DNA of 61,948 nt from Pseudomonadota bacterium (GTDB taxonomy: Bacteria > Desulfobacterota > Binatia > Binatales > Binataceae), in NCBI GenBank assembly GCA_021323945.1, contig JAJPKA010000019.1:1-61948 (forward strand), written 5' to 3'. The notes beneath the pieces are model-generated. The model ran no database searches, was not told the origin of the DNA, and worked only from the letters and a program-made list of their open reading frames with translations. Made by a program: the position numbers and the translations under genes. Shown one piece after another: positions 1 to 61,948 of this stretch (positions within the stretch are counted from its first letter, which is position 1; every line of letters starts with the position of its first letter).

Positions 1-926
1 GCGTGACTGTCGCGCCATAGCGCCCGGTCCTCACGAAACGAGACCGGAACAGGCCCGCGCTTTGGATCGCGGCGATAAGCCTTGAGTGGATCGAGCGGGG
101 CCGGGTCCGCGAGCTTGAGGCTCTGCTGAAGCTGGCAGCGCCTCACGACCAAACGTCCCCGCGCCATCTCCGGGTAGAGATGAATTCGCCGGCTTTGCCA
201 GGTCAGGTAATCGAGGTAACCCGCAGGTGTAGTGCCGTCTTTACGCGGCTGCTCGGGGTTGTCCTGCTCCCACGCCGGCAGATCCTCGCGCCGACTTCGC
301 GGGATGGGGTGATCGCCGTCGTAGCGTACGAGGTTCAGCATCAGGGTCTCAAACAGACTGTCACCCGTAACCAGGATCGAAAAACCGCGAATCAGCGGCG
401 AATCGGAAAAGTAAAACGGCGAGCTCTTGCCGAAGCCAACGGAGTACGCCTGCCGAGCTATCAATCCTCGTGTGGCGTGTGCGGGAGTTAGCGCCGGTGG
501 CGCACCCTCGTAGGTATGATCAAACAAGGTGGTATTATTGCCGCTGGAGAGCTCCTGAAACAGGATCGAAACTGGCTGCGCGCCCGCTCCCGCAATTTCC
601 GGCACCTGATAGAACGGCCGTTCGGGATGGAACAGCTCGAACCGTTCGTGCCATCGCGTGAAGTACGCATCGAGCGTCTCTTTGTTCCATCGCCCCCGCC
701 GCCACAGCTCGAACCATTCGCCAATGCTCGCAGGCCCGAAGTTCCGATGAAGAATCGCGAGCAACAGGCGATGGAGCGCAACAGTGACCAAAGGCGATTC
801 ATCGAAGAGCTCGCGGACTTCGTGTGCACGGAGCAGCGCGTCGGCGAGGCTCAATTCCTGCGCGCTGCCGTCGGCCATCACACACGGCACCCAAGGTTCA
901 TCGAGCAGGTTAAAATTCGTTCGCAT
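1..926 (-). CDS. casA: Type I-E Cascade large subunit Cse1/CasA (Cas8e), 3' end beyond window
   Basis: The frame is open from an ATG at 926 to the window edge, 308 codons without a stop, so the C-terminal part is missing. The start reads MRTNFNLLDEPWVPC, the typical Cse1 opening, and later segments such as ERPFYQVPEI and GKSSPFYFSDSPLIRG fit the same family. Cse1 is the large subunit of the type I-E Cascade complex; it recognises the PAM and recruits Cas3. The ATG lies inside the end of cas3 (17-base overlap), so the two are probably translationally coupled. Cse2, Cas7, Cas5, Cas6e, Cas1 and Cas2 would be expected beyond position 1. The family call is from remembered motifs; there is little realistic alternative given the cas3 neighbour. 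Confidence 0.93.
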   Translation of the reverse strand, partial: MRTNFNLLDEPWVPCVMADGSAQELSLADALLRAHEVRELFDESPLVTVALHRLLLAILHRNFGPASIGEWFELWRRGRWNKETLDAYFTRWHERFELFHPERPFYQVPEIAGAGAQPVSILFQELSSGNNTTLFDHTYEGAPPALTPAHATRGLIARQAYSVGFGKSSPFYFSDSPLIRGFSILVTGDSLFETLMLNLVRYDGDHPIPRSRREDLPAWEQDNPEQPRKDGTTPAGYLDYLTWQSRRIHLYPEMARGRLVVRRCQLQQSLKLADPAPLDPLKAYRRDPKRGPVPVSFREDRALWRDSH

Positions 927-3693
927 CGCCTTTTTCACCGATCCGCGAGATTACGACACCCAACTCTGGGTCAAGAAGGACTTCGAAATCGCCAACCCGC
1001 TCGCGCCCCGACGCGTCGAGCCTGAGCAGCCGATGGTGGCTAAGAAGCGGTGAGCGCCGCCACCCGCGCGGGCGGCGCGATTCATCCTTCAAAAGCGCCG
1101 GAGCCAAGCTGCGATGGGTGATTCGGACTTCGCACCGGAGAAATGCGATCGTCTCGTCACGGCTCGGCTCGCGATCCGGATCGAAGGAAAGAGCATCCGC
1201 TTCAAGTGCTACAACCGACACCGCAGGACCCTCGGAGAGACGGGTCAGCGCCTGAAGGGTCGGATGCACGTCGGGATTGTCCTCGTCGAGGCTGGCGTTC
1301 TCTTCGAACAATGATTCGTCGTCGGGAGCTGGAATCCGATTCTTCTTGGCAGCAGTTTCGTATTTGCGACGCTCAGCTCTCAGGTTAGACTCACTTTCAG
1401 TCCAGACCTTCCGGAGTGATTCCGAGGCGTTTTCGGGGCAGGCAACGTTCTCGCCGTAAACGAACTCTATGAGCTGCTCTACATCCCCCGGAACGTCGAC
1501 GAATTTGCAGTCAGCAATCGCAATCCATGAGCGGAGAAGAATATGGCGATCGTATACCGCCTCAGTGCCGCCGCCGAAGTCCGGAACGCCGTCGCGAAGC
1601 CCAGGCGTGAGCAGGAGCATCCGTGGCGCGGCGAGGTGTTTGGGGCGCGCGCGCTCATGGCGATGCAACCGCCCGGCGCGCTGAAGGAGCAGATCCACGG
1701 GCGCGAACTCGCTCACCATGAGGTCGAAATCGAGGTCGAGACTCTGTTCAATGACCTGGGTTGCGACGATTACCGCGCGGTTGGGGCGCTTGACCTCGCG
1801 AACGTTACCTTCGCCGAGATCGACGGACGCACCTTCCTTGCCGAAACGCACCAGCGCGCGTTTCTCGCGAAGATCGCGCTGCTCGAACGGGTAGCGCGCA
1901 TGGAAGAGCATTAATTCCGGTTCGCCGTCATCCGCGGCGTTAGGAAAGAAACGCTTCAGCGATCGGTACACTTCTTGTGCGCGGTCCACGGTGTTGCATA
2001 TCACGGCTACGCAGCCGCCACCGTCGAGTATCGAGGCAAGCCACTCGCCGAGAGATACCGGGTCGAACCATTCAAGAGCGATACGACGACGTGAGCGCTC
2101 GCTCACGGAAATCCCGCGTGCATTCCGGCCGTGCGCATTCACCCACATGAGGCGCGGATAAGGCGGACACGATGATGCGGCGAGAGCGCGCTCCTCGTGG
2201 CCCAGTCCCTCCATATAAGCCCTGGCCAAGGCCTCGCGTCGGACGGATGGCAGCGTCGCGGAGAGCAGCACGACCGACGAGCCTAGCGATGCGAGCCATT
2301 TAAGCAACCGCTCCATCAGTGTCGCCATATACGCGTCGTAGGCGTGGACCTCGTCGATGACGACCGTCTTGCCTGCGAGGCCGAAGAGGCGAACGAAGTA
2401 GTGCCTCGTCTGCAGGACGGCCATCAGCGCCTGGTCCACGGTGCCGACTCCGAAGGGAGCCAAAAGCCCCCGCTTGCGGTAAGTAAACCACTCTGCCGCG
2501 ACAACCGTTGACGCGAGGACGTTGTTCTCGGAGTCGCTTTCAGCCTCACCGTAGATCCTGGAGGGGCGGTTCGCCTCGGCCTTTGCGAGCAGCGTCTGAA
2601 ACTCTGCCGATAAAGCGGCGTGACCGTGAAGAAGCTGAAGGTTGACCTCGCCGACGCGCGCTTTTTCAAGAAACACACGCACCCGCGAGAACATCTGATT
2701 GCTCGTGGCTTGGGTCGGAAGCGCGAAGTAGCATCCGTGCTGACCGACCCGAGTGGCGAAATGCTGCGCGAGGTACATCGCGGCTTCGGTCTTTCCCTCG
2801 CCCATCGGCGCTTCAACGATGAACAGCGCTGGCCCCGAGAGGTCCGATGCCATTTCGATCGTTGCGCACTGGAGCGCGTTGGGCGCGATATGCAGAAACA
2901 GGGATTCGAAGTTTGTCGCGGAGGAAACGGCGGCGTCGGCAAGCCATCCAAGCTCACGCACGGCGCATTCGGCATGCCGTGCGGATTCGACAGCGTACCT
3001 GTCAGGGGCGAGAGTGCCGGGGTCGGTGCCGGGCACGACGGCGTACGGGAAATAGTTCTCCATCGATCCGATCCAGTCGGCCACGGAAACGAATCCGGCG
3101 AGCGCTATCGCGGTGGCGCCATCGGGTATCGGCGGCGGACGCTCGGGTACGCCAACGATCTTTGCCAGGACGCCAGCGATTGCTGTCCGAAGATCCTGCC
3201 AGGCTGTATTTCCGATGGCGCTGGCGCCGGCCTTTTTAACCCCTTGGAGGTCGCTGCTTGTCGCGAAACGGCCATGATGGGCACCGCTAATGCGGGCGAA
3301 GAGTCGGGACGCCTCAGGCGAAAACCCATAGCGCTCTGTCAGGATCTCGGGCAGGACGGTTGCGGTTATCGCTCCATGGGCCTGGGGAGCCCGCAATCGG
3401 GGGCAGGATAGGCCCGCCTTAGTTAGCCGATCGCGAACGGTCTTATGCTCTGGGGGCGAAAAGCTTGTATGCAGTTGGAACGCTGGCGAGGCTTTTCCGA
3501 GATCATGGAGTCCGATCAGAAATCCGAACCACCCCTCGGGCATCGACGACGCCTGTGCTTTGAACTTTGCTTGACAATGCCGGTAAAGTGTAATCGCCAC
3601 ATGGGCGACATCGATCATGTGGCATACCAATGGATGGTAGGAGTCGATCGATTTCCACTTTCCCCAGGGTGTGAGCAGTTTCTCGCAGGTCAA
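910..3693 (-). CDS. cas3: CRISPR-associated helicase/nuclease Cas3 (HD domain at N-terminus)
   Basis: This is the 927-residue effector nuclease-helicase of a type I system, which degrades target DNA after Cascade binding. Visible HD-nuclease residues are H20, H63-D64 (GLHDLGK), H139-H140 (GAHHG) and D206. The helicase has Walker A APMGEGKT (295-302), DEVH box (447-450), SAT (478-480) and motif VI QRAGRLHRH (671-679), so both activities look intact. The start appears to be TTG at 3693: a GGAGAGG ribosome-binding site lies five bases upstream, and the only nearby ATG (3698) runs into a stop after two codons. The adjacent cse1 makes this subtype I-E. No array or leader was seen in the spacer upstream. 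Confidence 0.96.
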   Translation of the reverse strand: MTCEKLLTPWGKWKSIDSYHPLVCHMIDVAHVAITLYRHCQAKFKAQASSMPEGWFGFLIGLHDLGKASPAFQLHTSFSPPEHKTVRDRLTKAGLSCPRLRAPQAHGAITATVLPEILTERYGFSPEASRLFARISGAHHGRFATSSDLQGVKKAGASAIGNTAWQDLRTAIAGVLAKIVGVPERPPPIPDGATAIALAGFVSVADWIGSMENYFPYAVVPGTDPGTLAPDRYAVESARHAECAVRELGWLADAAVSSATNFESLFLHIAPNALQCATIEMASDLSGPALFIVEAPMGEGKTEAAMYLAQHFATRVGQHGCYFALPTQATSNQMFSRVRVFLEKARVGEVNLQLLHGHAALSAEFQTLLAKAEANRPSRIYGEAESDSENNVLASTVVAAEWFTYRKRGLLAPFGVGTVDQALMAVLQTRHYFVRLFGLAGKTVVIDEVHAYDAYMATLMERLLKWLASLGSSVVLLSATLPSVRREALARAYMEGLGHEERALAASSCPPYPRLMWVNAHGRNARGISVSERSRRRIALEWFDPVSLGEWLASILDGGGCVAVICNTVDRAQEVYRSLKRFFPNAADDGEPELMLFHARYPFEQRDLREKRALVRFGKEGASVDLGEGNVREVKRPNRAVIVATQVIEQSLDLDFDLMVSEFAPVDLLLQRAGRLHRHERARPKHLAAPRMLLLTPGLRDGVPDFGGGTEAVYDRHILLRSWIAIADCKFVDVPGDVEQLIEFVYGENVACPENASESLRKVWTESESNLRAERRKYETAAKKNRIPAPDDESLFEENASLDEDNPDVHPTLQALTRLSEGPAVSVVALEADALSFDPDREPSRDETIAFLRCEVRITHRSLAPALLKDESRRPRGWRRSPLLSHHRLLRLDASGRERVGDFEVLLDPELGVVISRIGEKGDANEF

Positions 3694-3930
3694 TGCATCC
3701 TCTCCGCGGACGGCGCGAGGTCATGGCCTCGCCTTTCCTGTATTAGAGATAGCAACACAAAACTCTACATCCTCAAAGTTGATGGCCGTGTTTTGCGGTT
3801 TCGCGGTATCGAGTGTGTAAGGCGGAATTGAGGGGAAAAAAGGCGACAATGCACCGTTGAAATGCCCCCACCTCGTCAGCCGTTACCGGTTGCTGTTCGC
3901 TAGCCAAGACTCCCCGCGATCTCGAAGCCG

Positions 3931-4062
3931 CTAGGCCTCCTCCTGGACCGTGAGCACGATGCGTTTTGGAACCGCGCCGCCGTCAAATGCGCTCTTCGTC
4001 ACATAGACGCTCGTGATTGCCGCGTTCGGATCGGGTGAATCGAACCGGTAGGGCGGAAATAC
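3931..4062 (-). pseudogene. 3' remnant of an unrelated small gene fused behind the SCO fragment
   Basis: In a third minus-strand frame the sequence reads coding-like from about 4062 to a TAG at 3931, including RFDSPDPNAAITSVYVTKSA and ending VPKRIVLTVQEEA. There is no start codon; the frame opens just after a TGA. It looks like the C-terminal half of a small conserved protein with a VYVxKSAxxGxxxPKxIxLTV pattern, but I cannot name it. It overlaps the last codons of the truncated SCO gene in another frame, which suggests a recombination or deletion junction near 4060-4080. Confidence 0.45.
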
Positions 4063-4520
4063 TCATTCCCCGCGTTCTGAGGCTCGCCGGTGAGAAACAA
4101 CCATCCCGGGCGCCCGGCGTTTTGCGCTTTGGCAAAATCGAGCAGTTGCCGGGGACCGTCATGTTCGGGATCAAGCGTAATCGAGACAATCTCGACTTGA
4201 TTCCCCAACTCCGATTCCAGTTTATCCGCCACCTTGCTCAGCTTTGCGGTCATGAGCTCGCACGGCCCCGGACAGGTCGTGTAGATAAAATCGACCAGCA
4301 CCAGACGGCCCTTCAAGTCGGCAAGATTGACCGAATTGCCATTTTGGTCGACGAGCTTCACACTGGGCAGACAATTTTCCCGGCTGCCGGGGCCGAAGGC
4401 GCCCGGCGGCATCATCTCACTCCTCGGTCTGCATGCGCTCAGGGCGAGGGTCAGGCTCAGGGCAACGAAAAACGCGACCCGCCTTGAGTTCCACTTCTTC
4501 CCAAAAGCATCGCGGCCCAT
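3999..4520 (-). pseudogene. SCO1/SenC/PrrC-type copper chaperone, C-terminus replaced
   Basis: From ATG 4520 the product has a lipoprotein-like signal (LALSAC) and the thioredoxin-fold SCO core: VKLVDQNGNSVNLADLKG, then the copper-binding CxxxC in TTCPGPCELMT, then a segment ending GRPGWLFLTGEPQ. After this the family resemblance stops and the reading frame runs into unrelated residues, ending at 3999 (173 residues). SCO proteins need a conserved histidine in the C-terminal third to bind copper and assist cytochrome oxidase assembly; that part is missing. The gene is therefore probably non-functional. It sits in a minus-strand series with a broken coxB, as expected for a former oxidase locus. 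Confidence 0.75.
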
Positions 4521-4659
4521 CTCTCGGCGGCGGTTGGAGATGGAGCTTTCCCTGGCGGACCGCTCACAGAACAGGAGGGAGTGGAATTTTGTGGCGGCGC
4601 TGTGAAAACACCTCGTTGTCTCTCTACCCATTGGCGAAACTCCAACCCGTTGCTAACGA

Positions 4660-5055
4660 TCACACGAAATCGCAGACAGACGCAGCCGCAACCGCAGGAT
4701 ACGTCGCATGAACCGTCGAGCCGGCCTCGATGCGTTCGGTAACAAGCAGTGTGCGTGCCCTGCCCGGAACCACGTCGACCCGTTGTTCCATTCATGGCAG
4801 CCAGAAGCTGTGGAGCGCATCAGCCGAGGTTAGCTCCAGACGCACTGTTCATTTTTCGGGGATATGCAATTCATTTGCAGCCTTGACCCCGAGCTCGGGT
4901 TCGTCAAATTCCCACCACCACTCGTGCGCAGTCACCTTGAGCTCGATCCGCGTGAGTGCGGTATCGGTGGTGCGCCTCGCTTTCCCGTTAGTCAGGTAAA
5001 ACCAAACGGCGGCCATCGCCACAATGGCAACGCTCAGCCCTGGTGCGAGTTTCAT
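4660..5055 (-). pseudogene. Broken cytochrome c oxidase subunit II-like gene with two in-frame TGA codons
   Basis: One minus-strand frame from ATG 5055 gives a single membrane helix followed by a CoxB-like periplasmic start (LKVTAHEWWWEFDEPE), then TVRLELTSADALHSFWLP, then VDVVPGRARTLLVT. Alignment to the CoxB pattern stays in phase across TGA codons at 4849-4851 and 4792-4794. The frame finally ends at 4660. The CuA site (CAEFCG...H..M) is absent; the tail reads as unrelated sequence. It is best read as a pseudogene of an electron-accepting oxidase subunit. TGA recoding is unlikely because no other gene in the window uses internal TGA. Confidence 0.72.
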
Positions 5056-5075
5056 CACCGAGCTCTACTGCTCCT

Positions 5076-5184
5076 TCAACGACCCATTGACGCGGTTAGC
5101 TGCGCCATGAAGGCGGCGAAGTCGCGCCCACGCTCCCCTGCGCCCTGATAGGCTGCGCTCTCGCGCCGCGCCAACTCATCGCTC
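5076..5184 (-). pseudogene. Short 3' gene remnant
   Basis: A frame different from its neighbours reads coding-like for about 35 codons (SDELARRESAAYQGAGERG and onward, ending AFMAQLTASMGR) and stops at 5076, just before the CoxB-like start. It has no start codon and joins directly to the barrel-protein fragment upstream. It looks like the tail of a gene that once preceded coxB. The family is not recognised. Confidence 0.4.
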
Positions 5185-5473
5185 TATTAGTTGCGAGTTT
5201 CTTATCGTTGTTGCGGCCCGCTGAGGCAGGCTTGGTGGCATGCCAGTTGATGTACTGATTCATGTAGTCGTACTCGGTCCACACCATTCCTCCCGCCCCG
5301 CTGGGCAGCAGTGACGGAGTCGCTACCTCGAAGACACCGCACCCGCAGGCACACGCACGCGCCAAGCTGGGCGACAGTTCAATGAGAGAAACGGTTAAAA
5401 GCACTATCAGCGTCCTCGCAATTTTCCTGGGCGCGATCGTGCGACCCAGCACACTCCTGCAATTGGGCTGCAT
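5096..5473 (-). pseudogene. Truncated outer-membrane barrel-type protein (N-terminal part only)
   Basis: The ATG at 5473 has an excellent GGGAGGAAATC ribosome-binding site. The product has a signal peptide ending near SLARA, then ACACGCGVFEVATPSLLPSG, then MVWTEYDYMNQYINWHATKP. This opening resembles a family of cysteine-starting outer-membrane barrel proteins found near oxidase or methylotrophy loci (remembered, not checked). The family resemblance ends at about 5190, after KKLATN. The remaining codons to 5096 are arginine- and serine-rich out-of-frame sequence. The intact start and missing body indicate truncation, with the junction at about 5185. Confidence 0.6.
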
Positions 5474-5586
5474 GATTTCCTCCCCGCGTCGGTGGGCCCA
5501 CACGGGCCGCGCCGACACCGCCGCGCGCCGCACGGCTACGCGGCAGCCGCGTCAAAGAGTGAAGGTTGTTTCTGGAAAAAGCGCTC

Positions 5587-5910
5587 TTAGATGAGCGCCT
5601 TCGGGGGCGGGGAATCGGGTGCGATCGCGAGGTTCGGGAACTTATGTACCACCAGCTCGGGGGCGTAACCCTGTGGGGCCATAGCCACCCTCAGCAGAGC
5701 CGTTGCTGGGCGGGCGACCGGCGTTCCGGACGCTTCCACGAAGCTCTGTAGCGGATGACAGATGTTGAGTGTCCAAGATGGTCCTTCTGAACGCTGCACC
5801 GGGATTATTCCAACCGTCAGCGGCAAACCCCCGAGCAGCAGCATGCAGGCCAGAACCGCGCAAAGAACGCGCCGCTCTGTTTTCGTGCTTGCCGCCTTTG
5901 AGATAATCAT
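5587..5910 (-). CDS. Small secreted or membrane-anchored protein, unknown function
   Basis: 107 codons from ATG 5910. The N-terminus is basic followed by a hydrophobic segment (VLCAVLACMLLLGGLPLTVG) that looks like a signal peptide or a single anchor. The remainder contains a lone cysteine in NICHPLQSF and a proline-rich end (DSPPPKALI). It lies between the DUF2318 gene and the truncated barrel gene on the same strand, so it probably belonged to the same former operon. I do not recognise the family. A real gene is favoured by the signal-like start and the tight spacing. Confidence 0.5.
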   Translation of the reverse strand: MIISKAASTKTERRVLCAVLACMLLLGGLPLTVGIIPVQRSEGPSWTLNICHPLQSFVEASGTPVARPATALLRVAMAPQGYAPELVVHKFPNLAIAPDSPPPKALI

Positions 5911-5922
5911 TGCCGCGAGGTG

Positions 5923-6378
5923 TTAGAAAAGATCTCGGCCGCGTTCCAGGTCTTTAACGCTAACTCTTACGGTCCTTCCAGCTTCGCTGTGTGCCAACGT
6001 CACCGGCACACACGAAGCTTGCCCTTTCGCTATCTCGCTTAGCCGATAGCGATTTCCGCAATAGCCGCAGATTACGTAATGGCCGGATATGGTATAGCCC
6101 TTGTGAAACTTGAAGCATTGTTCACAGGCGTCGAAGACGGTGTAGAGGCGGCCTCGGGAGTCGCGAGCAAGCAGAAAGCGCAGCTTCTTGCCTGCGGCAT
6201 CTTTGAAAGTAAACGCCCTGGCAGCATCAGGCGAGATCTCGTCGGCCTGGATTGTTAACCAGCCGGCATTGGGCGAAGAAAGAACGCCCGCGCGTTCCTC
6301 AAAGCCCGCGTGACCCACAATGGCGAGTACAGCCGCGGTCAAAGCGAGCACTCCTATGAACAGCGGCCGACGGAACAT
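5923..6378 (-). CDS. DUF2318 domain protein, membrane-anchored, cysteine-rich
   Basis: The product begins with a basic stretch and one hydrophobic helix (FIGVLALTAAVLAIVGHAG), then a domain with paired cysteines: DACEQCFKFHKGY, VICGYCGNRY and QASCVPV. This arrangement matches DUF2318, a predicted metal-binding domain often found with membrane iron or copper transport and oxidase-related genes. The ATG at 6378 is preferred because it directly precedes the hydrophobic segment; an in-frame GTG at 6399 is the alternative. It is the first intact gene of the minus-strand group whose downstream members are broken. The family call is good; the function is unknown. Confidence 0.7.
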   Translation of the reverse strand: MFRRPLFIGVLALTAAVLAIVGHAGFEERAGVLSSPNAGWLTIQADEISPDAARAFTFKDAAGKKLRFLLARDSRGRLYTVFDACEQCFKFHKGYTISGHYVICGYCGNRYRLSEIAKGQASCVPVTLAHSEAGRTVRVSVKDLERGRDLF

Positions 6379-6399
6379 GCTCGAATCGCATGTTCTCAC

Positions 6400-7100
6400 C
6401 GGGAATCCCGCAAGTCAACGCTTCTCCCCTCGCGCGGCGGATTCGGCTAAGCTCCAGCCGTGAGTCCCCTTATCGTGGTGGGTTACGGACAACCTTCCAG
6501 ATATCATCTGAAATTGCTCCCCAAGTATCATTCAAACTCCCACCCTCCGGTTATCCCGGTGTGTTGGGGGGGTGCGCGACGGGTCAGCGCCCCTCGCCGC
6601 TCCGCGTGAAAATCCACGCTCATCATGAGGCCGCCGGCGCTTCGAGCCCAGGCTTGAAGCAGACCGAGCTTGAGTTTTTTCTTGAGCCTGAAGCTCTCTC
6701 CTTCTGATATTCATCGTGATCGAATGATGGAGCAGCCGGGTCGAGGATCGCACCGGCTCATCCCCGAAGACTTCGCCCCCTGCGCCGGGACTCTCGCTAC
6801 TGGTAATGCTTATCGAACCGCGCTCTTAGCCACCGAGACCAGCTGGAAGAACACATCGGCGGAAGCAAATCGCTCACATCCAACGAGGTTTTCGTTTATC
6901 ACAAAACGACGCTTTTCAATAACAAGGAGTGAACCTCACCCAGGGCGTTGTGGCCGAAGCCGTGCACAGCCGAGTGGAGATCCACTCTGTGTCAGAGGAG
7001 GCAACCGGGGCAAGCGATCGTCGCTCCGTGCATCGGATTCACGGGGCCGGAGCCTGAATGCGCCGGCTTAGCTCGCACATTGGTCCTTTTCCGCGACGCC
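6400..7100. other. About 700-base spacer with no intact gene
   Basis: It lies between the divergent DUF2318 gene and the cobalamin riboswitch promoter. No frame gives a convincing complete protein. One short coding-like tail is listed separately (6807-6932). Otherwise I see only GC-rich low-information sequence, including a run of seven G near 6565. Confidence 0.5.
6807..6932 (+). pseudogene. Possible 3' remnant of a plus-strand gene
   Basis: The frame opens after a TAA at 6804-6806 and ends at a TGA at 6930-6932. It reads RDQLEEHIGGSKSLTSNEVF then VYHKTTLFNNKE, a more protein-like composition than the surrounding frames. There is no start codon and no recognisable family. It may be another piece of debris in this region, or a chance open frame. 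Confidence 0.25.
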
Positions 7101-7130
7101 TTGACAGGGGGCGTCTGCGTTCGCTAGTAA
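7101..7130 (+). promoter_or_regulatory. Candidate promoter for the cobalamin operon
   Basis: A perfect TTGACA (7101-7106) is followed after 18 bases by TAGTAA (7125-7130), a weak -10. It lies about 20 bases before the first pairing strand of the riboswitch, which is the expected place. The assignment rests on position plus the exact -35. Confidence 0.5.
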
Positions 7131-7148
7131 TGCCGACGTTGTTTTGAC

Positions 7149-7335
7149 CGTTTTGGGTGCCCGATAGGGCATAACAGGGAAGCCGGTGAGAGGCCGGCGC
7201 GGTCCCGCCACTGTATGTGGGAAGCCGCTCTTTGTAGAAGCCACTGAGGTCGACTTGACCTGGGGAAGGCGAAAGGGCGGCGATGAGGGTGGAAGCACCC
7301 TCTGAAACCACGAGCCAGGAGACCTACCCAAAACG
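7149..7335 (+). promoter_or_regulatory. Cobalamin (B12) riboswitch
   Basis: The sequence carries the class hallmarks in order: GGGAAGCCGGTGAGAGGC (7178 onward), a GTCCCGCCACTGT segment, the GAAGCCACTG core element (7238-7246), GGGGAAGGCGAAAGGG, and the B12 box GAGCCAGGAGACCTACC (7312-7328). The ends pair: 7149-7158 (CGTTTTGGGT) is the exact complement of 7326-7335, giving a 10-bp P1 helix. Binding of adenosylcobalamin by this RNA class normally represses the downstream genes. It precedes the long cbi/cob operon, so this is feedback control of B12 synthesis and cobalt uptake. Confidence 0.95.
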
Positions 7336-7347
7336 ATCGGACGCAAG

Positions 7348-7429
7348 ACTCCGCGTGGAAACGGAGTGTCCGTCAGCCCGCCTCAGCCTCAAAGACGACC
7401 CTCGTTTCCATGCGAAACGAGGGTTTTTT
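7348..7429 (+). terminator. Attenuator: intrinsic terminator with competing anti-terminator hairpins
   Basis: A perfect 9-bp stem (7399-7407 with 7415-7423, seven-base loop) is followed by six T (7424-7429): a Rho-independent terminator between riboswitch and first gene. Upstream, 7357-7366 (GGAAACGGAG) can pair with the terminator's left arm 7401-7409 (one bulge), and 7348-7353 can pair with 7362-7367 to sequester that anti-terminator. These three mutually exclusive helices imply control by premature termination rather than by blocking ribosome binding. Confidence 0.85.
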
Positions 7430-7509
7430 ATGCTGCAACACCTTCGGGAAGGAATCGATACCGCGTCGCGGAACGTAGTATCGCCCAGCTCAGCGCCGGC
7501 CGCCGCAAG

Positions 7510-8694
7510 ATGGCACGCGCGGGCGTTTTGATTGTCGGTCACGGGAGCCGCGAGGCCATCGCGAACGCGGAGTTCGAGGGGCTGGTCGATCGGGTCCGTG
7601 AGCGGCGGCGGGAGTTCGAGGTCCAGCGCGCCTACGTGGAACTTGCCGCACCTACGCTGGCCGATGGTCTCAACGCGTTGGCGACCCGCAACGAGCGGGT
7701 GGTCGTCGCACCTTTGTTTTTGTTCACTGCGGGTCATGTGAAGAATGACATTCCGTTAGCGCTGGCTGCGGCGCGGCGGCGGTTTCCCAAAGTCCGCTTT
7801 ACCGCCGCTCGCGTGCTCGGCGTCCATCCCGTGATGGCAGAGCTGGCCTTCGAAAGAGCGATGGAAGTTGCCGACGGTGGGGTCGATGCCAGGCGGACTG
7901 CCTTGGTAGTCGTCGGACGGGGCTCCAGTGACCCCGACGCAAACGGTGACTTCTTCAAGTTGGCCCGGCTTCTGGGAGAAGGACACGACTTCGCCTGGGT
8001 GGCCCCGGCGTTCATCGGCATCACGAGACCACTGTTCAGCGAAGTGATCGAGCTAATCGCGCGGGCACGTCCGCAGAAGATTCTGGTGGTTCCATATTTT
8101 TTGTTTGCCGGCCGTCTGATCGCGCAGCTTGAGACCGCGGTCGAGGAGTTCCGCACTCACCATCCCTGGATCAAGACCACTCTTGCGCCCCATCTCGGCA
8201 TCCATTCGAAGCTGCTCGAGGTTCTCGACGAGCGGCTGGACGAAGCTCTAAGTGAGCGCGCCCCGCTACCCTGTGATAACTGCCAGTACCGGGTGCCGAT
8301 CGGCGCGATCACCGAGCAGGTCGGTGGATTCCGTTCCCTGCTATGGAGCGCCCGCCATATGGAAACGCACGCCCAGGCCATGCCGCACGTGCACGCCCAT
8401 CGGCCGATGAGCAGACACGTCCTGGTCTGCGGAAATGTTGACTGCGCAGCGCGCGGCAGTATCGCGCTTATCGCTGAGTTGCGCCGGGCGCTGCGCCGCG
8501 CCGGCCGGGAACGCGAAATCAGAATCACCCGCACCTCATGTATGGGTCGCTGCGGCGAGGGGCCAACCGTAGCGGTTTATCCCGATGGCATCTGGTACCG
8601 CGGCGTGACCCCGGCAGACGCGCACGAACTGGTGGATTGTCATCTGGTCGGTGACCGGCTGGTGGCGCGGTTGGTCGATGCGATTATGCAATGA
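7510..8694 (+). CDS. cbiX: Sirohydrochlorin cobaltochelatase CbiX (long form) fused to a 2Fe-2S ferredoxin-like domain
   Basis: It inserts cobalt into sirohydrochlorin, the committing step of the anaerobic corrin route. The first half carries the metal-ligand histidines (VGHGSR, H11; TAGHVKND, H76). The second CbiX repeat has lost them: VGRGSSD and FAGRLI have arginine at the equivalent places. After residue 250 comes CDNCQYR, a histidine-rich linker (HMETHAQAMPHVHAHRP), then a thioredoxin-like ferredoxin domain with cysteines in VCGNVDCAARG and SCMGRCGEGP. The frame extends upstream to 7366, but that would overlap the terminator; the ATG at 7510 starts exactly at the chelatase fold, although its ribosome-binding site is weak. 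It is the first gene behind the riboswitch. Confidence 0.9.
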   Translation: MARAGVLIVGHGSREAIANAEFEGLVDRVRERRREFEVQRAYVELAAPTLADGLNALATRNERVVVAPLFLFTAGHVKNDIPLALAAARRRFPKVRFTAARVLGVHPVMAELAFERAMEVADGGVDARRTALVVVGRGSSDPDANGDFFKLARLLGEGHDFAWVAPAFIGITRPLFSEVIELIARARPQKILVVPYFLFAGRLIAQLETAVEEFRTHHPWIKTTLAPHLGIHSKLLEVLDERLDEALSERAPLPCDNCQYRVPIGAITEQVGGFRSLLWSARHMETHAQAMPHVHAHRPMSRHVLVCGNVDCAARGSIALIAELRRALRRAGREREIRITRTSCMGRCGEGPTVAVYPDGIWYRGVTPADAHELVDCHLVGDRLVARLVDAIMQ

Positions 8695-8706
8695 AGGCGA
8701 AATGAA

Positions 8707-9081
8707 ATGGCTTGTCATGAGATAGCGGCATTGCGGCTTGGGCTGATGCGGCTCCTCGGGGTCAAGGACGAAGCCGCGCGGCAGCACGAACTCGCCGAAC
8801 TGGGCGAGGCCAGGGCTCGGTCGGGGGTCCTCCATTCGATGTGCGAAGCGAGCGATTTGAACAGCTTGTGCCGCTTCTACGAGGCGGCAGTGACATCGCT
8901 CGAGGAGCGGGTGGCGGCGGCCAGCCCGGAAGATCCCCAGCTCGCCTATTTGCGGAGCCTCATAATCCTAGCCAAGAAAGTCGAACTCGATCTTTCCAAC
9001 CAGCTTGAGGCTTTGACCCGTCTCTTCCACGACCTCGAGCAGATGCACGACTTCGTACACGAAATCTACCCGGTGGACTGA
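8707..9081 (+). CDS. DUF3209 family protein
   Basis: A 124-residue protein opening MACHEIAALRLGLMRLLGV, the typical start of DUF3209, and predicted mostly helical. It contains several acidic and histidine residues near the end (LFHDLEQMHDFVHEIYP) that could bind metal; that is inference. It follows cbiX by 12 bases and precedes the flavoenzyme by 2, so it is co-transcribed. The family is recurrently found beside CbiX (remembered). A role as a cobalt carrier or chelatase partner is plausible but undemonstrated. Confidence 0.78.
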   Translation: MACHEIAALRLGLMRLLGVKDEAARQHELAELGEARARSGVLHSMCEASDLNSLCRFYEAAVTSLEERVAAASPEDPQLAYLRSLIILAKKVELDLSNQLEALTRLFHDLEQMHDFVHEIYPVD

Positions 9082-9083
9082 AG

Positions 9084-9839
9084 ATGGCCGAAGCTCGATT
9101 GGCGCGCGTAATTCAATCGGAATCGATCGGACCGCAGGCGCGGCTGCTCAGCCTCGCGATGGCGCGCGGCGAGCTGGGGTTTGTCGGCGGCCAGTACATT
9201 ATCGTTAACACAGGGATCGAGCTTGCCGGCGGCAAACTGGCCAAACGTGCCTATTCGATCATTTCGAGTGACACTCAACAGTCGCAGTTCCAACTGGCGG
9301 TGCGGCGTATCGGCCAGGGGCCTGGCTCCAACTTTATGCATCGGATCGCCGTTGGCGCCGAGCTGCCCTTCAGCGGGCCGTGGGGAAAATTCGTGGCCGA
9401 GGCAGGTTCGGGGCCGCGGCTGGTCTTCGCGACCGACACCGGGATCACGGCCACGCTGGGGCTGCTGCGCGGACGGCGATTCCGCGAGTCGGCGGTCGAT
9501 ACGACCGTGGTCTGGTTCGTCGAAGCGGACGATTACTTTATCCCGGCCGCCTTCGCCCGCGAATCCATAGCGGCGCCGCGGATTACTTTCGAGGTGATTG
9601 CCGCACCGCCGCCCGGACATCCCCAACGCCCGGTGCAGGCTCGTGCGCTGGTCGATCGGCTGGTGACGAAGCAGCTGCCGGACCAGGTCTATCTGGCGGG
9701 CGATGGAGCGTTGATTTACCCGCTGCGCGATCACCTGGCGAGCGTCGGTGTAAGCGCCGACCGAATTCGTCTCGAGGCGTTCTTTAATAACCCAGAGCGA
9801 CGCATCTCGATCTCAGGGTCACGGCTCACTGATGGCTGA
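9084..9839 (+). CDS. Ferredoxin-NADP reductase-like flavoenzyme in the cobalamin operon
   Basis: A 251-residue FNR-superfamily protein. Residues 1-100 form the flavin-binding barrel with the RAYSIIS motif (RxYS/T, FAD contact). The nucleotide-binding half starts GPRLVFATDTGITATLGLL, and the end reads YLAGDGALIYPL then EAFFNNPERR. It overlaps cbiD by eight bases, so the two are translationally coupled. In the corrin pathway a reductase is needed at precorrin-6A, and no cbiJ/cobK is visible in the operon. It could also reduce cobalt(II) corrinoid ahead of adenosylation or feed the ferredoxin domain of CbiX. The family is secure; the role is inference. Confidence 0.75.
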   Translation: MAEARLARVIQSESIGPQARLLSLAMARGELGFVGGQYIIVNTGIELAGGKLAKRAYSIISSDTQQSQFQLAVRRIGQGPGSNFMHRIAVGAELPFSGPWGKFVAEAGSGPRLVFATDTGITATLGLLRGRRFRESAVDTTVVWFVEADDYFIPAAFARESIAAPRITFEVIAAPPPGHPQRPVQARALVDRLVTKQLPDQVYLAGDGALIYPLRDHLASVGVSADRIRLEAFFNNPERRISISGSRLTDG

Positions 9840-10947
9840 AATCGACGTGTCACCGCGCAACCGAAGAGGTCTCAGAACCGGGTTCACCACCGGCGCCTGT
9901 GCCGCGGCTGCGGCCAAGGCTGCGGCTCGCTGCCTGGTCAGGGGCACGTCGTTGACCGAGATCGAAACCACTTTGCCCAACCGGATGAAGGTCACGTTTG
10001 CGCTCAAGCGCTGCGAAAGCGCGAACGGCGCCGCCGTTTGCAGCGTAATCAAGGACGCGGGCGACGATCCGGATTGCACTCACGGCGCCGAACTGGTCGC
10101 CGAGGTCAGGCTGCGCGCTGAGGGGGGCGTCGAGGTGTGCGGCGGCGCCGGGGTCGCGGTGGTGACCAAGCCCGGACTGGGCCTAGAAGTGGGCGGTCCC
10201 TCGATTACCCCGGCGCCGCGCCGGAACATCATCGAGATGGTCGACGAGGAGCTGGTCGGCAGCCCCTGGCGAGGGGCGATCGTGACCTTAAGCGTCCCCG
10301 GCGGGGAGGAGATGGCAAAGCAGACGATCAATGCCCGGCTTGGCCTGATTGGCGGAATCTCAATCCTCGGCACCAGCGGAATCGTGCGCCCCTATTCCAC
10401 TGCGGCCTTCCGCGCGAGCGTGGTGCAGGCGATCGATGTTGCCGCTGAGCGCGGCCTTGACGAGCTCATTCTGACAACCGGCGGGAAATCAGAGGCATAC
10501 GCGATGAAACTGTTCCCGCACTTGCCGGAGGACGCCTTTATTCAGATGGGCGACTTCGTGGGAACCGCGCTCAAGCATTGCCAGCGCCGGGCGATTAGGC
10601 GGGCGATTATTGTGGGAATGATCGGCAAGCTGTCAAAGATGGCGGACGGGCGGATGCAGACCCATGCCGCCGGTTCCGAAGTAAACATGGAGTTGCTGGC
10701 GAGCCTCGCCTCGCAACTGGGCGCGAATGACAACCTGTGCCGCGAAATTCGCGCCGCCTCCACCGCACGCCGCGTACTGGAGCTCTGCTCGGCGGAAAAA
10801 CTCGCCATCGCCTCGCTCATCTGCCGGCGCGTGGTGGAGAACGGAACGCGTCACGCAGGCGGCGACCTTGAGGTTCAGGCCTGGATGGTGGACTTCGAGG
10901 GCCGTTTGCTCGGCCATTATCCGCCAGACGCCAACAGATTGGGGTAA
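9832..10947 (+). CDS. cbiD: Cobalt-precorrin-5B C1-methyltransferase CbiD
   Basis: 371 residues. The N-terminus RTGFTTGACAAAAAKAAARC is the family signature; LTTGGKSEAYA and later GMIGKLSKMADGRMQTHAAG also fit. It adds a methyl group at C1 of the ring with S-adenosylmethionine, and its presence together with CbiG marks the cobalt-early (anaerobic) route. The start overlaps the preceding flavoenzyme, and cbiC follows after five bases. Length and motifs are complete. Confidence 0.95.
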   Translation: MAEIDVSPRNRRGLRTGFTTGACAAAAAKAAARCLVRGTSLTEIETTLPNRMKVTFALKRCESANGAAVCSVIKDAGDDPDCTHGAELVAEVRLRAEGGVEVCGGAGVAVVTKPGLGLEVGGPSITPAPRRNIIEMVDEELVGSPWRGAIVTLSVPGGEEMAKQTINARLGLIGGISILGTSGIVRPYSTAAFRASVVQAIDVAAERGLDELILTTGGKSEAYAMKLFPHLPEDAFIQMGDFVGTALKHCQRRAIRRAIIVGMIGKLSKMADGRMQTHAAGSEVNMELLASLASQLGANDNLCREIRAASTARRVLELCSAEKLAIASLICRRVVENGTRHAGGDLEVQAWMVDFEGRLLGHYPPDANRLG

Positions 10948-10952
10948 GCGAC

Positions 10953-11603
10953 ATGAGCGATATGCGTCAGATGACGGCGTTGGGCCGCAACATCGAAGAG
11001 GGCAGTTTTGCCATCATCGACCGCGAGGCTGGAGGGCATGGGTTCGACCCCGCGCAGTGGCAGATCGTCCGTCGTGTCATCCATGCTACCGCCGATTTCG
11101 AGTTCAAGGATTTGATGCGTTTCCATCCCCGGGCGGTCAGCGCGGGGATCGCTGCCGTGCGCCGGGGCGCTCCCATCGTGGTTGATGTCAAGATGATTAG
11201 CGCAGGTCTCAACGAGGAGCGCCTGAAATTTTACGGCTGTGCGACGCATTGCTTTATCTCCGACGATGACGTGATCGCCGCAGCCAAAGCCAATAACAGT
11301 ACCCGTGCCATCGAGGCGATGCGCAAGGCTGGGCGCCAGGGACTGCTCGACGGTGCGATCGCAGCGATCGGCAATGCTCCGACGGCGCTGGTGGAGACGG
11401 TGCGGCTGATCGAGCGGGAAGGCCTTCGCCCCGCGCTGGTGATCGGGGTGCCGGTGGGTTTCGTCTCGGCAGCGGAATCCAAAGAGGCCGCCCTCGGCCT
11501 AGACGTCCCGTATGTGGTCGCGCGGGGACGCAAGGGCGGCAGCGCGATTGCCGTGGCGATAATTCACGCTCTGCTCCTTCTTGCCAAGGAGAAGGAACTA
11601 TGA
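10953..11603 (+). CDS. cbiC: Cobalt-precorrin-8 methylmutase CbiC
   Basis: A 216-residue protein that moves the methyl group from C11 to C12 to give cobyrinic acid. It shows the family pattern: RVIHATADFEFKDLMRFHP with the catalytic-type histidine near residue 48, PIVVDVKMISAGL, the NAPTAL loop, and GVPVGFVSAAESKE. The stop overlaps the start of cbiET in an ATGA junction. A GGGGTAAG ribosome-binding site precedes the ATG. Standard length. Confidence 0.95.
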   Translation: MSDMRQMTALGRNIEEGSFAIIDREAGGHGFDPAQWQIVRRVIHATADFEFKDLMRFHPRAVSAGIAAVRRGAPIVVDVKMISAGLNEERLKFYGCATHCFISDDDVIAAAKANNSTRAIEAMRKAGRQGLLDGAIAAIGNAPTALVETVRLIEREGLRPALVIGVPVGFVSAAESKEAALGLDVPYVVARGRKGGSAIAVAIIHALLLLAKEKEL

Positions 11604-12856
11604 AGTTGCGTCCTATCACCATCGTGGGAATTGGCGACGACGGCTGCGCCGGGCTTTCGAGCCGCGCGATGGGAGCAGTGTCGGCGGCACATGTGCTGGC
11701 GGGCGGCGAGCGTCACCTGGCTTTTTTCCCACAATTTGAGGGCGAAAGGATCGTGCTCAAGAATGGGCTCGCGCATGCGCTCGACCGCATCGCCGAAGCC
11801 GCCAACGAGAACAACGTCTGCATTCTGGCCTCGGGCGATCCGATGTTCTTTGGAATCGGCGCGACAGTCATCCGGCGGCTCGGCGCCGAGCACGTCGAGG
11901 TGCTGCCCCATCCGAGTTCGATGCAATTGGCGTTCGCCCGCATCGGGATGAAGTGGGATGACGCGGTCTTCATCTCGCTGCATGGGCGAAGCTCGCAGGG
12001 CTTTGTCACGCGACTAAGAAGCTGTGCGAAGGTCGGCGTTTTCACCGATCCGGACAACACGCCTCAGCGCCTGGCTGGTGCGATGCTGGAGCACGGTCAG
12101 GTCGGCTGGCGCGCCTGGGTGTGCGAAAATCTCGCCGGGCCGGACGAGCGGATCAGGGCATTCTCGGTGGTTGAGTTGGCCAACTGCGCGGATATTGGGC
12201 CGCTGAATTTTCTGGTACTCGTGCGCAATGAAGAACAGAGCTGGCGACCGCCACCGGCCATCCCGTTCATCCACGAGGATGATTTTGCCAAGCGCGTACC
12301 GAAAAAAGGCCTGATAACCAAACGTGAGGTGCGGCTCCTATCGCTGGCCGCGATGCGCATTCGTTGCGACAGTGTGGTCTGGGATATTGGAGCCGGCTCC
12401 GGTTCGGTGTCGATAGAGGCGGCGATGCTGGCACCACAGGGACGCGTCTATGCCATTGAACTGGATCCCGAAGGAATTGAACTGTGCCGTGAGAACCTCC
12501 GCGCCCACGCTATCGACAATGTCCAGCTGGTCGCCGGACGTGCCCCCGAGGCACTTGCCGACCTCGAAGCCCCCGACGCGGTGTTCGTCGGGGGAAGCAA
12601 GGGAAGCATGGACGAGATCGTCGAAGCCGCATTGGAGCGGTTACGTCCGGGAGGCCGGCTGGTAGCCAACGCAATCACGCTGGAAAACTCCGCAGAGATT
12701 CACACCGCCCTGCGCAAACGCGGGATCGTTCCGGAGGTAACTCTGCTGCAGGTCGCACGGGCGCAGCCGCTTGCTCGTTATTTGCGTTTCGAAGCACTCA
12801 ATCCGATCCAAATCTTTGCTGCGGAAAAACCCTCAGCCGGAGGCAGTTCGGTATGA
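11600..12856 (+). CDS. cbiET: Fused cobalt-precorrin-7 C5-methyltransferase / C15-methyltransferase-decarboxylase CbiE-CbiT
   Basis: A 418-residue fusion equivalent to CobL. Residues 1-210 are CbiE: a tetrapyrrole methylase with ILASGDPMFFGIG and SSMQLAFARIGMKWDDA. Residues 225-410 are CbiT: GLITKREVRLLSLAAM, then a Rossmann methyltransferase motif VWDIGAGSGSVSIEAAML, with DAVFVGGSKGSMDE further on. Together they methylate C5 and C15 and decarboxylate the C12 acetate. It overlaps both cbiC and cbiL by four bases (ATGA), pointing to coupled translation. Confidence 0.95.
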   Translation: MKLRPITIVGIGDDGCAGLSSRAMGAVSAAHVLAGGERHLAFFPQFEGERIVLKNGLAHALDRIAEAANENNVCILASGDPMFFGIGATVIRRLGAEHVEVLPHPSSMQLAFARIGMKWDDAVFISLHGRSSQGFVTRLRSCAKVGVFTDPDNTPQRLAGAMLEHGQVGWRAWVCENLAGPDERIRAFSVVELANCADIGPLNFLVLVRNEEQSWRPPPAIPFIHEDDFAKRVPKKGLITKREVRLLSLAAMRIRCDSVVWDIGAGSGSVSIEAAMLAPQGRVYAIELDPEGIELCRENLRAHAIDNVQLVAGRAPEALADLEAPDAVFVGGSKGSMDEIVEAALERLRPGGRLVANAITLENSAEIHTALRKRGIVPEVTLLQVARAQPLARYLRFEALNPIQIFAAEKPSAGGSSV

Positions 12857-13623
12857 ACTATGGAACGCTGTACGGCGTCGGTGTCGGCCCTGGCGCGCCT
12901 GACCTGCTGACCCTACGAGCCGTGGAAACGCTCCAGCGCGTCGACGTCATCGCCCTGCCGCGGAGCTCAGACTACGGTTCGTCGACAGCCTGGCGAATAA
13001 TCGAACCGGTTGTCGGCAAAAGGAGCAATCAAGAGCGCCTTTTTCTAACCTTTCCGATGAGCAAAGAACCGGCGCGACTGCGCCAGGCGTGGGACGCCGC
13101 TTTCGCCAAAATCGGCGAACGACTCAAAAGCGGCCGCTCGGTTGCATTCGCCACCGAAGGCGATCCTTCGCTCTACAGCACGTTCGGCTATCTGCTCGGG
13201 GAGGCGCCGCGCCGATGGCCAGGGATTCGGGTCGAAGTGGTGCCGGGGGTCTCATCGATCGCGGCTGTGCCCGCCGTGCTGGGCGCTCCGCTCGCCGACG
13301 GGCTCGAGCGAATTGCAATCATTCCGGCCAACTACGGGGTCACGGATCTGGTCACCATACTGAACACCTTCGATACCACCATTCTGATGAAAATCGGCTC
13401 GGAGATGCCAAAAGTCATCGAAGCGCTGGAGCGCACGGGGCTGTTGCACAAGGCAGCCTACGTGGCGAAGGCCACGATGCCGGAGCAGAAAGTGACGACC
13501 GATCTGCGGGCGGTCCGCGGCGAGCGCGGCGACTGCTTCGCGATGATAGTGGTCGCGCGCCGTGAGCGCAGCGGCGTGCTTGCGGGGGAAGTTTCGCCCA
13601 ACGCCGCGCTGGCCCAGCGGTAA
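12853..13623 (+). CDS. cbiL: Precorrin-2 / cobalt-factor II C20-methyltransferase CbiL
   Basis: A 256-residue tetrapyrrole methylase. It has the SAM-binding opening YGVGVGPGAPDLLTLRAVE, the second motif FATEGDPSLYSTFGYL, and VVPGVSSIAAVPAVLGAPLA. In the anaerobic route it methylates C20 of the cobalt complex. GGAGG lies about nine bases before the ATG, which overlaps the cbiET stop. It is clearly distinct from CbiF and CobA paralogues here by the FATEGDPSLYS signature. Confidence 0.93.
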   Translation: MNYGTLYGVGVGPGAPDLLTLRAVETLQRVDVIALPRSSDYGSSTAWRIIEPVVGKRSNQERLFLTFPMSKEPARLRQAWDAAFAKIGERLKSGRSVAFATEGDPSLYSTFGYLLGEAPRRWPGIRVEVVPGVSSIAAVPAVLGAPLADGLERIAIIPANYGVTDLVTILNTFDTTILMKIGSEMPKVIEALERTGLLHKAAYVAKATMPEQKVTTDLRAVRGERGDCFAMIVVARRERSGVLAGEVSPNAALAQR

Positions 13624-13634
13624 GTCGAAGCAAA

Positions 13635-14783
13635 ATGCCACGCAAGCCCTTTGCAATCTACGCCATCACGCGTCACGGGCTCGAAATCGCTACCCGGCTG
13701 GCAGAGACCTTCACCAACGCCGACACTTACGTCTCCGAGAAACTGCTGGCGACGGCGCGCCAGGAGCCGAAACTGGCAAACGCCCTCGCGCTCAAGCTGC
13801 CGATGGGACCGGCACTCGCGGAAACGTTTTTCGCCTATGACTGCCATGTGTTTATCGTCAGCATCGGCGCGGTACTGAGGTTGCTCGCGCCGCTGATTCG
13901 CGACAAAAAGAGCGACCCCGCGGTGGTCTGCGTCGATGACGCCGCGCGCTTCGCGATCTCGGTGCTTTCGGGCCACGTTGGCCGCGGCAACGTTTTCACC
14001 GAGCGGGTCGCTGCAGCGCTGGGCGCGCAGGCGGTGATCACCACCGCATCCGACGCCATCGGCACGCTCACCGTGGACATCCTCGGCCGGGAACTGGGCT
14101 GGACGCTTGACGATCCGGATCGCAACGTGACGCGCGGGTGCGCAGCCGTGGTCAACGCCGCGCCGGTCATGTTCGTGCAGGAGACGGGAGAGCCCGACTG
14201 GTGGCCGATGGACCGGCCGCTACCGCCGGGCGTGCGTTACTCAACGGCATTGGAGGATGTCGATCCAGACGTCTTCGAGATTCTGCTGGTGGCCACCGAC
14301 CGCGATTTTCGCAAGACCCATCCGCGCCACTGGGAGAACGCCGTGATCTATCGCCCCAGAAGCCTGGTGGTGGGAATCGGCTGCGACAAAAATACGCCGC
14401 CAGAGCTGGTGGAGAAAGGGGTGGCCAAGGCATTCGAGACCCATGGGCTCTCGCTCAAGGCGGTGAAGACGCTCGTCACGATCGACAAAAAGTGTGACGA
14501 ACCAGCGATTCTGGCGCTTGCTGAACGGCACGGATGGCCGCTCGAGGTCCATTCGGCCGAGGAGCTCGACGCCGTCCAGGGGATCGAGAATCCCTCCGAA
14601 ACCGTCCGGCGTCACGTCGGTACACGCGGTGTAGCGGAACCTGCAGCGCTGCTCGGGGCGCGCGCCGAACGGCTGCTCGTTCCCAAGCAGGTCTATACCG
14701 AGCCCGGCGCGGGAAGATCGATGACTGTCGCCATCGCGCGCATCCCATTTCCAAAGCGCAGGATGGAGGTTGGCAATGCCTGA
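13635..14783 (+). CDS. cbiG: Cobalt-precorrin-5A hydrolase CbiG
   Basis: 382 residues. The N-terminal domain opens KPFAIYAITRHGLEIATRLA, with VFIVSIGAVLRLLAPLI and DDAARFAISVLSGHVGRGN following. The C-terminal domain has VGIGCDKNTPPELVEK and TLVTIDKKCDEPAI. CbiG opens the delta-lactone and releases acetaldehyde, which occurs only in the cobalt-early pathway. Eleven bases separate it from cbiL, and its end overlaps the start of cbiH by eight bases. Complete. Confidence 0.94.
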   Translation: MPRKPFAIYAITRHGLEIATRLAETFTNADTYVSEKLLATARQEPKLANALALKLPMGPALAETFFAYDCHVFIVSIGAVLRLLAPLIRDKKSDPAVVCVDDAARFAISVLSGHVGRGNVFTERVAAALGAQAVITTASDAIGTLTVDILGRELGWTLDDPDRNVTRGCAAVVNAAPVMFVQETGEPDWWPMDRPLPPGVRYSTALEDVDPDVFEILLVATDRDFRKTHPRHWENAVIYRPRSLVVGIGCDKNTPPELVEKGVAKAFETHGLSLKAVKTLVTIDKKCDEPAILALAERHGWPLEVHSAEELDAVQGIENPSETVRRHVGTRGVAEPAALLGARAERLLVPKQVYTEPGAGRSMTVAIARIPFPKRRMEVGNA

Positions 14784-15621
14784 GGTGAAGGGCGTTTTGT
14801 CCGTCGTTGGAATCGGTCCCGGAGCGCAGGACCACGCGACCCCTGCCGCTACTCGCGCGATTGCCGACAGCGAGCTGATTGTCGGGTACACCACCTATCT
14901 CAAGCTGGTGGCTGAGCTGATCCGCGGCAAAGAGATCGTACGGAGCGGGATGACGGAGGAGATTGCCCGGGCGCGCGCCGCCGTCGAACGCGCCCGAGCC
15001 GGCGCCAAGGTCGCCTTGATTTCGTCAGGCGATGCCGGAGTTTACGGAATGGCCGGTCTAGTGTTCGAGGTGCTGCGCGATATTGGATGGAAGCGCGGCG
15101 ACTCGCCCGAGCTCCGGATCATACCCGGCATCACCGCGCTCAGTTCGTGCGCCGCGCTGATGGGCGCGCCGTTGGTGCACGATTTCTGCGCGATCTCGCT
15201 GTCGGATTTGCTGACGCCATGGCCTCTCATCGCGCGGCGAATCGAAGCGGCGGCGGCGGCCGATTTCGTGATCGGACTTTACAATCCGGCAAGCGGCCGG
15301 CGTACGCGGCAGATCGTCGAAGCGCATTCAATCATCAGAAGGTATCGCCAGCCGACGACGCCGGTTGCTCTGGTGAAGAGCGCCTATCGGAAACTTCAGC
15401 GGACGGTGCTCACCGATCTGGATCACTTTCTTGACTATGAGATCGGGATGCTCACCACGGTGATCGTGGGATCGAGCAACACGTTTGTGTTCGAAGGCTA
15501 CATGGTCACGCCGCGTGGCTATTCGAACAAATACACTTCACAGGGCGAGCTCCTGCCGGGTCAACGGCCGGGGCGTTCGCTGGTGCTGGAATCCACATCC
15601 GAGCAGACGGAGGTTGAGTGA
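14776..15621 (+). CDS. cbiH: Cobalt-factor III (precorrin-3B) C17-methyltransferase CbiH
   Basis: 281 residues from ATG 14776, chosen over the upstream TTG at 14770 because GGAGG (14765-14769) sits six bases before it. It has SVVGIGPGAQDHATPAATRA, LISSGDAGVYGMAGLVFEVL, IIPGITALSSCAALMGAPL and HDFCAISLSDLLTPW, the CbiH/CobJ signature. It performs C17 methylation and ring contraction. The stop codon overlaps the next start (TGATG). Confidence 0.94.
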   Translation: MPEVKGVLSVVGIGPGAQDHATPAATRAIADSELIVGYTTYLKLVAELIRGKEIVRSGMTEEIARARAAVERARAGAKVALISSGDAGVYGMAGLVFEVLRDIGWKRGDSPELRIIPGITALSSCAALMGAPLVHDFCAISLSDLLTPWPLIARRIEAAAAADFVIGLYNPASGRRTRQIVEAHSIIRRYRQPTTPVALVKSAYRKLQRTVLTDLDHFLDYEIGMLTTVIVGSSNTFVFEGYMVTPRGYSNKYTSQGELLPGQRPGRSLVLESTSEQTEVE

Positions 15622-16034
15622 TGGCGCGGGTGGGACGACTGGCCGGCGCGATTCTCGCCGAAACCGGCGGCAGATTCTTTCTTATCGGCAATACCAAGGA
15701 GCCATGCGATTTCGAAGCGGTGGGCTTCGAGCCGCCCGCAGCGATCGATGCGCTCAAACGGCCCTATGTTGCGTTGACGGCGCGGCGGCCTGTCGAGATA
15801 ACTCCGCCCTGCCTGACTCTCGACCTGGAGGGTGAATCGCTTGCAGCGACGCTCGCCGAACGACTGCTGATCGAGCGCAATGGCTCGGTCAGCGAGCGGC
15901 TCTGGCGGCTCGTTATCGATCCGAGCGGAGAGGAGGCGGTTCCCACGGAGCGGCCGGTTGAAGCCCGCTGGCTCGGTGAGATACCCGCGCCCATCTGGAA
16001 GATCGTACGCGATACGGTGCTGCGCTGTCTGTAA
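15621..16034 (+). CDS. Unrecognised protein encoded inside the cobalamin operon
   Basis: 137 codons from ATG 15621, which has GGAGG seven bases upstream (15609-15613) and overlaps the cbiH stop. The sequence is soluble-looking, with GGRFFLIGNTKEPCDFEAVG, RRPVEITPPCLTLDLEG and WLGEIPAPIWKIVRDTVLRC; the cysteines are scattered and there is no membrane segment or known cofactor motif. I do not recognise the family. Its position between cbiH and cbiF, with tight coupling at both ends, says it is expressed with the corrin enzymes. Possible roles are a partner of a methylase or a factor for the missing reductase step. This is a real gene by spacing and codon pattern. Confidence 0.72.
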   Translation: MARVGRLAGAILAETGGRFFLIGNTKEPCDFEAVGFEPPAAIDALKRPYVALTARRPVEITPPCLTLDLEGESLAATLAERLLIERNGSVSERLWRLVIDPSGEEAVPTERPVEARWLGEIPAPIWKIVRDTVLRCL

Positions 16035-16042
16035 GAAGAACG

Positions 16043-16810
16043 ATGAAGGTTTACATCATTGGCGCGGGCCCTGGGGACCCCAGGTTGCTGACGCTGCGCG
16101 CGGCTGAGCTGATTTCATCCTGTCCGGTAGTGCTTTATACCGGCTCGCTGGTGCCGCGCGCGGTAATCGCGATGGCTCGGGCCAATGCTGAAGTGATCGA
16201 CTCCTCCGGAATGACACTGGATGAAATTACCGAGGTGATGGTGCGCGCTCGCGATGCCAACCAGAATGTCGCCCGGGTCCATACCGGGGACCCGCTGATT
16301 TTTGGTTCAACTGCAGAACAGATGCGCCGTATGGAGCAGCTCGGAATTGAATACGAGGTCGTGCCCGGTGTGACCTCCTTCAGCGCCGCCGCCGCGGCAT
16401 TGCGCCGTGAACTGACCCTGCCGGAACTGAGCCAGACCGTAATTTTGACCCGGGCCGAAGGGCGAACGCCGATGCCTGAGCGCGAGAAGCTCGGCGAACT
16501 TGCCCGCCATCACGCTACCATGGCGCTATTCCTCAGTGTCACGTTGTTGCGTGAGGTCTGCGAGTCACTGATTCCCGAATACGGCGCAGATTGCCCGGTC
16601 GCCGTGGTTTACAGGGCCACCTGCCCGGAGCAGAAAATTGTGCGTGGAACGCTCGGAGACATTTTGCTCAAGGTCAGACAAGCGGGGATCAAAAGTCAAT
16701 CGATCATCATCGTGGGGCGTACGCTGACCGCGAACGATTTTGCCGATTCGCGCCTGTATGCTCCTGACTTCAGCCATCGGTTCCGCAAGGCAAAGGTCAG
16801 AGCGGAATAG
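16043..16810 (+). CDS. cbiF: Cobalt-precorrin-4 C11-methyltransferase CbiF
   Basis: 255 residues. The opening VYIIGAGPGDPRLLTLRAAE is shared with CobA, but the following SCPVVLYTGSLVP, RVHTGDPLIFGSTAEQMRR and VVPGVTSFSAAAAALRREL are characteristic of CbiF/CobM. It methylates C11. It lies eight bases after the unknown gene and five bases before cobA. Full length, no anomalies. Confidence 0.95.
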   Translation: MKVYIIGAGPGDPRLLTLRAAELISSCPVVLYTGSLVPRAVIAMARANAEVIDSSGMTLDEITEVMVRARDANQNVARVHTGDPLIFGSTAEQMRRMEQLGIEYEVVPGVTSFSAAAAALRRELTLPELSQTVILTRAEGRTPMPEREKLGELARHHATMALFLSVTLLREVCESLIPEYGADCPVAVVYRATCPEQKIVRGTLGDILLKVRQAGIKSQSIIIVGRTLTANDFADSRLYAPDFSHRFRKAKVRAE

Positions 16811-16815
16811 CACCA

Positions 16816-18015
16816 ATGTCCGCACGGGGCATCGTTTATCTGGTTGGGGCTGGACCGGGCGACCCGAGGCTGCTGACTTTGCGTGCGCTTGAATTGATTC
16901 GGTCGGCTGAAACGGTCGCCCACGACGAACTGATATCGCCCGAGATCCTGGCGCTCGTTCCGCGGCGCACCGAACTGATTGCCGTTGGACGCCGGCATGG
17001 GCGCGGAGCGATCGCTTATCGACTCCATCCCCGCGTGCTCGAGCGTGCTCGCGAGGGGCGCGCAGTAGTCCGATTGAAGTCTGGCGACCCACTAATCTTC
17101 GGTCGCGGAGCGGAAGAGGCCGAGGAACTAGCCGAAGCCGGCATTCCATTTGAAATCGTTCCGGGCGTGTCGGCCGCCGTGGGCGCGGCAGCCTACACCG
17201 GAATCCCTTTAACGCATCGCCACCATGCGTCCAGCGTGACTCTGCTGACCGGCCATCGGGCGGCAGCAATGGGCCAGGGCTCGCGCGGGACTATAGTCCT
17301 TTATATGGTTGCTCATCGACTGAGAGAGAACCTTTGCCGATTGGTGTCCGAAGGTTGCGACCCGTCAACACCTGCGGCATATATTGCAGCAGCCACCACA
17401 TCGAAGCAGCTTGTGATTTCGGGTACACTGGCCGATCTCGCCGACAAGGTCGGGGTCGAGCGCCGGGCCGATCCCGCATTGGTTATCGTAGGCAGCGTGG
17501 TTACACTGCATGACCGAATCCGATGGCTGGAAAAGCTGCCGCTCAGGGGGCGCCGTGTGCTCGTCGCTCTTGCCGGTCGGGGACCTTCGAAGATCGCCGC
17601 GGGTCTGCGCGCTTTGGGTGCCCGGGTGGTCGAGAGACCGGGGACTTTGGTTGAGCAGCCAGCGAACGACATACCGCTTGAATCGGCCTTTTTACCAGGA
17701 CCGCCTGTTGGTCAGCGCGAGTCTAAGAGAGGCGCATTAGAAGAGGAGGCTCCGGAGTTGATTGTGCTTCCCAATTCCAGCGCAGCGCGCGGGCTGCTGA
17801 CCAGAGTAAGTGGAACGTTGCTTTCTGCTGTTCCCATGCTCGCAATTGGTCCTACGATTGCAGAGACGGCTCGGCGTCATGGGGCACAGAACGTGCTTTG
17901 CTTACCGGCCGGCAGTGTTGAAGCCGCAGTCTCCAACACGATCGAGGCTTTTCGCCGGCTCGACGCGTGCGATCTTGCACCAAAGGAGCGCACAAAGGAG
18001 ACATTCAAGTGGTAG
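16816..18015 (+). CDS. cobA: Uroporphyrinogen-III C-methyltransferase fused to a shortened HemD-like domain
   Basis: Residues 1-245 are the SUMT enzyme that makes precorrin-2: VYLVGAGPGDPRLLTLRALE, RLKSGDPLIFGRGAEEAEE, PGVSAAVGAAAYTGIPLTHR. Residues 246-399 resemble uroporphyrinogen-III synthase (LRGRRVLVALAGRGPSKIAA; LIVLPNSSAARGLL; MLAIGPTIAETARRHGA). HemD is normally about 250 residues; here it is about 150, lacking most of one subdomain. Whether it still cyclises hydroxymethylbilane is doubtful. The end overlaps bluB by seven bases. Confidence 0.88.
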   Translation: MSARGIVYLVGAGPGDPRLLTLRALELIRSAETVAHDELISPEILALVPRRTELIAVGRRHGRGAIAYRLHPRVLERAREGRAVVRLKSGDPLIFGRGAEEAEELAEAGIPFEIVPGVSAAVGAAAYTGIPLTHRHHASSVTLLTGHRAAAMGQGSRGTIVLYMVAHRLRENLCRLVSEGCDPSTPAAYIAAATTSKQLVISGTLADLADKVGVERRADPALVIVGSVVTLHDRIRWLEKLPLRGRRVLVALAGRGPSKIAAGLRALGARVVERPGTLVEQPANDIPLESAFLPGPPVGQRESKRGALEEEAPELIVLPNSSAARGLLTRVSGTLLSAVPMLAIGPTIAETARRHGAQNVLCLPAGSVEAAVSNTIEAFRRLDACDLAPKERTKETFKW

Positions 18016-18746
18016 ACATCGGCGCATTTCCGCCCGAGTGGCGCGAGGGCGTGTACGAGGCAATCGCGTGCCGGCGCGATGTCCGGTCATTCAGACCCGA
18101 CCCGATCCCACCCGCCGTGCTCGCCCGAATTCTCTGGGCTGCGCACCACGCGGGATCGGTCGGTTTCTCGCAGCCGTGGAACTTTATCGTGGTCGATGAC
18201 CTCGAAATTCGCCGCAAGATCCACGACCACGTGGACACCGAAAGGTTGCGCGCAGCCGACGGTTTCGAAGGAAACCGCAAAGCCCGGTATCTGTCCCTGA
18301 AGCTCGAGGGTATTCTCGATGCGCCCATTAACATCTGCGTCACCTGTGACAGGAAGCGCTTCGGACCAGCGATTATCGGCCGCAACACGATGTACAACGC
18401 TGACATTTACAGTACTTGTGCGGCGATTCAGAACTTGTGGCTGGCAGCCCGCGCCGAAGGGATCGGTGTCGGCTGGGTAAGCATTTTGAAACCTGAGGTG
18501 ATCGCGCAAATTCTTGCAATCCCCGACCATGTGATGGTGATTGGGTACATGTGCGTTGGCTATCCGGTGGAGTTCACTGACCGGCCAATGCTCGAAGCCG
18601 TGGGCTGGTTGCCGAGGCTTGCCCTATCCGAGTTGGTCTTCAGCAACCGCTGGAACGAAACCCCGAACGTGCAGTTGGCGAGCGCGCTCCGAGACCTCGA
18701 TGAAGTGGCTAAGGGCGATCACTCGAAAGGCTCGCCGAGGTGGTAG
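18009..18746 (+). CDS. bluB: 5,6-dimethylbenzimidazole synthase BluB
   Basis: 245 residues from GTG 18009, chosen because GGAG (17997-18000) is eight bases upstream; the same frame opens further upstream to 17967. Nitroreductase-fold features include ACRRDVRSFRPDPIP, HHAGSVGFSQPWNF and GIGVGWVSILKPEV. BluB splits FMN using O2 to make the lower ligand of B12. It sits between cobA-hemD' and cbiA, and its presence implies that the organism meets oxygen although the corrin route is the anaerobic type. Confidence 0.92.
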   Translation: MVDIGAFPPEWREGVYEAIACRRDVRSFRPDPIPPAVLARILWAAHHAGSVGFSQPWNFIVVDDLEIRRKIHDHVDTERLRAADGFEGNRKARYLSLKLEGILDAPINICVTCDRKRFGPAIIGRNTMYNADIYSTCAAIQNLWLAARAEGIGVGWVSILKPEVIAQILAIPDHVMVIGYMCVGYPVEFTDRPMLEAVGWLPRLALSELVFSNRWNETPNVQLASALRDLDEVAKGDHSKGSPRW

Positions 18747-20135
18747 ATGCCATTTGAGATCCGAATACCACGCCTGGTCGTGGCAGGCACGGCGAGCGGC
18801 GTCGGCAAGACGACCTTTACGGTCGGGCTTGTGTACGCGTTGCGCTCGCGGGGCCTGAAGGTTGCGGTTTTCAAATGCGGCCCGGATTACCTGGATCCAA
18901 CTTACCACTCACGCGCGGCCGGTGTCCGCTCGCACAATCTCGACGGCTGGATGATGGGCCGGGAGGCAGTGACCGCCACTTTCGTACGGGCGGCGGCTGA
19001 AAGCGATATAGCGATCATTGAAGGCGTGATGGGCTTGTTTGATGGTGCGTCGGCTACTGACGAAAGCGGATCCACAGCCGAAATCGCGAAATGGCTCGAC
19101 GCACCCGTGCTGCTGCTGGTTGATGCCTCAGGAATGGCTCGCTCAGTTGCAGCCGTGGGACGCGGGTTCGCCGAGTTTGACCCCGAGTTGCAGGTCAGCG
19201 CGCTAATTGCCAATCGGGTCGGCAGCAAAGGGCACTTGGAGCTTTTGCGCGAAGCGTCGGCGCGTCCGCCAGTAATTGGCGGGTTGCCCAATGAGGCGTC
19301 GGCAGCTTTCCCAGAGCGGCACCTTGGCCTGCGCACAGCTGAGGAGCTGGCCGGGGTTGATGCCTTGTTTTCGCGCTGGGGCGCACTGGTGAACGAATGG
19401 TGCGAGGTCGACAAAATAATCTCAATTGCCGCAAAAGCGCCGCCCCTGCCCGGGGCTATCCCAATGACAGCAACAGCGCGGCGCACAAGCCGATGCACCA
19501 TCGGCATCGCCTATGATGAGGCTTTCCATTTTTACTATGAGGACAATCTTGCGCGGCTTGAGAGTGCGGGCGCGCGCCTAATTCGCTTCTCACCGATACA
19601 TGACACTCGCTTGCCAGAGGTTGACGGCCTCTATCTTGGCGGGGGCTATCCTGAGACATATGCGGCCGAGCTTCAACGCAATGTCGCGATGCGAGAGCAG
19701 ATCGCGGAGTTTGCGGCGCGCGGTGGCATTGTCTACGCCGAATGCGGCGGCCTGATGTATTTGTGCCGGGAACTTCAGACTCTGGATGCCCGGACCTATC
19801 GGATGTGCGACGTCGTGCCAGCACGTACCATCATGTGTGAACGTCTGCAGGCGCTGGGCTACGTTGAAGGCCGGACTCTGCACAACTCCATTTTCGGTCC
19901 CGGGCTTGGTTTTCGTGGCCATCAATTCCGATATTCGAGGATCGAATCCTTGTCGTCGAAGGTCGCGCCCGCTTTTGCAATTCGACGCACCCGCAACGGT
20001 GCTGAGCTCGAAGAGGGTTTCAGCCTGAACAACGTTATCGCCTCTTATGTGCATGTGCACTGGGCATCGAACCCCAACCTGGCGGAAGCTATGGCGGGGG
20101 CTTGCGTTCGTGCGCGCGCAACGACAAACAAGTGA
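18747..20135 (+). CDS. cbiA: Cobyrinic acid a,c-diamide synthase CbiA
   Basis: 462 residues. The ATP-binding N-terminal half has VAGTASGVGKTTFTVGLVYA and FKCGPDYLDPTYH. The C-terminal class I glutamine amidotransferase has GLYLGGGYPETYA and the nucleophile cysteine in YAECGGLMYL. It amidates the a and c acetates of cobyrinic acid. It starts immediately after the bluB stop with a GAGGTGG ribosome-binding site. It ends 42 bases before cbtB, where a hairpin lies. Confidence 0.94.
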   Translation: MPFEIRIPRLVVAGTASGVGKTTFTVGLVYALRSRGLKVAVFKCGPDYLDPTYHSRAAGVRSHNLDGWMMGREAVTATFVRAAAESDIAIIEGVMGLFDGASATDESGSTAEIAKWLDAPVLLLVDASGMARSVAAVGRGFAEFDPELQVSALIANRVGSKGHLELLREASARPPVIGGLPNEASAAFPERHLGLRTAEELAGVDALFSRWGALVNEWCEVDKIISIAAKAPPLPGAIPMTATARRTSRCTIGIAYDEAFHFYYEDNLARLESAGARLIRFSPIHDTRLPEVDGLYLGGGYPETYAAELQRNVAMREQIAEFAARGGIVYAECGGLMYLCRELQTLDARTYRMCDVVPARTIMCERLQALGYVEGRTLHNSIFGPGLGFRGHQFRYSRIESLSSKVAPAFAIRRTRNGAELEEGFSLNNVIASYVHVHWASNPNLAEAMAGACVRARATTNK

Positions 20136-20138
20136 ATC

Positions 20139-20158
20139 CCCGCTGGACGCCCAGCGGG
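20139..20158 (+). repeat. 8-bp inverted repeat between cbiA and cbtB
   Basis: CCCGCTGG (20139-20146) pairs with CCAGCGGG (20151-20158) around a four-base loop. There is no T run, so it is not a standard terminator. It may stabilise or process the mRNA between the enzyme genes and the transporter genes. Confidence 0.5.
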
Positions 20159-20177
20159 TCGCAAACGAGGAGGAAAG

Positions 20178-20390
20178 ATGGTGAACATTGGCTCAGCGAT
20201 CTCAGGCATCGAGAATGCTCGCAACCACACGGAGGTCCGCATCGGGACCGCGGCAAGGGCGATGATTGCGGCAATGGTGGCAATTATGCTAGGCGGCGCG
20301 ACAATCTTCGTCGTGGGATTTTCACATTCCGATCTTCTCCATGCGGCAGCGCACGATGTCCGGCACGCCGCTGGATTTCCGTGTCACTAA
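20178..20390 (+). CDS. cbtB: Cobalt transporter subunit CbtB
   Basis: A 70-residue protein with one membrane helix (AMIAAMVAIMLGGATIFVVG) and the CbtB C-terminal signature FSHSDLLHAAAHDVRHAAGF ending PCH, rich in histidines that should bind cobalt. A strong GGAGGAAAG ribosome-binding site precedes the ATG. CbtA follows after six bases. CbtAB is the predicted cobalt uptake pair under B12 riboswitch control. Confidence 0.93.
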   Translation: MVNIGSAISGIENARNHTEVRIGTAARAMIAAMVAIMLGGATIFVVGFSHSDLLHAAAHDVRHAAGFPCH

Positions 20391-20396
20391 TCGCGC

Positions 20397-21095
20397 ATGA
20401 TTGCGCGCGCGATTTGGACTGCGTTTCTGGCTGGCTTGTTCGCGGGCTCATGCCTCTTCCTGGTTCAGCGGTCGTTGACCTTGCCCCTGATCCGCCAGGC
20501 GCAAACCTTCGAGCGGGTTGCGAGCGAACAATCGGCAGCTGACCCATTGGCGAGCGAACCCATGCGTTCATTATCGACTTTGCTCGGTGACGCATTCGTG
20601 GGAATCGGATTCGGTCTAATCCTGACTGGCGCCTATGCACGCAGCGGCAAAGAGGGATGGCTGGCCGGCCTTGGTTTTGGCGCCGCCGGCTTTGCGGTTT
20701 TTCAGGCCGCGCCGGCGATGATCGTACCGCCAGCAACACCCGGAATGGAGCTGGCGCCGCTGCTGCTTAGGCAAGTCGCCTGGCTGACTGCGGCTATCTC
20801 TGCGATAGTCGGTTTGGTGCTGATTTGTAAGGCCAAAGGCGCGGCAAAGTTTGCTGGCATCATGATTGTCGCGCTGCCTTCAATTGTATTCAGGACCTTG
20901 CTGCCAATCGCCCCCGCGGAAACGTCATCGCGGGAGCTGGCAGCTCTCGACCGGGTTTTTATCCTGCGGACGCTCGCGAGCATGCTGATGTTCTGGCTGA
21001 TTCTGGGAATAACCACGGGTTATCTCTTTGGGAAAAGACGTGGGACGTCCCGCAGCAGTTCACGATGGACAGACTCAGGCGCAAGCAGGGATTGA
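20397..21095 (+). CDS. cbtA: Cobalt transporter subunit CbtA
   Basis: A 232-residue membrane protein with about five or six hydrophobic segments, beginning IARAIWTAFLAGLFAGSCLF. It includes LTGAYARSGKEGWLAGLGFG and PGMELAPLLLRQVAWL, which fit CbtA. Paired with cbtB upstream. Its last 31 bases overlap the start of cobO in another frame, an unusually long overlap, so the extreme C-terminus may be variable. Confidence 0.88.
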   Translation: MIARAIWTAFLAGLFAGSCLFLVQRSLTLPLIRQAQTFERVASEQSAADPLASEPMRSLSTLLGDAFVGIGFGLILTGAYARSGKEGWLAGLGFGAAGFAVFQAAPAMIVPPATPGMELAPLLLRQVAWLTAAISAIVGLVLICKAKGAAKFAGIMIVALPSIVFRTLLPIAPAETSSRELAALDRVFILRTLASMLMFWLILGITTGYLFGKRRGTSRSSSRWTDSGASRD

Positions 21096-21598
21096 TTCTG
21101 CTAAACACAGGCAACGGCAAGGGCAAAACCACGGCTGCGATCGGTATTGCATTCCGGGCCCTCGGACACGGCATGCGCGTCGGGATGCTGCAGTTTATCA
21201 AGGGCAAATGGCGCACTGGCGAACGCAGACTGGGTGAAAATACCCCAAATTTAACCTGGCTGACAATGGGACGAGGTTTTACCTGGGAAAGTGAAGATCC
21301 TGCCCGCGACCGCGCGGCGGCGGCCGCCGCCTGGGAGGTGGCGCGTCAATGGCTCCTGGGGAACGACTTTGACTTGGTCGTGCTGGACGAGATTACGTAT
21401 GTGGTTAATTATGGCTTCGTCCCACTTGAAGAAGTGCTCACGGCTCTTAAAGCACGGCGTGAGGGTCTTCACGTTATTCTCACGGGACGAGCCGCTCATC
21501 CGGAACTGATTGCGCTGGCTGACCTGGTTACCGAAATGCGAGCCGTCAAGCATCCCTACGCCAACGGCGTGCGAGCGCAGAAGGGAATCGAGTTTTGA
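21065..21598 (+). CDS. cobO: Corrinoid adenosyltransferase CobO/BtuR
   Basis: 177 residues. The P-loop LLNTGNGKGKTTAAIGIAF lies at residues 12-30, followed by GMLQFIKGKWRTGERRL and LVVLDEITYVVNYGFV, all typical of the CobA/CobO/BtuR type. It transfers the adenosyl group from ATP to reduced corrinoid. The ATG at 21065 lies within the cbtA tail. A 296-base structured spacer follows before cbiB. Confidence 0.95.
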   Translation: MDRLRRKQGLILLNTGNGKGKTTAAIGIAFRALGHGMRVGMLQFIKGKWRTGERRLGENTPNLTWLTMGRGFTWESEDPARDRAAAAAAWEVARQWLLGNDFDLVVLDEITYVVNYGFVPLEEVLTALKARREGLHVILTGRAAHPELIALADLVTEMRAVKHPYANGVRAQKGIEF

Positions 21599-21894
21599 AC
21601 CAGGTGTTGTTTTCGTCTCCTCAATTGAGCTGAAAGCTCAGCCGCCAACATCGCTGCGCTCGTCGATTCTTCCAGTGGCAACGAAATCTCGGGGCGACAA
21701 GTCACAGGGGCTTAATTCCCCAGGATGCTGCGGCGGACGGCTTTTGGCTGCGCTAACGAGCCTGACAGGTAGACGGGAAACCGCAGCGCGAGCGGTGCCG
21801 CCCAGTGGCCAGTCGGTACAATTGCCTTTTTGACTAACTGGCCCTGCCTCTGTGCTGGAGCAATATGAGCGAGTCATTTCGTCCAGGGTGATTC
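21599..21894. other. Structured spacer inside the cobalamin operon
   Basis: No convincing gene. The sequence is rich in pairing words: TGAGCT/AGCTCA (21626-21640), GGGG/CCCC around CTTAATT near 21710, and GGCCAGT (21807-21813) with ACTGGCC (21837-21843). A minus-strand open frame of 95 codons spans it but has no family or ribosome-binding support. It does not contain the B12-box or core sequences of a second riboswitch. It could be a dispersed repeat, an untranslated RNA or a decayed insertion. Confidence 0.45.
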
Positions 21895-22878
21895 GTGCCA
21901 ATGAGTTACGCTCTCCACCTGCCAACTCGGTTGATAATCGCCGCCGTGATCCTCGACTTTGTCTGCGGCGACCCGCTCTGGCTACCCCATCCGGTGAAGC
22001 TGATAGGCTACGCGATTACAATTGGCGAACGCTTTCTTCGTCGCGACAATCCCCGGCAAGACATCATCTGTGGCGCCTTGCTTGCTGTCACGGTTGTTGG
22101 TCTGTCGGGGGCGACCACTTGGGTGCTCGTCGCGATTTTGCAGGCCATGGCCCCGGTAGTGGGGGCACTGGCGGCAACTCTAATCGCCTGGACCACCCTG
22201 GCGGCGCGTGGCCTGAATGATGCGGCAAGGACCGTTGAACGGCATTTGGCAATTTCGAACGAGGCTGCGGCGCGCTGCGCAATCCGTGCACTGGTAGGTC
22301 GCGACCCTGAAACCCTGGACCGCGATGGTCTCGTTCGAGCGGCTATTGAATCGGTTGCGGAAAACGCCAACGATGGCATCGTCGCGCCTTTGTTGTTCCT
22401 ATTCCTGGCCGGGCCCGTGGGCGCGATGATGTATAAGGCAATTAACACATTGGACTCAATGATCGGTTACAAGGACGCGCGTTACCTTTATTTTGGCAGA
22501 TGTGCGGCGCGGCTTGATGATCTCGCGAATCTCATACCAGCCCGCTTGACCGCGACGCTAATCGCGACGGGAGCAGTCCTGCTGACCGGACGGGGTCTGC
22601 AGAGCCTGCGCGTCCTGTTGAGCGACGCTCGCAAGCATGAAAGTCCGAATGCAGGCTACCCGGAGGCCGCGATGGCCGGAGCGCTCGGGGTCGAACTGGG
22701 GGGGCAAGCGTATTATGGCGGCGAGATCGAGTTTCGACCGCGCATGGGCTATCCGCAGATGCCACTCGACCTGCGGGCGCTTCGGACTGCGCGCAGCCTG
22801 ATGTGGGCCGCGACCGGCCTAACGCTCCTCGCGCTGATCCTAATACGCGCGCTTGTCGACTGGGTGTGGGACGGCTGA
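21895..22878 (+). CDS. cbiB: Adenosylcobinamide-phosphate synthase CbiB
   Basis: An integral membrane protein of 327 residues (GTG 21895; ATG 21901 is an equally good start). Family marks are DFVCGDPLWLPHPVKLIGYA, RDPETLDRDGLVRAAIESVA, ENANDGIVAPLLF and DARKHESPNAGYPEAAMAGA. It attaches aminopropanol phosphate to adenosylcobyric acid. cobD, which supplies that amine, follows immediately downstream. Confidence 0.94.
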   Translation: MPMSYALHLPTRLIIAAVILDFVCGDPLWLPHPVKLIGYAITIGERFLRRDNPRQDIICGALLAVTVVGLSGATTWVLVAILQAMAPVVGALAATLIAWTTLAARGLNDAARTVERHLAISNEAAARCAIRALVGRDPETLDRDGLVRAAIESVAENANDGIVAPLLFLFLAGPVGAMMYKAINTLDSMIGYKDARYLYFGRCAARLDDLANLIPARLTATLIATGAVLLTGRGLQSLRVLLSDARKHESPNAGYPEAAMAGALGVELGGQAYYGGEIEFRPRMGYPQMPLDLRALRTARSLMWAATGLTLLALILIRALVDWVWDG

Positions 22879-22889
22879 AAAAGGGAACC

Positions 22890-23960
22890 TTGTTGCAGCC
22901 GATTCCATTCGATCGCACCCACGGCGGTAACCCGCAAACAGGCTGTGTCGATTTCAGCGCAAGTCTCAATCCGCTGGGTCCGCCCGCCGAGGCGGTGCAG
23001 GCCTATCACGACGCGATCGGACGCATCTCGACGTACCCCTCCCCTTATGCGTATCAACTTGAACGGCGAATCGCCGCCTGGCTCCAGCTGGATCCGTCAA
23101 TGATAATCGCGGCCAACGGCAGCACCCGACTGCTATACCTGACTGCCAGCGTGCTACGCTTGCGCTCGCCATTCGTGGTCATTCCCACGTTCAGCGAGAT
23201 CGCGAACGCGCTGATGGCAGCGCAGGCAACGCCGCTTTCAATCGTTCTGAAATCGGAAGACCAGTTTCGATTGGAATTCAGGCAACTGCGCGACGCGCTC
23301 GAGGCAGGGGCCGACGGCGTGTTTCTGGGCCGGCCTAACAACCCGACTGGAACCCTGCTTGGACTGGACGAAACCTTCGAAATCGCGCGGGAATGCGCAC
23401 GGCACGAGGCGTGGTGCGTGATTGACGAGGCATTTATCGAATTCGCCGATGACCCGCGTTCAGTTTGCGCGCTGGTTGGCTCAATTCCAAAGCTGTTGGT
23501 GCTCCGCTCGCTGACCAAGATCTTTGCCATCGCGGGCTTGCGGCTCGGATACCTGCTCGGGTCCCCGGAGGTCGTGCGGAGCCTGCGCGAGGCGCTCGAA
23601 CCATGGTCGATCAGCACGGTAGCCGAGCAGGTCGCCCTCGCCTGCCTCGATGTGGCGGAGCCGTTTATTACGCGCACCCGCGCTTTAATCGCAAAGGAAC
23701 GTCCGCTCCTCGAGCACAACCTTCGTCGACTCGGCATCAAAGTGTTTCCCTCGAGCGCGAATTTCGTGATGGTTTCGGTCTCGCACGAGAACGCTCGAAG
23801 AGAATTCAGCGATCATCTGCAGAGTCGAGGAATCGCGATTCGAAATCTCGCCACCCTACCTGGATGTGGTCGCGGCTTTTACCGTATTGCCGTCCGGTCC
23901 CACCTTGAAAACGAGCGTTTGACAAATGCCGCGGCAGATTACGCTGGGAACCAGTCCTGA
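22890..23960 (+). CDS. cobD: Threonine-phosphate decarboxylase CobD (PLP enzyme)
   Basis: A class I aminotransferase-fold protein opening FDRTHGGNPQTG then VDFSASLNPLGPPAEAVQAY, the CobD/CobC signature. GRPNNPTG and the PLP lysine in RSLTKIFAIAGLRLGY are present. It makes aminopropanol phosphate for CbiB. The start is uncertain: TTG codons at 22890 and 22893 have an AAGGGA motif just upstream, GTG 22866 would overlap cbiB, and there is no ATG in the right place. Histidinol-phosphate aminotransferase is the nearest alternative, but context decides. Confidence 0.88.
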   Translation: MLQPIPFDRTHGGNPQTGCVDFSASLNPLGPPAEAVQAYHDAIGRISTYPSPYAYQLERRIAAWLQLDPSMIIAANGSTRLLYLTASVLRLRSPFVVIPTFSEIANALMAAQATPLSIVLKSEDQFRLEFRQLRDALEAGADGVFLGRPNNPTGTLLGLDETFEIARECARHEAWCVIDEAFIEFADDPRSVCALVGSIPKLLVLRSLTKIFAIAGLRLGYLLGSPEVVRSLREALEPWSISTVAEQVALACLDVAEPFITRTRALIAKERPLLEHNLRRLGIKVFPSSANFVMVSVSHENARREFSDHLQSRGIAIRNLATLPGCGRGFYRIAVRSHLENERLTNAAADYAGNQS

Positions 23961-24216
23961 GCGACTTGCCCAGCACTGATTGCCAAAATTTCCAAATCGA
24001 AATCCGCACGATTCCGCCGCTCGGGACGCTGCCGCGCCTGAAACTTCACTGGATGGGACGGACGGGTTTGGTGAGCCGAAGCTTGCGCCGCAGAAAGAAT
24101 CGCCGCACTGCTCGCAAATCTTAGGTTCGGCAGTTAACCCGCCCGGTGTTGGGCGATATCGAGTTTGACTTGCTCGATAACCGATTTTAGTCTCATTCAA
24201 TAAACCAATTGAAAGT

Positions 24217-25059
24217 TTGAAAGAGCACGTGCACCCGCTCGACGAAACCGCCATACGGCTAAGCGCATTCGTTCTAGTCTTTGCCGCAATGGCGTGGTGG
24301 GAAGTGCTAACGCCGCGACGGAAACGAACTTATTCAAGATTGTCGCGCTGGCCCAGCAATTTAGGGATTGCGGCCTTGAACATCGTCCTGACGAGGCTGC
24401 TTTTGCCTGCGAACGCCGTCGGGCTCGCGCTCGTTGCCGAGGGCCGCGGCTGGGGTCTCTTGAGCAGCTTGTCGGTGCCGGGGATTGCCAAAATCGTCGG
24501 GTCGCTGATTATGTTCGATCTGACAATCTATCTCCAACACGTAATGTTTCACGCCGTACCGGCGCTCTGGCGGGTGCATCGGATGCATCACGCCGACCTC
24601 GATTTCGATCTGACCACGGGGGTGCGCTTCCATCCAATCGAGATCGTGCTCTCGACGCTGATCAAGTTTGGCGCTGTGGTCGCGCTCGGAACGCCGGCGA
24701 TTAGCGTCGTCATATTCGAGGTTTGGCTGAATGCCAGCTCGATGTTCAACCACAGCAATGTTCACCTACCCGCGAGACTCGACCGCTATCTGCGATGGAT
24801 GGTGGTGACGCCGGATATGCACCGCGTCCACCACTCTGCTGTCGTGGGCGAGACCAACAGCAATTTCGGCTTCAACCTGTCCTGGTGGGATCGCGCCCTT
24901 GGAACCTATCGAGATCAGCCGACCGCCGGCCACGAGCAGATGACCATCGGCCTCGAACAGTTTCGAGACCCACGCGAGTTGCGGATTGACCGGATGCTGT
25001 GGCAGCCGTTCCGAGGTTTTGCAGGTGCATACGCCATCACGGGGAGAAGCGCGGCGTGA
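24217..25059 (+). CDS. Sterol desaturase / fatty acid hydroxylase superfamily membrane protein
   Basis: 280 residues with four or so membrane segments and the three di-iron histidine boxes: HVMFH, HRMHHADLDFD and HRVHHS, plus NHSNVHLP. Enzymes of this family hydroxylate or desaturate lipids using O2 at the membrane. The start is TTG 24217 or GTG 24229; neither has a strong ribosome-binding site. The stop overlaps the GTG start of the DedA-rhodanese gene (GTGA), so the two work together or at least are co-expressed. Substrate unknown. Confidence 0.85.
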   Translation: MKEHVHPLDETAIRLSAFVLVFAAMAWWEVLTPRRKRTYSRLSRWPSNLGIAALNIVLTRLLLPANAVGLALVAEGRGWGLLSSLSVPGIAKIVGSLIMFDLTIYLQHVMFHAVPALWRVHRMHHADLDFDLTTGVRFHPIEIVLSTLIKFGAVVALGTPAISVVIFEVWLNASSMFNHSNVHLPARLDRYLRWMVVTPDMHRVHHSAVVGETNSNFGFNLSWWDRALGTYRDQPTAGHEQMTIGLEQFRDPRELRIDRMLWQPFRGFAGAYAITGRSAA

Positions 25060-26051
25060 AATCGCGCAGTTTTCCTCTCCGGCTGGTTCTCCTGGTGGGG
25101 CTGGCGAGCGCGATCGCATGGCTTGCATGGCATCGCGAGCTGCTGCGAGCAGCAGCGCTCGAGCGGCAGCTCGAACGGTTTGGTCACTGGGCACCGATTC
25201 TTTTCGTTCTGCTTTACGCTGTCGCCACGGTCCTCTTCGTCCCCGGAGCGGTGCTTACGGTAGTGGGCGGTGCGTTGTTCGGCCCGGCCTGGGGGAGCTT
25301 ATGGAATCTCGCCGGAGCTGGTTGCGGAGCGACACTGGCCTTTCTACTTGCCCGATATATCGGTTCTGGCTGGCTGAGGCGGCGTGTGGTCCTAACAAGC
25401 CTGATGCGCGGGGTTGAAGCGGAAGGATGGCGGTTTGTCGCCTTCGTGCGCCTGGTCCCGCTGTTTCCGTTCAACCTGGTGAACTATGCTTTCGGCCTTA
25501 CCGGTATTCGGGTGACCGAATACCTGTTGGCTTCTTTGGTGTTCATGACACCGGGTGCGGTCGCTTACACCTACCTTGGCTACGCTGCGCGTGAGGCCGC
25601 GGCCGGGAGTTTTAGTGCGGTGCGGAGCAGTTTAATCGCACTGGGTTTGCTGGCTGCCGTGACCTTCTTGCCGCGATTGGTCCGCCGGCTGCGCGCAGCG
25701 GACGATTTCATCGACCCTACCGAGCTGAAGCGTCGGCTCGAAAATGGACCGCCAACAGTCCTCATCGATGTGCGCGCTCCGGACGAATTTGACGGACCGC
25801 TGGGTCATATCCCTGGTGCCCGGAATATCGTGCTGTCAGAACTAGCGCCTATGCTACACAACTTTTCCGCAATGAAGGACATGCCTTTCGTCTTTATTTG
25901 CAAAACCGATAGACGCTCGGCCAAGGCCGCCCAACTTTTCAAAGACGCCGGGTTTCGGCAAGTGCTGGTTTTAAGGGGCGGTATGAAGCAATGGAGAAAC
26001 GAGGGGCTCGCCGTCGAACGGGCCACTAATCCGTCGCTTTCCCAGCGATAG
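25056..26051 (+). CDS. TVP38/DedA-family membrane protein with C-terminal rhodanese domain
   Basis: 331 residues from GTG 25056, which has GGGGAG nine bases upstream. The first 220 residues hold an N-terminal helix and the SNARE-associated/DedA core (FVPGAVLTVVGGALFGPAWG; FVRLVPLFPFNLVNYAFGLT). A rhodanese domain follows (TVLIDVRAPDEFDGPLGHIP) with the active-site cysteine in FICKTDRRSAKAA. DedA-type proteins are implicated in lipid flipping or membrane homeostasis, and rhodaneses in sulfur transfer. This domain combination is uncommon but known. Coupled to the upstream di-iron enzyme. Confidence 0.85.
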   Translation: MKSRSFPLRLVLLVGLASAIAWLAWHRELLRAAALERQLERFGHWAPILFVLLYAVATVLFVPGAVLTVVGGALFGPAWGSLWNLAGAGCGATLAFLLARYIGSGWLRRRVVLTSLMRGVEAEGWRFVAFVRLVPLFPFNLVNYAFGLTGIRVTEYLLASLVFMTPGAVAYTYLGYAAREAAAGSFSAVRSSLIALGLLAAVTFLPRLVRRLRAADDFIDPTELKRRLENGPPTVLIDVRAPDEFDGPLGHIPGARNIVLSELAPMLHNFSAMKDMPFVFICKTDRRSAKAAQLFKDAGFRQVLVLRGGMKQWRNEGLAVERATNPSLSQR

Positions 26052-26487
26052 GAAACGTCGCCGAAACGGCTCGTAATTGCAGAGCAGGGCGATTAAACAG
26101 TCTCTAACTTTCGGCTAATGGTTGCGATTCTTTGGCCTGACAAATTAGGGATTTTAAAATTGGCCGACATTTTAAAGCGTGCTTTCGGCAACGTTTCAGC
26201 CTTCGACACGGGAGGAGCCTCGCTCAAACTCAGCGGCATAAAAGCGCCGCTTTCGACACGACGTGACCGGTCCACGGTTAACCCAGAACGTCGGCGGCGC
26301 TGCTTACCGACATGATCTGCCGAATTGGCGCCAGCTGAGCTGACTTGAACACGATTCGAGTTGCTCCGATCTGCAACGCGAAGGCAGGGTTTGAGCGATA
26401 GTTCTTATGGCCTGTGTTTTGCTCAAACACACCATCTTCGAAGGAGTCGGCGCCTGAAGACAGTCGGTGTTCGAGGCCTTACAAAAT
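26052..26487. other. Spacer without recognisable gene
   Basis: 436 bases. It contains a small hairpin GTGTTT/AAACAC (26414-26430) and two copies of TTCGACACG about 46 bases apart (near 26203 and 26250). I see no coding signal or known RNA. Confidence 0.4.
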
Positions 26488-26877
26488 ATGAACTTAATCA
26501 AACTCCAAGTTTACCTGGCGACATTCTTTGTGACGCTGGGAGGTTGCGCGTTGAGTCGGACTGTGGTCTCACCCAGCGACGCTGAGATCAGCTATCCGCT
26601 CACATCGCGACATGTGACCGGTGAAGACTGTGCCTATAACTTTCTGGGTATCCCGGCGAGTGATCACTTAAATCCGTCGCTGCGCAGAGCTATTGACGGC
26701 GCGGCCGCGAAGGCCCCGGACAGCTACGCGCTGACCGACATGACTGTAAAGCGCGAAACTCTGGTTGGCCTAATTTACAACCAAGAGTGTCTTAAAGTGC
26801 TAGGGACCCCGGTCGCGCAAACGACCGGCAGTAGATACCTCGATCAGGTTCGTCGAGAGTTTGACTGGAGTGACTGA
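26488..26877 (+). CDS. Small lipoprotein, possibly TRL-like
   Basis: 129 residues from ATG 26488; the frame also opens at GTG 26467. The start MNLIKLQVYLATFFVTLGGC is a signal peptide with a lipobox (LGGC). The mature part contains GEDCAYNFLGIPASD and SYALTDMTVKRETLVGLIYN with a second cysteine pair-mate (QECLKVLG). The pattern loosely resembles TRL-type bacterial lipoproteins, where a cysteine precedes LGL and a later segment reads I..V......LG.Y. Function unknown; isolated gene with long spacers on both sides. Confidence 0.55.
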   Translation: MNLIKLQVYLATFFVTLGGCALSRTVVSPSDAEISYPLTSRHVTGEDCAYNFLGIPASDHLNPSLRRAIDGAAAKAPDSYALTDMTVKRETLVGLIYNQECLKVLGTPVAQTTGSRYLDQVRREFDWSD

Positions 26878-27370
26878 GCAGGTGCGATTCGCCCTGCGGT
26901 CCCGAGTCTCTGAGCTTCACAAAACATATCGAAAGCCAGCCCACCACAGCGGCACCACTCTCGCCCTCGGAAGCGAAAGTTCGATGCTCGTTTGAAGGTC
27001 CCCCGCTTGCTACCCGCTTCTGGTGGCGCCGGACAGCTTCGGCCGCGGAAAATCGGCTCTTGTCATTTCGGTGCCGTTCACTAAAAACGGGATGGCCGTC
27101 AAGAGTTGTCCCAGAGCGCGACGCTGAACCATCACGCCCAGGGACTGACGACCCTCAGTCCGCCGCTGACAAGTGACGGCGTCGCGCGCGGGACGATGCT
27201 CCAGGTGGCAGCGATGGCGAATTCGGATGAATGGATAGGCAGGACACAACCGTTCGCCGTAGCAGGCACCAGTTCTTTGGGCGAAGCCTGTCGCCTGGCG
27301 CTGCTGTGGCGTGATTTTCAGGCCTCAGGTCGATGCCGGCTTCGAACCGGTGACCTATAATCATGGAATT
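26878..27370. other. Spacer before the BtuF-like gene
   Basis: About 490 bases with no convincing gene. Near 27333-27376 there is a segment resembling, on the minus strand, a tRNA T-arm (TTCGAA loop) and an anticodon-like stem, but no acceptor or D-arm can be completed. No B12 box was found despite the BtuF-like gene downstream. Confidence 0.4.
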
Positions 27371-28201
27371 ATGACCTGGTTGCAGGTGGCTGACGAATTG
27401 GGGTTTCGGGTGGAGTTGCAGCGCCCGCCGCAGCGAATTGTATCGCTGGTGCCGAGCTGGACCGAGACTTTGTTCGGCCTCGGGCTGGGCGAGCGAATCG
27501 TTGGCGTTACGCGTTTCTGTATAGCACCGCCTGAGGCATCCAGGATTACCACGATCGGCGGGACCAAGAACCCGAACGTTGATGCCATCGCACGGTTGGC
27601 TCCCGACATTGTGATTGCCAATGCGGAAGAAAATCGGCGAGAAGATATCGAACATCTGCGCGCGCGCGGTCTCGCGGTTTTTACCACTTATCCGAGGAAG
27701 ATCGCGTCGGCGGTGGAATCCATACTAAGATTGGGTACCGTGCTCGACTGCGAACCGCAGGCCAACGCCATGGCCCGCGCGATCGTGCAACAGGTAAGTG
27801 TCATCGAAACAGAGCTTGGGCCATGGGCCAAACTACGTTTTCGTGCGTTTTGCCCAATTTGGAAGAACCCTTGGATGAGCTTTAATGCAGATACCTATGC
27901 CCATGACGTTCTGCGCCTGCTGGGCTTTAATAATGTCTTCGCTTCGGCTGGTGAGCGTTACCCGCGCACCACGATTGAGGAGGCAATCGCACTCCGACCT
28001 GATTTTGTGCTGTTACCGGATGAACCGTATGAGTTTCGCGCTAAAGACGTGGAAGAACTAAAACCGCTGTTACCACCGCCACTTAGTCGGCGGGTAGTGC
28101 TGATCAATGGCCGCGATCTTCATTGGTACGGCGTACACATGCTAAGCGGTCTTCGCTCGCTGGCAGCATTGCTGGCGCGAGTGCGGGCCGCTGCGGTATA
28201 G
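27371..28201 (+). CDS. BtuF/TroA-like helical-backbone metal or corrinoid receptor, no signal peptide
   Basis: 276 residues from ATG 27371. The family pattern is clear: RPPQRIVSLVPSWTETLFGL, GLGERIVGVTRFC, then TKNPNVDAIARLAPDIVIAN, and a C-terminal lobe with FRAFCPIWKNPWMSFNADTY. BtuF proteins deliver B12 to an ABC importer in the periplasm. Here there is no leader peptide and no BtuC or BtuD gene adjacent, so it may be cytoplasmic or need an unseen partner. The gene lies 3.4 kb beyond the cobalamin operon on the same strand. Confidence 0.75.
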   Translation: MTWLQVADELGFRVELQRPPQRIVSLVPSWTETLFGLGLGERIVGVTRFCIAPPEASRITTIGGTKNPNVDAIARLAPDIVIANAEENRREDIEHLRARGLAVFTTYPRKIASAVESILRLGTVLDCEPQANAMARAIVQQVSVIETELGPWAKLRFRAFCPIWKNPWMSFNADTYAHDVLRLLGFNNVFASAGERYPRTTIEEAIALRPDFVLLPDEPYEFRAKDVEELKPLLPPPLSRRVVLINGRDLHWYGVHMLSGLRSLAALLARVRAAAV

Positions 28202-28270
28202 GATCGTGAGGTCCGAGGACCGGACCGACCGACACAAGAGAGTTCTTCTGCCAGCGTATCTAATTGGCCA

Positions 28271-29491
28271 ATGGAGAAGAGAGAGGAAATGGCTGGGTCT
28301 GCCCCATTGTCCGGCATAAAAGTTCTGGATTTGACCAAGCTCGCACCCGGACCTCATTGTACGATGATCCTGGGGGACCTGGGCGCGGACGTCATCAGAG
28401 TCGAAGAACCGGGTGAGCCGACCGGGCGACGCGCCGCCCAGGCTGGGACCGCGGATGTGAAGGCACCGCGCCCGAGCTATGCTCCCACCAACGCGGTCGG
28501 CCGCAACAAGCGCTCGATTGGTCTTAACCTCAAAAGCGAGGTGGGGCGCGAGATATATCTCCGCCTGGCTCGCGACGCCGACATAGTGGTCGAGGAATTT
28601 CGGCCGGGCGTTGCCAAGCGCCTGGGAATCGATTATGACGTGTTGTCGCGCATTAACCCGCGGTTAATCTACTGCGCGGTGACCGGTTTCGGCCAGACCG
28701 GACCGTACCGGGACCTGGTCGGACATGACCTGAACTACATCGCTCAGGCCGGGGCGCTTAGCCTGATCGGGCGCAGGAACCAGCCCCCAACCATCCCCCT
28801 TAATCTGCTCGCGGATTATGCAGGGGGCGGCATGCATGCGACCATTGGAATCCTGGCGGCGCTCATCGCGCGTGCTCAAACCGGGCGGGGGCAGTACGTC
28901 GATATTGCGATGCTGGATGGGGTGATGTTGCTGCTGGCACAGGCGCTAAGCACTTATTTCACCAATCACAAGGTGCCCGAACGCGGCACTCAGCCGGGTG
29001 ACGGCGGCGCTCCCTTCTATAACCTTTATGAAACCCGCGACGGCAAGATCATCACAATTGCCTCGATGGAGCCTTGGTTTTACGGTAACTTATGTCGCGC
29101 ACTGAAGTGCGAGCAGTACATCGGCCACCAGTATGACCGTGACAAGTGGCCGGAGATGTTCGATACCTTCGCCCGCATCTTTAAAACGAAAACACGCGAT
29201 GAATGGTGGAATATACTTACTCAAGCAGATATTTGCGTGGGGCGCATGATGACCCTCGATGAACTCGAAAATGATCCGCAGATTCGCGCCCGCAATATGA
29301 TTGTTGAAGTCGAGACGGCTTCCGGTGAAAAGGTTAAACAAGTTGGTATCTCAATCAAGTTGTCCGAGACCCCCGGCTCGATTCGCTTGCTGCCACCCAA
29401 ATTAGGCGAGCACACCGACGCGATCCTGGCTGAATTGGGCTACGCGTCGCAGGATATTGCGCAATGGCGTGCCGCCGGTGCCATCAGGTAG
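28271..29491 (+). CDS. Type III CoA transferase (CaiB/BaiF family)
   Basis: 406 residues. Signature segments: GIKVLDLTKLAPGPHCTMIL, LGADVIRVEEPG, GRNKRSIGLNLKSEVGRE and the catalytic aspartate in DLVGHDLNYIAQAGALS. The enzyme moves CoA between acyl groups; the acid is not predictable. An internal ATG at 28289 with AGAGAGG just upstream is an alternative start. It is followed after six bases by the aminotransferase, suggesting a catabolic operon. Confidence 0.9.
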   Translation: MEKREEMAGSAPLSGIKVLDLTKLAPGPHCTMILGDLGADVIRVEEPGEPTGRRAAQAGTADVKAPRPSYAPTNAVGRNKRSIGLNLKSEVGREIYLRLARDADIVVEEFRPGVAKRLGIDYDVLSRINPRLIYCAVTGFGQTGPYRDLVGHDLNYIAQAGALSLIGRRNQPPTIPLNLLADYAGGGMHATIGILAALIARAQTGRGQYVDIAMLDGVMLLLAQALSTYFTNHKVPERGTQPGDGGAPFYNLYETRDGKIITIASMEPWFYGNLCRALKCEQYIGHQYDRDKWPEMFDTFARIFKTKTRDEWWNILTQADICVGRMMTLDELENDPQIRARNMIVEVETASGEKVKQVGISIKLSETPGSIRLLPPKLGEHTDAILAELGYASQDIAQWRAAGAIR

Positions 29492-29497
29492 GTCACG

Positions 29498-30823
29498 ATG
29501 GCCGGGCAATCATCGATGTTCCTCCACGGGCCCTACGAGCCGCTCTGCATTGAGCGCGCCGAAGGTCCGTGGCTGTTTACAAGCGATGGCCGCCGAATCC
29601 TTGATGCAGGTGGCGGTGCGGTGGTGGTCAACGTCGGTCAGGGGCGGGAAGAGCTGGCGCAGCTCGCCGCCGACCAGGTGGCGCGGCTTAACTACATCGT
29701 ACCCGTGTGGACATCGGCGGCGCGCAATCGGTTGGTGGAGCGCCTGGCGCGTTGGACTCCGCCCGGCCTCAACCGGTTCTTCTTTACCAGTGGTGGCTCC
29801 GAGGCAGTAGAGGCGGCGCTCAAGTTCGCCCTCATGTATCACAAAGTGAAGGGGCAGCCACAACGGCACAAAATCATTTCCCGCTGGTTTTCCTATCACG
29901 GCAACACTCTGGCGGCGCTGTCGGTCGGTGGCAACCTCGGGCGGCGAGCTGACTACGAACACGTGCTGCTGCGCTGGCCGCATATCGGGCCACCATTCTG
30001 CTATCGGTGTCCCTGGGATAGGACCTACCCTGGGTGCAGTCTCGACTGTGCCACCACGCTGGAAGACACGATCATTCAACACGGTCCGGAATCAATTGCA
30101 GCCTTCATCGCCGAGCCCATGATGGGCGCTACCGGGGGTGCGGTGCCTCCGGTCAGAGAATATTGGCCGAGGATAGCTGAGATCTGTCGGCGGTACGGAA
30201 TTCTGCTCATCGTGGATGAGGTAATGACCGGTTTCGGCCGTACCGGCGAGCGCTTCGCCGTGGACCATTGGAAAATCACGCCCGATCTACTGATTGGCGG
30301 CAAAGGCCTCACCGGCGGCTATGTGCCGATGGGAATGGTCGCGGTTGCCGAAGGACTGGTGCAGGAATGCGAGAAAGCCGGCGCTGATTTTATGTTCTAC
30401 ACCTATAGTGCCCATCCCTTGGCCTGCGCGATGGCTGACAAGGTACTGGAAATTATGGAACGCGAGCACCTGGTCGAGTACGTTGCCCAAATGGGCACTC
30501 AACTGGGGGCGCAGTTGAAAGAGCAGCTGTCTGGACATCCGATGGTCGGTGACATCCGCGGTACCGGCTTCTTTTGGGGCGTGGAAATAGTCCGTGACAA
30601 GGCTGCCAGAACGCCCTACCCACCCCAACTGCGTGTCACCAACCGAATAGTAGGCGCCGCGCTGAAAAATGGCCTGTTTGTTTACCCAACCAGTGGAATG
30701 GCGGGGGCTGCCGGTGGCGATGGCGTGATGATAACGCCACCCTTTGTTATTGGTCCGGCAGAGATTGATTACATTGTCGGAAGCCTCCGAGCCGCGTTGG
30801 ACGACGTTCTCGCGGCTCTCTAG
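29498..30823 (+). CDS. Class III pyridoxal-phosphate aminotransferase
   Basis: 441 residues. Family marks include FFTSGGSEAVEAALKFA, IAEPMMGATGGAVPP, LLIVDEVMTGFGRTG and the PLP lysine in LIGGKGLTGGYVPMG. An internal four-cysteine loop (FCYRCPWDRTYPGCSLDC) is seen in some omega-amino-acid transaminases. The substrate is probably an omega-amino acid or a primary amine. It is co-directional with the CoA transferase upstream and the hydrolase downstream, though a palindrome separates the latter. Confidence 0.9.
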   Translation: MAGQSSMFLHGPYEPLCIERAEGPWLFTSDGRRILDAGGGAVVVNVGQGREELAQLAADQVARLNYIVPVWTSAARNRLVERLARWTPPGLNRFFFTSGGSEAVEAALKFALMYHKVKGQPQRHKIISRWFSYHGNTLAALSVGGNLGRRADYEHVLLRWPHIGPPFCYRCPWDRTYPGCSLDCATTLEDTIIQHGPESIAAFIAEPMMGATGGAVPPVREYWPRIAEICRRYGILLIVDEVMTGFGRTGERFAVDHWKITPDLLIGGKGLTGGYVPMGMVAVAEGLVQECEKAGADFMFYTYSAHPLACAMADKVLEIMEREHLVEYVAQMGTQLGAQLKEQLSGHPMVGDIRGTGFFWGVEIVRDKAARTPYPPQLRVTNRIVGAALKNGLFVYPTSGMAGAAGGDGVMITPPFVIGPAEIDYIVGSLRAALDDVLAAL

Positions 30824-30858
30824 CTGATTCCCAAATCCATCAAACCTCATTCCGCTGG

Positions 30859-30883
30859 GCAAGCCGGCCGCAGGCCGGCTTGC
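30859..30883. repeat. Perfect 11-bp hairpin between two genes
   Basis: GCAAGCCGGCC (30859-30869) and GGCCGGCTTGC (30873-30883) are perfect complements around a GCA loop. No T run follows, so it is either a Rho-assisted terminator, an RNA stabiliser, or a repeated palindromic element of the genome. Confidence 0.6.
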
Positions 30884-30955
30884 AGGCTCGAATGGGCTAC
30901 ACTTGTGAAGATAGGATGAGTGTCATTGCAACAGCGGGCAACTGGAGGCGCCTAG

Positions 30956-31828
30956 ATGGCGGATATAATCGGACCAACCTCTCATTTCTTTTATTCGCAG
31001 CGCTTGAAGCTGCACTACGTCGATTGGGGCAATTCCGACAAGCCGCTCGCAATCCTGGTTCATGGCGGCCGTGACCACTGCCGGAGTTGGGATTTTGTCG
31101 CGCTGGACTTGCGCAATTATTTCCACGTCGTGGCACCCGATCTACGTGGCCATGGAGACTCTGATTGGTCAATTGGCGGCAGTTACTCGATCACCGACCA
31201 TGTGCTGGACCTCGGGCAGCTAATCAATGCGCTTGGCCCCCAAGACCCTGCCGTGCTGATCGGGCATTCGCTCGGCGCGGGCGTGGTCTTGCAGCGAGCG
31301 GGGGTCTTCCCCGAATCGGTGCGAGCAGTAATTGCGATCGAAGGGCTGGGGCCGCCGGGAGCGATGATTCGAGAGACACCGGCACATGAGCGCATGCAGC
31401 ACTGGATAATCGATATGCTGGCCCTCGCACAGCGCAAGCCGCGCGAATACCCCTCGTTGGAAGCGGCGATGGCACGAATGCGCGAAGCCAACCCCCACCT
31501 AACACCGGAATTGCAGCGCCACCTCACTGTCTACGGCGTCCGCCGCAACGAGAATGGCACGTACTCGTGGAAATACGACAATTACACCAGGGCGACTTCG
31601 CCTTATCTGTTTAATCTGAAAGACGCGATGGAGATTTGGTCGCGAATCCGCTGCCCGGTTTTACTGGTGCGAGGCGACGCATCCTGGGCCGGCGATTGGG
31701 AGCGCGACGGTCGCTTGGACGCCTTCAGGACTGCTGAACTGGTGACAATACGAAATGCTGGCCATTGGGTTCATCACGATCAGTTGAACGAATTCCTCCA
31801 CGTTGTGCATCGTTTTCTTTCCCTCTAA
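30956..31828 (+). CDS. Alpha/beta hydrolase
   Basis: 290 residues with GGAGG seven bases before the ATG. It has the oxyanion region LVHGGRDHCRSWDF, the nucleophile elbow GHSLGAG and the catalytic histidine in NAGHWVHHD; the acid is likely in the RGDASWAGDW region. Esterase, lactonase or C-C hydrolase activity is possible, and the sequence does not decide. Its stop codon overlaps the start of the ClC channel gene (TAATG). Confidence 0.87.
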   Translation: MADIIGPTSHFFYSQRLKLHYVDWGNSDKPLAILVHGGRDHCRSWDFVALDLRNYFHVVAPDLRGHGDSDWSIGGSYSITDHVLDLGQLINALGPQDPAVLIGHSLGAGVVLQRAGVFPESVRAVIAIEGLGPPGAMIRETPAHERMQHWIIDMLALAQRKPREYPSLEAAMARMREANPHLTPELQRHLTVYGVRRNENGTYSWKYDNYTRATSPYLFNLKDAMEIWSRIRCPVLLVRGDASWAGDWERDGRLDAFRTAELVTIRNAGHWVHHDQLNEFLHVVHRFLSL

Positions 31829-33948
31829 TGCCGGTCCAAGTCCCAAGCCCTAACGAGCCTGGCGCTCCCCTTCCCCACAACTCGTCGCCGGGTCCAGGCG
31901 GGCTAACAGCCAGAGCCGCGCAGCTGATCCGCGACCAGCCATTATCGCTGCGGACCGATCAGGTCGAGTACCTGCAGTTGATATTGCTTGCGGTGATTAC
32001 AGGTATTCTCGCCGCACTGGGTAATGTCGCTTTCCGCGGACTGATTCGCCTGTGCCGATGGATTTTCCTGAACCTCGAAGCCAAGCTCCTGGGATTGGGG
32101 AGCGGAACGCCTTTTACATTACCGGTACTCCTGATGTCCGGGGGCGCTCTGATCCTGGCGCTCGACTATTTCTTCCCCGACGATGTGCTCGGCTATGGAT
32201 TTCCCAACTTTCTTGAGATGGTTAATCTCGGCAACGCCCGGCTGCATCGATCGTGGATATTCCTTAAGGCCATGGGCGCCGCCTTGTCACTAGGATGTGG
32301 GGCGTCAGTCGGCCGAGAGGGGCCGATCGCACAAATCGGGGGAGCGATCGGCTCGGCCATTGCCCAAGCTCGCCGCCTATCAGCCGTTCGCAGCAAGATG
32401 CTCATCGCGGCCGGGGCTGGAGCCGGCATCGCGACCACCTTCAATGCACCGATGGGCGGGATGATGTTCGCCCTCGAAATTGTGCTGCTAGGCGAAACCG
32501 AATTGGCAAACTTGATTCTGGTTTTGGTCAGCACTTTCAGCGCCGTGGTCACCTCACGCGGCTTGTTCGGGGACATCGCTATTTTTCATCCGGCGCCCTT
32601 TCTGATCAAAAGCTATTGGGAGCTAATCACCTATGCGGTAATGGGCGCTCTGCTCGGCGCACTCGCCGCCGCTTACATCAGGTTCTTTCACGCATGCTCG
32701 GCCTTCTTTCATCGCCTCCGACTGCATAAATGGCTTAAGCTCGAGCTTGGGCTCACCGCGGTTGGGGTCATCGCCATCGCCCTGCCTGACAATCTCTCCG
32801 ACGGTTACCCTGTAATAGAGCGCGCGTTTAAAGGGGAGCTGGGTGTTAGGATGCTCACTGCGCTGGCGGCGGCGAAGTTTTTTGCCAGTTCAGCGTCGCT
32901 GGCATGTGGAGCACCAGGAGGAATCTTTGGGCCGACCTTCTTTATCGGCACCATGGCCGGCGGCGCTTTCCGCCAGTATTGCAATCTTTTGTTGCCAGGA
33001 CTGACGGGCCCGCGCGGTTCATACGCGCTGGTGGGGTTGGGGGCTTTTTTGGCCGGGGTCACTCATGCTCCCTTGACCGCGATGTTGTTGCTCTTTGAAA
33101 TGACCCGCTTGGATCCTGTGCTGGCTTTACCCGCGATAATCTCCACTGTTACGGCGCTGATTGTTGCCTATAGTATCGAACGTGAGTCGATCGATACTTA
33201 CGCACTGGTCAAGCAGGGAAAGTCGTTGGAGATCGGCCACGATCGCCGTCTTCTCGCCCAGCTCCCAGCCTCCTCGGTGATTACCAGGGACGTGCAGACA
33301 GTTCGCGCCAACGCCCCGGTGAACGCGGTTCTGAGCATCGCCGGAGACACTTCGCAGTCAACGTTGCCCGTGCTCGACAATGATGATCGTCTCGCAGGGC
33401 TGATTGTGACTCGCGACCTGCTTTCGGCCTTGGCTAGCGGGGTCGAACTTGGACCGCTGGTTAACGCATACGATTTGAGCCGCCAGAATCCCCCGGTCTT
33501 GGCCCTCGATTCGAGTCTCGATGAGGCCCTCCAAATAATGGAATACGAGGGGCTGGAGGAATTGCCAGTGGTCGAGCGCCTGGGTTTTCATCACGGCAAG
33601 TTCGCCGGTCTGGTGAGCCGTAGGAACATTGTGCAGGCGTTCAATCGCGTCACCGTATCACTCAGTTCAACCGCCACTCGTAACCCGAGTATCTTTTGGG
33701 CGAGCGGTTACCGCGTCACGCGATTACGGGTACCCAACTGCGCTGATGGCAAAACATTGCGTGAACTTGATCCGCGCGCACGATTCGGCGTAAGCGTTCT
33801 CGCCGTCCAGGCGGCCGCCTCGCCGGATTCGGGCTTCAGCGTCATAGCCCCCGACCAGCCGTTGAGGGCCGGGGATTTGATGATCGCGGCGGGACGCTCG
33901 GCGGATCTTCGCAATTTTCAGCGAATGCTGGAAAATATCTCCGATTAG
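31828..33948 (+). CDS. ClC-family chloride channel/antiporter with CBS pair and TrkA-C-like tail
   Basis: 706 residues from ATG 31828 (the frame opens earlier, but that would lie inside the hydrolase). The membrane part spans roughly residues 50-450, with the ClC motifs GREGPIAQIGG and GGIFGPTFFIGT. Two CBS domains follow (SVITRDVQTVRANAPVNAVL; NPPVLALDSSLDEALQIMEY), then a TrkA-C/RCK-C type domain (RLRVPNCADGKTLRELDPRA). CBS and RCK-C domains suggest gating by a nucleotide or other ligand. A full-length, well-formed transporter. Confidence 0.93.
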   Translation: MPVQVPSPNEPGAPLPHNSSPGPGGLTARAAQLIRDQPLSLRTDQVEYLQLILLAVITGILAALGNVAFRGLIRLCRWIFLNLEAKLLGLGSGTPFTLPVLLMSGGALILALDYFFPDDVLGYGFPNFLEMVNLGNARLHRSWIFLKAMGAALSLGCGASVGREGPIAQIGGAIGSAIAQARRLSAVRSKMLIAAGAGAGIATTFNAPMGGMMFALEIVLLGETELANLILVLVSTFSAVVTSRGLFGDIAIFHPAPFLIKSYWELITYAVMGALLGALAAAYIRFFHACSAFFHRLRLHKWLKLELGLTAVGVIAIALPDNLSDGYPVIERAFKGELGVRMLTALAAAKFFASSASLACGAPGGIFGPTFFIGTMAGGAFRQYCNLLLPGLTGPRGSYALVGLGAFLAGVTHAPLTAMLLLFEMTRLDPVLALPAIISTVTALIVAYSIERESIDTYALVKQGKSLEIGHDRRLLAQLPASSVITRDVQTVRANAPVNAVLSIAGDTSQSTLPVLDNDDRLAGLIVTRDLLSALASGVELGPLVNAYDLSRQNPPVLALDSSLDEALQIMEYEGLEELPVVERLGFHHGKFAGLVSRRNIVQAFNRVTVSLSSTATRNPSIFWASGYRVTRLRVPNCADGKTLRELDPRARFGVSVLAVQAAASPDSGFSVIAPDQPLRAGDLMIAAGRSADLRNFQRMLENISD

Positions 33949-34239
33949 GTGGCCCCGAGCAGCCAGCGCGAACCGTCGCCCCTCGTTACTGACCTGCAAT
34001 TCGTCGCTCGGTCGTGGTGCTTAGCGATCCGTCGACAATCGTTGACGTGCCCCCATCGATCGTTGACCAACGCTTTTTTATTTCGCAGTTGTGACGGATA
34101 ATCGGTGCCTGGAGCACGAGCGTAGGACTGCAAAATTTACCATTTAACTAAACGGAGGCCCCCGGCAGTTTTCTCGCGGCCAATGTTGGTGTAAAGGAAC
34201 ATAATAACCCCGCGAGGTGCAGTTCGATTGGAGGCGCGA

Positions 34240-34593
34240 ATGGCTGGCGACGAAGGCTCCCGGCGATTCGTTGTGCTCTGGTGGGTGCTGGCTTTTATGG
34301 GCGGCATACCCGTCGGAGCATTATCAGTAAGCTATTTTGGAGTGACCGATACTATATGGGGTTTAGCCGGTTTCGGGGTTCCGCTTGCGGGGGTTATCGC
34401 AGCGCTCGAATGGTTTGGTCAGCGCCATCGCGGCACACGGAGCAGCCGTAATCAATGGCGCCGTCCGCCGCGCACCACCATGCTGCCGACGCGCAACGCC
34501 ACACGAGGGCGACCCGCCCCCGGTCGCGGCCAACTCCACGCAATTACCGGACGCAAAACCGCCGAACCACCCTCCTCCTCTTCTCCATCGTAG
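34240..34593 (+). CDS. Small two-helix membrane protein with basic tail, unknown
   Basis: 117 residues from ATG 34240, chosen because GGAGG (34230-34234) lies five bases upstream. Two hydrophobic helices (VVLWWVLAFMGGIPVGALSV; WGLAGFGVPLAGVIAALEWF) are followed by an arginine- and proline-rich tail of about 55 residues. No family recognised. The tail is very low in complexity, so the true end could be misread if the sequence holds an indel; the helices and start look real. Confidence 0.5.
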   Translation: MAGDEGSRRFVVLWWVLAFMGGIPVGALSVSYFGVTDTIWGLAGFGVPLAGVIAALEWFGQRHRGTRSSRNQWRRPPRTTMLPTRNATRGRPAPGRGQLHAITGRKTAEPPSSSSPS

Positions 34594-34704
34594 TTAATCG
34601 ACGCCAGGCAATTCGGCATCGCGGTCACTTTTCGCGGAGCGCTCAGCGCTGTCTTGAACTAGAGGACGGGCTTGTCTCGTCCAGTCAGAGTCTGGGGAAA
34701 AGTT

Positions 34705-36132
34705 ATGCTCGATGTCCTCATCCAAGGTGCAGAGGTAGTCACACCCCAAGGCGTCGGCCACTGGAGCATTGGCATCAAGGGCGAGCAAATCGTATCGGTG
34801 GGTATTAGTGAGCCGGCCATCCAGGCGCATCGGGTTATTGATGCCAAAGGCAAGATCGTGGTGCCGGGTGGCATTGAACCGCACGCACATTTGGCGAGCC
34901 TCATCGGCATGCAGCCGAACGAGCGGCTCTTTACTTTAGGGCCAGAGGACGACACCTACGGTATGGCATTCGGTGGCGTCACCACTCATCTGGACTTCGT
35001 CTTCGTCCATCCTGGGACTGATATCGCAACGGCCTTAAGCCGCAGGCTTGAACGGTGGAAGGACAGATCGTACGTCGATTACAGTTTTCATATCGCGCTG
35101 GGAGGAGCCTTACCAGCTCGGGTTTTTGATCAGATCCCGGATGCCATTCAGCAGGGTTTTCCGAGCTTTAAGGTCTTTACCAACGAAGTGCTTCCGCCAC
35201 ATCCCGGACGACGCCCATTCAAACTCGATTTCGGGCGGATAGGACGAACCATGGAACAAGCGGCGCGGCACGGGGGCATCGTGACGGTTCACGCCGAAGA
35301 CGATGACATCGTTCAGTTCAATTATGAGCGATTCAAGGAACAAGGACTGGTCGATGGTACGAACCTTCATTTAGTGCACAGCAAACTATCGGAAAAGCTC
35401 GCCTTCACCCGGACTATCCAGCTTGCCGCAGCAACTGGCGCAGCAGTTTATTTCGTGCACACCTCGGCGCGCGAGGGAGTGGAGTCTGTCGTCGAAGCTC
35501 GTGGTCACAACCTACCGATTTACGCCGAAACCCTGCACCATTACGCGTGTTTCAATGCCGAGGATTATCGCAAGCCACGTGGCTTTTGTTACCACACTTA
35601 TCCTTCGCTGAAATATCCCGAGGATAACCAGGCGTTATGGGAAGGCTTAATCCGCGATGGGCTGTCGACTACCGCGACCGACGAATATCCGACTTCACTT
35701 GAGATTAAGCTTAAAGGCCGCAACATTGACGACGTCACCGGCGGGAATCTCGGTGCGGAGGCGCGAATGGGCATTGTCTATACCGAGGGAGTAGTCAAGC
35801 GAGGCATGTCATTGCAGCGCTTCGCTGAGGTCACATCGACGAATGCCGCGCGCATCCTTGGTTTATATCCACGTAAAGGCGTGATCGCACCTGGCAGTGA
35901 TGCCGATCTCTGCGTAATTGACCCTTCGTTCAAAAAGAAGCTGACGCGCGAGGATTTCCACGTCAGCGATTACAGTCCGTGGGAGGGATGGGAGGCGACC
36001 GGATGGCCCGTCATGACGCTGCTGCGCGGTAAGGTAATCGTCGCAAATGGAAAAATGCTCGGTCAGCTTGGCGACGGTAAGTTGATTCCGCGAAAAATCG
36101 ATCCACTAATTCTACGCCGCCCAGCCTGCTGA
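34705..36132 (+). CDS. Dihydropyrimidinase/D-hydantoinase-type amidohydrolase
   Basis: 475 residues from ATG 34705 (GGGGA seven bases upstream; a TTG at 34672 is less likely). Metal ligands of the cyclic amidase family are visible: PGGIEPHAHLA (HxH), the carboxylated lysine in FKVFTNE, VHAEDDD, YFVHTSAREG and the aspartate in TATDEYPTS. It hydrolyses cyclic imides or hydantoin-like rings. Substrate unknown. Together with the upstream transaminase and CoA transferase it suggests degradation of a nitrogenous compound. Confidence 0.9.
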   Translation: MLDVLIQGAEVVTPQGVGHWSIGIKGEQIVSVGISEPAIQAHRVIDAKGKIVVPGGIEPHAHLASLIGMQPNERLFTLGPEDDTYGMAFGGVTTHLDFVFVHPGTDIATALSRRLERWKDRSYVDYSFHIALGGALPARVFDQIPDAIQQGFPSFKVFTNEVLPPHPGRRPFKLDFGRIGRTMEQAARHGGIVTVHAEDDDIVQFNYERFKEQGLVDGTNLHLVHSKLSEKLAFTRTIQLAAATGAAVYFVHTSAREGVESVVEARGHNLPIYAETLHHYACFNAEDYRKPRGFCYHTYPSLKYPEDNQALWEGLIRDGLSTTATDEYPTSLEIKLKGRNIDDVTGGNLGAEARMGIVYTEGVVKRGMSLQRFAEVTSTNAARILGLYPRKGVIAPGSDADLCVIDPSFKKKLTREDFHVSDYSPWEGWEATGWPVMTLLRGKVIVANGKMLGQLGDGKLIPRKIDPLILRRPAC

Positions 36133-36285
36133 ACGGCCGCCTATCATCGAGTCCGGCGATTTCCTACACGGCGCCGAAACCACCAAGACCGGTCCAATCT
36201 TTTCGGGTCGTCCCTGCCACCAATCACGCGCATCGGGCCCCAAACTCCAGGAGGCGTTCGTCCAGCTCTTGGCTTCGCCGAATCG

Positions 36286-36963
36286 ATGAACAAACTGCCT
36301 TGCAGAGCGTTGGTTGGACTTACTCAACTTCAGGCTGTCATGGGGCTTCTAATCTTTGTGCCAGCCGGATCGCTGAGCTTTAGGCCGGGTTGGGCTTACT
36401 GGATTTTGTTCTCAGTCGGCGTCAGCGCGATCACGCTGTACTTTCTTCGTTATGATCCCCATCTGATCGAGGGCCGAGTCGCCGCGGGTCCGCGAGCCGA
36501 AGCGCGCACCCGGCAAAAGATTATTCAAACCGTTGCCGCCTTACTGTTTTTCGCAGTCTTGATCGTCCCTGGGCTCGATTACCGCTTTCACTGGTCACAC
36601 CTGCACGCGGCGGTCGCGCTCGTCGGCGATGCACTGCTGGTGCTGTCGCTGGTCATGATTTTTTTCGTCTTCCGGGAGAATAGTTTTGCGGCAGGAACAA
36701 TCCGGGTCGAAGCTGGGCAACGCGTGATTTCCACGGGGCCTTATCAGCTGGTTCGGCATCCGCTGTATTTAGCCGGGCTAATCTTGTTCGTCGCTACCCC
36801 GATTGCTCTTGTCTCCGCTTGGGGACTGCTGCTGGCCCCACCATTCTTAGCGGTTCTAATTGCACGGTTGCGGGACGAAGAGCGCTACCTTTGCGCCTAT
36901 CTATCCGGTTATGATCAGTATTGTCAGCGTGTCCGTTACCGGCTGGTGCCGTTGGTCTGGTAG
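36286..36963 (+). CDS. Isoprenylcysteine carboxyl methyltransferase (ICMT)-family membrane protein
   Basis: 225 residues with about five membrane helices. The conserved C-terminal motif is present: STGPYQLVRHPLYLAGLILF, then RLRDEERYLCAYLSGYDQYC then QRVRYRLVP. Members use S-adenosylmethionine to methylate small or membrane-associated substrates; the bacterial target is unknown. It stands alone between the amidohydrolase and gmd. Confidence 0.85.
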   Translation: MNKLPCRALVGLTQLQAVMGLLIFVPAGSLSFRPGWAYWILFSVGVSAITLYFLRYDPHLIEGRVAAGPRAEARTRQKIIQTVAALLFFAVLIVPGLDYRFHWSHLHAAVALVGDALLVLSLVMIFFVFRENSFAAGTIRVEAGQRVISTGPYQLVRHPLYLAGLILFVATPIALVSAWGLLLAPPFLAVLIARLRDEERYLCAYLSGYDQYCQRVRYRLVPLVW

Positions 36964-37129
36964 TGGAGCGGCTGCTGCGGCACGACGGGAGCCGGTCCAG
37001 GTCTCGAGAACGACGCTCGACCTGCTGGCCAAGATGCCTATGGTCGCCCCACCCATCTGGGGAAATGACCCATTTTGCTGAAAAGCACGAGCCGGTATTA
37101 TCAATCAATCCAGCGGTCGGGTTGGTAGG

Positions 37130-38146
37130 ATGGCTAAAGTTGCATTGCTAACGGGAGTTACAGGTCAGGACGGGTCTTACCTGGCCGAGCTGCTCCTGAG
37201 CAAGGGTTATGAAGTCCACGGTGTGGTGCGGCGCAGCTCGAGTTTTGCGACAGGGCGTATCGATCATCTGCGACGGGGTTACGGAACGAATGGCTCGAGA
37301 CTGCAGCTCCATTACGGAGATTTGGGTGATGCTACCGGGCTTCGTCGGATCATCGAGCAAGTGCGCCCGGATGAAGTCTATAACCTAGCAGCGCAATCGC
37401 ATGTTCGCATCTCGTTTGATCAACCGGAGTATACAGCTGACGTGGTTGGCCTGGGGGCTCTCAGGTTGCTCGAAGCGATTCGCGACCACAACGTACGGCA
37501 CAAACGTTCAGTCCGCTTTTATCAGGCGGGCTCCTCAGAGATGTTCGGCAAAGCGGTTGAGCTACCGCAACGGGAAACGACGCCGTTTCACCCTCGCAGC
37601 CCGTACGCGTGCGCCAAATGCTACGCGCACTGGCAGACGGTGAATTATCGCGAGGCTTATGGCCTTTATGCCACCAACGGCATCCTCTTTAACCACGAAT
37701 CACCGCGGCGCGGCGAAAACTTTGTGACACGTAAAATCACCCGCAGCGCTACTCGGATCAAACTAGGCCTGCAGGACAAACTGCTGCTTGGAAATCTCCA
37801 GGCACGACGCGACTGGGGCTTTGCCGGTGATTATGTTGAAGCGATGTGGTTGATGATGCAGCAGCCACAAGCTGACGATTACGTTATCGCAACCGGCGAA
37901 CATCATTCGGTGCAGGAATTTCTCGAGCTTGCGTTTGATCGCGTCGGGCTGGACTGGCGCAAGTATGTCGAGGCGGACGAGCGTTACTTGAGACCAGCGG
38001 AAGTTGACGTGCTGATGGGCGATGCGAGCAAGGCGCGCCGCGTCCTCGGCTGGCAGCCGAAAGTCAATTTCTCGCAGCTGGTCAACATGATGGTCGATGC
38101 TGATCTCGAGCTCGCCGAGCGGGAACTGCGAACCCTCGGCCGGTGA
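37130..38146 (+). CDS. gmd: GDP-mannose 4,6-dehydratase
   Basis: 338 residues. The extended SDR fold is shown by [39 protein letters not shown] and the catalytic YACAK, along with [20 protein letters not shown], all characteristic of GMD. It converts GDP-mannose to GDP-4-keto-6-deoxymannose for fucose- or rhamnose-type surface sugars. No reductase partner is adjacent. The gene ends one base from malQ on the opposite strand. Confidence 0.95.
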
Positions 38147-38147
38147 G

Positions 38148-39725
38148 CTACAACCTACCGGAAATCGATGGCTGTATAGCTTCAAAACGGCCGGTTCGTT
38201 CGCAAATCGCGCGAAGCCGCGCCATCCGCGCTTGCACGCGGGAGTCTGCCATTGCGGTCTCGAGGTCGAACGGCAGCCGCCAACTCCAGTTCGCGGTCCC
38301 GACCGTACCCGGAACGTTGATGCGAGCGTTCCAACCGAAGAGGTCCTGAATCGGCGTTACCACCAGTTGCGCGGGCGACGCGTATACCGATTCCAGGATG
38401 GCGTCGAGCCGAGCTTCGTCGAGCACACCGTCGCTGCGACCTGCGGGTTCGCGATTCACCGCTTCCATCAACTGCGAGCGTTCGCGTTCGCTTAGCGCCG
38501 CCCACCACTCAACCAAGGTATTGGTGTCGTGGGTTCCGGTCGTTGCCAACGAGACACGAGGATAGTGGGCCGGGTTAACGAAACCGCCATCTTCATTCGC
38601 GGTGCGCTTTTTTTCCCATCGCAGTACTTTGTAGCCGGGGATCTCGAGCGCAGCCAAAGTCTCTCGCACGAAGCCAGGAATGACCCCGAGATCTTCAGCC
38701 ACGATCTGCATTGGACCAGCCTCAGCAAGGATGATTCTCAGGATCTCTTCGCCTTGAATCTTTTGCGCAGCCTCGGATGGAGGATCGAATTCGCCGTCGA
38801 CAGTATCGTTAAGCAGGTAGTTGTAGGTACGGCAAAGGCCGACGACGTGATCAAGGCGAAGCACGTCATAAAGTTCCCGGGCATGACGCACACGGCGTCG
38901 CAGAAATTCGAAATTGCTGGCGCGCATATATTGCCAGTCAGGCTTCGGCAATCCCCATCGCTGACCCACAGCTGAAAATGCGTCAGGAGGCGCACCCACT
39001 GCCCGTTCAAGATTGAAGAGCTGACGGTTGGCCCAAACCTCGGCGCTTTCGCGCCCGGGAGAAAAGGCCAAATCACCGCCAATGAAAACTCCCATCCCCA
39101 GCAGCTTCTCGTGTACGCAGCGCCATTGCCGATGAGCCAGGAATTGCACGTACTTCAGCATCGAGAGCCGTTCGTTCAAGGTCTTGGAAACCGCGGCCAG
39201 CGCCTGAGGCTCGTGATCCCTCAGCGCCGGAGGCCAACTCTCCCATTTCGCCTCGCCGAATTTCTCTTTGAGTGCCTTGAACAAGACGTAATCATCGAGC
39301 CAGTCGCGATGCAGCTCTACAAACTCCTGATACTGGACACCTAACTCGCGGTCGGCGCCCGACTTGAAATATCGGTAAGACGCCTGGAGCAGCCTATCCT
39401 TGACCCGCCGCAGCCGTGCTGGGTCAGTCGGTCGGTCCTCACCACGGATTGTCTTACGAATCGCGTCACAGTCGCGTGGGTCGATGCCCGGTAGCAATCG
39501 AAGTGAAAGATAAATTGGATCGAGAGCGAAGACGCTCAGTGCGCTGTACGGACTTGTCTCGCCAGGTGCAACTTCGTCGATAGGTAGAAGTTGCAGAAGA
39601 CGATGACCCATCGCGAGGGCCATATCGGCCATCGGGATGAGTCCGCCAAACTCGCCGCGCCCGAAATCGTGAACTGAACGAACTGAGAACAGCGGAATCA
39701 AAACTCCCGCACAGCGACCAATCAT
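38148..39725 (-). CDS. malQ: 4-alpha-glucanotransferase (amylomaltase)
   Basis: 525 residues of glycoside hydrolase family 77. It opens [20 protein letters not shown]; the catalytic nucleophile lies in [11 protein letters not shown], the acid/base in [10 protein letters not shown] and the third carboxylate in [10 protein letters not shown]. It rearranges alpha-1,4-glucans in glycogen or maltodextrin use. GAGGCG precedes the ATG. It is convergent with gmd with a one-base gap and no room for a terminator. Confidence 0.95.
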
Positions 39726-39825
39726 CGCGCCTCACCCTCTACTGAGCTCCTGCTGCGACAGAGCAAACTGCGGACCGCTTTTCGCCGGAAGGGACAGGGT
39801 TGCGATTGGTGAGTTGCGCAGCTGG

Positions 39826-40170
39826 CTATTTTTGCGTTTTGGCTTCCTTGAGTTGGCGCTTCCAGTCAAGCCGCCGGGCTTCAGCGCCAGCAGCCTCGGC
39901 TTCCTTTATCATGCCTTTCTTTTGATAGAACATGCTCAGATTGGTAAAGGCTAGAATATCTTCGGGTTCCTGCTCGAGGTAGCGCTTGGTCAACTCGATT
40001 GCGGCGTCAAGATCGCCCTTGGCCTGATAGCACATCGCGAGGCCGTGTACCGCATCGGTGAATTTAGGGTCAATTTCCAACGCCCGATTGTACACTTCGA
40101 TAGCCTCGTCATATTTTTCGTCAGCGTACAGATCCACCGCCTGATCGTAGAGATCTTCTTTAGCGGGCAT
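39826..40170 (-). CDS. Tetratricopeptide repeat protein
   Basis: 114 residues, essentially three TPR units: LYADEKYDEAIEVYNRALEI, then AMCYQAKGDLDAAIELTKRY, then LSMFYQKKGMIKEAEAAGAE. It is a small scaffold for protein-protein contacts with no signal peptide, so cytoplasmic. A strong AGGAGGT ribosome-binding site lies before the ATG. It is divergent from the MIP18-family gene. Confidence 0.85.
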   Translation of the reverse strand: MPAKEDLYDQAVDLYADEKYDEAIEVYNRALEIDPKFTDAVHGLAMCYQAKGDLDAAIELTKRYLEQEPEDILAFTNLSMFYQKKGMIKEAEAAGAEARRLDWKRQLKEAKTQK

Positions 40171-40326
40171 ACAACCTCCTGCGCGCTACCCGAGCAATCC
40201 TTCTCTGATCAAGTGAACCCGATCCGCCGAGGTTTGCCAAGTGACGACTCGCTCCGAAGTTCCCGTCGAATGCATCCTCGCAATGGTCCATCGGACTCGT
40301 GCTTCGAGTACGATAAGATTGAGCTT

Positions 40327-40629
40327 ATGTTAACTGAACAGGACGTTTATGAAGTTCTGAGCGAATGCTATGACCCTGAGATTCCAGTTAATATCGTCGA
40401 TCTCGGCCTGGTTTACCGTGTCGCGGTTGACGGTGACACCGTGACAGTACAAATGACTCTGACAGCGCCCGGGTGTACGATGGGATCGATGATTGCCACC
40501 GAAATTGAGGAGAAGCTCTTGGGGCTGCCTGAGTGCGAACGTGCAAACGTCGAAATTGTTTGGGAGCCGCCCTGGACGCCGCATCGAATGAGCGAGGCGG
40601 CACGACGCCAACTTGGGATTGATGACTAG
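40327..40629 (+). CDS. MIP18/SufT-PaaD family metal-sulfur cluster assembly protein
   Basis: 100 residues from ATG 40327. The family motif DPEIPVNIVDLGLVY begins at residue 16, and the conserved cysteine is in TAPGC (C50). Related proteins (SufT, PaaD, the N-terminal part of Mrp) help to mature iron-sulfur proteins. The upstream in-frame extension (to 40045) overlaps the divergent TPR gene and is rejected. Confidence 0.9.
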   Translation: MLTEQDVYEVLSECYDPEIPVNIVDLGLVYRVAVDGDTVTVQMTLTAPGCTMGSMIATEIEEKLLGLPECERANVEIVWEPPWTPHRMSEAARRQLGIDD

Positions 40630-40831
40630 AGGCTTTTCGGCAACTCATCAGCTGAGGAGCCTCGCCACTGACGGCTGAATCTTCCTCCGAGTCGCAATCA
40701 AATCGAAGATTGCCAATTTCCGTGTCGGAATGTCAGCTTTCGACTTGGCTGCGGACAAACGTGGAATCGAACTCTCCGACGCGCGGAATCTCCGGGTCCG
40801 AAGCGATCTTTTGGTAAATTCCTCGGCTACG

Positions 40832-42436
40832 TCAGGGGTCGATTAAAACGCCGGGATTCAGGATTGCGTTCGGATCGAGTGCGCGTTTGGCTGCGATGAG
40901 AGCCCGGGCAAAGCCGTCGGGTCGCTGGCGGTCGTACCACGGACGGTGGTAGCGGCCAACGGCGTGGTGATGTGTAATGGTACCACCCAACCTAATCAAT
41001 TCGTCGGAGACCGCCGACTTGATCTCGTCCCATTGTTCCAGTTCCGCGCCGCGCTTCCCAGGAGCCAACACCGTATAATATGGCGCGGGACCATCAGGAT
41101 AGGCGTGTGTGAAGCGCACTGTAACCGTCCCTCGGCCACAGACCCGTGTCACGGCCTGCCGTGCTGTTTCCATCAGATTACCGTGAAATTCTTCAAAGCG
41201 GTCCCAAGTAATGGCGGTCTCGAAGGTATCGCTCACCATTCCCATAGCGGCCACGGTGTCCATGAGGTATGGCGCATTAAGGAACGCCTGACGCCACGCA
41301 CCAGCCTCGCCCTCGCGCAGGCCCACCGGGCTGCGACTCGTTGAGGCAATCTCGGGGACACGCCCGCCAAAATCAGCACAACATTCGAGGGCGCGCTTGA
41401 TCCATGGTTCCAGCGGATGGTCGGCGGATTCGAACGCCAGCAGGAGAACGGCGGCTTCACCGTTATTCGCACCCGCGTTGAGTGCCTCCCCCGGATCCAA
41501 CAGGCGGCAATTCGCGGGAAAGAGTCCGGCCTGCGAGATAGCACGCACTGCCTTGGCGCCGCTGAGGAAATCCGGGAAGGGCACGGATGCGCCGGCTCGG
41601 AATGTGGGACGTTCCTGAAGGCGCATCCAGGCTTCGGTAATGATACCGAAGATCCCCTCAGAACCGATAAACAACCGGTCCGGGCTCGGACCCGCTCCGG
41701 AACCGGGGAGCCTGCGGGATTCAATCAGACCGCTCGGTGTCAATATCCGCAGAGATTCAACGAAATCATCAATGTGCGTGTAGAGCGTAGCAAAGTGGCC
41801 GCCTGAGCGTGTCGCGATCCAACCGCCGAGCGACGAGAACTCAAACGATTGGGGGAAATGGCGCAAGGTTAGCCCGTGTGGCCTAAGTTGCTCCTCTAAT
41901 GATGGACCCAGCACACCGGCTTGGATACGCGCCGCGCGCGAGGCCCGGTCGACCTCCAGCACTCGGTTAAGCTTTGCTAAATCGATAGAGACAGTACCGC
42001 AATAATCACCGTCCTCAGGTGGCTCGACTCCACCAACCACGCTTGAGCCGCCGCCATATGGCGAAGCGGCTATTTTCTGCCGATCGCACCATTCAAGAAT
42101 TCGTACGAGATCCTCTTCGTCTCGAGGATATGCCACCAGATCAAACGGATTCGGATAATAGCGCCGATAGGCGCGCACCAGGTCGCGAAACCCACGACCA
42201 TAGGAGTGCAGCGCACGTTCGTAGGTGGTTGCTGAGAAGATCGCTGCGAGGGAGTCGGGTGGCTTCACCCTGGGTGGGCGCAAGTTGAGCTCTGCTTCGG
42301 TCGGATGCGGCAGGATGGTAAGCTCACCCAAGTCAAAGCGCTGCGCCATTCGCTCGGCCAATCTCTTCTGCTGCTCCGGATTAGGCCCCTGATCTTCATA
42401 ACCCCAACCCCAAAATTTTCGTCTACGCTGCGCCAT
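40832..42436 (-). CDS. FAD-linked oxidase, alkylglycerone-phosphate synthase-like
   Basis: 534 residues. The PCMH-type FAD domain has SPYGGGSSVVGGVEPPE, the TLRHFPQSFEFSSLGGWIAT region and GSEGIFGIITEAWMRL. The C-terminal cap includes GRGTVTVRFTHAYPDG and HHHAVGRYHRPWY, matching AGPS-type enzymes, which exchange acyl for alkyl in ether-lipid synthesis; D-lactate-type dehydrogenases are the other possibility. It has a basic and aromatic N-terminal stretch (RRRKFWGWGYED) typical of bacterial AGPS homologues. Divergent from the dehalogenase gene. Confidence 0.87.
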   Translation of the reverse strand: MAQRRRKFWGWGYEDQGPNPEQQKRLAERMAQRFDLGELTILPHPTEAELNLRPPRVKPPDSLAAIFSATTYERALHSYGRGFRDLVRAYRRYYPNPFDLVAYPRDEEDLVRILEWCDRQKIAASPYGGGSSVVGGVEPPEDGDYCGTVSIDLAKLNRVLEVDRASRAARIQAGVLGPSLEEQLRPHGLTLRHFPQSFEFSSLGGWIATRSGGHFATLYTHIDDFVESLRILTPSGLIESRRLPGSGAGPSPDRLFIGSEGIFGIITEAWMRLQERPTFRAGASVPFPDFLSGAKAVRAISQAGLFPANCRLLDPGEALNAGANNGEAAVLLLAFESADHPLEPWIKRALECCADFGGRVPEIASTSRSPVGLREGEAGAWRQAFLNAPYLMDTVAAMGMVSDTFETAITWDRFEEFHGNLMETARQAVTRVCGRGTVTVRFTHAYPDGPAPYYTVLAPGKRGAELEQWDEIKSAVSDELIRLGGTITHHHAVGRYHRPWYDRQRPDGFARALIAAKRALDPNAILNPGVLIDP

Positions 42437-42564
42437 TTTGTTTACCCCACTGGCTCGTCATCATCGAGGATACTGCCCGAGCGCGTCAGATCGAGCAATC
42501 GCACGTGCGCATCAGTATACTGGGGACCTAAGCTCCGAGTGCCCGACCATAGGGAAAGTCAGTA

Positions 42565-43452
42565 ATGAAGCGAGAAACAATATCTGCGGTTGATCCCTAT
42601 CCCCGCAAGCGAGTTGCGGTTAGTGGAACTGAATTCGCTTACATCGACGTCGGTCAGGGAGATCCGATTGTTTTCCTGCATGGAAATCCAACCTTTTCGT
42701 ATCTTTGGCGTAATGTGATTCCCCATCTGGAGCGACTTGGGCGGTGTCTTGCACCTGACCTGATTGGAATGGGCCAGTCGGGTAAGGCTCCACACGGTTC
42801 CTATCGCTTCCTCGATCACTCGCGTTTTCTTGATGCCTGGTTTGAGGCGCTGGGGCTTACCCAGAATGTAACACTGGTAGTGCACGACTGGGGCTCAGCC
42901 CTGGGCTTCTACTGGGCCTGTCGTCATCGAGCCGCGGTGAAGGGCTTGGCCTATATGGAGGCGATCGTCGCCACACTGCAGTGGGATGAATGGCCTGATA
43001 ATGCACGCAATATTTTTCAGCTAATGCGTAGCCCGGTGGGCGACGAGCTGATACTGGAAAAGAACATCTTTATCGAGCGTATATTACCCCGAGCAGTGCT
43101 TCGCGAATTGAGCGAAGCCGAAATGCTCGCTTATCGCGCCCCATGGAAGGAACCCGGTGAGTCACGTCGTCCTATGCTGAGCTGGCCCCGCGAGATCCCT
43201 ATTGACGGCCAGCCGGCGGACGTCGCCGCAATCGTTAGCGAGTATTCACAGTGGCTCAGCCAGGACGCGACCATCCCAAAACTGTTCGTGAACGCCGAAC
43301 CCGGCTCGATTCTCATCGGCCGGCAACGCGACTTTTGCCGAAAGTGGCCAAATCAACGGGAAGTCACTGTCGCCGGCGCGCATTTCGTTCAGGAAGATTC
43401 ACCCCACCAGGTCGGTGAGGCGATTGCCGAGTGGTACCGCGGATTAAGATAA
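42565..43452 (+). CDS. Haloalkane dehalogenase (subfamily II-like)
   Basis: 295 residues. It opens with RVAVSGTEFAYIDVGQGDPI and FLHGNPTFSYLWRN. The catalytic triad can be placed as D108 (VVHDWGSALGF), E132 (AYMEAIV) and H273 (VAGAHFVQED), with halide-binding N41 and W109; this is the DhaA/LinB arrangement. It should hydrolyse halogenated alkanes to alcohol plus halide. It stands alone and faces a divergent AGPS-like gene. Other alpha/beta hydrolases lack the HGN and HDWG combination, so the call is firm. Confidence 0.92.
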   Translation: MKRETISAVDPYPRKRVAVSGTEFAYIDVGQGDPIVFLHGNPTFSYLWRNVIPHLERLGRCLAPDLIGMGQSGKAPHGSYRFLDHSRFLDAWFEALGLTQNVTLVVHDWGSALGFYWACRHRAAVKGLAYMEAIVATLQWDEWPDNARNIFQLMRSPVGDELILEKNIFIERILPRAVLRELSEAEMLAYRAPWKEPGESRRPMLSWPREIPIDGQPADVAAIVSEYSQWLSQDATIPKLFVNAEPGSILIGRQRDFCRKWPNQREVTVAGAHFVQEDSPHQVGEAIAEWYRGLR

Positions 43453-43527
43453 GCGCGCTCCCTTCGATCTGACCTCCATGCCATCGAGCGCCATCGCACG
43501 CCGCGTAAAGGAGATCTTGACACGAGG

Positions 43528-44526
43528 CTAGTCCGGTATCGGAGTAGTAAGAAACGCAAAGATGCCAGTGAAGCCACCCGCCAATGACGCGGCGAAATAG
43601 AGTATGCTGAGGGCGACGGCTTGCTCCTTACTTACCCCGGCCATTCCCAGCAGAAACAAATAGCCGGCTTCGCGCATTCCCAAACCATTTATTGTAATTG
43701 GCAGGCTTGCGATCACATTCGTGATTGGAACGATTAGAATGAACGTCGCCAGTGCAATATCGAGCTTCAAACCCAATCCGAGCAGGTACTGACAGGTTGC
43801 CAACGCCAGTTGCAGCAGTGTCGAGAGAACGATTGCGGGAATCAATGCGAGCGGACGCTCAAGATACGGAAGTACCGGTGCGAGCAATCGCTTCAAGCGA
43901 TCTGTAGTGGCAATCCGCCGCGCGAGCCAGGGCGAAGCGATGTAGCCCAAAAGTAACGTCGCGCCCATAGCCGCGGTTAAATGGATGACTGATGGCGGCA
44001 GCCGCACTCGCCTATTACACACTGCGGCAACTGCCGCCAGCCAAAGCAGCGCCAGCAACCCAACTCCCCGATCAGCCATCACCGACCCGACGGCTGGCCC
44101 AATCCGCCGATGGCGGCGTCCAAGGTAAAGCGCTCGCATGGCATCGCCGCCCACTAACCCCGGAACGAATATGTTGGTGAACATGCCAACGAAATAGTAG
44201 GCCAGATATTCCGAATAGCATCCATGGAGTCCATTGAGTGCTGCCAGGATCCGCCAGCGATAAGCCGACATAACCTGACCGCCGACGTACAATGCCACTG
44301 TCGCCACAAAGAACACGGGACGTTCGCGACGCATTAGCTCGAAGGCCGAGTGTAAGTCGTAATGCCACAGGATAAATGTGAGGAGTGCAATTCCGACCGC
44401 GAGTTTGATTGCAAACAGCGACCAGCGACGCGATGGTGCGCTGCCCCCTGGCAGGTAGGAAGCGGGGGTAGCGTTCGAGTCTCGTCCCGGCGCCTGCCCG
44501 GCGTCGAAATGATCTTCAGGCCCCAT
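43528..44526 (-). CDS. Flippase-like integral membrane protein (LPG-synthase TM domain / UPF0104)
   Basis: 332 residues with about seven or eight hydrophobic helices. Segments such as LAYYFVGMFTNIFVPGLVGG, MADRGVGLLALLWLA and INGLGMREAGYLFLLGMAGV match the lysylphosphatidylglycerol-synthetase membrane domain family. It probably moves or modifies lipids. It follows the GT39 gene by 26 bases on the same strand, so a role in lipid-linked sugar handling is plausible. Confidence 0.82.
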   Translation of the reverse strand: MGPEDHFDAGQAPGRDSNATPASYLPGGSAPSRRWSLFAIKLAVGIALLTFILWHYDLHSAFELMRRERPVFFVATVALYVGGQVMSAYRWRILAALNGLHGCYSEYLAYYFVGMFTNIFVPGLVGGDAMRALYLGRRHRRIGPAVGSVMADRGVGLLALLWLAAVAAVCNRRVRLPPSVIHLTAAMGATLLLGYIASPWLARRIATTDRLKRLLAPVLPYLERPLALIPAIVLSTLLQLALATCQYLLGLGLKLDIALATFILIVPITNVIASLPITINGLGMREAGYLFLLGMAGVSKEQAVALSILYFAASLAGGFTGIFAFLTTPIPD

Positions 44527-44552
44527 TAGGTGGTTCCGACATCGGCCATGGA

Positions 44553-46292
44553 TTATGAATGCGACCCTTGTACGGCGCGAGTCAATGCGAGCTTTTTCGC
44601 GTTCGAAGCGACTACTTTGTAGCGGCCTAGCAGTTGCTGTATGCCGGGCAATGCTTGCCGGTCAATCACAAGAACGGTATCAGTATGCTGCTTCCACAAC
44701 CGGACCAGATCTTCGCGGCTGTCGAAGAAGAAATCTGAGGCATCTGGCGAGTGTTTTGCGCCATAAGCCAGCTCAGTCTTCGCGCCAATTAAAATCACGC
44801 GTCGCCGGCAGTAAAAGGGCAGCGATTCTATGAAGCGCGGGTAGCATATGAGTCGCGCCGTCGGCGCCTGGCGGGCGATGCTACGCGCAAGCGCTGCGTA
44901 CGAGCGCGTCGGCTCGATTCTAATCCGGCCGTAACCGATAAGCGTCAACGTTGCAGCCGCCCCCCCGATCACAAAGGTCAGGCCGGTCTTGGGAAAGTTC
45001 ATCCAGAACGCTGCCGCGGAGATTGTGGCGGCAACAATAACTGTCGTGCCCGACAGATAAGTAATTGACCGAAGGATTTCAAGGTAGGGACTCTTGAACC
45101 GGTCTGATTGAGCGGCGATGAGGATGACACCGGCTCCGCCTACGGCCAGCAATACGCTCATGAGAACCAAGCGCTTTCTTTTCCCAGGATAGACCTCGGA
45201 TTTGAGCGCAGTTTCATCTCCTTTGTCTGTAACGAGCATCGCCAGACCGTCGGCGACCGCCGCCGCTAGGAACGGGAACGCGGGGAGAATGTAGGGTACG
45301 AGTTTTGCGCTCGAAAGCGAGAAAAAGGAAAAAATCGTGGCTCCGACGATCAAGCAGAAGCGCCGCGCCGCGCTAGCCGCGAGCGCAGGCCACGGAATAA
45401 AGCAGAGCGCGAGGCTCCACGGCAGGAAACCTCCGATTAATATCGGGATGTAATAGTAAATTGGTTCGCCATGGCTGTAGTGAGGCTCAAAAAAGCGCCG
45501 CAGGTGCTCACCGACAATATAGAATTGCAGGAAGTCGGGCTGTCGAACGGTGATGGCAATAAACCAAGGCAGAGTTAGCAGTCCAACGATTGCCAGGCTT
45601 GCAACTAGGTGGAAGCGTCGGATCGCACCGCGGCATTGACCTTCGAGCCACAGGAATACGGTTCCACTCGTCAGCGGCAAAACAGCGCCGATGGGCCCCT
45701 TCGTCAATACTGCGACACTCACAGCTAGAGCAGATATTACCCACCAATGGCCGCCGTCGCGCCATTGCAGGAAAAACGCAAAAATCGCAATGGTGACCGC
45801 GGCCGTAAGTAACATATCGGTGGTCAATACCTGAGCCATCAAGGCGTAGAGGGGACTCGTCGCCAAAATCGCACCCGCGAGTACGGCGCGTCCCCAATCG
45901 AACGCACGCAATACCAATAGATACGTGGTCATCACTCCGACGAACGCGGCAGCGGCATTGACGAATCTTGCGGCGAATTCGTTAACGCCGAACAGCCGCA
46001 TCGATCCTGCGGTGAGCCAGTACAAGAGCGGCGGCTTCTCGACATATGGCACATAATTGAGGTGGGGAACGATAAAGTTGTGTAAAGCGATCATCTCACG
46101 TGCGATCTCCGCGTAACGAGCCTCATCCGGTTCCCACAAGCCGTAAGTACCGAGATGAAAGAAAAACAGGACCAGCGCCAGAGTCGCAGGGACAATCGCG
46201 CCTAGGACAAGTAATTCTGGAGAGGTCGGCTGGAGCTCGCCAGCACCGTGGGGCTCTGCCTTCGCCAACTGGGCCTTTAGAGCCATAGACAT
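44553..46292 (-). CDS. ArnT-like glycosyltransferase (GT39/PMT family)
   Basis: 579 residues with about twelve membrane helices in the first 420 residues and a C-terminal soluble part. The luminal loop signature GLWEPDEARYAEIAREM (acidic catalytic type) and YVEKPPLLYWLTAGSMRLFG are typical of ArnT-like enzymes, which transfer sugars from polyprenyl phosphate to lipids or proteins. It is likely co-transcribed with the flippase-like gene downstream. Confidence 0.88.
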   Translation of the reverse strand: MSMALKAQLAKAEPHGAGELQPTSPELLVLGAIVPATLALVLFFFHLGTYGLWEPDEARYAEIAREMIALHNFIVPHLNYVPYVEKPPLLYWLTAGSMRLFGVNEFAARFVNAAAAFVGVMTTYLLVLRAFDWGRAVLAGAILATSPLYALMAQVLTTDMLLTAAVTIAIFAFFLQWRDGGHWWVISALAVSVAVLTKGPIGAVLPLTSGTVFLWLEGQCRGAIRRFHLVASLAIVGLLTLPWFIAITVRQPDFLQFYIVGEHLRRFFEPHYSHGEPIYYYIPILIGGFLPWSLALCFIPWPALAASAARRFCLIVGATIFSFFSLSSAKLVPYILPAFPFLAAAVADGLAMLVTDKGDETALKSEVYPGKRKRLVLMSVLLAVGGAGVILIAAQSDRFKSPYLEILRSITYLSGTTVIVAATISAAAFWMNFPKTGLTFVIGGAAATLTLIGYGRIRIEPTRSYAALARSIARQAPTARLICYPRFIESLPFYCRRRVILIGAKTELAYGAKHSPDASDFFFDSREDLVRLWKQHTDTVLVIDRQALPGIQQLLGRYKVVASNAKKLALTRAVQGSHS

Positions 46293-46372
46293 TAAACTGT
46301 AACTTTAAATCGATAACGGCACAGCAGGGAGAGGCGCTTAAGCGGCGACAGGAACCAACTCCCAACAAGCCC

Positions 46373-47275
46373 ATGAACGGAATCATCGTGATCGATAAAC
46401 CCGCCGGTCCAACTTCGGCTGAGATCGTCCGGCAAATCAAGGCAGGCCTTGGCAAGCACACCCGCGTGGGTCATCTGGGAACGCTTGATCCATTTGCCAC
46501 TGGCGTACTGCCGATTCTCATCGGTGAAGCTACCAAACTCGCCCCTTTTCTGCAGGAAGGTGAAAAAGAATATACCGGCCTTATTCGGCTGGGTATCGAA
46601 ACGGACACGCTGGACTCGACCGGCCCGATTGCCCGAACCGCGCCGGTACCGCAGTTTGACCAACCGCTGCTCGAGCGGGTAGCCGGTCAGTTTCGAGGTA
46701 CTATCGAGCAGACGCCGCCGATTTTTTCAGCGATCAAGCGGGGCGGTGTGCCGCTGTATAAACTTGCTCGTCGAGAGCGTCAGATTGAACCACCGGCCCC
46801 GCGCCGCGTCACGATCAAGTCGCTTCAACTTGAAAAAGCCGGCGACGATGCCATCAGCTTTTGCTTGGTGTGTTCGTCCGGAATGTACGTTCGCGCTCTC
46901 GCCCGCGATATTGGCAACGCACTGAACACTGCGGCACATTTATTTGAACTACGGCGCACGCGCAGTGGCGCCTTTTCGCTCAGTCATGCCCGCTGCTTTC
47001 AAGACGTTATCGCGGATCTCCAGCGCGGCGAGGCTCCACGCCCGATCAGCATGCGGGCGGCGCTAGCAGCTTTACCCGAAAGCGTTATCGATCCGGCGCT
47101 TGAAAAACGGATTCGCCAGGGTGATTCGCGTGCACTCGACCATGTCAGGCGCAAGAATGCGGGCCTGTTCAAGGTCATTTCGCGCGGCGAGCTATTGGCA
47201 CTGGCACGCAGCACTTCACGCTCAACCGCCGCCATCGTTCGGGTGTTTGGCGCCAATCGCGAGGAGCATCGCTGA
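46373..47275 (+). CDS. truB: tRNA pseudouridine-55 synthase
   Basis: 300 residues. The start GIIVIDKPAGPTSAEIVRQI and the catalytic aspartate D39 in HLGTLDPFATGVLPI are diagnostic; RVTIKSLQL and CSSGMYVRALARDIG fit too. It modifies U55 in the T-loop of tRNAs. It is divergent from the GT39 gene and not in the usual rbfA-truB-rpsO context. Confidence 0.95.
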   Translation: MNGIIVIDKPAGPTSAEIVRQIKAGLGKHTRVGHLGTLDPFATGVLPILIGEATKLAPFLQEGEKEYTGLIRLGIETDTLDSTGPIARTAPVPQFDQPLLERVAGQFRGTIEQTPPIFSAIKRGGVPLYKLARRERQIEPPAPRRVTIKSLQLEKAGDDAISFCLVCSSGMYVRALARDIGNALNTAAHLFELRRTRSGAFSLSHARCFQDVIADLQRGEAPRPISMRAALAALPESVIDPALEKRIRQGDSRALDHVRRKNAGLFKVISRGELLALARSTSRSTAAIVRVFGANREEHR

Positions 47276-47353
47276 ATTTGACAGGTCCCCGACGCTCCTT
47301 GAAGATATCACCATCCGACCGGCGACGATTGCGGTCCTCAACTGTCGGTTCGG

Positions 47354-47370
47354 TTAAAGAGCATCTTTAA
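47354..47370. repeat. 7-bp inverted repeat in a convergent spacer
   Basis: TTAAAGA (47354-47360) and TCTTTAA (47364-47370) flank a GCA loop between the convergent truB and methyltransferase genes. It might act as a weak transcription stop for either strand, but there is no proper T run. Confidence 0.3.
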
Positions 47371-47481
47371 TCCTTGGTCCGCTATCATTGTCCCGTGTCT
47401 AAGCTAGGAGGGCCGATGCGGAAAAGGAGAAAAACTCGTTCCTGATGGGCGAATAGAGAAGAACTCCAGCGGCGGCTCTTA

Positions 47482-48819
47482 TCAATGCCAGCGTAGCAAT
47501 ACAACCTCTTCGCGTAACAACTCGCGGCTAGCGGTGGCAAATCGCTTGCGGAATAGTTCTATGCCCTCAACTGTATATCCGACCGACCGGGCTAGATCCG
47601 CGAGCAGCCGCCCGGTGCGAATCATCACGCCCAGATAAGAGGACTGATCCCCGACAACATACGCCAAGCGAGCGCCAGGTCTGAGGACAGCCCTCAGATC
47701 GTGAAGATGCCTTGCCATCCCGCCAAAATACAGCCGCGTGACTCGCGCATACAGGCGCTCAAAGCCCGAAGTTTTTCCGAGCTGAATCCTTCTTTGCTCG
47801 ATTTCGTTGGCGATCGCGCGAATCTCGGAATTTTCGGGGATCAACTGATCATCATCGTCCTGCTTGTAAACATTGCGGGTGTTGGAGCGAACGAGCTCCT
47901 GTTTGAGAGCACGTAATTCATCCTTGCTCCTGATAAAGCCAAGCACTACCGACTCCAGCCGAGTCGCCCGTGTATAGTCCTTTTCGTTGGGGTACGGCGG
48001 CGAGGTAATGACAGCATCAACAGAATGCTCGGCGATTGTGCCGGATACCCGGCGAGCATCCGACAGATAAACGCGGGAACGCACGTTCGCCAGTTGCCGT
48101 AGCTGCTGAAGATCCCCCGCTATTGTGCGGATTCGCTTCAACCAGCAGCCAACAACGTCGGCATCTCGGCGCCGCCGACCAATGCCGACTTCGGGTCCAA
48201 AACGCAGGTTGCCGACGTCGGAGACGAGCGTCTTGGCGAGAGCCAGGATCTCGTGGCCGTCGAGTCGCGGGTCGCGAGCTCGATCCAGATTTTGCAGAAG
48301 GACTAACGTTTTGTGGAGCGGCACCGGACTGATCGAATCGGCCAGCAAAAGGCTGGCGGCAGCCGGCCTCAAGGTCTTCAAAGTTGAAGCTGATAATCGG
48401 GACCCCGCCGAGGAGGACGAATCTGCGGCGAATCCCTGCTTGCGAAGCTGCTGCGCCGCGTTCTTCGCGACCCGAGTAGCATGTCGTATGAGATCGTCGG
48501 GATTAACCTGCCAATCCAGCTTTACGCGGCTTGCAAACCAGGCTATTGGATTGCGCTCTATGCCGATACTCTCAAAACCGAGCTTCTTGCATTCGACAAG
48601 GGTAGTCCCGGTCCCACAAAACGGGTCGAGTACGATCGCACCTGATGATAAGCCGAATCGCTTCGAATAGTGTCTGACCAATTGCGGAGGAAAGGAGAGC
48701 ACGAAGCGATACCAATCATGGGCAATTCGGTCTTCGTTCAGTAGCTTGCTATTCGCGCCGATTTGTGGATTGCCGTCACGCACCGATACCACCAAAAAAT
48801 ACTTTTGGGTGTTCAGCAT
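47482..48819 (-). CDS. DNA methyltransferase (N4-cytosine/N6-adenine type), no restriction partner seen
   Basis: 445 residues. The SAM motif VLDPFCGTGTTLVECKKLGF lies near residue 65, and the catalytic TSPPYPNEKDYTRA is near residue 268, followed by LRPGARLAYVVGDQSS. About 200 residues between the two motifs should hold target recognition. TSPPY is compatible with N4-cytosine or N6-adenine methylation. No endonuclease gene is adjacent, so it may be an orphan regulator or a phage-defence remnant. Divergent from ptsP with a 92-base gap. Confidence 0.82.
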   Translation of the reverse strand: MLNTQKYFLVVSVRDGNPQIGANSKLLNEDRIAHDWYRFVLSFPPQLVRHYSKRFGLSSGAIVLDPFCGTGTTLVECKKLGFESIGIERNPIAWFASRVKLDWQVNPDDLIRHATRVAKNAAQQLRKQGFAADSSSSAGSRLSASTLKTLRPAAASLLLADSISPVPLHKTLVLLQNLDRARDPRLDGHEILALAKTLVSDVGNLRFGPEVGIGRRRRDADVVGCWLKRIRTIAGDLQQLRQLANVRSRVYLSDARRVSGTIAEHSVDAVITSPPYPNEKDYTRATRLESVVLGFIRSKDELRALKQELVRSNTRNVYKQDDDDQLIPENSEIRAIANEIEQRRIQLGKTSGFERLYARVTRLYFGGMARHLHDLRAVLRPGARLAYVVGDQSSYLGVMIRTGRLLADLARSVGYTVEGIELFRKRFATASRELLREEVVLLRWH

Positions 48820-48911
48820 GTCTATGTGAAAGGGTTTCGCTTACCGATAGATCGGGCCGGAGGTTGTGAAGCCTCAACCGTGTGGGCTAGAATTTGCTTG
48901 CTTCCTTCGTC

Positions 48912-51293
48912 ATGGCTGCCAATCGGGATCGTCTCGCGCTAATCGAAGATATTTCAGGAATCGGCGGTGATCACTCTGCCGATCTGCGCGAAACTCTCGA
49001 CCGAGTCGCAGCGACTATCGCCACAGGGATGGAGGTTGAGGTCTGCTCGATCTATCTCTTCGACCCCCAGCGCGAGCGGCTCGTATTAAGGGCAACCGTT
49101 GGACTGGAGCGTGAGTCGGTTGGCCGCGTGTCGATGAAAATCAACGAGGGGCTTGTCGGACTCGCACTGGAATCAGGTGAGCCGGTGGTGGTAGCCGACG
49201 CGATGAGCCACCCGCGCTATAAGTACTTTCCCGAGACTGGGGAAGAGCGTTACCACACCTTTGTGGCGGTACCCATCGAGGAGGGTCGACAAAAGCCGCT
49301 TGGGGTATTGACGGTCCAAACACTGCGCCGGCGTAGATTCAGCCGCGCCGAGGTTCGCTTATTGCGCACCGCAGCCGCGCAAGTGGCCCAAATTCTTTCC
49401 CATTTCCAGCTGCGCGAAACTCTCGCGACCAAGGAAAAGGAGCGTGACGAGTACCGGCGCCGAATGATCGAAGCAAACCGTCAACTAAAAGGTTACGAAA
49501 AGGTTGGCGGGACGACCAGGCTCGCAGCGCCGGTCAAAATTCGCCGGCCCCGTCTGGTTGGACTTCCTGCAGCCCCCGGATTCGCCCATGGGACAGCGCA
49601 TATCGTGGGTACCTTCCTGCTTACAATCGACCGCAATCTGAAGAGTCGCGATCCGGACGCGGAGTTGAAACGGCTGGAACAAGCGCTGGCACGCTCACGG
49701 GCTGAGCTTAGTGCGTTAAAGTTCCGAATGGCGCCACTGATGCCGGAGGCGGACCTTAAGATTTTTGATGGGCACCGGCTAATCCTTGAAGACGAGGAGT
49801 TTATCTCGCGAATCCGCGAAGCTATCAAATCTGGCTACGCGGCCGAAAGTGCGCTTTTCCGAGTGATTGATGAGCTGAGCGCCCAGATGTTGGCCGTAGC
49901 CGATGGCTATTTGCGAGAGCGGGCTACCGATTTCCGCGACGTCGGACATCGCGTCCTGCGCCATCTGCGACAGGAGGAGCGTAAGGGCGGGCCGGTCTTC
50001 TCGCGCCCAACCATCCTCATCGCAGAAGAACTAACTCTCTCGCAAATGACGCTAATCTCCCACGAAAATCTGGCCGGCATCGCACTCCAGTCTGGCGGCG
50101 TGACGTCTCATACCGCTTTGCTGGCTCGGGCTTTCGAGATCCCAACGGTGGTCGGCGTCGAACATCTAATGGAAGCCGTCAGTGAAGGAGATAATGTCGT
50201 ACTCGACGGTAATTCGGGCATCGTCTATGCCAATCCCAGCCCGGAAATCGAGCGCGAGTACCAGATCCTTCTCAAGCGGTACGACGCCTTTCGGCGCGAA
50301 CTAATGGTCGGTCAGGACGAACCCACCACTACGCGTGACGGTCATCGAGTGCGCCTGCTCGCAAACATCGCGCTACTACCGGACGTCCAGGTGGCCCTGC
50401 GCTACGGAGCCGAGGGTATCGGACTTTTACGAACTGAGTTCTCGTTTCTAACCTACGAGGACTTTCCCGACGAGAACGAACAGTTGGCACTTTACAATCG
50501 CTTCCTCGAGGCGGTCGGAAAGCGCCCAGTTACTATTCGTACACTCGACATCGGAGCTGACAAGTATCCTCCCTATCTGCGGGTTCCGCGAGAGGACAAT
50601 CCTTTCCTGGGTTGGCGGTCAATCCGAATTTCGCTCGAAATGGCCGGTATTTTCAAGGTACAGTTGCGAGCCATTTTGCGCGCCGCGGCCCATCACGAGG
50701 TACGCATCTTGTTCCCGATGATTTCCAGCCTCGAAGAGTTGCGCCGTGCCCGAGAATTATTGGCCGAAGCGCAGGCGGAGCTTTATAAGGAAGGCCTCGA
50801 ACACAATCCCGAAGTGGAAGTCGGGATAATGGTCGAAGTCCCTTCGGCGGTGTGGTTAGCACAGCGTTTAATCCGTGAGGCCGACTTCTTTTCCATTGGG
50901 ACCAACGATCTGATCCAGTATCTACTGGCCGCAGACCGGAATAACCGCAAGGTCGCTCACCTTTACGAGCCACTTCACCCCGCGGTGCTCTCAGCTATCG
51001 CCGAGGTGGTGAATGTAGCTCGGGGTGCGGGTAAGGAAGTCGGGATCTGCGGCGAGATGGCAAGCGACCCGATGGCAACCCTGTTGCTGCTGGGGATGGG
51101 CCTTGACCAACTGAGCCTCAGTCCGCTTTTTATCCCGGTGGTGCGCAAGGTTATTCGAGGGACCAATTATCAGACCGCTCGCCATATCGCCCACGACGTA
51201 ATGCAGATGGCGAGTGTGCAAGAGATTAAAGGATACTTAATTGAGCGCTACCGCGATCTAGGCCTAGTTCAGCTGTTGGAGATGTATCGCTGA
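48912..51293 (+). CDS. ptsP: PtsP: GAF-domain phosphoenolpyruvate-protein phosphotransferase (enzyme I Ntr)
   Basis: 793 residues from ATG 48912. A GAF domain (residues 10-165), a short coiled region, then the enzyme I modules: the phosphohistidine site GGVTSHTALLARAFEIP (H400) and the PEP-binding barrel (AEGIGLLRTEFSFLTYEDFP; VGICGEMASDPMATLL). In the nitrogen PTS it phosphorylates NPr and senses nitrogen or other metabolites through GAF. No NPr or EIIA gene is in the window. An in-frame TTG at 48894 is possible, but neither start has a clear ribosome-binding site. Confidence 0.94.
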   Translation: MAANRDRLALIEDISGIGGDHSADLRETLDRVAATIATGMEVEVCSIYLFDPQRERLVLRATVGLERESVGRVSMKINEGLVGLALESGEPVVVADAMSHPRYKYFPETGEERYHTFVAVPIEEGRQKPLGVLTVQTLRRRRFSRAEVRLLRTAAAQVAQILSHFQLRETLATKEKERDEYRRRMIEANRQLKGYEKVGGTTRLAAPVKIRRPRLVGLPAAPGFAHGTAHIVGTFLLTIDRNLKSRDPDAELKRLEQALARSRAELSALKFRMAPLMPEADLKIFDGHRLILEDEEFISRIREAIKSGYAAESALFRVIDELSAQMLAVADGYLRERATDFRDVGHRVLRHLRQEERKGGPVFSRPTILIAEELTLSQMTLISHENLAGIALQSGGVTSHTALLARAFEIPTVVGVEHLMEAVSEGDNVVLDGNSGIVYANPSPEIEREYQILLKRYDAFRRELMVGQDEPTTTRDGHRVRLLANIALLPDVQVALRYGAEGIGLLRTEFSFLTYEDFPDENEQLALYNRFLEAVGKRPVTIRTLDIGADKYPPYLRVPREDNPFLGWRSIRISLEMAGIFKVQLRAILRAAAHHEVRILFPMISSLEELRRARELLAEAQAELYKEGLEHNPEVEVGIMVEVPSAVWLAQRLIREADFFSIGTNDLIQYLLAADRNNRKVAHLYEPLHPAVLSAIAEVVNVARGAGKEVGICGEMASDPMATLLLLGMGLDQLSLSPLFIPVVRKVIRGTNYQTARHIAHDVMQMASVQEIKGYLIERYRDLGLVQLLEMYR

Positions 51294-51375
51294 TCCGAGC
51301 CCAACTTGGTGCGTGGTGCATCTCGAGGCTCCCACGCCTCACGAACAGGGGATAGCAGGGCGAATCCATGTCACA

Positions 51376-51403
51376 TTGACTTCACCGCAACGCGCCGCAT
51401 AAC
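51376..51403 (+). promoter_or_regulatory. Candidate promoter for the radical SAM gene
   Basis: TTGACT (51376-51381) and CATAAC (51398-51403) are separated by 16 bases, about 70 bases before the ATG. Each box matches consensus at four or five of six positions. Purely a pattern match. Confidence 0.35.
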
Positions 51404-51473
51404 TTCGTTTCTGACCGTTCGGTTAGACCGTGTTTACTGCTAGGATAAGAGGGGTTGTCGAGAGGAATTATCG

Positions 51474-53342
51474 ATGGTCGTTCTGCTTGCTCTTCTAGTA
51501 GCCTTTTCTCTGTTAGCGGCCGGCATTCTTTATCGGGTCGTGGGGACGGAACGCTACGGCAATACCAAGCCCAAAAGGCTCCAATTAACGGCTCGCGAAG
51601 CGGTCGGGTCCGATCAGAGTTTGCCGGCGGAGCCCTGCCGCACGATTCGCGTTTACTTCATTAAGCCCTCCCGCTACGACGAGGAGGGCTATGTACAGTT
51701 TTTCCGATACGGCATTCAACCGAACAACACCCTGACGGTATTGAAGGCTCTCAATGAAAGCCTAAGTCGACGGTTGACCGCGGAACGTAACGTCTGTCTC
51801 GAGACCGTGATCTGGGATGAGATTTGCGATGGTGTGGTGAGTCCTCAAACCATCGTAGCGATCAAGGAAAAGGCCCGCGAAGATGGAGTGGAGCTCCTGG
51901 TTGGACTGGCCGGCGTGCAATCCAACCAGTATCCGCGTGGCCGCGATCTCGGTCTACAGTTCGTGGCCCAGGGAATTACCACCATGATGGGGGGCTTTCA
52001 CGTCAGTGGTTACCCCGAATCGCGCGAGTTTCTTAACAGTTGCGGCATCACGACCGTGGTCGGCGAAGCCGAAACCCTCTGGCCTCAGATCATCGAGGAT
52101 TATCTCCGGGGCGAGCTCAAACTTAACTATTCCGTGGTAGAGGGAATCCGCGCAAAAACCGGGCAGGACGATATCATGGTGCCGGTAATCAGCGAAGCCC
52201 AGCTGCCCGACATCGATGATCGGTATCTGACGCGATTCTTTAATCCGGCGATGACCACCCTGGACACGTCACGTGGATGCCCTTTCACGTGCTCCTACTG
52301 CAGTGTCAAGAACGTGATGGGTCGCACAATGCGCTCGCGGGAACCGCAGGCGGTGGTGCAATGGGTACGTGACGCAGTGGAGAACCACGGGATTAACTCT
52401 TTGTTTCTGGTCGATGATGATTTTTTTCGAAGTCCGCGTTGGGAGGAGATCCTCACGGGTCTGGCATCGGTAAAGCGCGAGTTCCCGCAACTCTGCTTTA
52501 TGATGCAGGTCGATGTTGACGCGTCATGCTATGCCAATCTCGCTGAAGGAGAGACCGAAAGCGCCAAACATCGGCGCAGTCGCCGCTTCGTCGAACTGGC
52601 GGCGAGCGCCGGATGCTACCAGGCCTTTGTTGGAATTGAATCACTAAACCCCGATAACCTGAACTTCGCCACCAAGTATCAGAATACCGACGATCGCCAG
52701 CACCGCATGAAACTTGAAGATGCGCGTCGACGAGTGATCGAGAAATACTACCGCGTAGTCGAGAACTGGCATCGTGTCGGTGTCGCGGTACATGCTGGTT
52801 ACATGCTGGGATTTCCTTTTGACGCAGCCGACTGCGGTCGAATCGCCGCGCGAACCCTAAAGAAGATTGGTTTCGACATCGTCTCCTTCTTCATTATGAC
52901 CCCGCTTCCTGGGACCGAGGACCAAGTACGCTATCGCAACGAAGGCGCGATCATTGACTGGGATTTCAACAACCTGGATTCACAGCATGTCACATTGAGA
53001 CACGATAAGCTTGATACTGACTCGTGGCTGCGGGCCTACCGCGACGCTTTTCGCGGCTTTTATTCCCTGCCCCGATTACTGCACACAATTTTGACGGTCG
53101 CCGGCGGGCGCGGGCTGTCTGCCGAGGGCCGGCGTTCGACCGTAAGACAGTTCGTATATTACTTCTTTAGCTATCGCCAAGGGCGCCATCCTATGCTGGG
53201 TGGCGTGTGGCAAATCAGACGCCGCGACGTAAGACGCGGCGGAATTACTGACGAGGAGGCGCGCCGTCAGTACCTCGGCGGATTGCGCTTCGATGCAATC
53301 TTGCGCGGGGACGGTGACCGCTTCGCCGCCGCCCCTGCCTGA
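51474..53342 (+). CDS. Membrane-anchored radical SAM protein, B12-binding-domain class
   Basis: 622 residues; GAGGAA lies about seven bases before the ATG. Residues 3-22 form a hydrophobic anchor. Residues 55-215 resemble the Rossmann-like B12-binding region of class B radical SAM proteins (LLVGLAGVQSNQYPR; TTMMGGFHVSGYPESREF), but a DxHxxG motif is not evident, so base-off B12 binding is uncertain. The iron-sulfur site is CPFTCSYC (C269, C273, C276), and FLVDDDFFRSPRWEEIL follows. The reaction is unknown. It is followed by two DUF507 genes. Confidence 0.82.
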   Translation: MVVLLALLVAFSLLAAGILYRVVGTERYGNTKPKRLQLTAREAVGSDQSLPAEPCRTIRVYFIKPSRYDEEGYVQFFRYGIQPNNTLTVLKALNESLSRRLTAERNVCLETVIWDEICDGVVSPQTIVAIKEKAREDGVELLVGLAGVQSNQYPRGRDLGLQFVAQGITTMMGGFHVSGYPESREFLNSCGITTVVGEAETLWPQIIEDYLRGELKLNYSVVEGIRAKTGQDDIMVPVISEAQLPDIDDRYLTRFFNPAMTTLDTSRGCPFTCSYCSVKNVMGRTMRSREPQAVVQWVRDAVENHGINSLFLVDDDFFRSPRWEEILTGLASVKREFPQLCFMMQVDVDASCYANLAEGETESAKHRRSRRFVELAASAGCYQAFVGIESLNPDNLNFATKYQNTDDRQHRMKLEDARRRVIEKYYRVVENWHRVGVAVHAGYMLGFPFDAADCGRIAARTLKKIGFDIVSFFIMTPLPGTEDQVRYRNEGAIIDWDFNNLDSQHVTLRHDKLDTDSWLRAYRDAFRGFYSLPRLLHTILTVAGGRGLSAEGRRSTVRQFVYYFFSYRQGRHPMLGGVWQIRRRDVRRGGITDEEARRQYLGGLRFDAILRGDGDRFAAAPA

Positions 53343-53408
53343 GCTGAAAAGCAAAATCGAAAGGCACGTCGGCTCAATCGGGTTAAGCTCTGGAGAGTTC
53401 TGACCCTT

Positions 53409-53681
53409 ATGCTTAGCGAAAAGCAGATTGACGCGCTTGCCACCCATCTCGTGCACGGGTTAATCGCGCGAGGTGCCATTCGGCCCCTCGCCGACGAGAA
53501 GGAACTAGTGGCCTGCGTGGTCGAGATGATGTCGGCGAACTTCGAACAGGAGAGCCGGATCGAAGAAGAGGCTGAGCGGCAGGCTGAAGCGCTGGCGCGG
53601 CAAAACCCAGGGATCGATCGAAGCCGGCTCCAGGCTGGTATTCGTCAGCGTCTGGCTGCCAAGCAAGGGTTTACCCTGTAG
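53409..53681 (+). CDS. DUF507 family protein, copy 1
   Basis: 90 residues, helical and highly charged: LSEKQIDALATHLVHGLIAR, then ADEKELVACVVEMMSANFEQ and an E/R-rich amphipathic stretch. It matches DUF507, a small family often present as two neighbouring genes, function unknown. It starts 66 bases after the radical SAM gene on the same strand. Confidence 0.75.
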   Translation: MLSEKQIDALATHLVHGLIARGAIRPLADEKELVACVVEMMSANFEQESRIEEEAERQAEALARQNPGIDRSRLQAGIRQRLAAKQGFTL

Positions 53682-53726
53682 ATTTCCGCAGTTGCCGCTC
53701 AGTTGCCGCTACTTCTGGGTCGCATC

Positions 53727-54005
53727 ATGAAATTGACGGACGCGAGGATGCTGTATTTGGCACGCGAGTCGCTGGTGCGGCTGCGTGATGAAAAACTTGC
53801 GGAAATCCCCAATTTTCAAGTTGCTCTCCGTCATGCGCGAGAGCTCATCAATGAATGGGTAGAGCGTGGCGACGCCATAGACTTGGCCGTTCGCAAAAAG
53901 ATTGCTTCGCTCAAACGTGGTGTCGTCGAGGGCAGCGCCGAATGGAGCATTCTCTATCGGCGCTATCGCGAAGAGGAATTACGCAAAAGAAATCGCTCGT
54001 ACTGA
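53727..54005 (+). CDS. DUF507 family protein, copy 2
   Basis: 92 residues from ATG 53727: KLTDARMLYLARESLVRLRD, then INEWVERGDAIDLAVRKKIA and a C-terminal IVEGS-like segment (VVEGSAEWSILYRRYREEEL). Same family as the preceding gene and 45 bases downstream of it. The pair may act as a heterodimer. The upstream in-frame ATG at 53703 lies before the best family start. Confidence 0.78.
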   Translation: MKLTDARMLYLARESLVRLRDEKLAEIPNFQVALRHARELINEWVERGDAIDLAVRKKIASLKRGVVEGSAEWSILYRRYREEELRKRNRSY

Positions 54006-54033
54006 TCCCTCGCGCTTTGATGGGAAGATCAAC

Positions 54034-54074
54034 AGGCCGGAAGCTTCCTAACCCGATGAGGTAGCTTCCGGCCT
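54034..54074. terminator. Bidirectional terminator-like palindrome between convergent genes
   Basis: AGGCCGGAAGCT (54034-54045) is a perfect complement of AGCTTCCGGCCT (54063-54074), a 12-bp stem around a 17-base loop, placed exactly between the end of the second DUF507 gene and the end of the cyclase gene. Flanking T runs are short, so termination efficiency is uncertain. Confidence 0.6.
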
Positions 54075-54080
54075 TCGGGT

Positions 54081-55052
54081 TCATTTGATCGCGACCGCAT
54101 TGGGTGGCGAGGCAATGCCACCCACCAAGTGTAGCGGGACTGAAACCAGCATAAACTCGTAACGTTTGTCGTCCGCACAATCGGCGGCGAGGGGGTCGAG
54201 CACGAATTGTTCGCCCAGCGGAAGTCCCAGCAACGACAGGGTACGGTAATGCAGCGCACCGGAATCGCGAAAGTCCCACGGCCAAGGTTCGACCGCCGGG
54301 CAGTCGGTGCCGATTGCTGCGACGCGATTGTCCCATAGCCAGGCCACCACTTCGCGGCTGCTCTCTATACCGCAGGATTTTAATTTGTTGAGCGGAGCCA
54401 TGGCACGTTTCTCGTCAGCCGTGGCCGCCATGTAGGCTCCCATCCATCCCGTCCGGACCAGTAGTATGGAACCGGGCTTCAAAGTTGTCTGCTGAGCGTC
54501 GAGCGCCGCTTTGAGATCGGCCAAACTATAGCGTTCGTCGCGCAGTGGATTCACTGGCCGACCGCTTTCCTGCCGATAACGAAAAGCATCAATCAAAACG
54601 CCGCGGCCAACAAAACGTGCCGCCCAGTTGTGAATGCCAAGCTTGTTGCCGCGCTTAATTTCATCGTTGCTTGTACCATTATAGAAGGCTCTGGCTGTCA
54701 GATTGCCGACATGGCCAAGCCCGTCCCACTGACTGCCCTCTTGGGTGTTGTAACTATCGAGCACGTCATCGTAGCCGAGCAGACCCAAACTTTCGAAACT
54801 TTTCTTTACATGACGAACTGGTTCCCGGTCGAAGAGCGGCGGACTGGCATAGTTGATCGGCGTATCAAGACGGAAAACCTTGCCTTTTTGCACCAGTCTC
54901 GCGGCTTCGACAACTCCTTCCTCAGTAAGGAAATTGATGCATCCAATTTCGTCATCGTCGCCAAACACGCCCCAATTGGAGTCAGGCGGCGCATCGGGCT
55001 TGACTGGCAGTTGCGCGAATTGCGGAATCTTCGAGAAATCGATTCTAGCCAT
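54081..55052 (-). CDS. Cyclase-family (kynurenine formamidase-like) metal hydrolase
   Basis: 323 residues, including DEIGCINFLTEEGVVEAARL near the start. The usual metal motif HxGTHxDxP is replaced by SQWDGLGHVG, as in the longer subgroup of this family; ILLVRTGWMGAY, AAIGTDCPAVEPWPW and FMLVSVPLHLVGGIASPPNA follow. Such enzymes hydrolyse cyclic or amide substrates with Mn or Zn. Substrate not predictable. It runs convergent to the DUF507 genes. Confidence 0.85.
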   Translation of the reverse strand: MARIDFSKIPQFAQLPVKPDAPPDSNWGVFGDDDEIGCINFLTEEGVVEAARLVQKGKVFRLDTPINYASPPLFDREPVRHVKKSFESLGLLGYDDVLDSYNTQEGSQWDGLGHVGNLTARAFYNGTSNDEIKRGNKLGIHNWAARFVGRGVLIDAFRYRQESGRPVNPLRDERYSLADLKAALDAQQTTLKPGSILLVRTGWMGAYMAATADEKRAMAPLNKLKSCGIESSREVVAWLWDNRVAAIGTDCPAVEPWPWDFRDSGALHYRTLSLLGLPLGEQFVLDPLAADCADDKRYEFMLVSVPLHLVGGIASPPNAVAIK

Positions 55053-55259
55053 TGTGATGGGCTCCCGATCGGTGTGTTCGCAGTAGACGTTTTTTTGATA
55101 AGAGAACTCCCGTACGAGCTTGTCAAGGTTAGCTCGATTTAGCTTGGGTGCCTGGCATGGTCTCGTCCCAGCCGCTCAGCTTGTCCACCGCGTCGGGTCC
55201 GCACAACACCGCAGCTCAGTGCGCCGCAAATCCTAGCTCGCGAATCGGCTGGCTATGGG

Positions 55260-56192
55260 TCAGAAGGGAATACGCCCGGTTAGGATAACCGCATTGTTAT
55301 ACGCGGGTCGTTTGGTCACCGCGATCTGATAGCCGAAGCCGGCGGTAATTCCGACTCGTTCGTACACCGGAATTCGCCCAATCACTATGCCGGGGGTCAA
55401 AAAGACCTGCGTTTCACCTTCACGCTGGCCGTTTGGCCACCAAGTATAGTTCACCTCAAATTCGGGCCACAAGTACTTAAGTATTCGGTATTGAAAAGTC
55501 GTATTCCAAGCCAGGGGCATTCCCAGTCGCTGTAAGCCTCCGTTGGGCAGAGAGATGCCCGCTGTGCTCTGGATATCAAAGTTGCCCCACCCTTTGCCGG
55601 CGGCAATCGTCGGCGTGAAGATAGCATGATGGTTGCTGTTGCCATCGTCACCAGTTGGCACGCTAAACCCCAGGAAGGCGGTGACAATATAGTTGCCGTT
55701 TTCCTCATTAGCCGAGAGTAGCCGGTATTTGATCAAAAAAGTCTCGTCAGCCCAGCCGTCAGTGGCCGGCTTCTTTTTCTTGGTCGGACGAATAATCCGA
55801 CCGTTGTGCGCGATCCAAGCTGGCACGCCCAGGATGATCTCGGTGTTTTGAAACGGGATCAATTCCAAACCTTTACTCCCGCCAAAGTTGTCGGTCGCCT
55901 GCCCAAAAGCGTTCGCTTGCCAGAATTGGTCGTAACGAAGCTCTTCTTCTAACCGAGGCGTGACGGTCACCACAGGCGTAACCCAATGCGGCTGTTCGCT
56001 CTGGATACGGGAGACCCGTGGAAACCAGTCGAGGAAATAATTTTCGATGGCTGACAGAAGTCCTGAGCCGCTCGGCGCAGGATTCGGCGACGAGTCAGCC
56101 CGGCTCGAGGTCAACATGCCAAAAACTAAAAGGCTTAACGCAACTAAAACGATCAAAAGCTGGCGAAGAAGGCTGAGCGAGCATCTTTGCAT
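55260..56192 (-). CDS. Predicted outer-membrane beta-barrel protein, unknown function
   Basis: 310 residues from ATG 56192 (an upstream TTG at 56231 is less likely). It has a signal peptide (LLIVLVALSLLVFGMLTSSR ending ADS), then alternating hydrophobic and polar strands rich in aromatic and glycine residues, and it ends in ILTGRIPF with the terminal phenylalanine usual for outer-membrane proteins. A lysine cluster (RPTKKKKPATDGW) marks an exposed loop. It resembles the MetA-pathway/transporter-like barrels of unknown role; I cannot name it. Confidence 0.65.
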   Translation of the reverse strand: MQRCSLSLLRQLLIVLVALSLLVFGMLTSSRADSSPNPAPSGSGLLSAIENYFLDWFPRVSRIQSEQPHWVTPVVTVTPRLEEELRYDQFWQANAFGQATDNFGGSKGLELIPFQNTEIILGVPAWIAHNGRIIRPTKKKKPATDGWADETFLIKYRLLSANEENGNYIVTAFLGFSVPTGDDGNSNHHAIFTPTIAAGKGWGNFDIQSTAGISLPNGGLQRLGMPLAWNTTFQYRILKYLWPEFEVNYTWWPNGQREGETQVFLTPGIVIGRIPVYERVGITAGFGYQIAVTKRPAYNNAVILTGRIPF

Positions 56193-57121
56193 AGGTTGTG
56201 GAGTAATGCCATAAAAAAAAGCTTTTGACAAGAACTATGTCTTTTACCTGAACCGGAGTGACAATGATGGTGATGCCATCAGCTTCAACTGCGCTTCCTC
56301 GACTCGAAAACCCCGCGCTGTCCGGAGCAACGGTAACCGAAAAACAGTTAGGGGAGCACGACCGGAGCGCGCGGCTCTTCGCCCGATTCGCGCTTCAGGT
56401 GTCTGTTCTGCGGCCACGGGCCATCGTGGGGCGACGTAACCTATCGAATAGTTTCAACATAGCTGACGCGCCATGTGGGGGCGGCGTCGTTTGAGCGCGG
56501 TAATTTGCACCGTCCCGGAAGGGTAACAAGTGCAGCGCCGTGGCAGAGGTGGGATAAAACGACTAACTCGTTGAGGTCGATACTCTTAACATTTTCCTGC
56601 AAGGGAAGAGTTAAATAATCCCTCGCTTTATCGCAGCAGAGCCTTTGGCCTCAGCTGCATTCCATCGAGAATCTAACCTTTCTGACAAAGAGGCGGCCTT
56701 AGGACGTGTCTTTCAGACGCATGGTTTCACGGAATTTTACTGACAGCAGCCGGAATGCGCCCGATCCTACCCGCGGCGGTCGATTCCAGTGTATAGGGGT
56801 AACTTCAACCGGTTAGTACCGCGGCGTGCCTGCGCTCGCCGGACGTGAGGCGCTTTTCGCTGGCGATCACGCGCTTGTCGCAGACAGCTGGGTGTCCGAA
56901 CAACCCCCGTTCTCGAAACCTGTGCTGCATAAAACTGCGGTGCTCTTTTGTGTTGCACGCTCAAGCCAAGAGGCCAGCGATTCCTCGTCATTCGCAGTTC
57001 CGATTGATCCGCCGATGCCCGCTGCCTAGGTCGTTTCGTACCACGCTCGGCGAGCTCGAAGTTAATTTGGCGCGGTCCGCGGCAGGCAACGCAAGCTGCA
57101 GGAGGTGCCTCGAGAGTGGCC
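56193..57121. other. Spacer of about 930 bases without a supported gene
   Basis: Short open frames occur on both strands, but none has a ribosome-binding site, family or consistent codon pattern. A 67-codon plus-strand frame (56826-57029) overlaps a 74-codon minus-strand one, each equally unsupported. No known RNA structure was recognised. It separates a divergent outer-membrane gene from the end of the molybdenum hydroxylase gene. Confidence 0.45.
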
Positions 57122-59434
57122 TCAGTCTGCAGCTGCAGCCTGGTGCTCGTTCGGCATCGTCTTCTCGAGAATCGCTTTGAGGACGCGCGGCGGCGACATT
57201 GGCAGCTTAGTCATCCGCACCCCAACCGCACGGTAGATGGCATTTGCCACAGCTGCCGGAGGGGGCACGATCGAGACCTCGCCTACCCCTCGGATGCCCA
57301 ACGGGTGACCCGGGTTTGCCACCTCTACAATTTTGGTTTCAATCATGGGCAAGTCCAGGCAGGTTGGCATGCGATAATCGAGCAGTCCAAAATTCCTCAA
57401 GTTGCCTTTGCTATCGTAAATGTATTCCTCATTCAGCGCCCAACCGAGCCCCTGTGCGGTTCCACCCTGCATCTGGCCCTCAACATAGCTGGGATGAATC
57501 GCGCGTCCGGCATCTTGGGCTACGGTACAACGCAGGATCTGAGTCTTGCCGGTATCGGGGTCAACTTCGAGATCGACCAGCGTCACGGCGAACGCCGGAC
57601 CCACCCCGCGGGCATTAACCGTGGCACGGCCAACAACCGGACCGCCGGTTCGCGCCAATCGCGGGGCCAACTCCTTAACCGTCATCGGCGAGATACCTTC
57701 CCCGGCCCGAAAGACCCGGCCATCGAAAGTAACTTCGTCGGGTTTCTTTTCCCAGAGCCTGGCCACGCGCTCCTTGAGTTGGCGCAAGGCGTCATGCGCT
57801 GCTTCGTAGACTGCCTGCCCAGTAGCGAGCGTAGTTCTGCTGCCGCCGGTCACATCGGTGTGTCCAATCGAATCGGTGTCGGCGACAACTGGTCTTACAT
57901 CATCTACGTCGAGCCCCAATACCTCGGCGGTAATCATTGCCATTGAGGCACGCGATCCACCGATGTCGACCGAGCCGGTGACCACGCTCGCTGTACCGTC
58001 GCTGTGAATGTTTACGGTAGCGGACGACTGAAGCCCTGCGTTGAACCAGAAACCGGCAGCGACTCCGCGCCCACGATTCGCGCCCTCGAGTTTGGATTGA
58101 TAGTGGGGACTTTTTTTGATCGCCTCGCAGGTTTCGATGAAACCGATGCGACGAAATGGTGGCCCGGCGGTTTGCGGACTGCCCTCGGTGACACCATTCA
58201 TAATGCGGAAATCGATTGGATCGATCCCGCAAAGCTCAGCTAATTCGTCAATGATTGTTTCTGAAGCAAACGCAGCATTGCTCGCCCCGGGCGCCCGGTA
58301 AGCAGCGGTTTTGGGCCGGTTGACGACAACGTCGTAGGCGTCAATCAGCAGATTGGGGATGTTATACGGGGCGACAATGGTCATCGCACCCGCACCTACG
58401 GGAGAACCCGGAAACGCGCCCGCTTCGTAGGCCATCCAGATCTTGGCCGCGACCAGCTTCCCTTCTCTGGTTGCGCCGAGCTTGCAGCGAATTTTCGAGC
58501 CGGAGGTCGGTCCAGTAGCTCGCAGGACTTCGGCGCGCGTCATCACCAGTTTAACCGGCCGACCGCTTTTCTTCGAAAGCAGCACCGCGATCGGTTCAAG
58601 ATAGGCAGTTAATTTTCCGCCGAAACCACCACCAATCTCCGCCGGCACCACTTTGATATTCCCTTCGGGCATTTTCAGAACCTGAGCCGTTAGCGAGCGA
58701 ATCGCGAAGGGGCCCTGGCTGGAACAGTAAATGGTCGCATGCCCATCGCTGTTGTACACCGCGACCGCGTTGTGCGGTTCAACGTAGCCCTGATGGACCA
58801 TCGCGGTGTTAAATTCCCGCTCGATTATATAATCGGCATCTTTGAACCCTTGCTCGATATCACCCCGCTTGAATTGAAGATGATTAGCGATGTTGGTCGG
58901 TGAGTTTGAACCGGCTGCTTTATTGCGCAGGTCTTCGAGGATAATTGGTGCCTCCGGACGCATGGCCTCATCCACCGTCATCACTGGCGGCAGCACTTCA
59001 TATTCAACCTCGATCAAACGCAGCGCTTCCTCAGCCGTGTGGCGGTCAATGGCCGCAACCGCCGCGACCGCATGGCCATCATACAAGACCTTGTCGCGGG
59101 CCATGATGTTCATCGATAAATAGCGCGCGTTGACTGCCCCTTCGCCAACCTGCTCGGTCTTGCTGGCTATTTCCGGCAGATCCTTACCGGTAATCACGGC
59201 GAACACGCCGGGGAGATTGAGCGCCTCGGCGGTGTTGATTCGCTTGATGCGAGCATGAGCATGCGGGCTACGCAGGATCTTGCCGTGAAGCATTCCAGGC
59301 AACGCATAGTCAGCACCGTATTTTGCACGGCCAGTTACCTTGTCCACGCCATCATGACGAATCGGCCGCGTTCCAATGATTCGAAAATTCCGGGATGTGC
59401 CATTGGTGTCACCGGGAGCGTTGCTCGCTGGCAT
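57122..59434 (-). CDS. Xanthine dehydrogenase/CO dehydrogenase-family molybdopterin-binding subunit
   Basis: 770 residues from ATG 59434, where GGAGAG lies seven bases upstream; the frame opens 32 codons earlier without support. Domain a/b hammerhead: DGVDKVTGRAKYGADYALPG. Molybdopterin-binding segments: VVPAEIGGGFGGKLTAYLEP, AYRAPGASNAAFASE and the catalytic glutamate region IRGVGEVSIVPPPAAVANA. It hydroxylates an aldehyde or N-heterocycle. Neither the FAD subunit nor the 2Fe-2S subunit is adjacent, which is unusual. A molybdate-type regulator and binding protein lie just upstream. Confidence 0.93.
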   Translation of the reverse strand: MPASNAPGDTNGTSRNFRIIGTRPIRHDGVDKVTGRAKYGADYALPGMLHGKILRSPHAHARIKRINTAEALNLPGVFAVITGKDLPEIASKTEQVGEGAVNARYLSMNIMARDKVLYDGHAVAAVAAIDRHTAEEALRLIEVEYEVLPPVMTVDEAMRPEAPIILEDLRNKAAGSNSPTNIANHLQFKRGDIEQGFKDADYIIEREFNTAMVHQGYVEPHNAVAVYNSDGHATIYCSSQGPFAIRSLTAQVLKMPEGNIKVVPAEIGGGFGGKLTAYLEPIAVLLSKKSGRPVKLVMTRAEVLRATGPTSGSKIRCKLGATREGKLVAAKIWMAYEAGAFPGSPVGAGAMTIVAPYNIPNLLIDAYDVVVNRPKTAAYRAPGASNAAFASETIIDELAELCGIDPIDFRIMNGVTEGSPQTAGPPFRRIGFIETCEAIKKSPHYQSKLEGANRGRGVAAGFWFNAGLQSSATVNIHSDGTASVVTGSVDIGGSRASMAMITAEVLGLDVDDVRPVVADTDSIGHTDVTGGSRTTLATGQAVYEAAHDALRQLKERVARLWEKKPDEVTFDGRVFRAGEGISPMTVKELAPRLARTGGPVVGRATVNARGVGPAFAVTLVDLEVDPDTGKTQILRCTVAQDAGRAIHPSYVEGQMQGGTAQGLGWALNEEYIYDSKGNLRNFGLLDYRMPTCLDLPMIETKIVEVANPGHPLGIRGVGEVSIVPPPAAVANAIYRAVGVRMTKLPMSPPRVLKAILEKTMPNEHQAAAAD

Positions 59435-59890
59435 TTTGCCACTCTCCAATTTACGATGTTGCGATAAGCTATGCGCAGAAGACCGGCTCGGAACCGCGAA
59501 AAGCGACTGAGACGAAAAAACCTTCAGCACACGGTTGTTCCCACTCAGCGAGCACGGTCATGTTCGAATCCGGCAAGCGAAGGAGCACTATCTGCTCGAG
59601 ACTCATTTTCTGACTGGGTCATCGGCAACCTTCGTGGCGGGTCCAGCAGCTCATCGCTGATCGAACTGACTGTCCCAAACCAACTCACCGAAGCACGGCC
59701 TGCCTGCTTCGCGTAGACCGTTACCGCTCACTTCTCGCCGTGCCACTCCTTGGCTTAGTCAACTTCCGGCGCGTTGCTTTTTCCCTGTCTCCGGAGCTGC
59801 CCACCGCGTTGCAGGGTTCGGCGCATTTGATTGAAACTTTTGCGCCAAGTGATCCTGACCCGCTCGGGTCGGAGTAATTAAGCCCGCGAG
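59435..59890. other. Spacer between regulator and molybdenum hydroxylase
   Basis: 456 bases on the downstream side of the regulator gene. No gene is supported; it should hold the promoter of the hydroxylase gene. I see no palindrome here matching the one upstream of the regulator. Confidence 0.4.
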
Positions 59891-61030
59891 TCAACAGTTG
59901 ATCCGTGCTAGCTCCTTGCCCATCTCGCTTGTGTCATAGCCGCACAGTTGCGAAACCTCACGCGCAAAGCGTCGCGAATTCAGGGCGTCGAACATTGCCT
60001 TAACCGGCCCTGACTCGGATTCATCGCGGAACACGACGAGATCGTAACGCTCGTGTCGTAGGGGGATGAACGCAAGCCCATAAGCTTCCGCCGCGACTCT
60101 AATCGTTACTCCCGCATCGGCCTGAGCTGACGCGATGGCTTGGGCAACTTCGAGATGGCCAGGCAGCTCGCGGGTGTAACCGATGATGCGTTGCCCTTCT
60201 ACTGTCAGCTCACTCAAGGCCTCGTCGAGAGCCAGGCGCGCTCCCGAACCCTTTTCTCGATTTACAATCCTGATTCGTGGTCGCAGCAGATCGGCAAATC
60301 CTCGAATATTGAGCGGGTTGCCCGCGGTCACGGCAAGACCCAGCTCCCAGCGGGCGAAATTCACCATCACCAGGGGCTTGCGACCAATCGCATTGCGAAC
60401 CCACGATAAATTGTATTCCCCGCTCTTGGGGTCGCGCAGATGAACGCCGGCAATGTGGACGCCACCGTTAGCCAGAATGGAAAGCGCTTTGCTGCTGGAA
60501 CAGCGCAGGGCAACCGCAGTTACCGGGACCCGGCGCCGCGCGAACCAATCGGCTAAAATTGCGACGGCGGGGTCGCATCCCGCGATCAGGAGAGTGCCGT
60601 CGATCTCCGCTCGCGACCAATACGTCGCAACGGCCGCGCGTCTCGGCGAAACGCGGTCCGCGAGCCCGGCGGCAGGAGAAAGGCACAGGCGCGCCGACGG
60701 TTGCGGTACTGCCACAACCCTGCCGGCTACACGTGCTAGGGCAACTTTGCATCCCGACGGGACCGAGGCCGCTTCGGGATCCGACCATGACACACCGATC
60801 CGCGCGCAGGGCTCTTCATCTTGTGCGGCAAACAGACTTTCGACCGTCTCGCCGAGCTCGCGTGCCAGACTGAGCGCGACCGTGACGCTGGGCTGATAAA
60901 GTCCAGCCTCGATTGCACCGAGGGCCTGACGTGAGATACCGGCGCGGCGCGCGAGCTCTACTTGAGTGAGACCGCGCGACACACGCACATTGCGGACACG
61001 CTCGCCAATTGCTGACATAACCCTTGTCAT
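59891..61030 (-). CDS. One-component regulator: XRE-type HTH fused to a periplasmic-binding-protein-like domain
   Basis: 379 residues. Residues 5-65 are an XRE helix-turn-helix (VRNVRVSRGLTQVELARRAG, ISRQALGAIEAGLYQPS). The remainder lacks a signal peptide but has the fold marks of a molybdate/tungstate-like binding lobe: LLIAGCDPAVAILADWFARR, NREKGSGARLALDEALSEL, IASAQADAGVTIRVAAEAYG and FIPLRHERYDLVVF. A cytoplasmic sensor of molybdate or a related oxyanion is likely. ATG 61030 or ATG 61018 may be the start. It is divergent from the binding-protein gene and precedes the molybdenum hydroxylase. Confidence 0.85.
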   Translation of the reverse strand: MTRVMSAIGERVRNVRVSRGLTQVELARRAGISRQALGAIEAGLYQPSVTVALSLARELGETVESLFAAQDEEPCARIGVSWSDPEAASVPSGCKVALARVAGRVVAVPQPSARLCLSPAAGLADRVSPRRAAVATYWSRAEIDGTLLIAGCDPAVAILADWFARRRVPVTAVALRCSSSKALSILANGGVHIAGVHLRDPKSGEYNLSWVRNAIGRKPLVMVNFARWELGLAVTAGNPLNIRGFADLLRPRIRIVNREKGSGARLALDEALSELTVEGQRIIGYTRELPGHLEVAQAIASAQADAGVTIRVAAEAYGLAFIPLRHERYDLVVFRDESESGPVKAMFDALNSRRFAREVSQLCGYDTSEMGKELARINC

Positions 61031-61095
61031 CTAACATCTATAATGGCATAAAAAGGCAGCTTTTAAAAATGCCTCGCATCACACAAATCAGGTTC
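61031..61095. promoter_or_regulatory. Divergent promoter/operator region between regulator and oxyanion-binding protein
   Basis: An exact TATAAT (61039-61044) lies on the plus strand, although without a well-placed -35. AGGCA (61054-61058) and TGCCT (61070-61074) form an inverted repeat with an 11-base AT-rich centre, about one and a half helical turns across, a fair shape for an HTH dimer site. It probably serves both divergent genes and autoregulation. Confidence 0.45.
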
Positions 61096-61948
61096 ATGCG
61101 CTACTTTTTGAACAGTCGCTGTTCTCAAGCCTCACTACCCAAAGGCGTGCCGACAATCGTGCTCCTGGTTCTGGTCTGCCTCATGATCCGCCCACTGGCA
61201 GGACACGCTGGTCTTTTCCCGTTACAGGTGGCGTATGCCGGCTCGATGGGTTCTCTGATGGACGGAGGAATAAAACCAGCTGTAGCTAAAGCCATTAACG
61301 CGGATTTGCAAGGGCGTGCTCAGGGTTCGACCGGATTGGCGAATTTAATCGTAGCTGGAAGCATCCAGCCCGACGTTTTCATCGCAGTTACGCCTGCTCC
61401 AATGCGCGCGGTATTGAGGGCGGGAAAGGCTCAAAAGGCGCTGCCGATCGCGCGGACTGAGATGGTCATCGCCTATAGCCCAAAGAGCCGCTATGCGTCA
61501 CGGCTAATGAAGGCCGACAGGCCCGGAGCCGAGCCGTGGTGGCAGATCCTGGAATCACCCGGGCTGCGGTTTGGACGCACCGATCCAAATACCGATCCGC
61601 AAGGATTAAATATCATCTTTACGATGCAGCTCGCCGAGAACTACTATCATCAGCCCGGCCTCGCGGCAAAAATTCTCGGCTCCGTGGTCAATCCACGCCA
61701 GATCTTTCAGGAAGCTCAAGTGATGGGACGTCTACAGGCTGGACAGCTGGATGCAAGTTCAGCCTACAAAACTCAGCCGTCCGCCCTAGGGCTGCCTTTC
61801 GTGCGGCTGCCGAAGGAAATCAATCTGGGAGACGCTTCGCTTGAGACTGAATATCAAAAGGCAACGGTGAACTTGAACGGCAAGACGCTCCATCCGTCAC
61901 CACTGGTCTTTTACGCAGCCGTACTGAAGGACGCGCCTCATTTTGAGC
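61096..61948 (+). CDS. Molybdate/tungstate-type ABC transporter substrate-binding protein, 3' end beyond window
   Basis: 284 codons are visible and the frame is still open at the edge. A signal peptide (VPTIVLLVLVCLMIRPLAGH) is followed by LQVAYAGSMGSLMDGGIKPA, GRAQGSTGLANLIVAGSIQP, DVFIAVTPAPMRAVL, FGRTDPNTDPQGLNIIF and GQLDASSAYKTQ, the WtpA/ModA-type pattern in which serines and backbone amides bind the oxyanion. The permease and ATPase genes should follow outside the window. Divergent from the HTH-binding-domain regulator, its probable controller. Confidence 0.88.
   Translation, partial: MRYFLNSRCSQASLPKGVPTIVLLVLVCLMIRPLAGHAGLFPLQVAYAGSMGSLMDGGIKPAVAKAINADLQGRAQGSTGLANLIVAGSIQPDVFIAVTPAPMRAVLRAGKAQKALPIARTEMVIAYSPKSRYASRLMKADRPGAEPWWQILESPGLRFGRTDPNTDPQGLNIIFTMQLAENYYHQPGLAAKILGSVVNPRQIFQEAQVMGRLQAGQLDASSAYKTQPSALGLPFVRLPKEINLGDASLETEYQKATVNLNGKTLHPSPLVFYAAVLKDAPHFE

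Follow-up and report, generated by a model that had tools for sequence, protein, structure and literature searches.

How a cobalt-early (anaerobic) corrin pathway reduces cobalt-precorrin-6A when its operon lacks a recognisable cbiJ or cobK is the question raised by this locus; for many B12 producers no gene has been assigned to the step, a gap noted at least as early as 2004. The window, that is, the whole 61,948-nt stretch analysed (contig JAJPKA010000019.1, to which all positions refer), belongs to a genome designated G000. Profile searches confirmed all genes of the earlier sequence-only reading in place, each with family support, and added what it had overlooked, namely BluB, CbtB, CbtA, a HemD domain on CobA and a 2Fe-2S domain on CbiX. 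The features of the operon and its leader, in order, are as follows.

7138..7345, + strand: cobalamin riboswitch aptamer RF00174, full length (Rfam 109 bits, E 2.1e-26)
7397..7425, + strand: terminator-like hairpin between aptamer and cbiX, 12 pairs then a T-run (terminator scan)
7510..8694, + strand: cbiX, cobaltochelatase (PF01903 1.9e-54, PF01257 1.2e-7; ATG start at 7510)
8707..9081, + strand: DUF3209 protein (PF11483 1.1e-45)
9084..9839, + strand: FNR-like flavoenzyme, cob-operon subfamily (PF00970 5.3e-13)
9832..10947, + strand: cbiD (PF01888 2.7e-87; TIGR00312 409 bits)
10953..11603, + strand: cbiC, cobalt-precorrin-8 methylmutase (PF02570 9.1e-77)
11600..12856, + strand: cbiET fusion (TIGR02467 and TIGR02469, both above cut-off)
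12853..13623, + strand: cbiL, C20-methyltransferase (TIGR01467 233 bits, cut-off 163)
13635..14783, + strand: cbiG, cobalt-precorrin-5A hydrolase (CbiG_N, mid and C domains)
14770..15621, + strand: cbiH, C17-methyltransferase / ring contraction (TIGR01466 324 bits, cut-off 246)
15621..16034, + strand: orf137, uncharacterised family without Pfam or NCBIfam match
16043..16810, + strand: cbiF, C11-methyltransferase (TIGR01465 337 bits)
16816..18015, + strand: cobA-hemD fusion (TIGR01469 240 bits; PF02602 5.6e-7)
17967..18746, + strand: bluB, DMB synthase (TIGR02476 250 bits, cut-off 150)
18747..20135, + strand: cbiA (PF07685 3.9e-38; NF002204 497 bits)
20178..20390, + strand: cbtB, probable cobalt transporter subunit (PF09489 4.8e-18)
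20397..21095, + strand: cbtA, probable cobalt transporter subunit (PF09490 5.7e-26; TIGR02458 93.8 bits, below cut-off 182.9)
21065..21598, + strand: cobO, corrinoid adenosyltransferase (TIGR00708 213 bits)
21895..22878, + strand: cbiB (PF03186 3.5e-97)
22803..23960, + strand: cobD-like aminotransferase, threonine-phosphate decarboxylase (PF00155 4.7e-48; TIGR01140 276.5 bits, slightly below cut-off 290.6)

From cbiX to cbiA neighbouring genes overlap or are separated by at most 12 bases; wider gaps precede cbtA (261 bases, partly filled by cbtB) and cbiB (296 bases), and the start of cobD as annotated overlaps cbiB, its real start perhaps lying downstream. The hairpin is probably the expression platform of the riboswitch, found in a scan whose overall yield was not above that of shuffled sequence (16 sites against a shuffle mean of 17.3). 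CbiX, CbiG and CbiD, which together mark the cobalt-early pathway, were all present, and CobG, CobF and CobN were not seen among the operon genes.

The operon's lack of cbiJ/cobK, already pointed out from the sequence, extended to the genome (3.74 Mb, 95.54% complete, 0.15% contaminated), since PF02571 gave no match anywhere in it; the same profile search was positive in 3 of 14 control genomes, those of a cyanobacterium, a Bacteroides and a methanogen. By contrast, cbiP, likewise missing from the operon as had been stated, lies elsewhere as a cobyric acid synthase gene (G000:C11:218634-220055, 599 bits), and a precorrin-2 dehydrogenase homologue matches TIGR01470 at G000:C6:11038-11568. Pfam scans of 30 of the 38 window ORFs outside the operon, and of ten ORFs beside cbiP, showed no cobU, cobS or cobT.

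Sampling of two phyla gave 115 genomes with CbiD, and lack of CbiJ was the rule among them: 109 had no CbiJ, and 100 had neither CbiJ nor the operon flavoenzyme. Lack of CbiJ is therefore no predictor of the flavoenzyme, most organisms without CbiJ must carry out the reduction by other means, and the flavoenzyme cannot be a general answer. Within the window's own phylum, only 2 of 59 CbiD-bearing genomes sampled, both of one family, carried the flavoenzyme together with DUF3209. All 16 whole genomes with the operon flavoenzyme, including G000 and the complete Nitrospira defluvii chromosome, contained cobyric acid synthase and gave no CbiJ match; the suggested association between the flavoenzyme and missing cbiJ nevertheless gains no support either way, because with these margins an absence of overlap is expected by chance (P = 0.61). 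The gap as such is common and partly known already, having been reported in 2004 for delta-proteobacteria (PMC545781) and later, in the parts of two papers available to us, for haloarchaea, which are described there as also lacking CbiD (PMC8305020, PMC6719526). Those gene sets share with the window the CbiG and CbiH route and an unfilled CbiJ step, and in the haloarchaeon examined here CbiX adjoins DUF3209 as it does in the window. The gap is quantified here, and the scoring of a genome as a B12 producer should not depend on CbiJ.

Three operon members, the DUF3209 protein, the flavoenzyme and orf137, had been singled out as lacking an assigned step, correctly so as regards ring-building genes. 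The flavoenzyme has orthologues in the 16 whole genomes and in Leptospira, in every case as an operon member, and its 3' end overlaps the start of cbiD, whose product makes the substrate of CbiJ, by 8 bases. Its only Pfam match is the FAD domain of the FNR superfamily (PF00970, 49.6 bits), and the FAD motifs R-x-Y-S and G-x-x-S were retained in 17/17 operon flavoenzymes. The protein shares these motifs with BenC, cytochrome b5 reductase and the reductase domain of flavohaemoglobin, which it matches over much of its length, but it has no 2Fe-2S domain of its own and the canonical pyridine-nucleotide loops of the superfamily (G-x-G-x-x-P or GGTGxxP type, and C-G-P type) are replaced in all 17. 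The first loop ends in Ala (ATDxGITA) in 17/17, against Pro in 18/18 paralogues, and GDG occupies the second in 17/17, against 0/17 scorable paralogues, 13 of which keep CG. It gave no match to PF02571, the CbiJ/CobK family; the reaction (EC 1.3.1.106 / 1.3.1.54) may be shared, with a different fold expected, as the CobK fold differs from an FNR-type FAD domain. Constant operon membership, the overlap with cbiD and the remodelled loops make the flavoenzyme a good local candidate to replace CbiJ, as the sequence-only reading proposed, although they do not single out the CbiJ step among the reductive needs of the pathway; the proposal is supported in part.

A possible electron donor lies two genes upstream. 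In CbiX, two CbiX stretches and a CxxC motif (CDNC) are joined by a thioredoxin-like ferredoxin domain of the 2Fe-2S type at the C-terminus, whose Cx4C and Cx3C cysteines were found in 10/10 aligned domains including the window's; homologues from the operons retain them, as do those of Thermus and a haloarchaeon. Clusters of Methylibium and Methylomonas carry the same cysteines on a stand-alone ferredoxin and have no CbiJ annotated in the stretch read, which speaks for the redox unit proposed below. Two observations speak against it: the Thermus and haloarchaeal stretches hold CbiX-2Fe-2S and DUF3209 without such a flavoenzyme or an annotated CbiJ, and in a Thiodictyon cluster, which shows neither a ferredoxin nor CbiJ, CbiX lacks the 2Fe-2S domain. 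The DUF3209 protein (PF11483, 155.5 bits, cut-off 25) is all-helical, and its AF2 model (pLDDT 90.3) matches the fold of TTHB059 of Thermus thermophilus (2EHW, a conserved hypothetical protein by title; E 6.5e-6, TM 0.85). Residues C3, E5, H27, E31, H114 and H118 were invariant in 7/7 sequences, Thermus included, and the protein perhaps binds metal. Because its gene adjoins that of CbiX also in the haloarchaeon and in the B12 cluster of T. thermophilus HB8, where the flavoenzyme is lacking, DUF3209 is better linked to CbiX, probably as a helical partner.

The protein orf137 is better linked to CbiH, to whose C-terminus it is fused in Leptospira interrogans, and we infer that it is a partner domain of CbiH. 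It occurred in 12/12 evaluable flavoenzyme-bearing loci and in 0/42 cob loci lacking the flavoenzyme, cbiH being seen in 33 of the latter; among its cysteines only C136 is invariant and C29 nearly so. The window's CbiH (283 aa, TP_methylase only, orf137 being a separate protein) is not of the CbiH60 type, in which a long CbiH is extended at its C-terminus by a 4Fe-4S region.

What is new here is a conserved module that joins DUF3209, the flavoenzyme subfamily and orf137 to a CbiX ending in a 2Fe-2S domain, found in several proteobacterial MAGs, Nitrospirota, Leptospira and one Acidobacteriales MAG. With a probability of about 0.5, we read the CbiX 2Fe-2S domain and the flavoenzyme as a dedicated redox unit, acting on the corrinoid, of a CbiJ-less cobalt-early operon. 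In this operon, switched by the cobalamin riboswitch, CbiX would insert cobalt and the flavoenzyme would bind FAD in the usual way; as its NAD(P)H loops are remodelled, it would either be supplied with electrons by the ferredoxin domain of CbiX or use pyridine nucleotide unusually, and so reduce a corrinoid intermediate. The likeliest single step, put forward tentatively, would be the missing conversion of cobalt-precorrin-6A to -6B. A bolder version, which we think unlikely, is a new class of cobalt-precorrin-6A reductase with an FNR fold, an NAD(P)H pocket rebuilt to hold the corrin (Asp and GDG replacing the Gly/Pro and CGP loops) and a ferredoxin domain on the cobaltochelatase feeding electrons; if true, cobalt insertion and ring reduction would be tied in one redox assembly, with orf137 coupling this assembly to CbiH. 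The module in any case offers three concrete candidate proteins across lineages and an electron-transfer hypothesis that can be tested at the bench.

There are rival readings. It is doubtful, but conceivable, that there is no dedicated CbiJ substitute, the reduction being a second activity of a cbi enzyme or the work of general cell reductants, and that the flavoenzyme has some accessory task, such as protection or repair of the iron-sulphur domain. The reduction presumably runs this way in the 100 genomes lacking both genes, and only three of six named CbiD-bearing controls have CbiJ; it is also treated as not essential in archaeal producers in the part of PMC6719526 available to us, yet Methanocaldococcus jannaschii has CbiJ. 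Against this reading, the position of the flavoenzyme is kept in the found loci over four lineages, with motif changes specific to the subfamily. That a CbiJ/CobK has diverged beyond the reach of PF02571, or is encoded in the 4.5% that the assembly lacks, is very improbable: the completeness of the genome leaves some room for this, but 0/16 flavoenzyme-bearing genomes gave a match and the profile does find CbiJ in controls.

Two further proposals, both rather unlikely, leave the CbiJ step empty. The flavoenzyme and the 2Fe-2S domain of CbiX might together feed electrons to the ring contraction that CbiH carries out in partnership with orf137, in keeping with the co-occurrence and fusion of orf137 described above, with the reduction needed between cobalt-factor III and cobalt-precorrin-4 and with the 4Fe-4S centre of Priestia megaterium CbiH60; however, in Methylomonas a different partner domain of CbiH, ChuX/HutX, is present with no flavoenzyme alongside. 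Alternatively, the flavoenzyme might act as CobR or Fpr/flavodoxin do and bring the corrinoid from Co(II) to Co(I) ahead of its adenosylation by CobO, a reaction for which FNR-type enzymes serve elsewhere. The operon contains cobO and no other recognised corrinoid reductase, but in the loci read the flavoenzyme gene always has DUF3209 on one side and cbiD on the other, a long way from cobO, and Thermus has cobO without the flavoenzyme in the stretch read.

A close described counterpart is the cobI/III cluster of L. interrogans, which, in the part of Fouts et al. (2016, PMC4758666) available to us, has the same gene order as the window, with a ferredoxin-related CbiX, a hypothetical protein (DUF3209 by position) and a 'flavodoxin reductase', LB_163, beside CbiD; it differs in the fusion of orf137 to CbiH. 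Neither 'cbiJ' nor 'cobK' occurs in the text of that paper, and the part available gives LB_163 no step and reports its deletion from two strains, L. santarosai 1342KT and L. alstoni 80-412, where the other cobI/III LB_ genes are marked present, an observation that counts against the redox-unit reading. The order cbiX-DUF3209-flavoenzyme-cbiD is common to L. interrogans, seven proteobacterial or unlabelled MAGs, one Acidobacteriales MAG and Nitrospira defluvii, the last of which has one additional ORF before cbiD.

The B12 operon of the window is preceded by a riboswitch and a hairpin and includes, among its genes, three that are referred to repeatedly here:

7138-7345, cobalamin riboswitch (RF00174, 109 bits)
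7397-7425, terminator-like hairpin between the riboswitch and the operon
8707-9081, DUF3209 protein (PF11483)
9084-9839, FNR-like FAD protein (the flavoenzyme)
15621-16034, 137-codon protein (orf137)

The operon is compact, with gaps of at most 12 bases from cbiX through cbiA. Pfam and NCBIfam identification gave its content as CbiX, DUF3209, the flavoenzyme, CbiD, CbiC, CbiET, CbiL, CbiG, CbiH, the unmatched 137-codon protein, CbiF, a CobA-HemD fusion, BluB, CbiA, CbtB, CbtA, CobO, CbiB and a CobD-like aminotransferase. The gene coordinates of the sequence-only reading were correct by this identification and the genes it named were present, but it had overlooked three genes (BluB, CbtB and CbtA) and two domains (HemD and the C-terminal 2Fe-2S ferredoxin domain of CbiX). 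Besides BluB, the operon's redox proteins are limited to the flavoenzyme and this CbiX domain. Outside the operon, we observed a Cas3 helicase-nuclease gene upstream (910-3693, minus strand) and, 3.4 kb 3' of cobD, a PF01497 periplasmic binding protein (27311-28201, plus strand) possibly serving corrinoid or siderophore uptake; PF01497 is the family of BtuF.

The observation of a near-complete operon lacking CbiJ/CobK (PF02571), the usual (cobalt-)precorrin-6A reductase, was confirmed, and it extended to the whole source genome (95.54% complete), in which the PF02571 search was empty. Because cobyric acid synthase and a precorrin-2 dehydrogenase homologue were both found outside the operon contig, CbiJ is the sole empty step, by recognised families, between uroporphyrinogen III and cobyric acid. 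No cobU, cobS or cobT was found among the 30 scanned of the 38 non-operon ORFs in the window.

Sampling showed how common this gap is. Of 138 genomes drawn evenly across the window's phylum, source genome included, 59 carried CbiD and one of these carried CbiJ; in the phylum of Nitrospira defluvii, CbiD was present in 56 of 118 genomes and CbiJ in five of the 56, so that 109 of the 115 pooled CbiD-bearing genomes were without CbiJ. Only three of six named controls with CbiD had CbiJ. Delta-proteobacteria were described with the same gap in 2004 (PMC545781). According to two studies, the EC 1.3.1.106 gap is open in Haloferax (PMC8305020), and Halonotius lacks both CbiD and CbiJ (PMC6719526). 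A missing CbiJ is ordinary and already published. One Nitrospirota genome has, near its cbiD, a CbiJ match with a single internal stop, TAA (G217:C2:19637-20329). Among 199 genomes of the phylum to which the Acidobacteriales MAG belongs, that MAG alone has CbiD, and it carries this whole operon (locus L008, genome G145); this reflects either horizontal transfer of the whole operon or a wrongly binned contig.

Operon-type flavoenzymes, the orthologues of the window protein, were set clearly apart from other FNR homologues (E ≤1.1e-89 versus ≥6.8e-23) and occurred in 2/59 and 7/56 CbiD-bearing genomes of the two phyla, respectively. The sequence-only reading had suggested checking whether the flavoenzyme tracks missing CbiJ, and the two genes were never found in one genome: CbiJ was present in none of the nine flavoenzyme-bearing genomes of the sample and in none of 16 flavoenzyme-bearing whole genomes overall (G121 and G140, apparently one genome, being counted once). 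However, when 115 genomes include 9 with the flavoenzyme and 6 with CbiJ, zero overlap is expected by chance at P = 0.61; the sample has no power, and the exclusivity is therefore no evidence for replacement. Since both genes were absent from 100 of the 115 genomes, we rejected the flavoenzyme as a general CbiJ replacement. An identity as precorrin-2 dehydrogenase is unlikely, as TIGR01470 matched in 13 of the 16 genomes, the window's included (no match in G121, G139 and G142). The idea that the module (CbiX with its C-terminal 2Fe-2S domain, DUF3209, flavoenzyme and orf137) is an oxygen adaptation of aerobes was also dropped: across the 80 of 115 genomes covered, the haem-copper oxidase PF00115 was found in 2/9 flavoenzyme-bearing versus 47/71 other genomes (Fisher P 0.024), opposite to the idea, with PF00115 itself a poor proxy because Nitrospira is aerobic with another oxidase type.

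PF00970 is the Pfam match of the flavoenzyme, and its profile also retrieved structures of BenC, cytochrome b5 reductase and FNR. Comparing 17 operon enzymes (five duplicate loci removed) with 18 FNR paralogues that the profile search returned from Nitrospirota revealed that the FAD motifs R-x-Y-S and G-x-x-S are retained in all 17, and that the loop ending in Pro in 18/18 paralogues has become ATDxGITA. GDG was present in 17/17 operon enzymes versus 0/17 scorable paralogues, 13 of which have a CG-starting motif there. These two FNR loops normally hold pyridine nucleotide, and their alteration suggests, from sequence, either a changed electron donor or a rebuilt pocket, without indicating which.

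The surrounding gene order is conserved. Using tblastn with window proteins, we found cbiX-DUF3209-flavoenzyme-cbiD at nine loci, in N. defluvii, the Acidobacteriales MAG and seven further MAGs (five labelled Deltaproteobacteria, one Proteobacteria and one merely "bacterium"); the order is the same in Leptospira interrogans. DUF3209 accompanies the flavoenzyme in 2/59 CbiD-bearing genomes of the window's phylum and at all seven Nitrospirota flavoenzyme loci (L012-L018). It is also more widespread, being present in the controls Thermus composti and Haloferax volcanii and adjoining CbiX without the flavoenzyme on T. thermophilus pTT27 and Halorubrum pHLAC01. The predicted all-helical DUF3209 model (pLDDT 90.3) matched 2EHW, TTHB059 of T. 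thermophilus (TM 0.85), and C3, E5, H27, E31, H114 and H118 were invariant in 7/7 aligned sequences, Thermus included; we infer a metal-binding partner of CbiX. The 2Fe-2S cysteines of CbiX (Cx4C, Cx3C) are kept in six aligned module members, Thermus and Halorubrum. In Methylibium and Methylomonas clusters this domain is a stand-alone ferredoxin, and no CbiJ is annotated in the stretches read; a Thiodictyon cluster shows neither ferredoxin nor CbiJ, and not every cluster of this kind therefore includes the ferredoxin. Nitrospira clusters have an additional ORF of ~125 aa between the flavoenzyme and cbiD (L009:10723-11100; same place in L013-L018, L075 and L076), found in 7/7 flavoenzyme-bearing Nitrospirota genomes, with a weak ChuX/HutX (haem carrier) match under the curated cut-off in both scanned.

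The remaining member, orf137, was present in 12/12 distinct evaluable flavoenzyme-bearing loci (the window, L001-L006, L008-L010, L075 and L076; L007 and L012-L018 are too short, and L073 and L074 are duplicates) and in 0/42 other cob loci (L011, L037-L072, L077-L081), 33 of which have a visible cbiH. In L. interrogans it is fused to CbiH, making up the C-terminus of a 497-residue protein. Neither a family nor a fold match was found for orf137, whose model is poor (pLDDT 66), and a relationship to the ChuX/HutX-like protein or to any known fold was accordingly rejected. Another CbiH partner domain was seen on a plasmid of Methylomonas sp. LL1, where a C-terminal ChuX/HutX-type domain is fused to CbiH (L079:12989-14353; PF06228, 5.2e-11) in a cluster with no annotated CbiJ. 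CbiG-CbiH fusions occur in Nitrospirota (L060:4865-6655, L063:4647-6431, L064:13274-15010).

The old CbiJ gap becomes testable through three findings: the conservation of the module, the flavoenzyme subfamily with its altered loops, and the fusion of orf137 to CbiH. Where CbiJ exists, it performs the ring reduction after CbiD with NADH (PMC7242693). The proposal that the flavoenzyme is a substitute reductase is partly supported. We give about an even chance (0.5) to a corrinoid-directed redox role for the flavoenzyme with the CbiX ferredoxin domain; its likeliest target would be the 6A step, which we propose only tentatively, the main rivals being that it instead supplies reductant for CbiH ring contraction or reduces Co(II) to Co(I). 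Evidence that the flavoenzyme may be dispensable comes from Fouts et al. (PMC4758666), who reported its gene deleted in two Leptospira strains with the other cobI/III LB_ genes marked present, and who ascribe such losses to subculture with B12. The available portions of PMC8305020, PMC4758666, PMC545781, PMC7242693, PMC8620254, PMC8123684 and PMC6719526 give no step to the flavoenzyme, DUF3209 or orf137; PMC8305020 treats its gap candidates in a supplement beyond that scope. A literature search on "DUF3209" returned 0 papers.

We saw no shared unassigned reductase beside cbiD in 36 flavoenzyme-less stretches of ≤20 kb (L037-L072, four from CbiJ-bearing genomes; 10 unlabelled proteins scanned with Pfam), a weak survey because ORF calling dropped cbiD in several loci, tblastn showing it in 40/42. 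One of these stretches, from a genome with neither CbiJ nor flavoenzyme, carries an FAD-dependent oxidoreductase (L043:15439-16605; FAD_binding_3, weak geranylgeranyl-reductase match) between cbiH and a cobyric-acid-synthase-like gene. It was absent from the other 41 of 42 cob loci by tblastn, and is a possible local, not shared, candidate for a CbiJ substitute.
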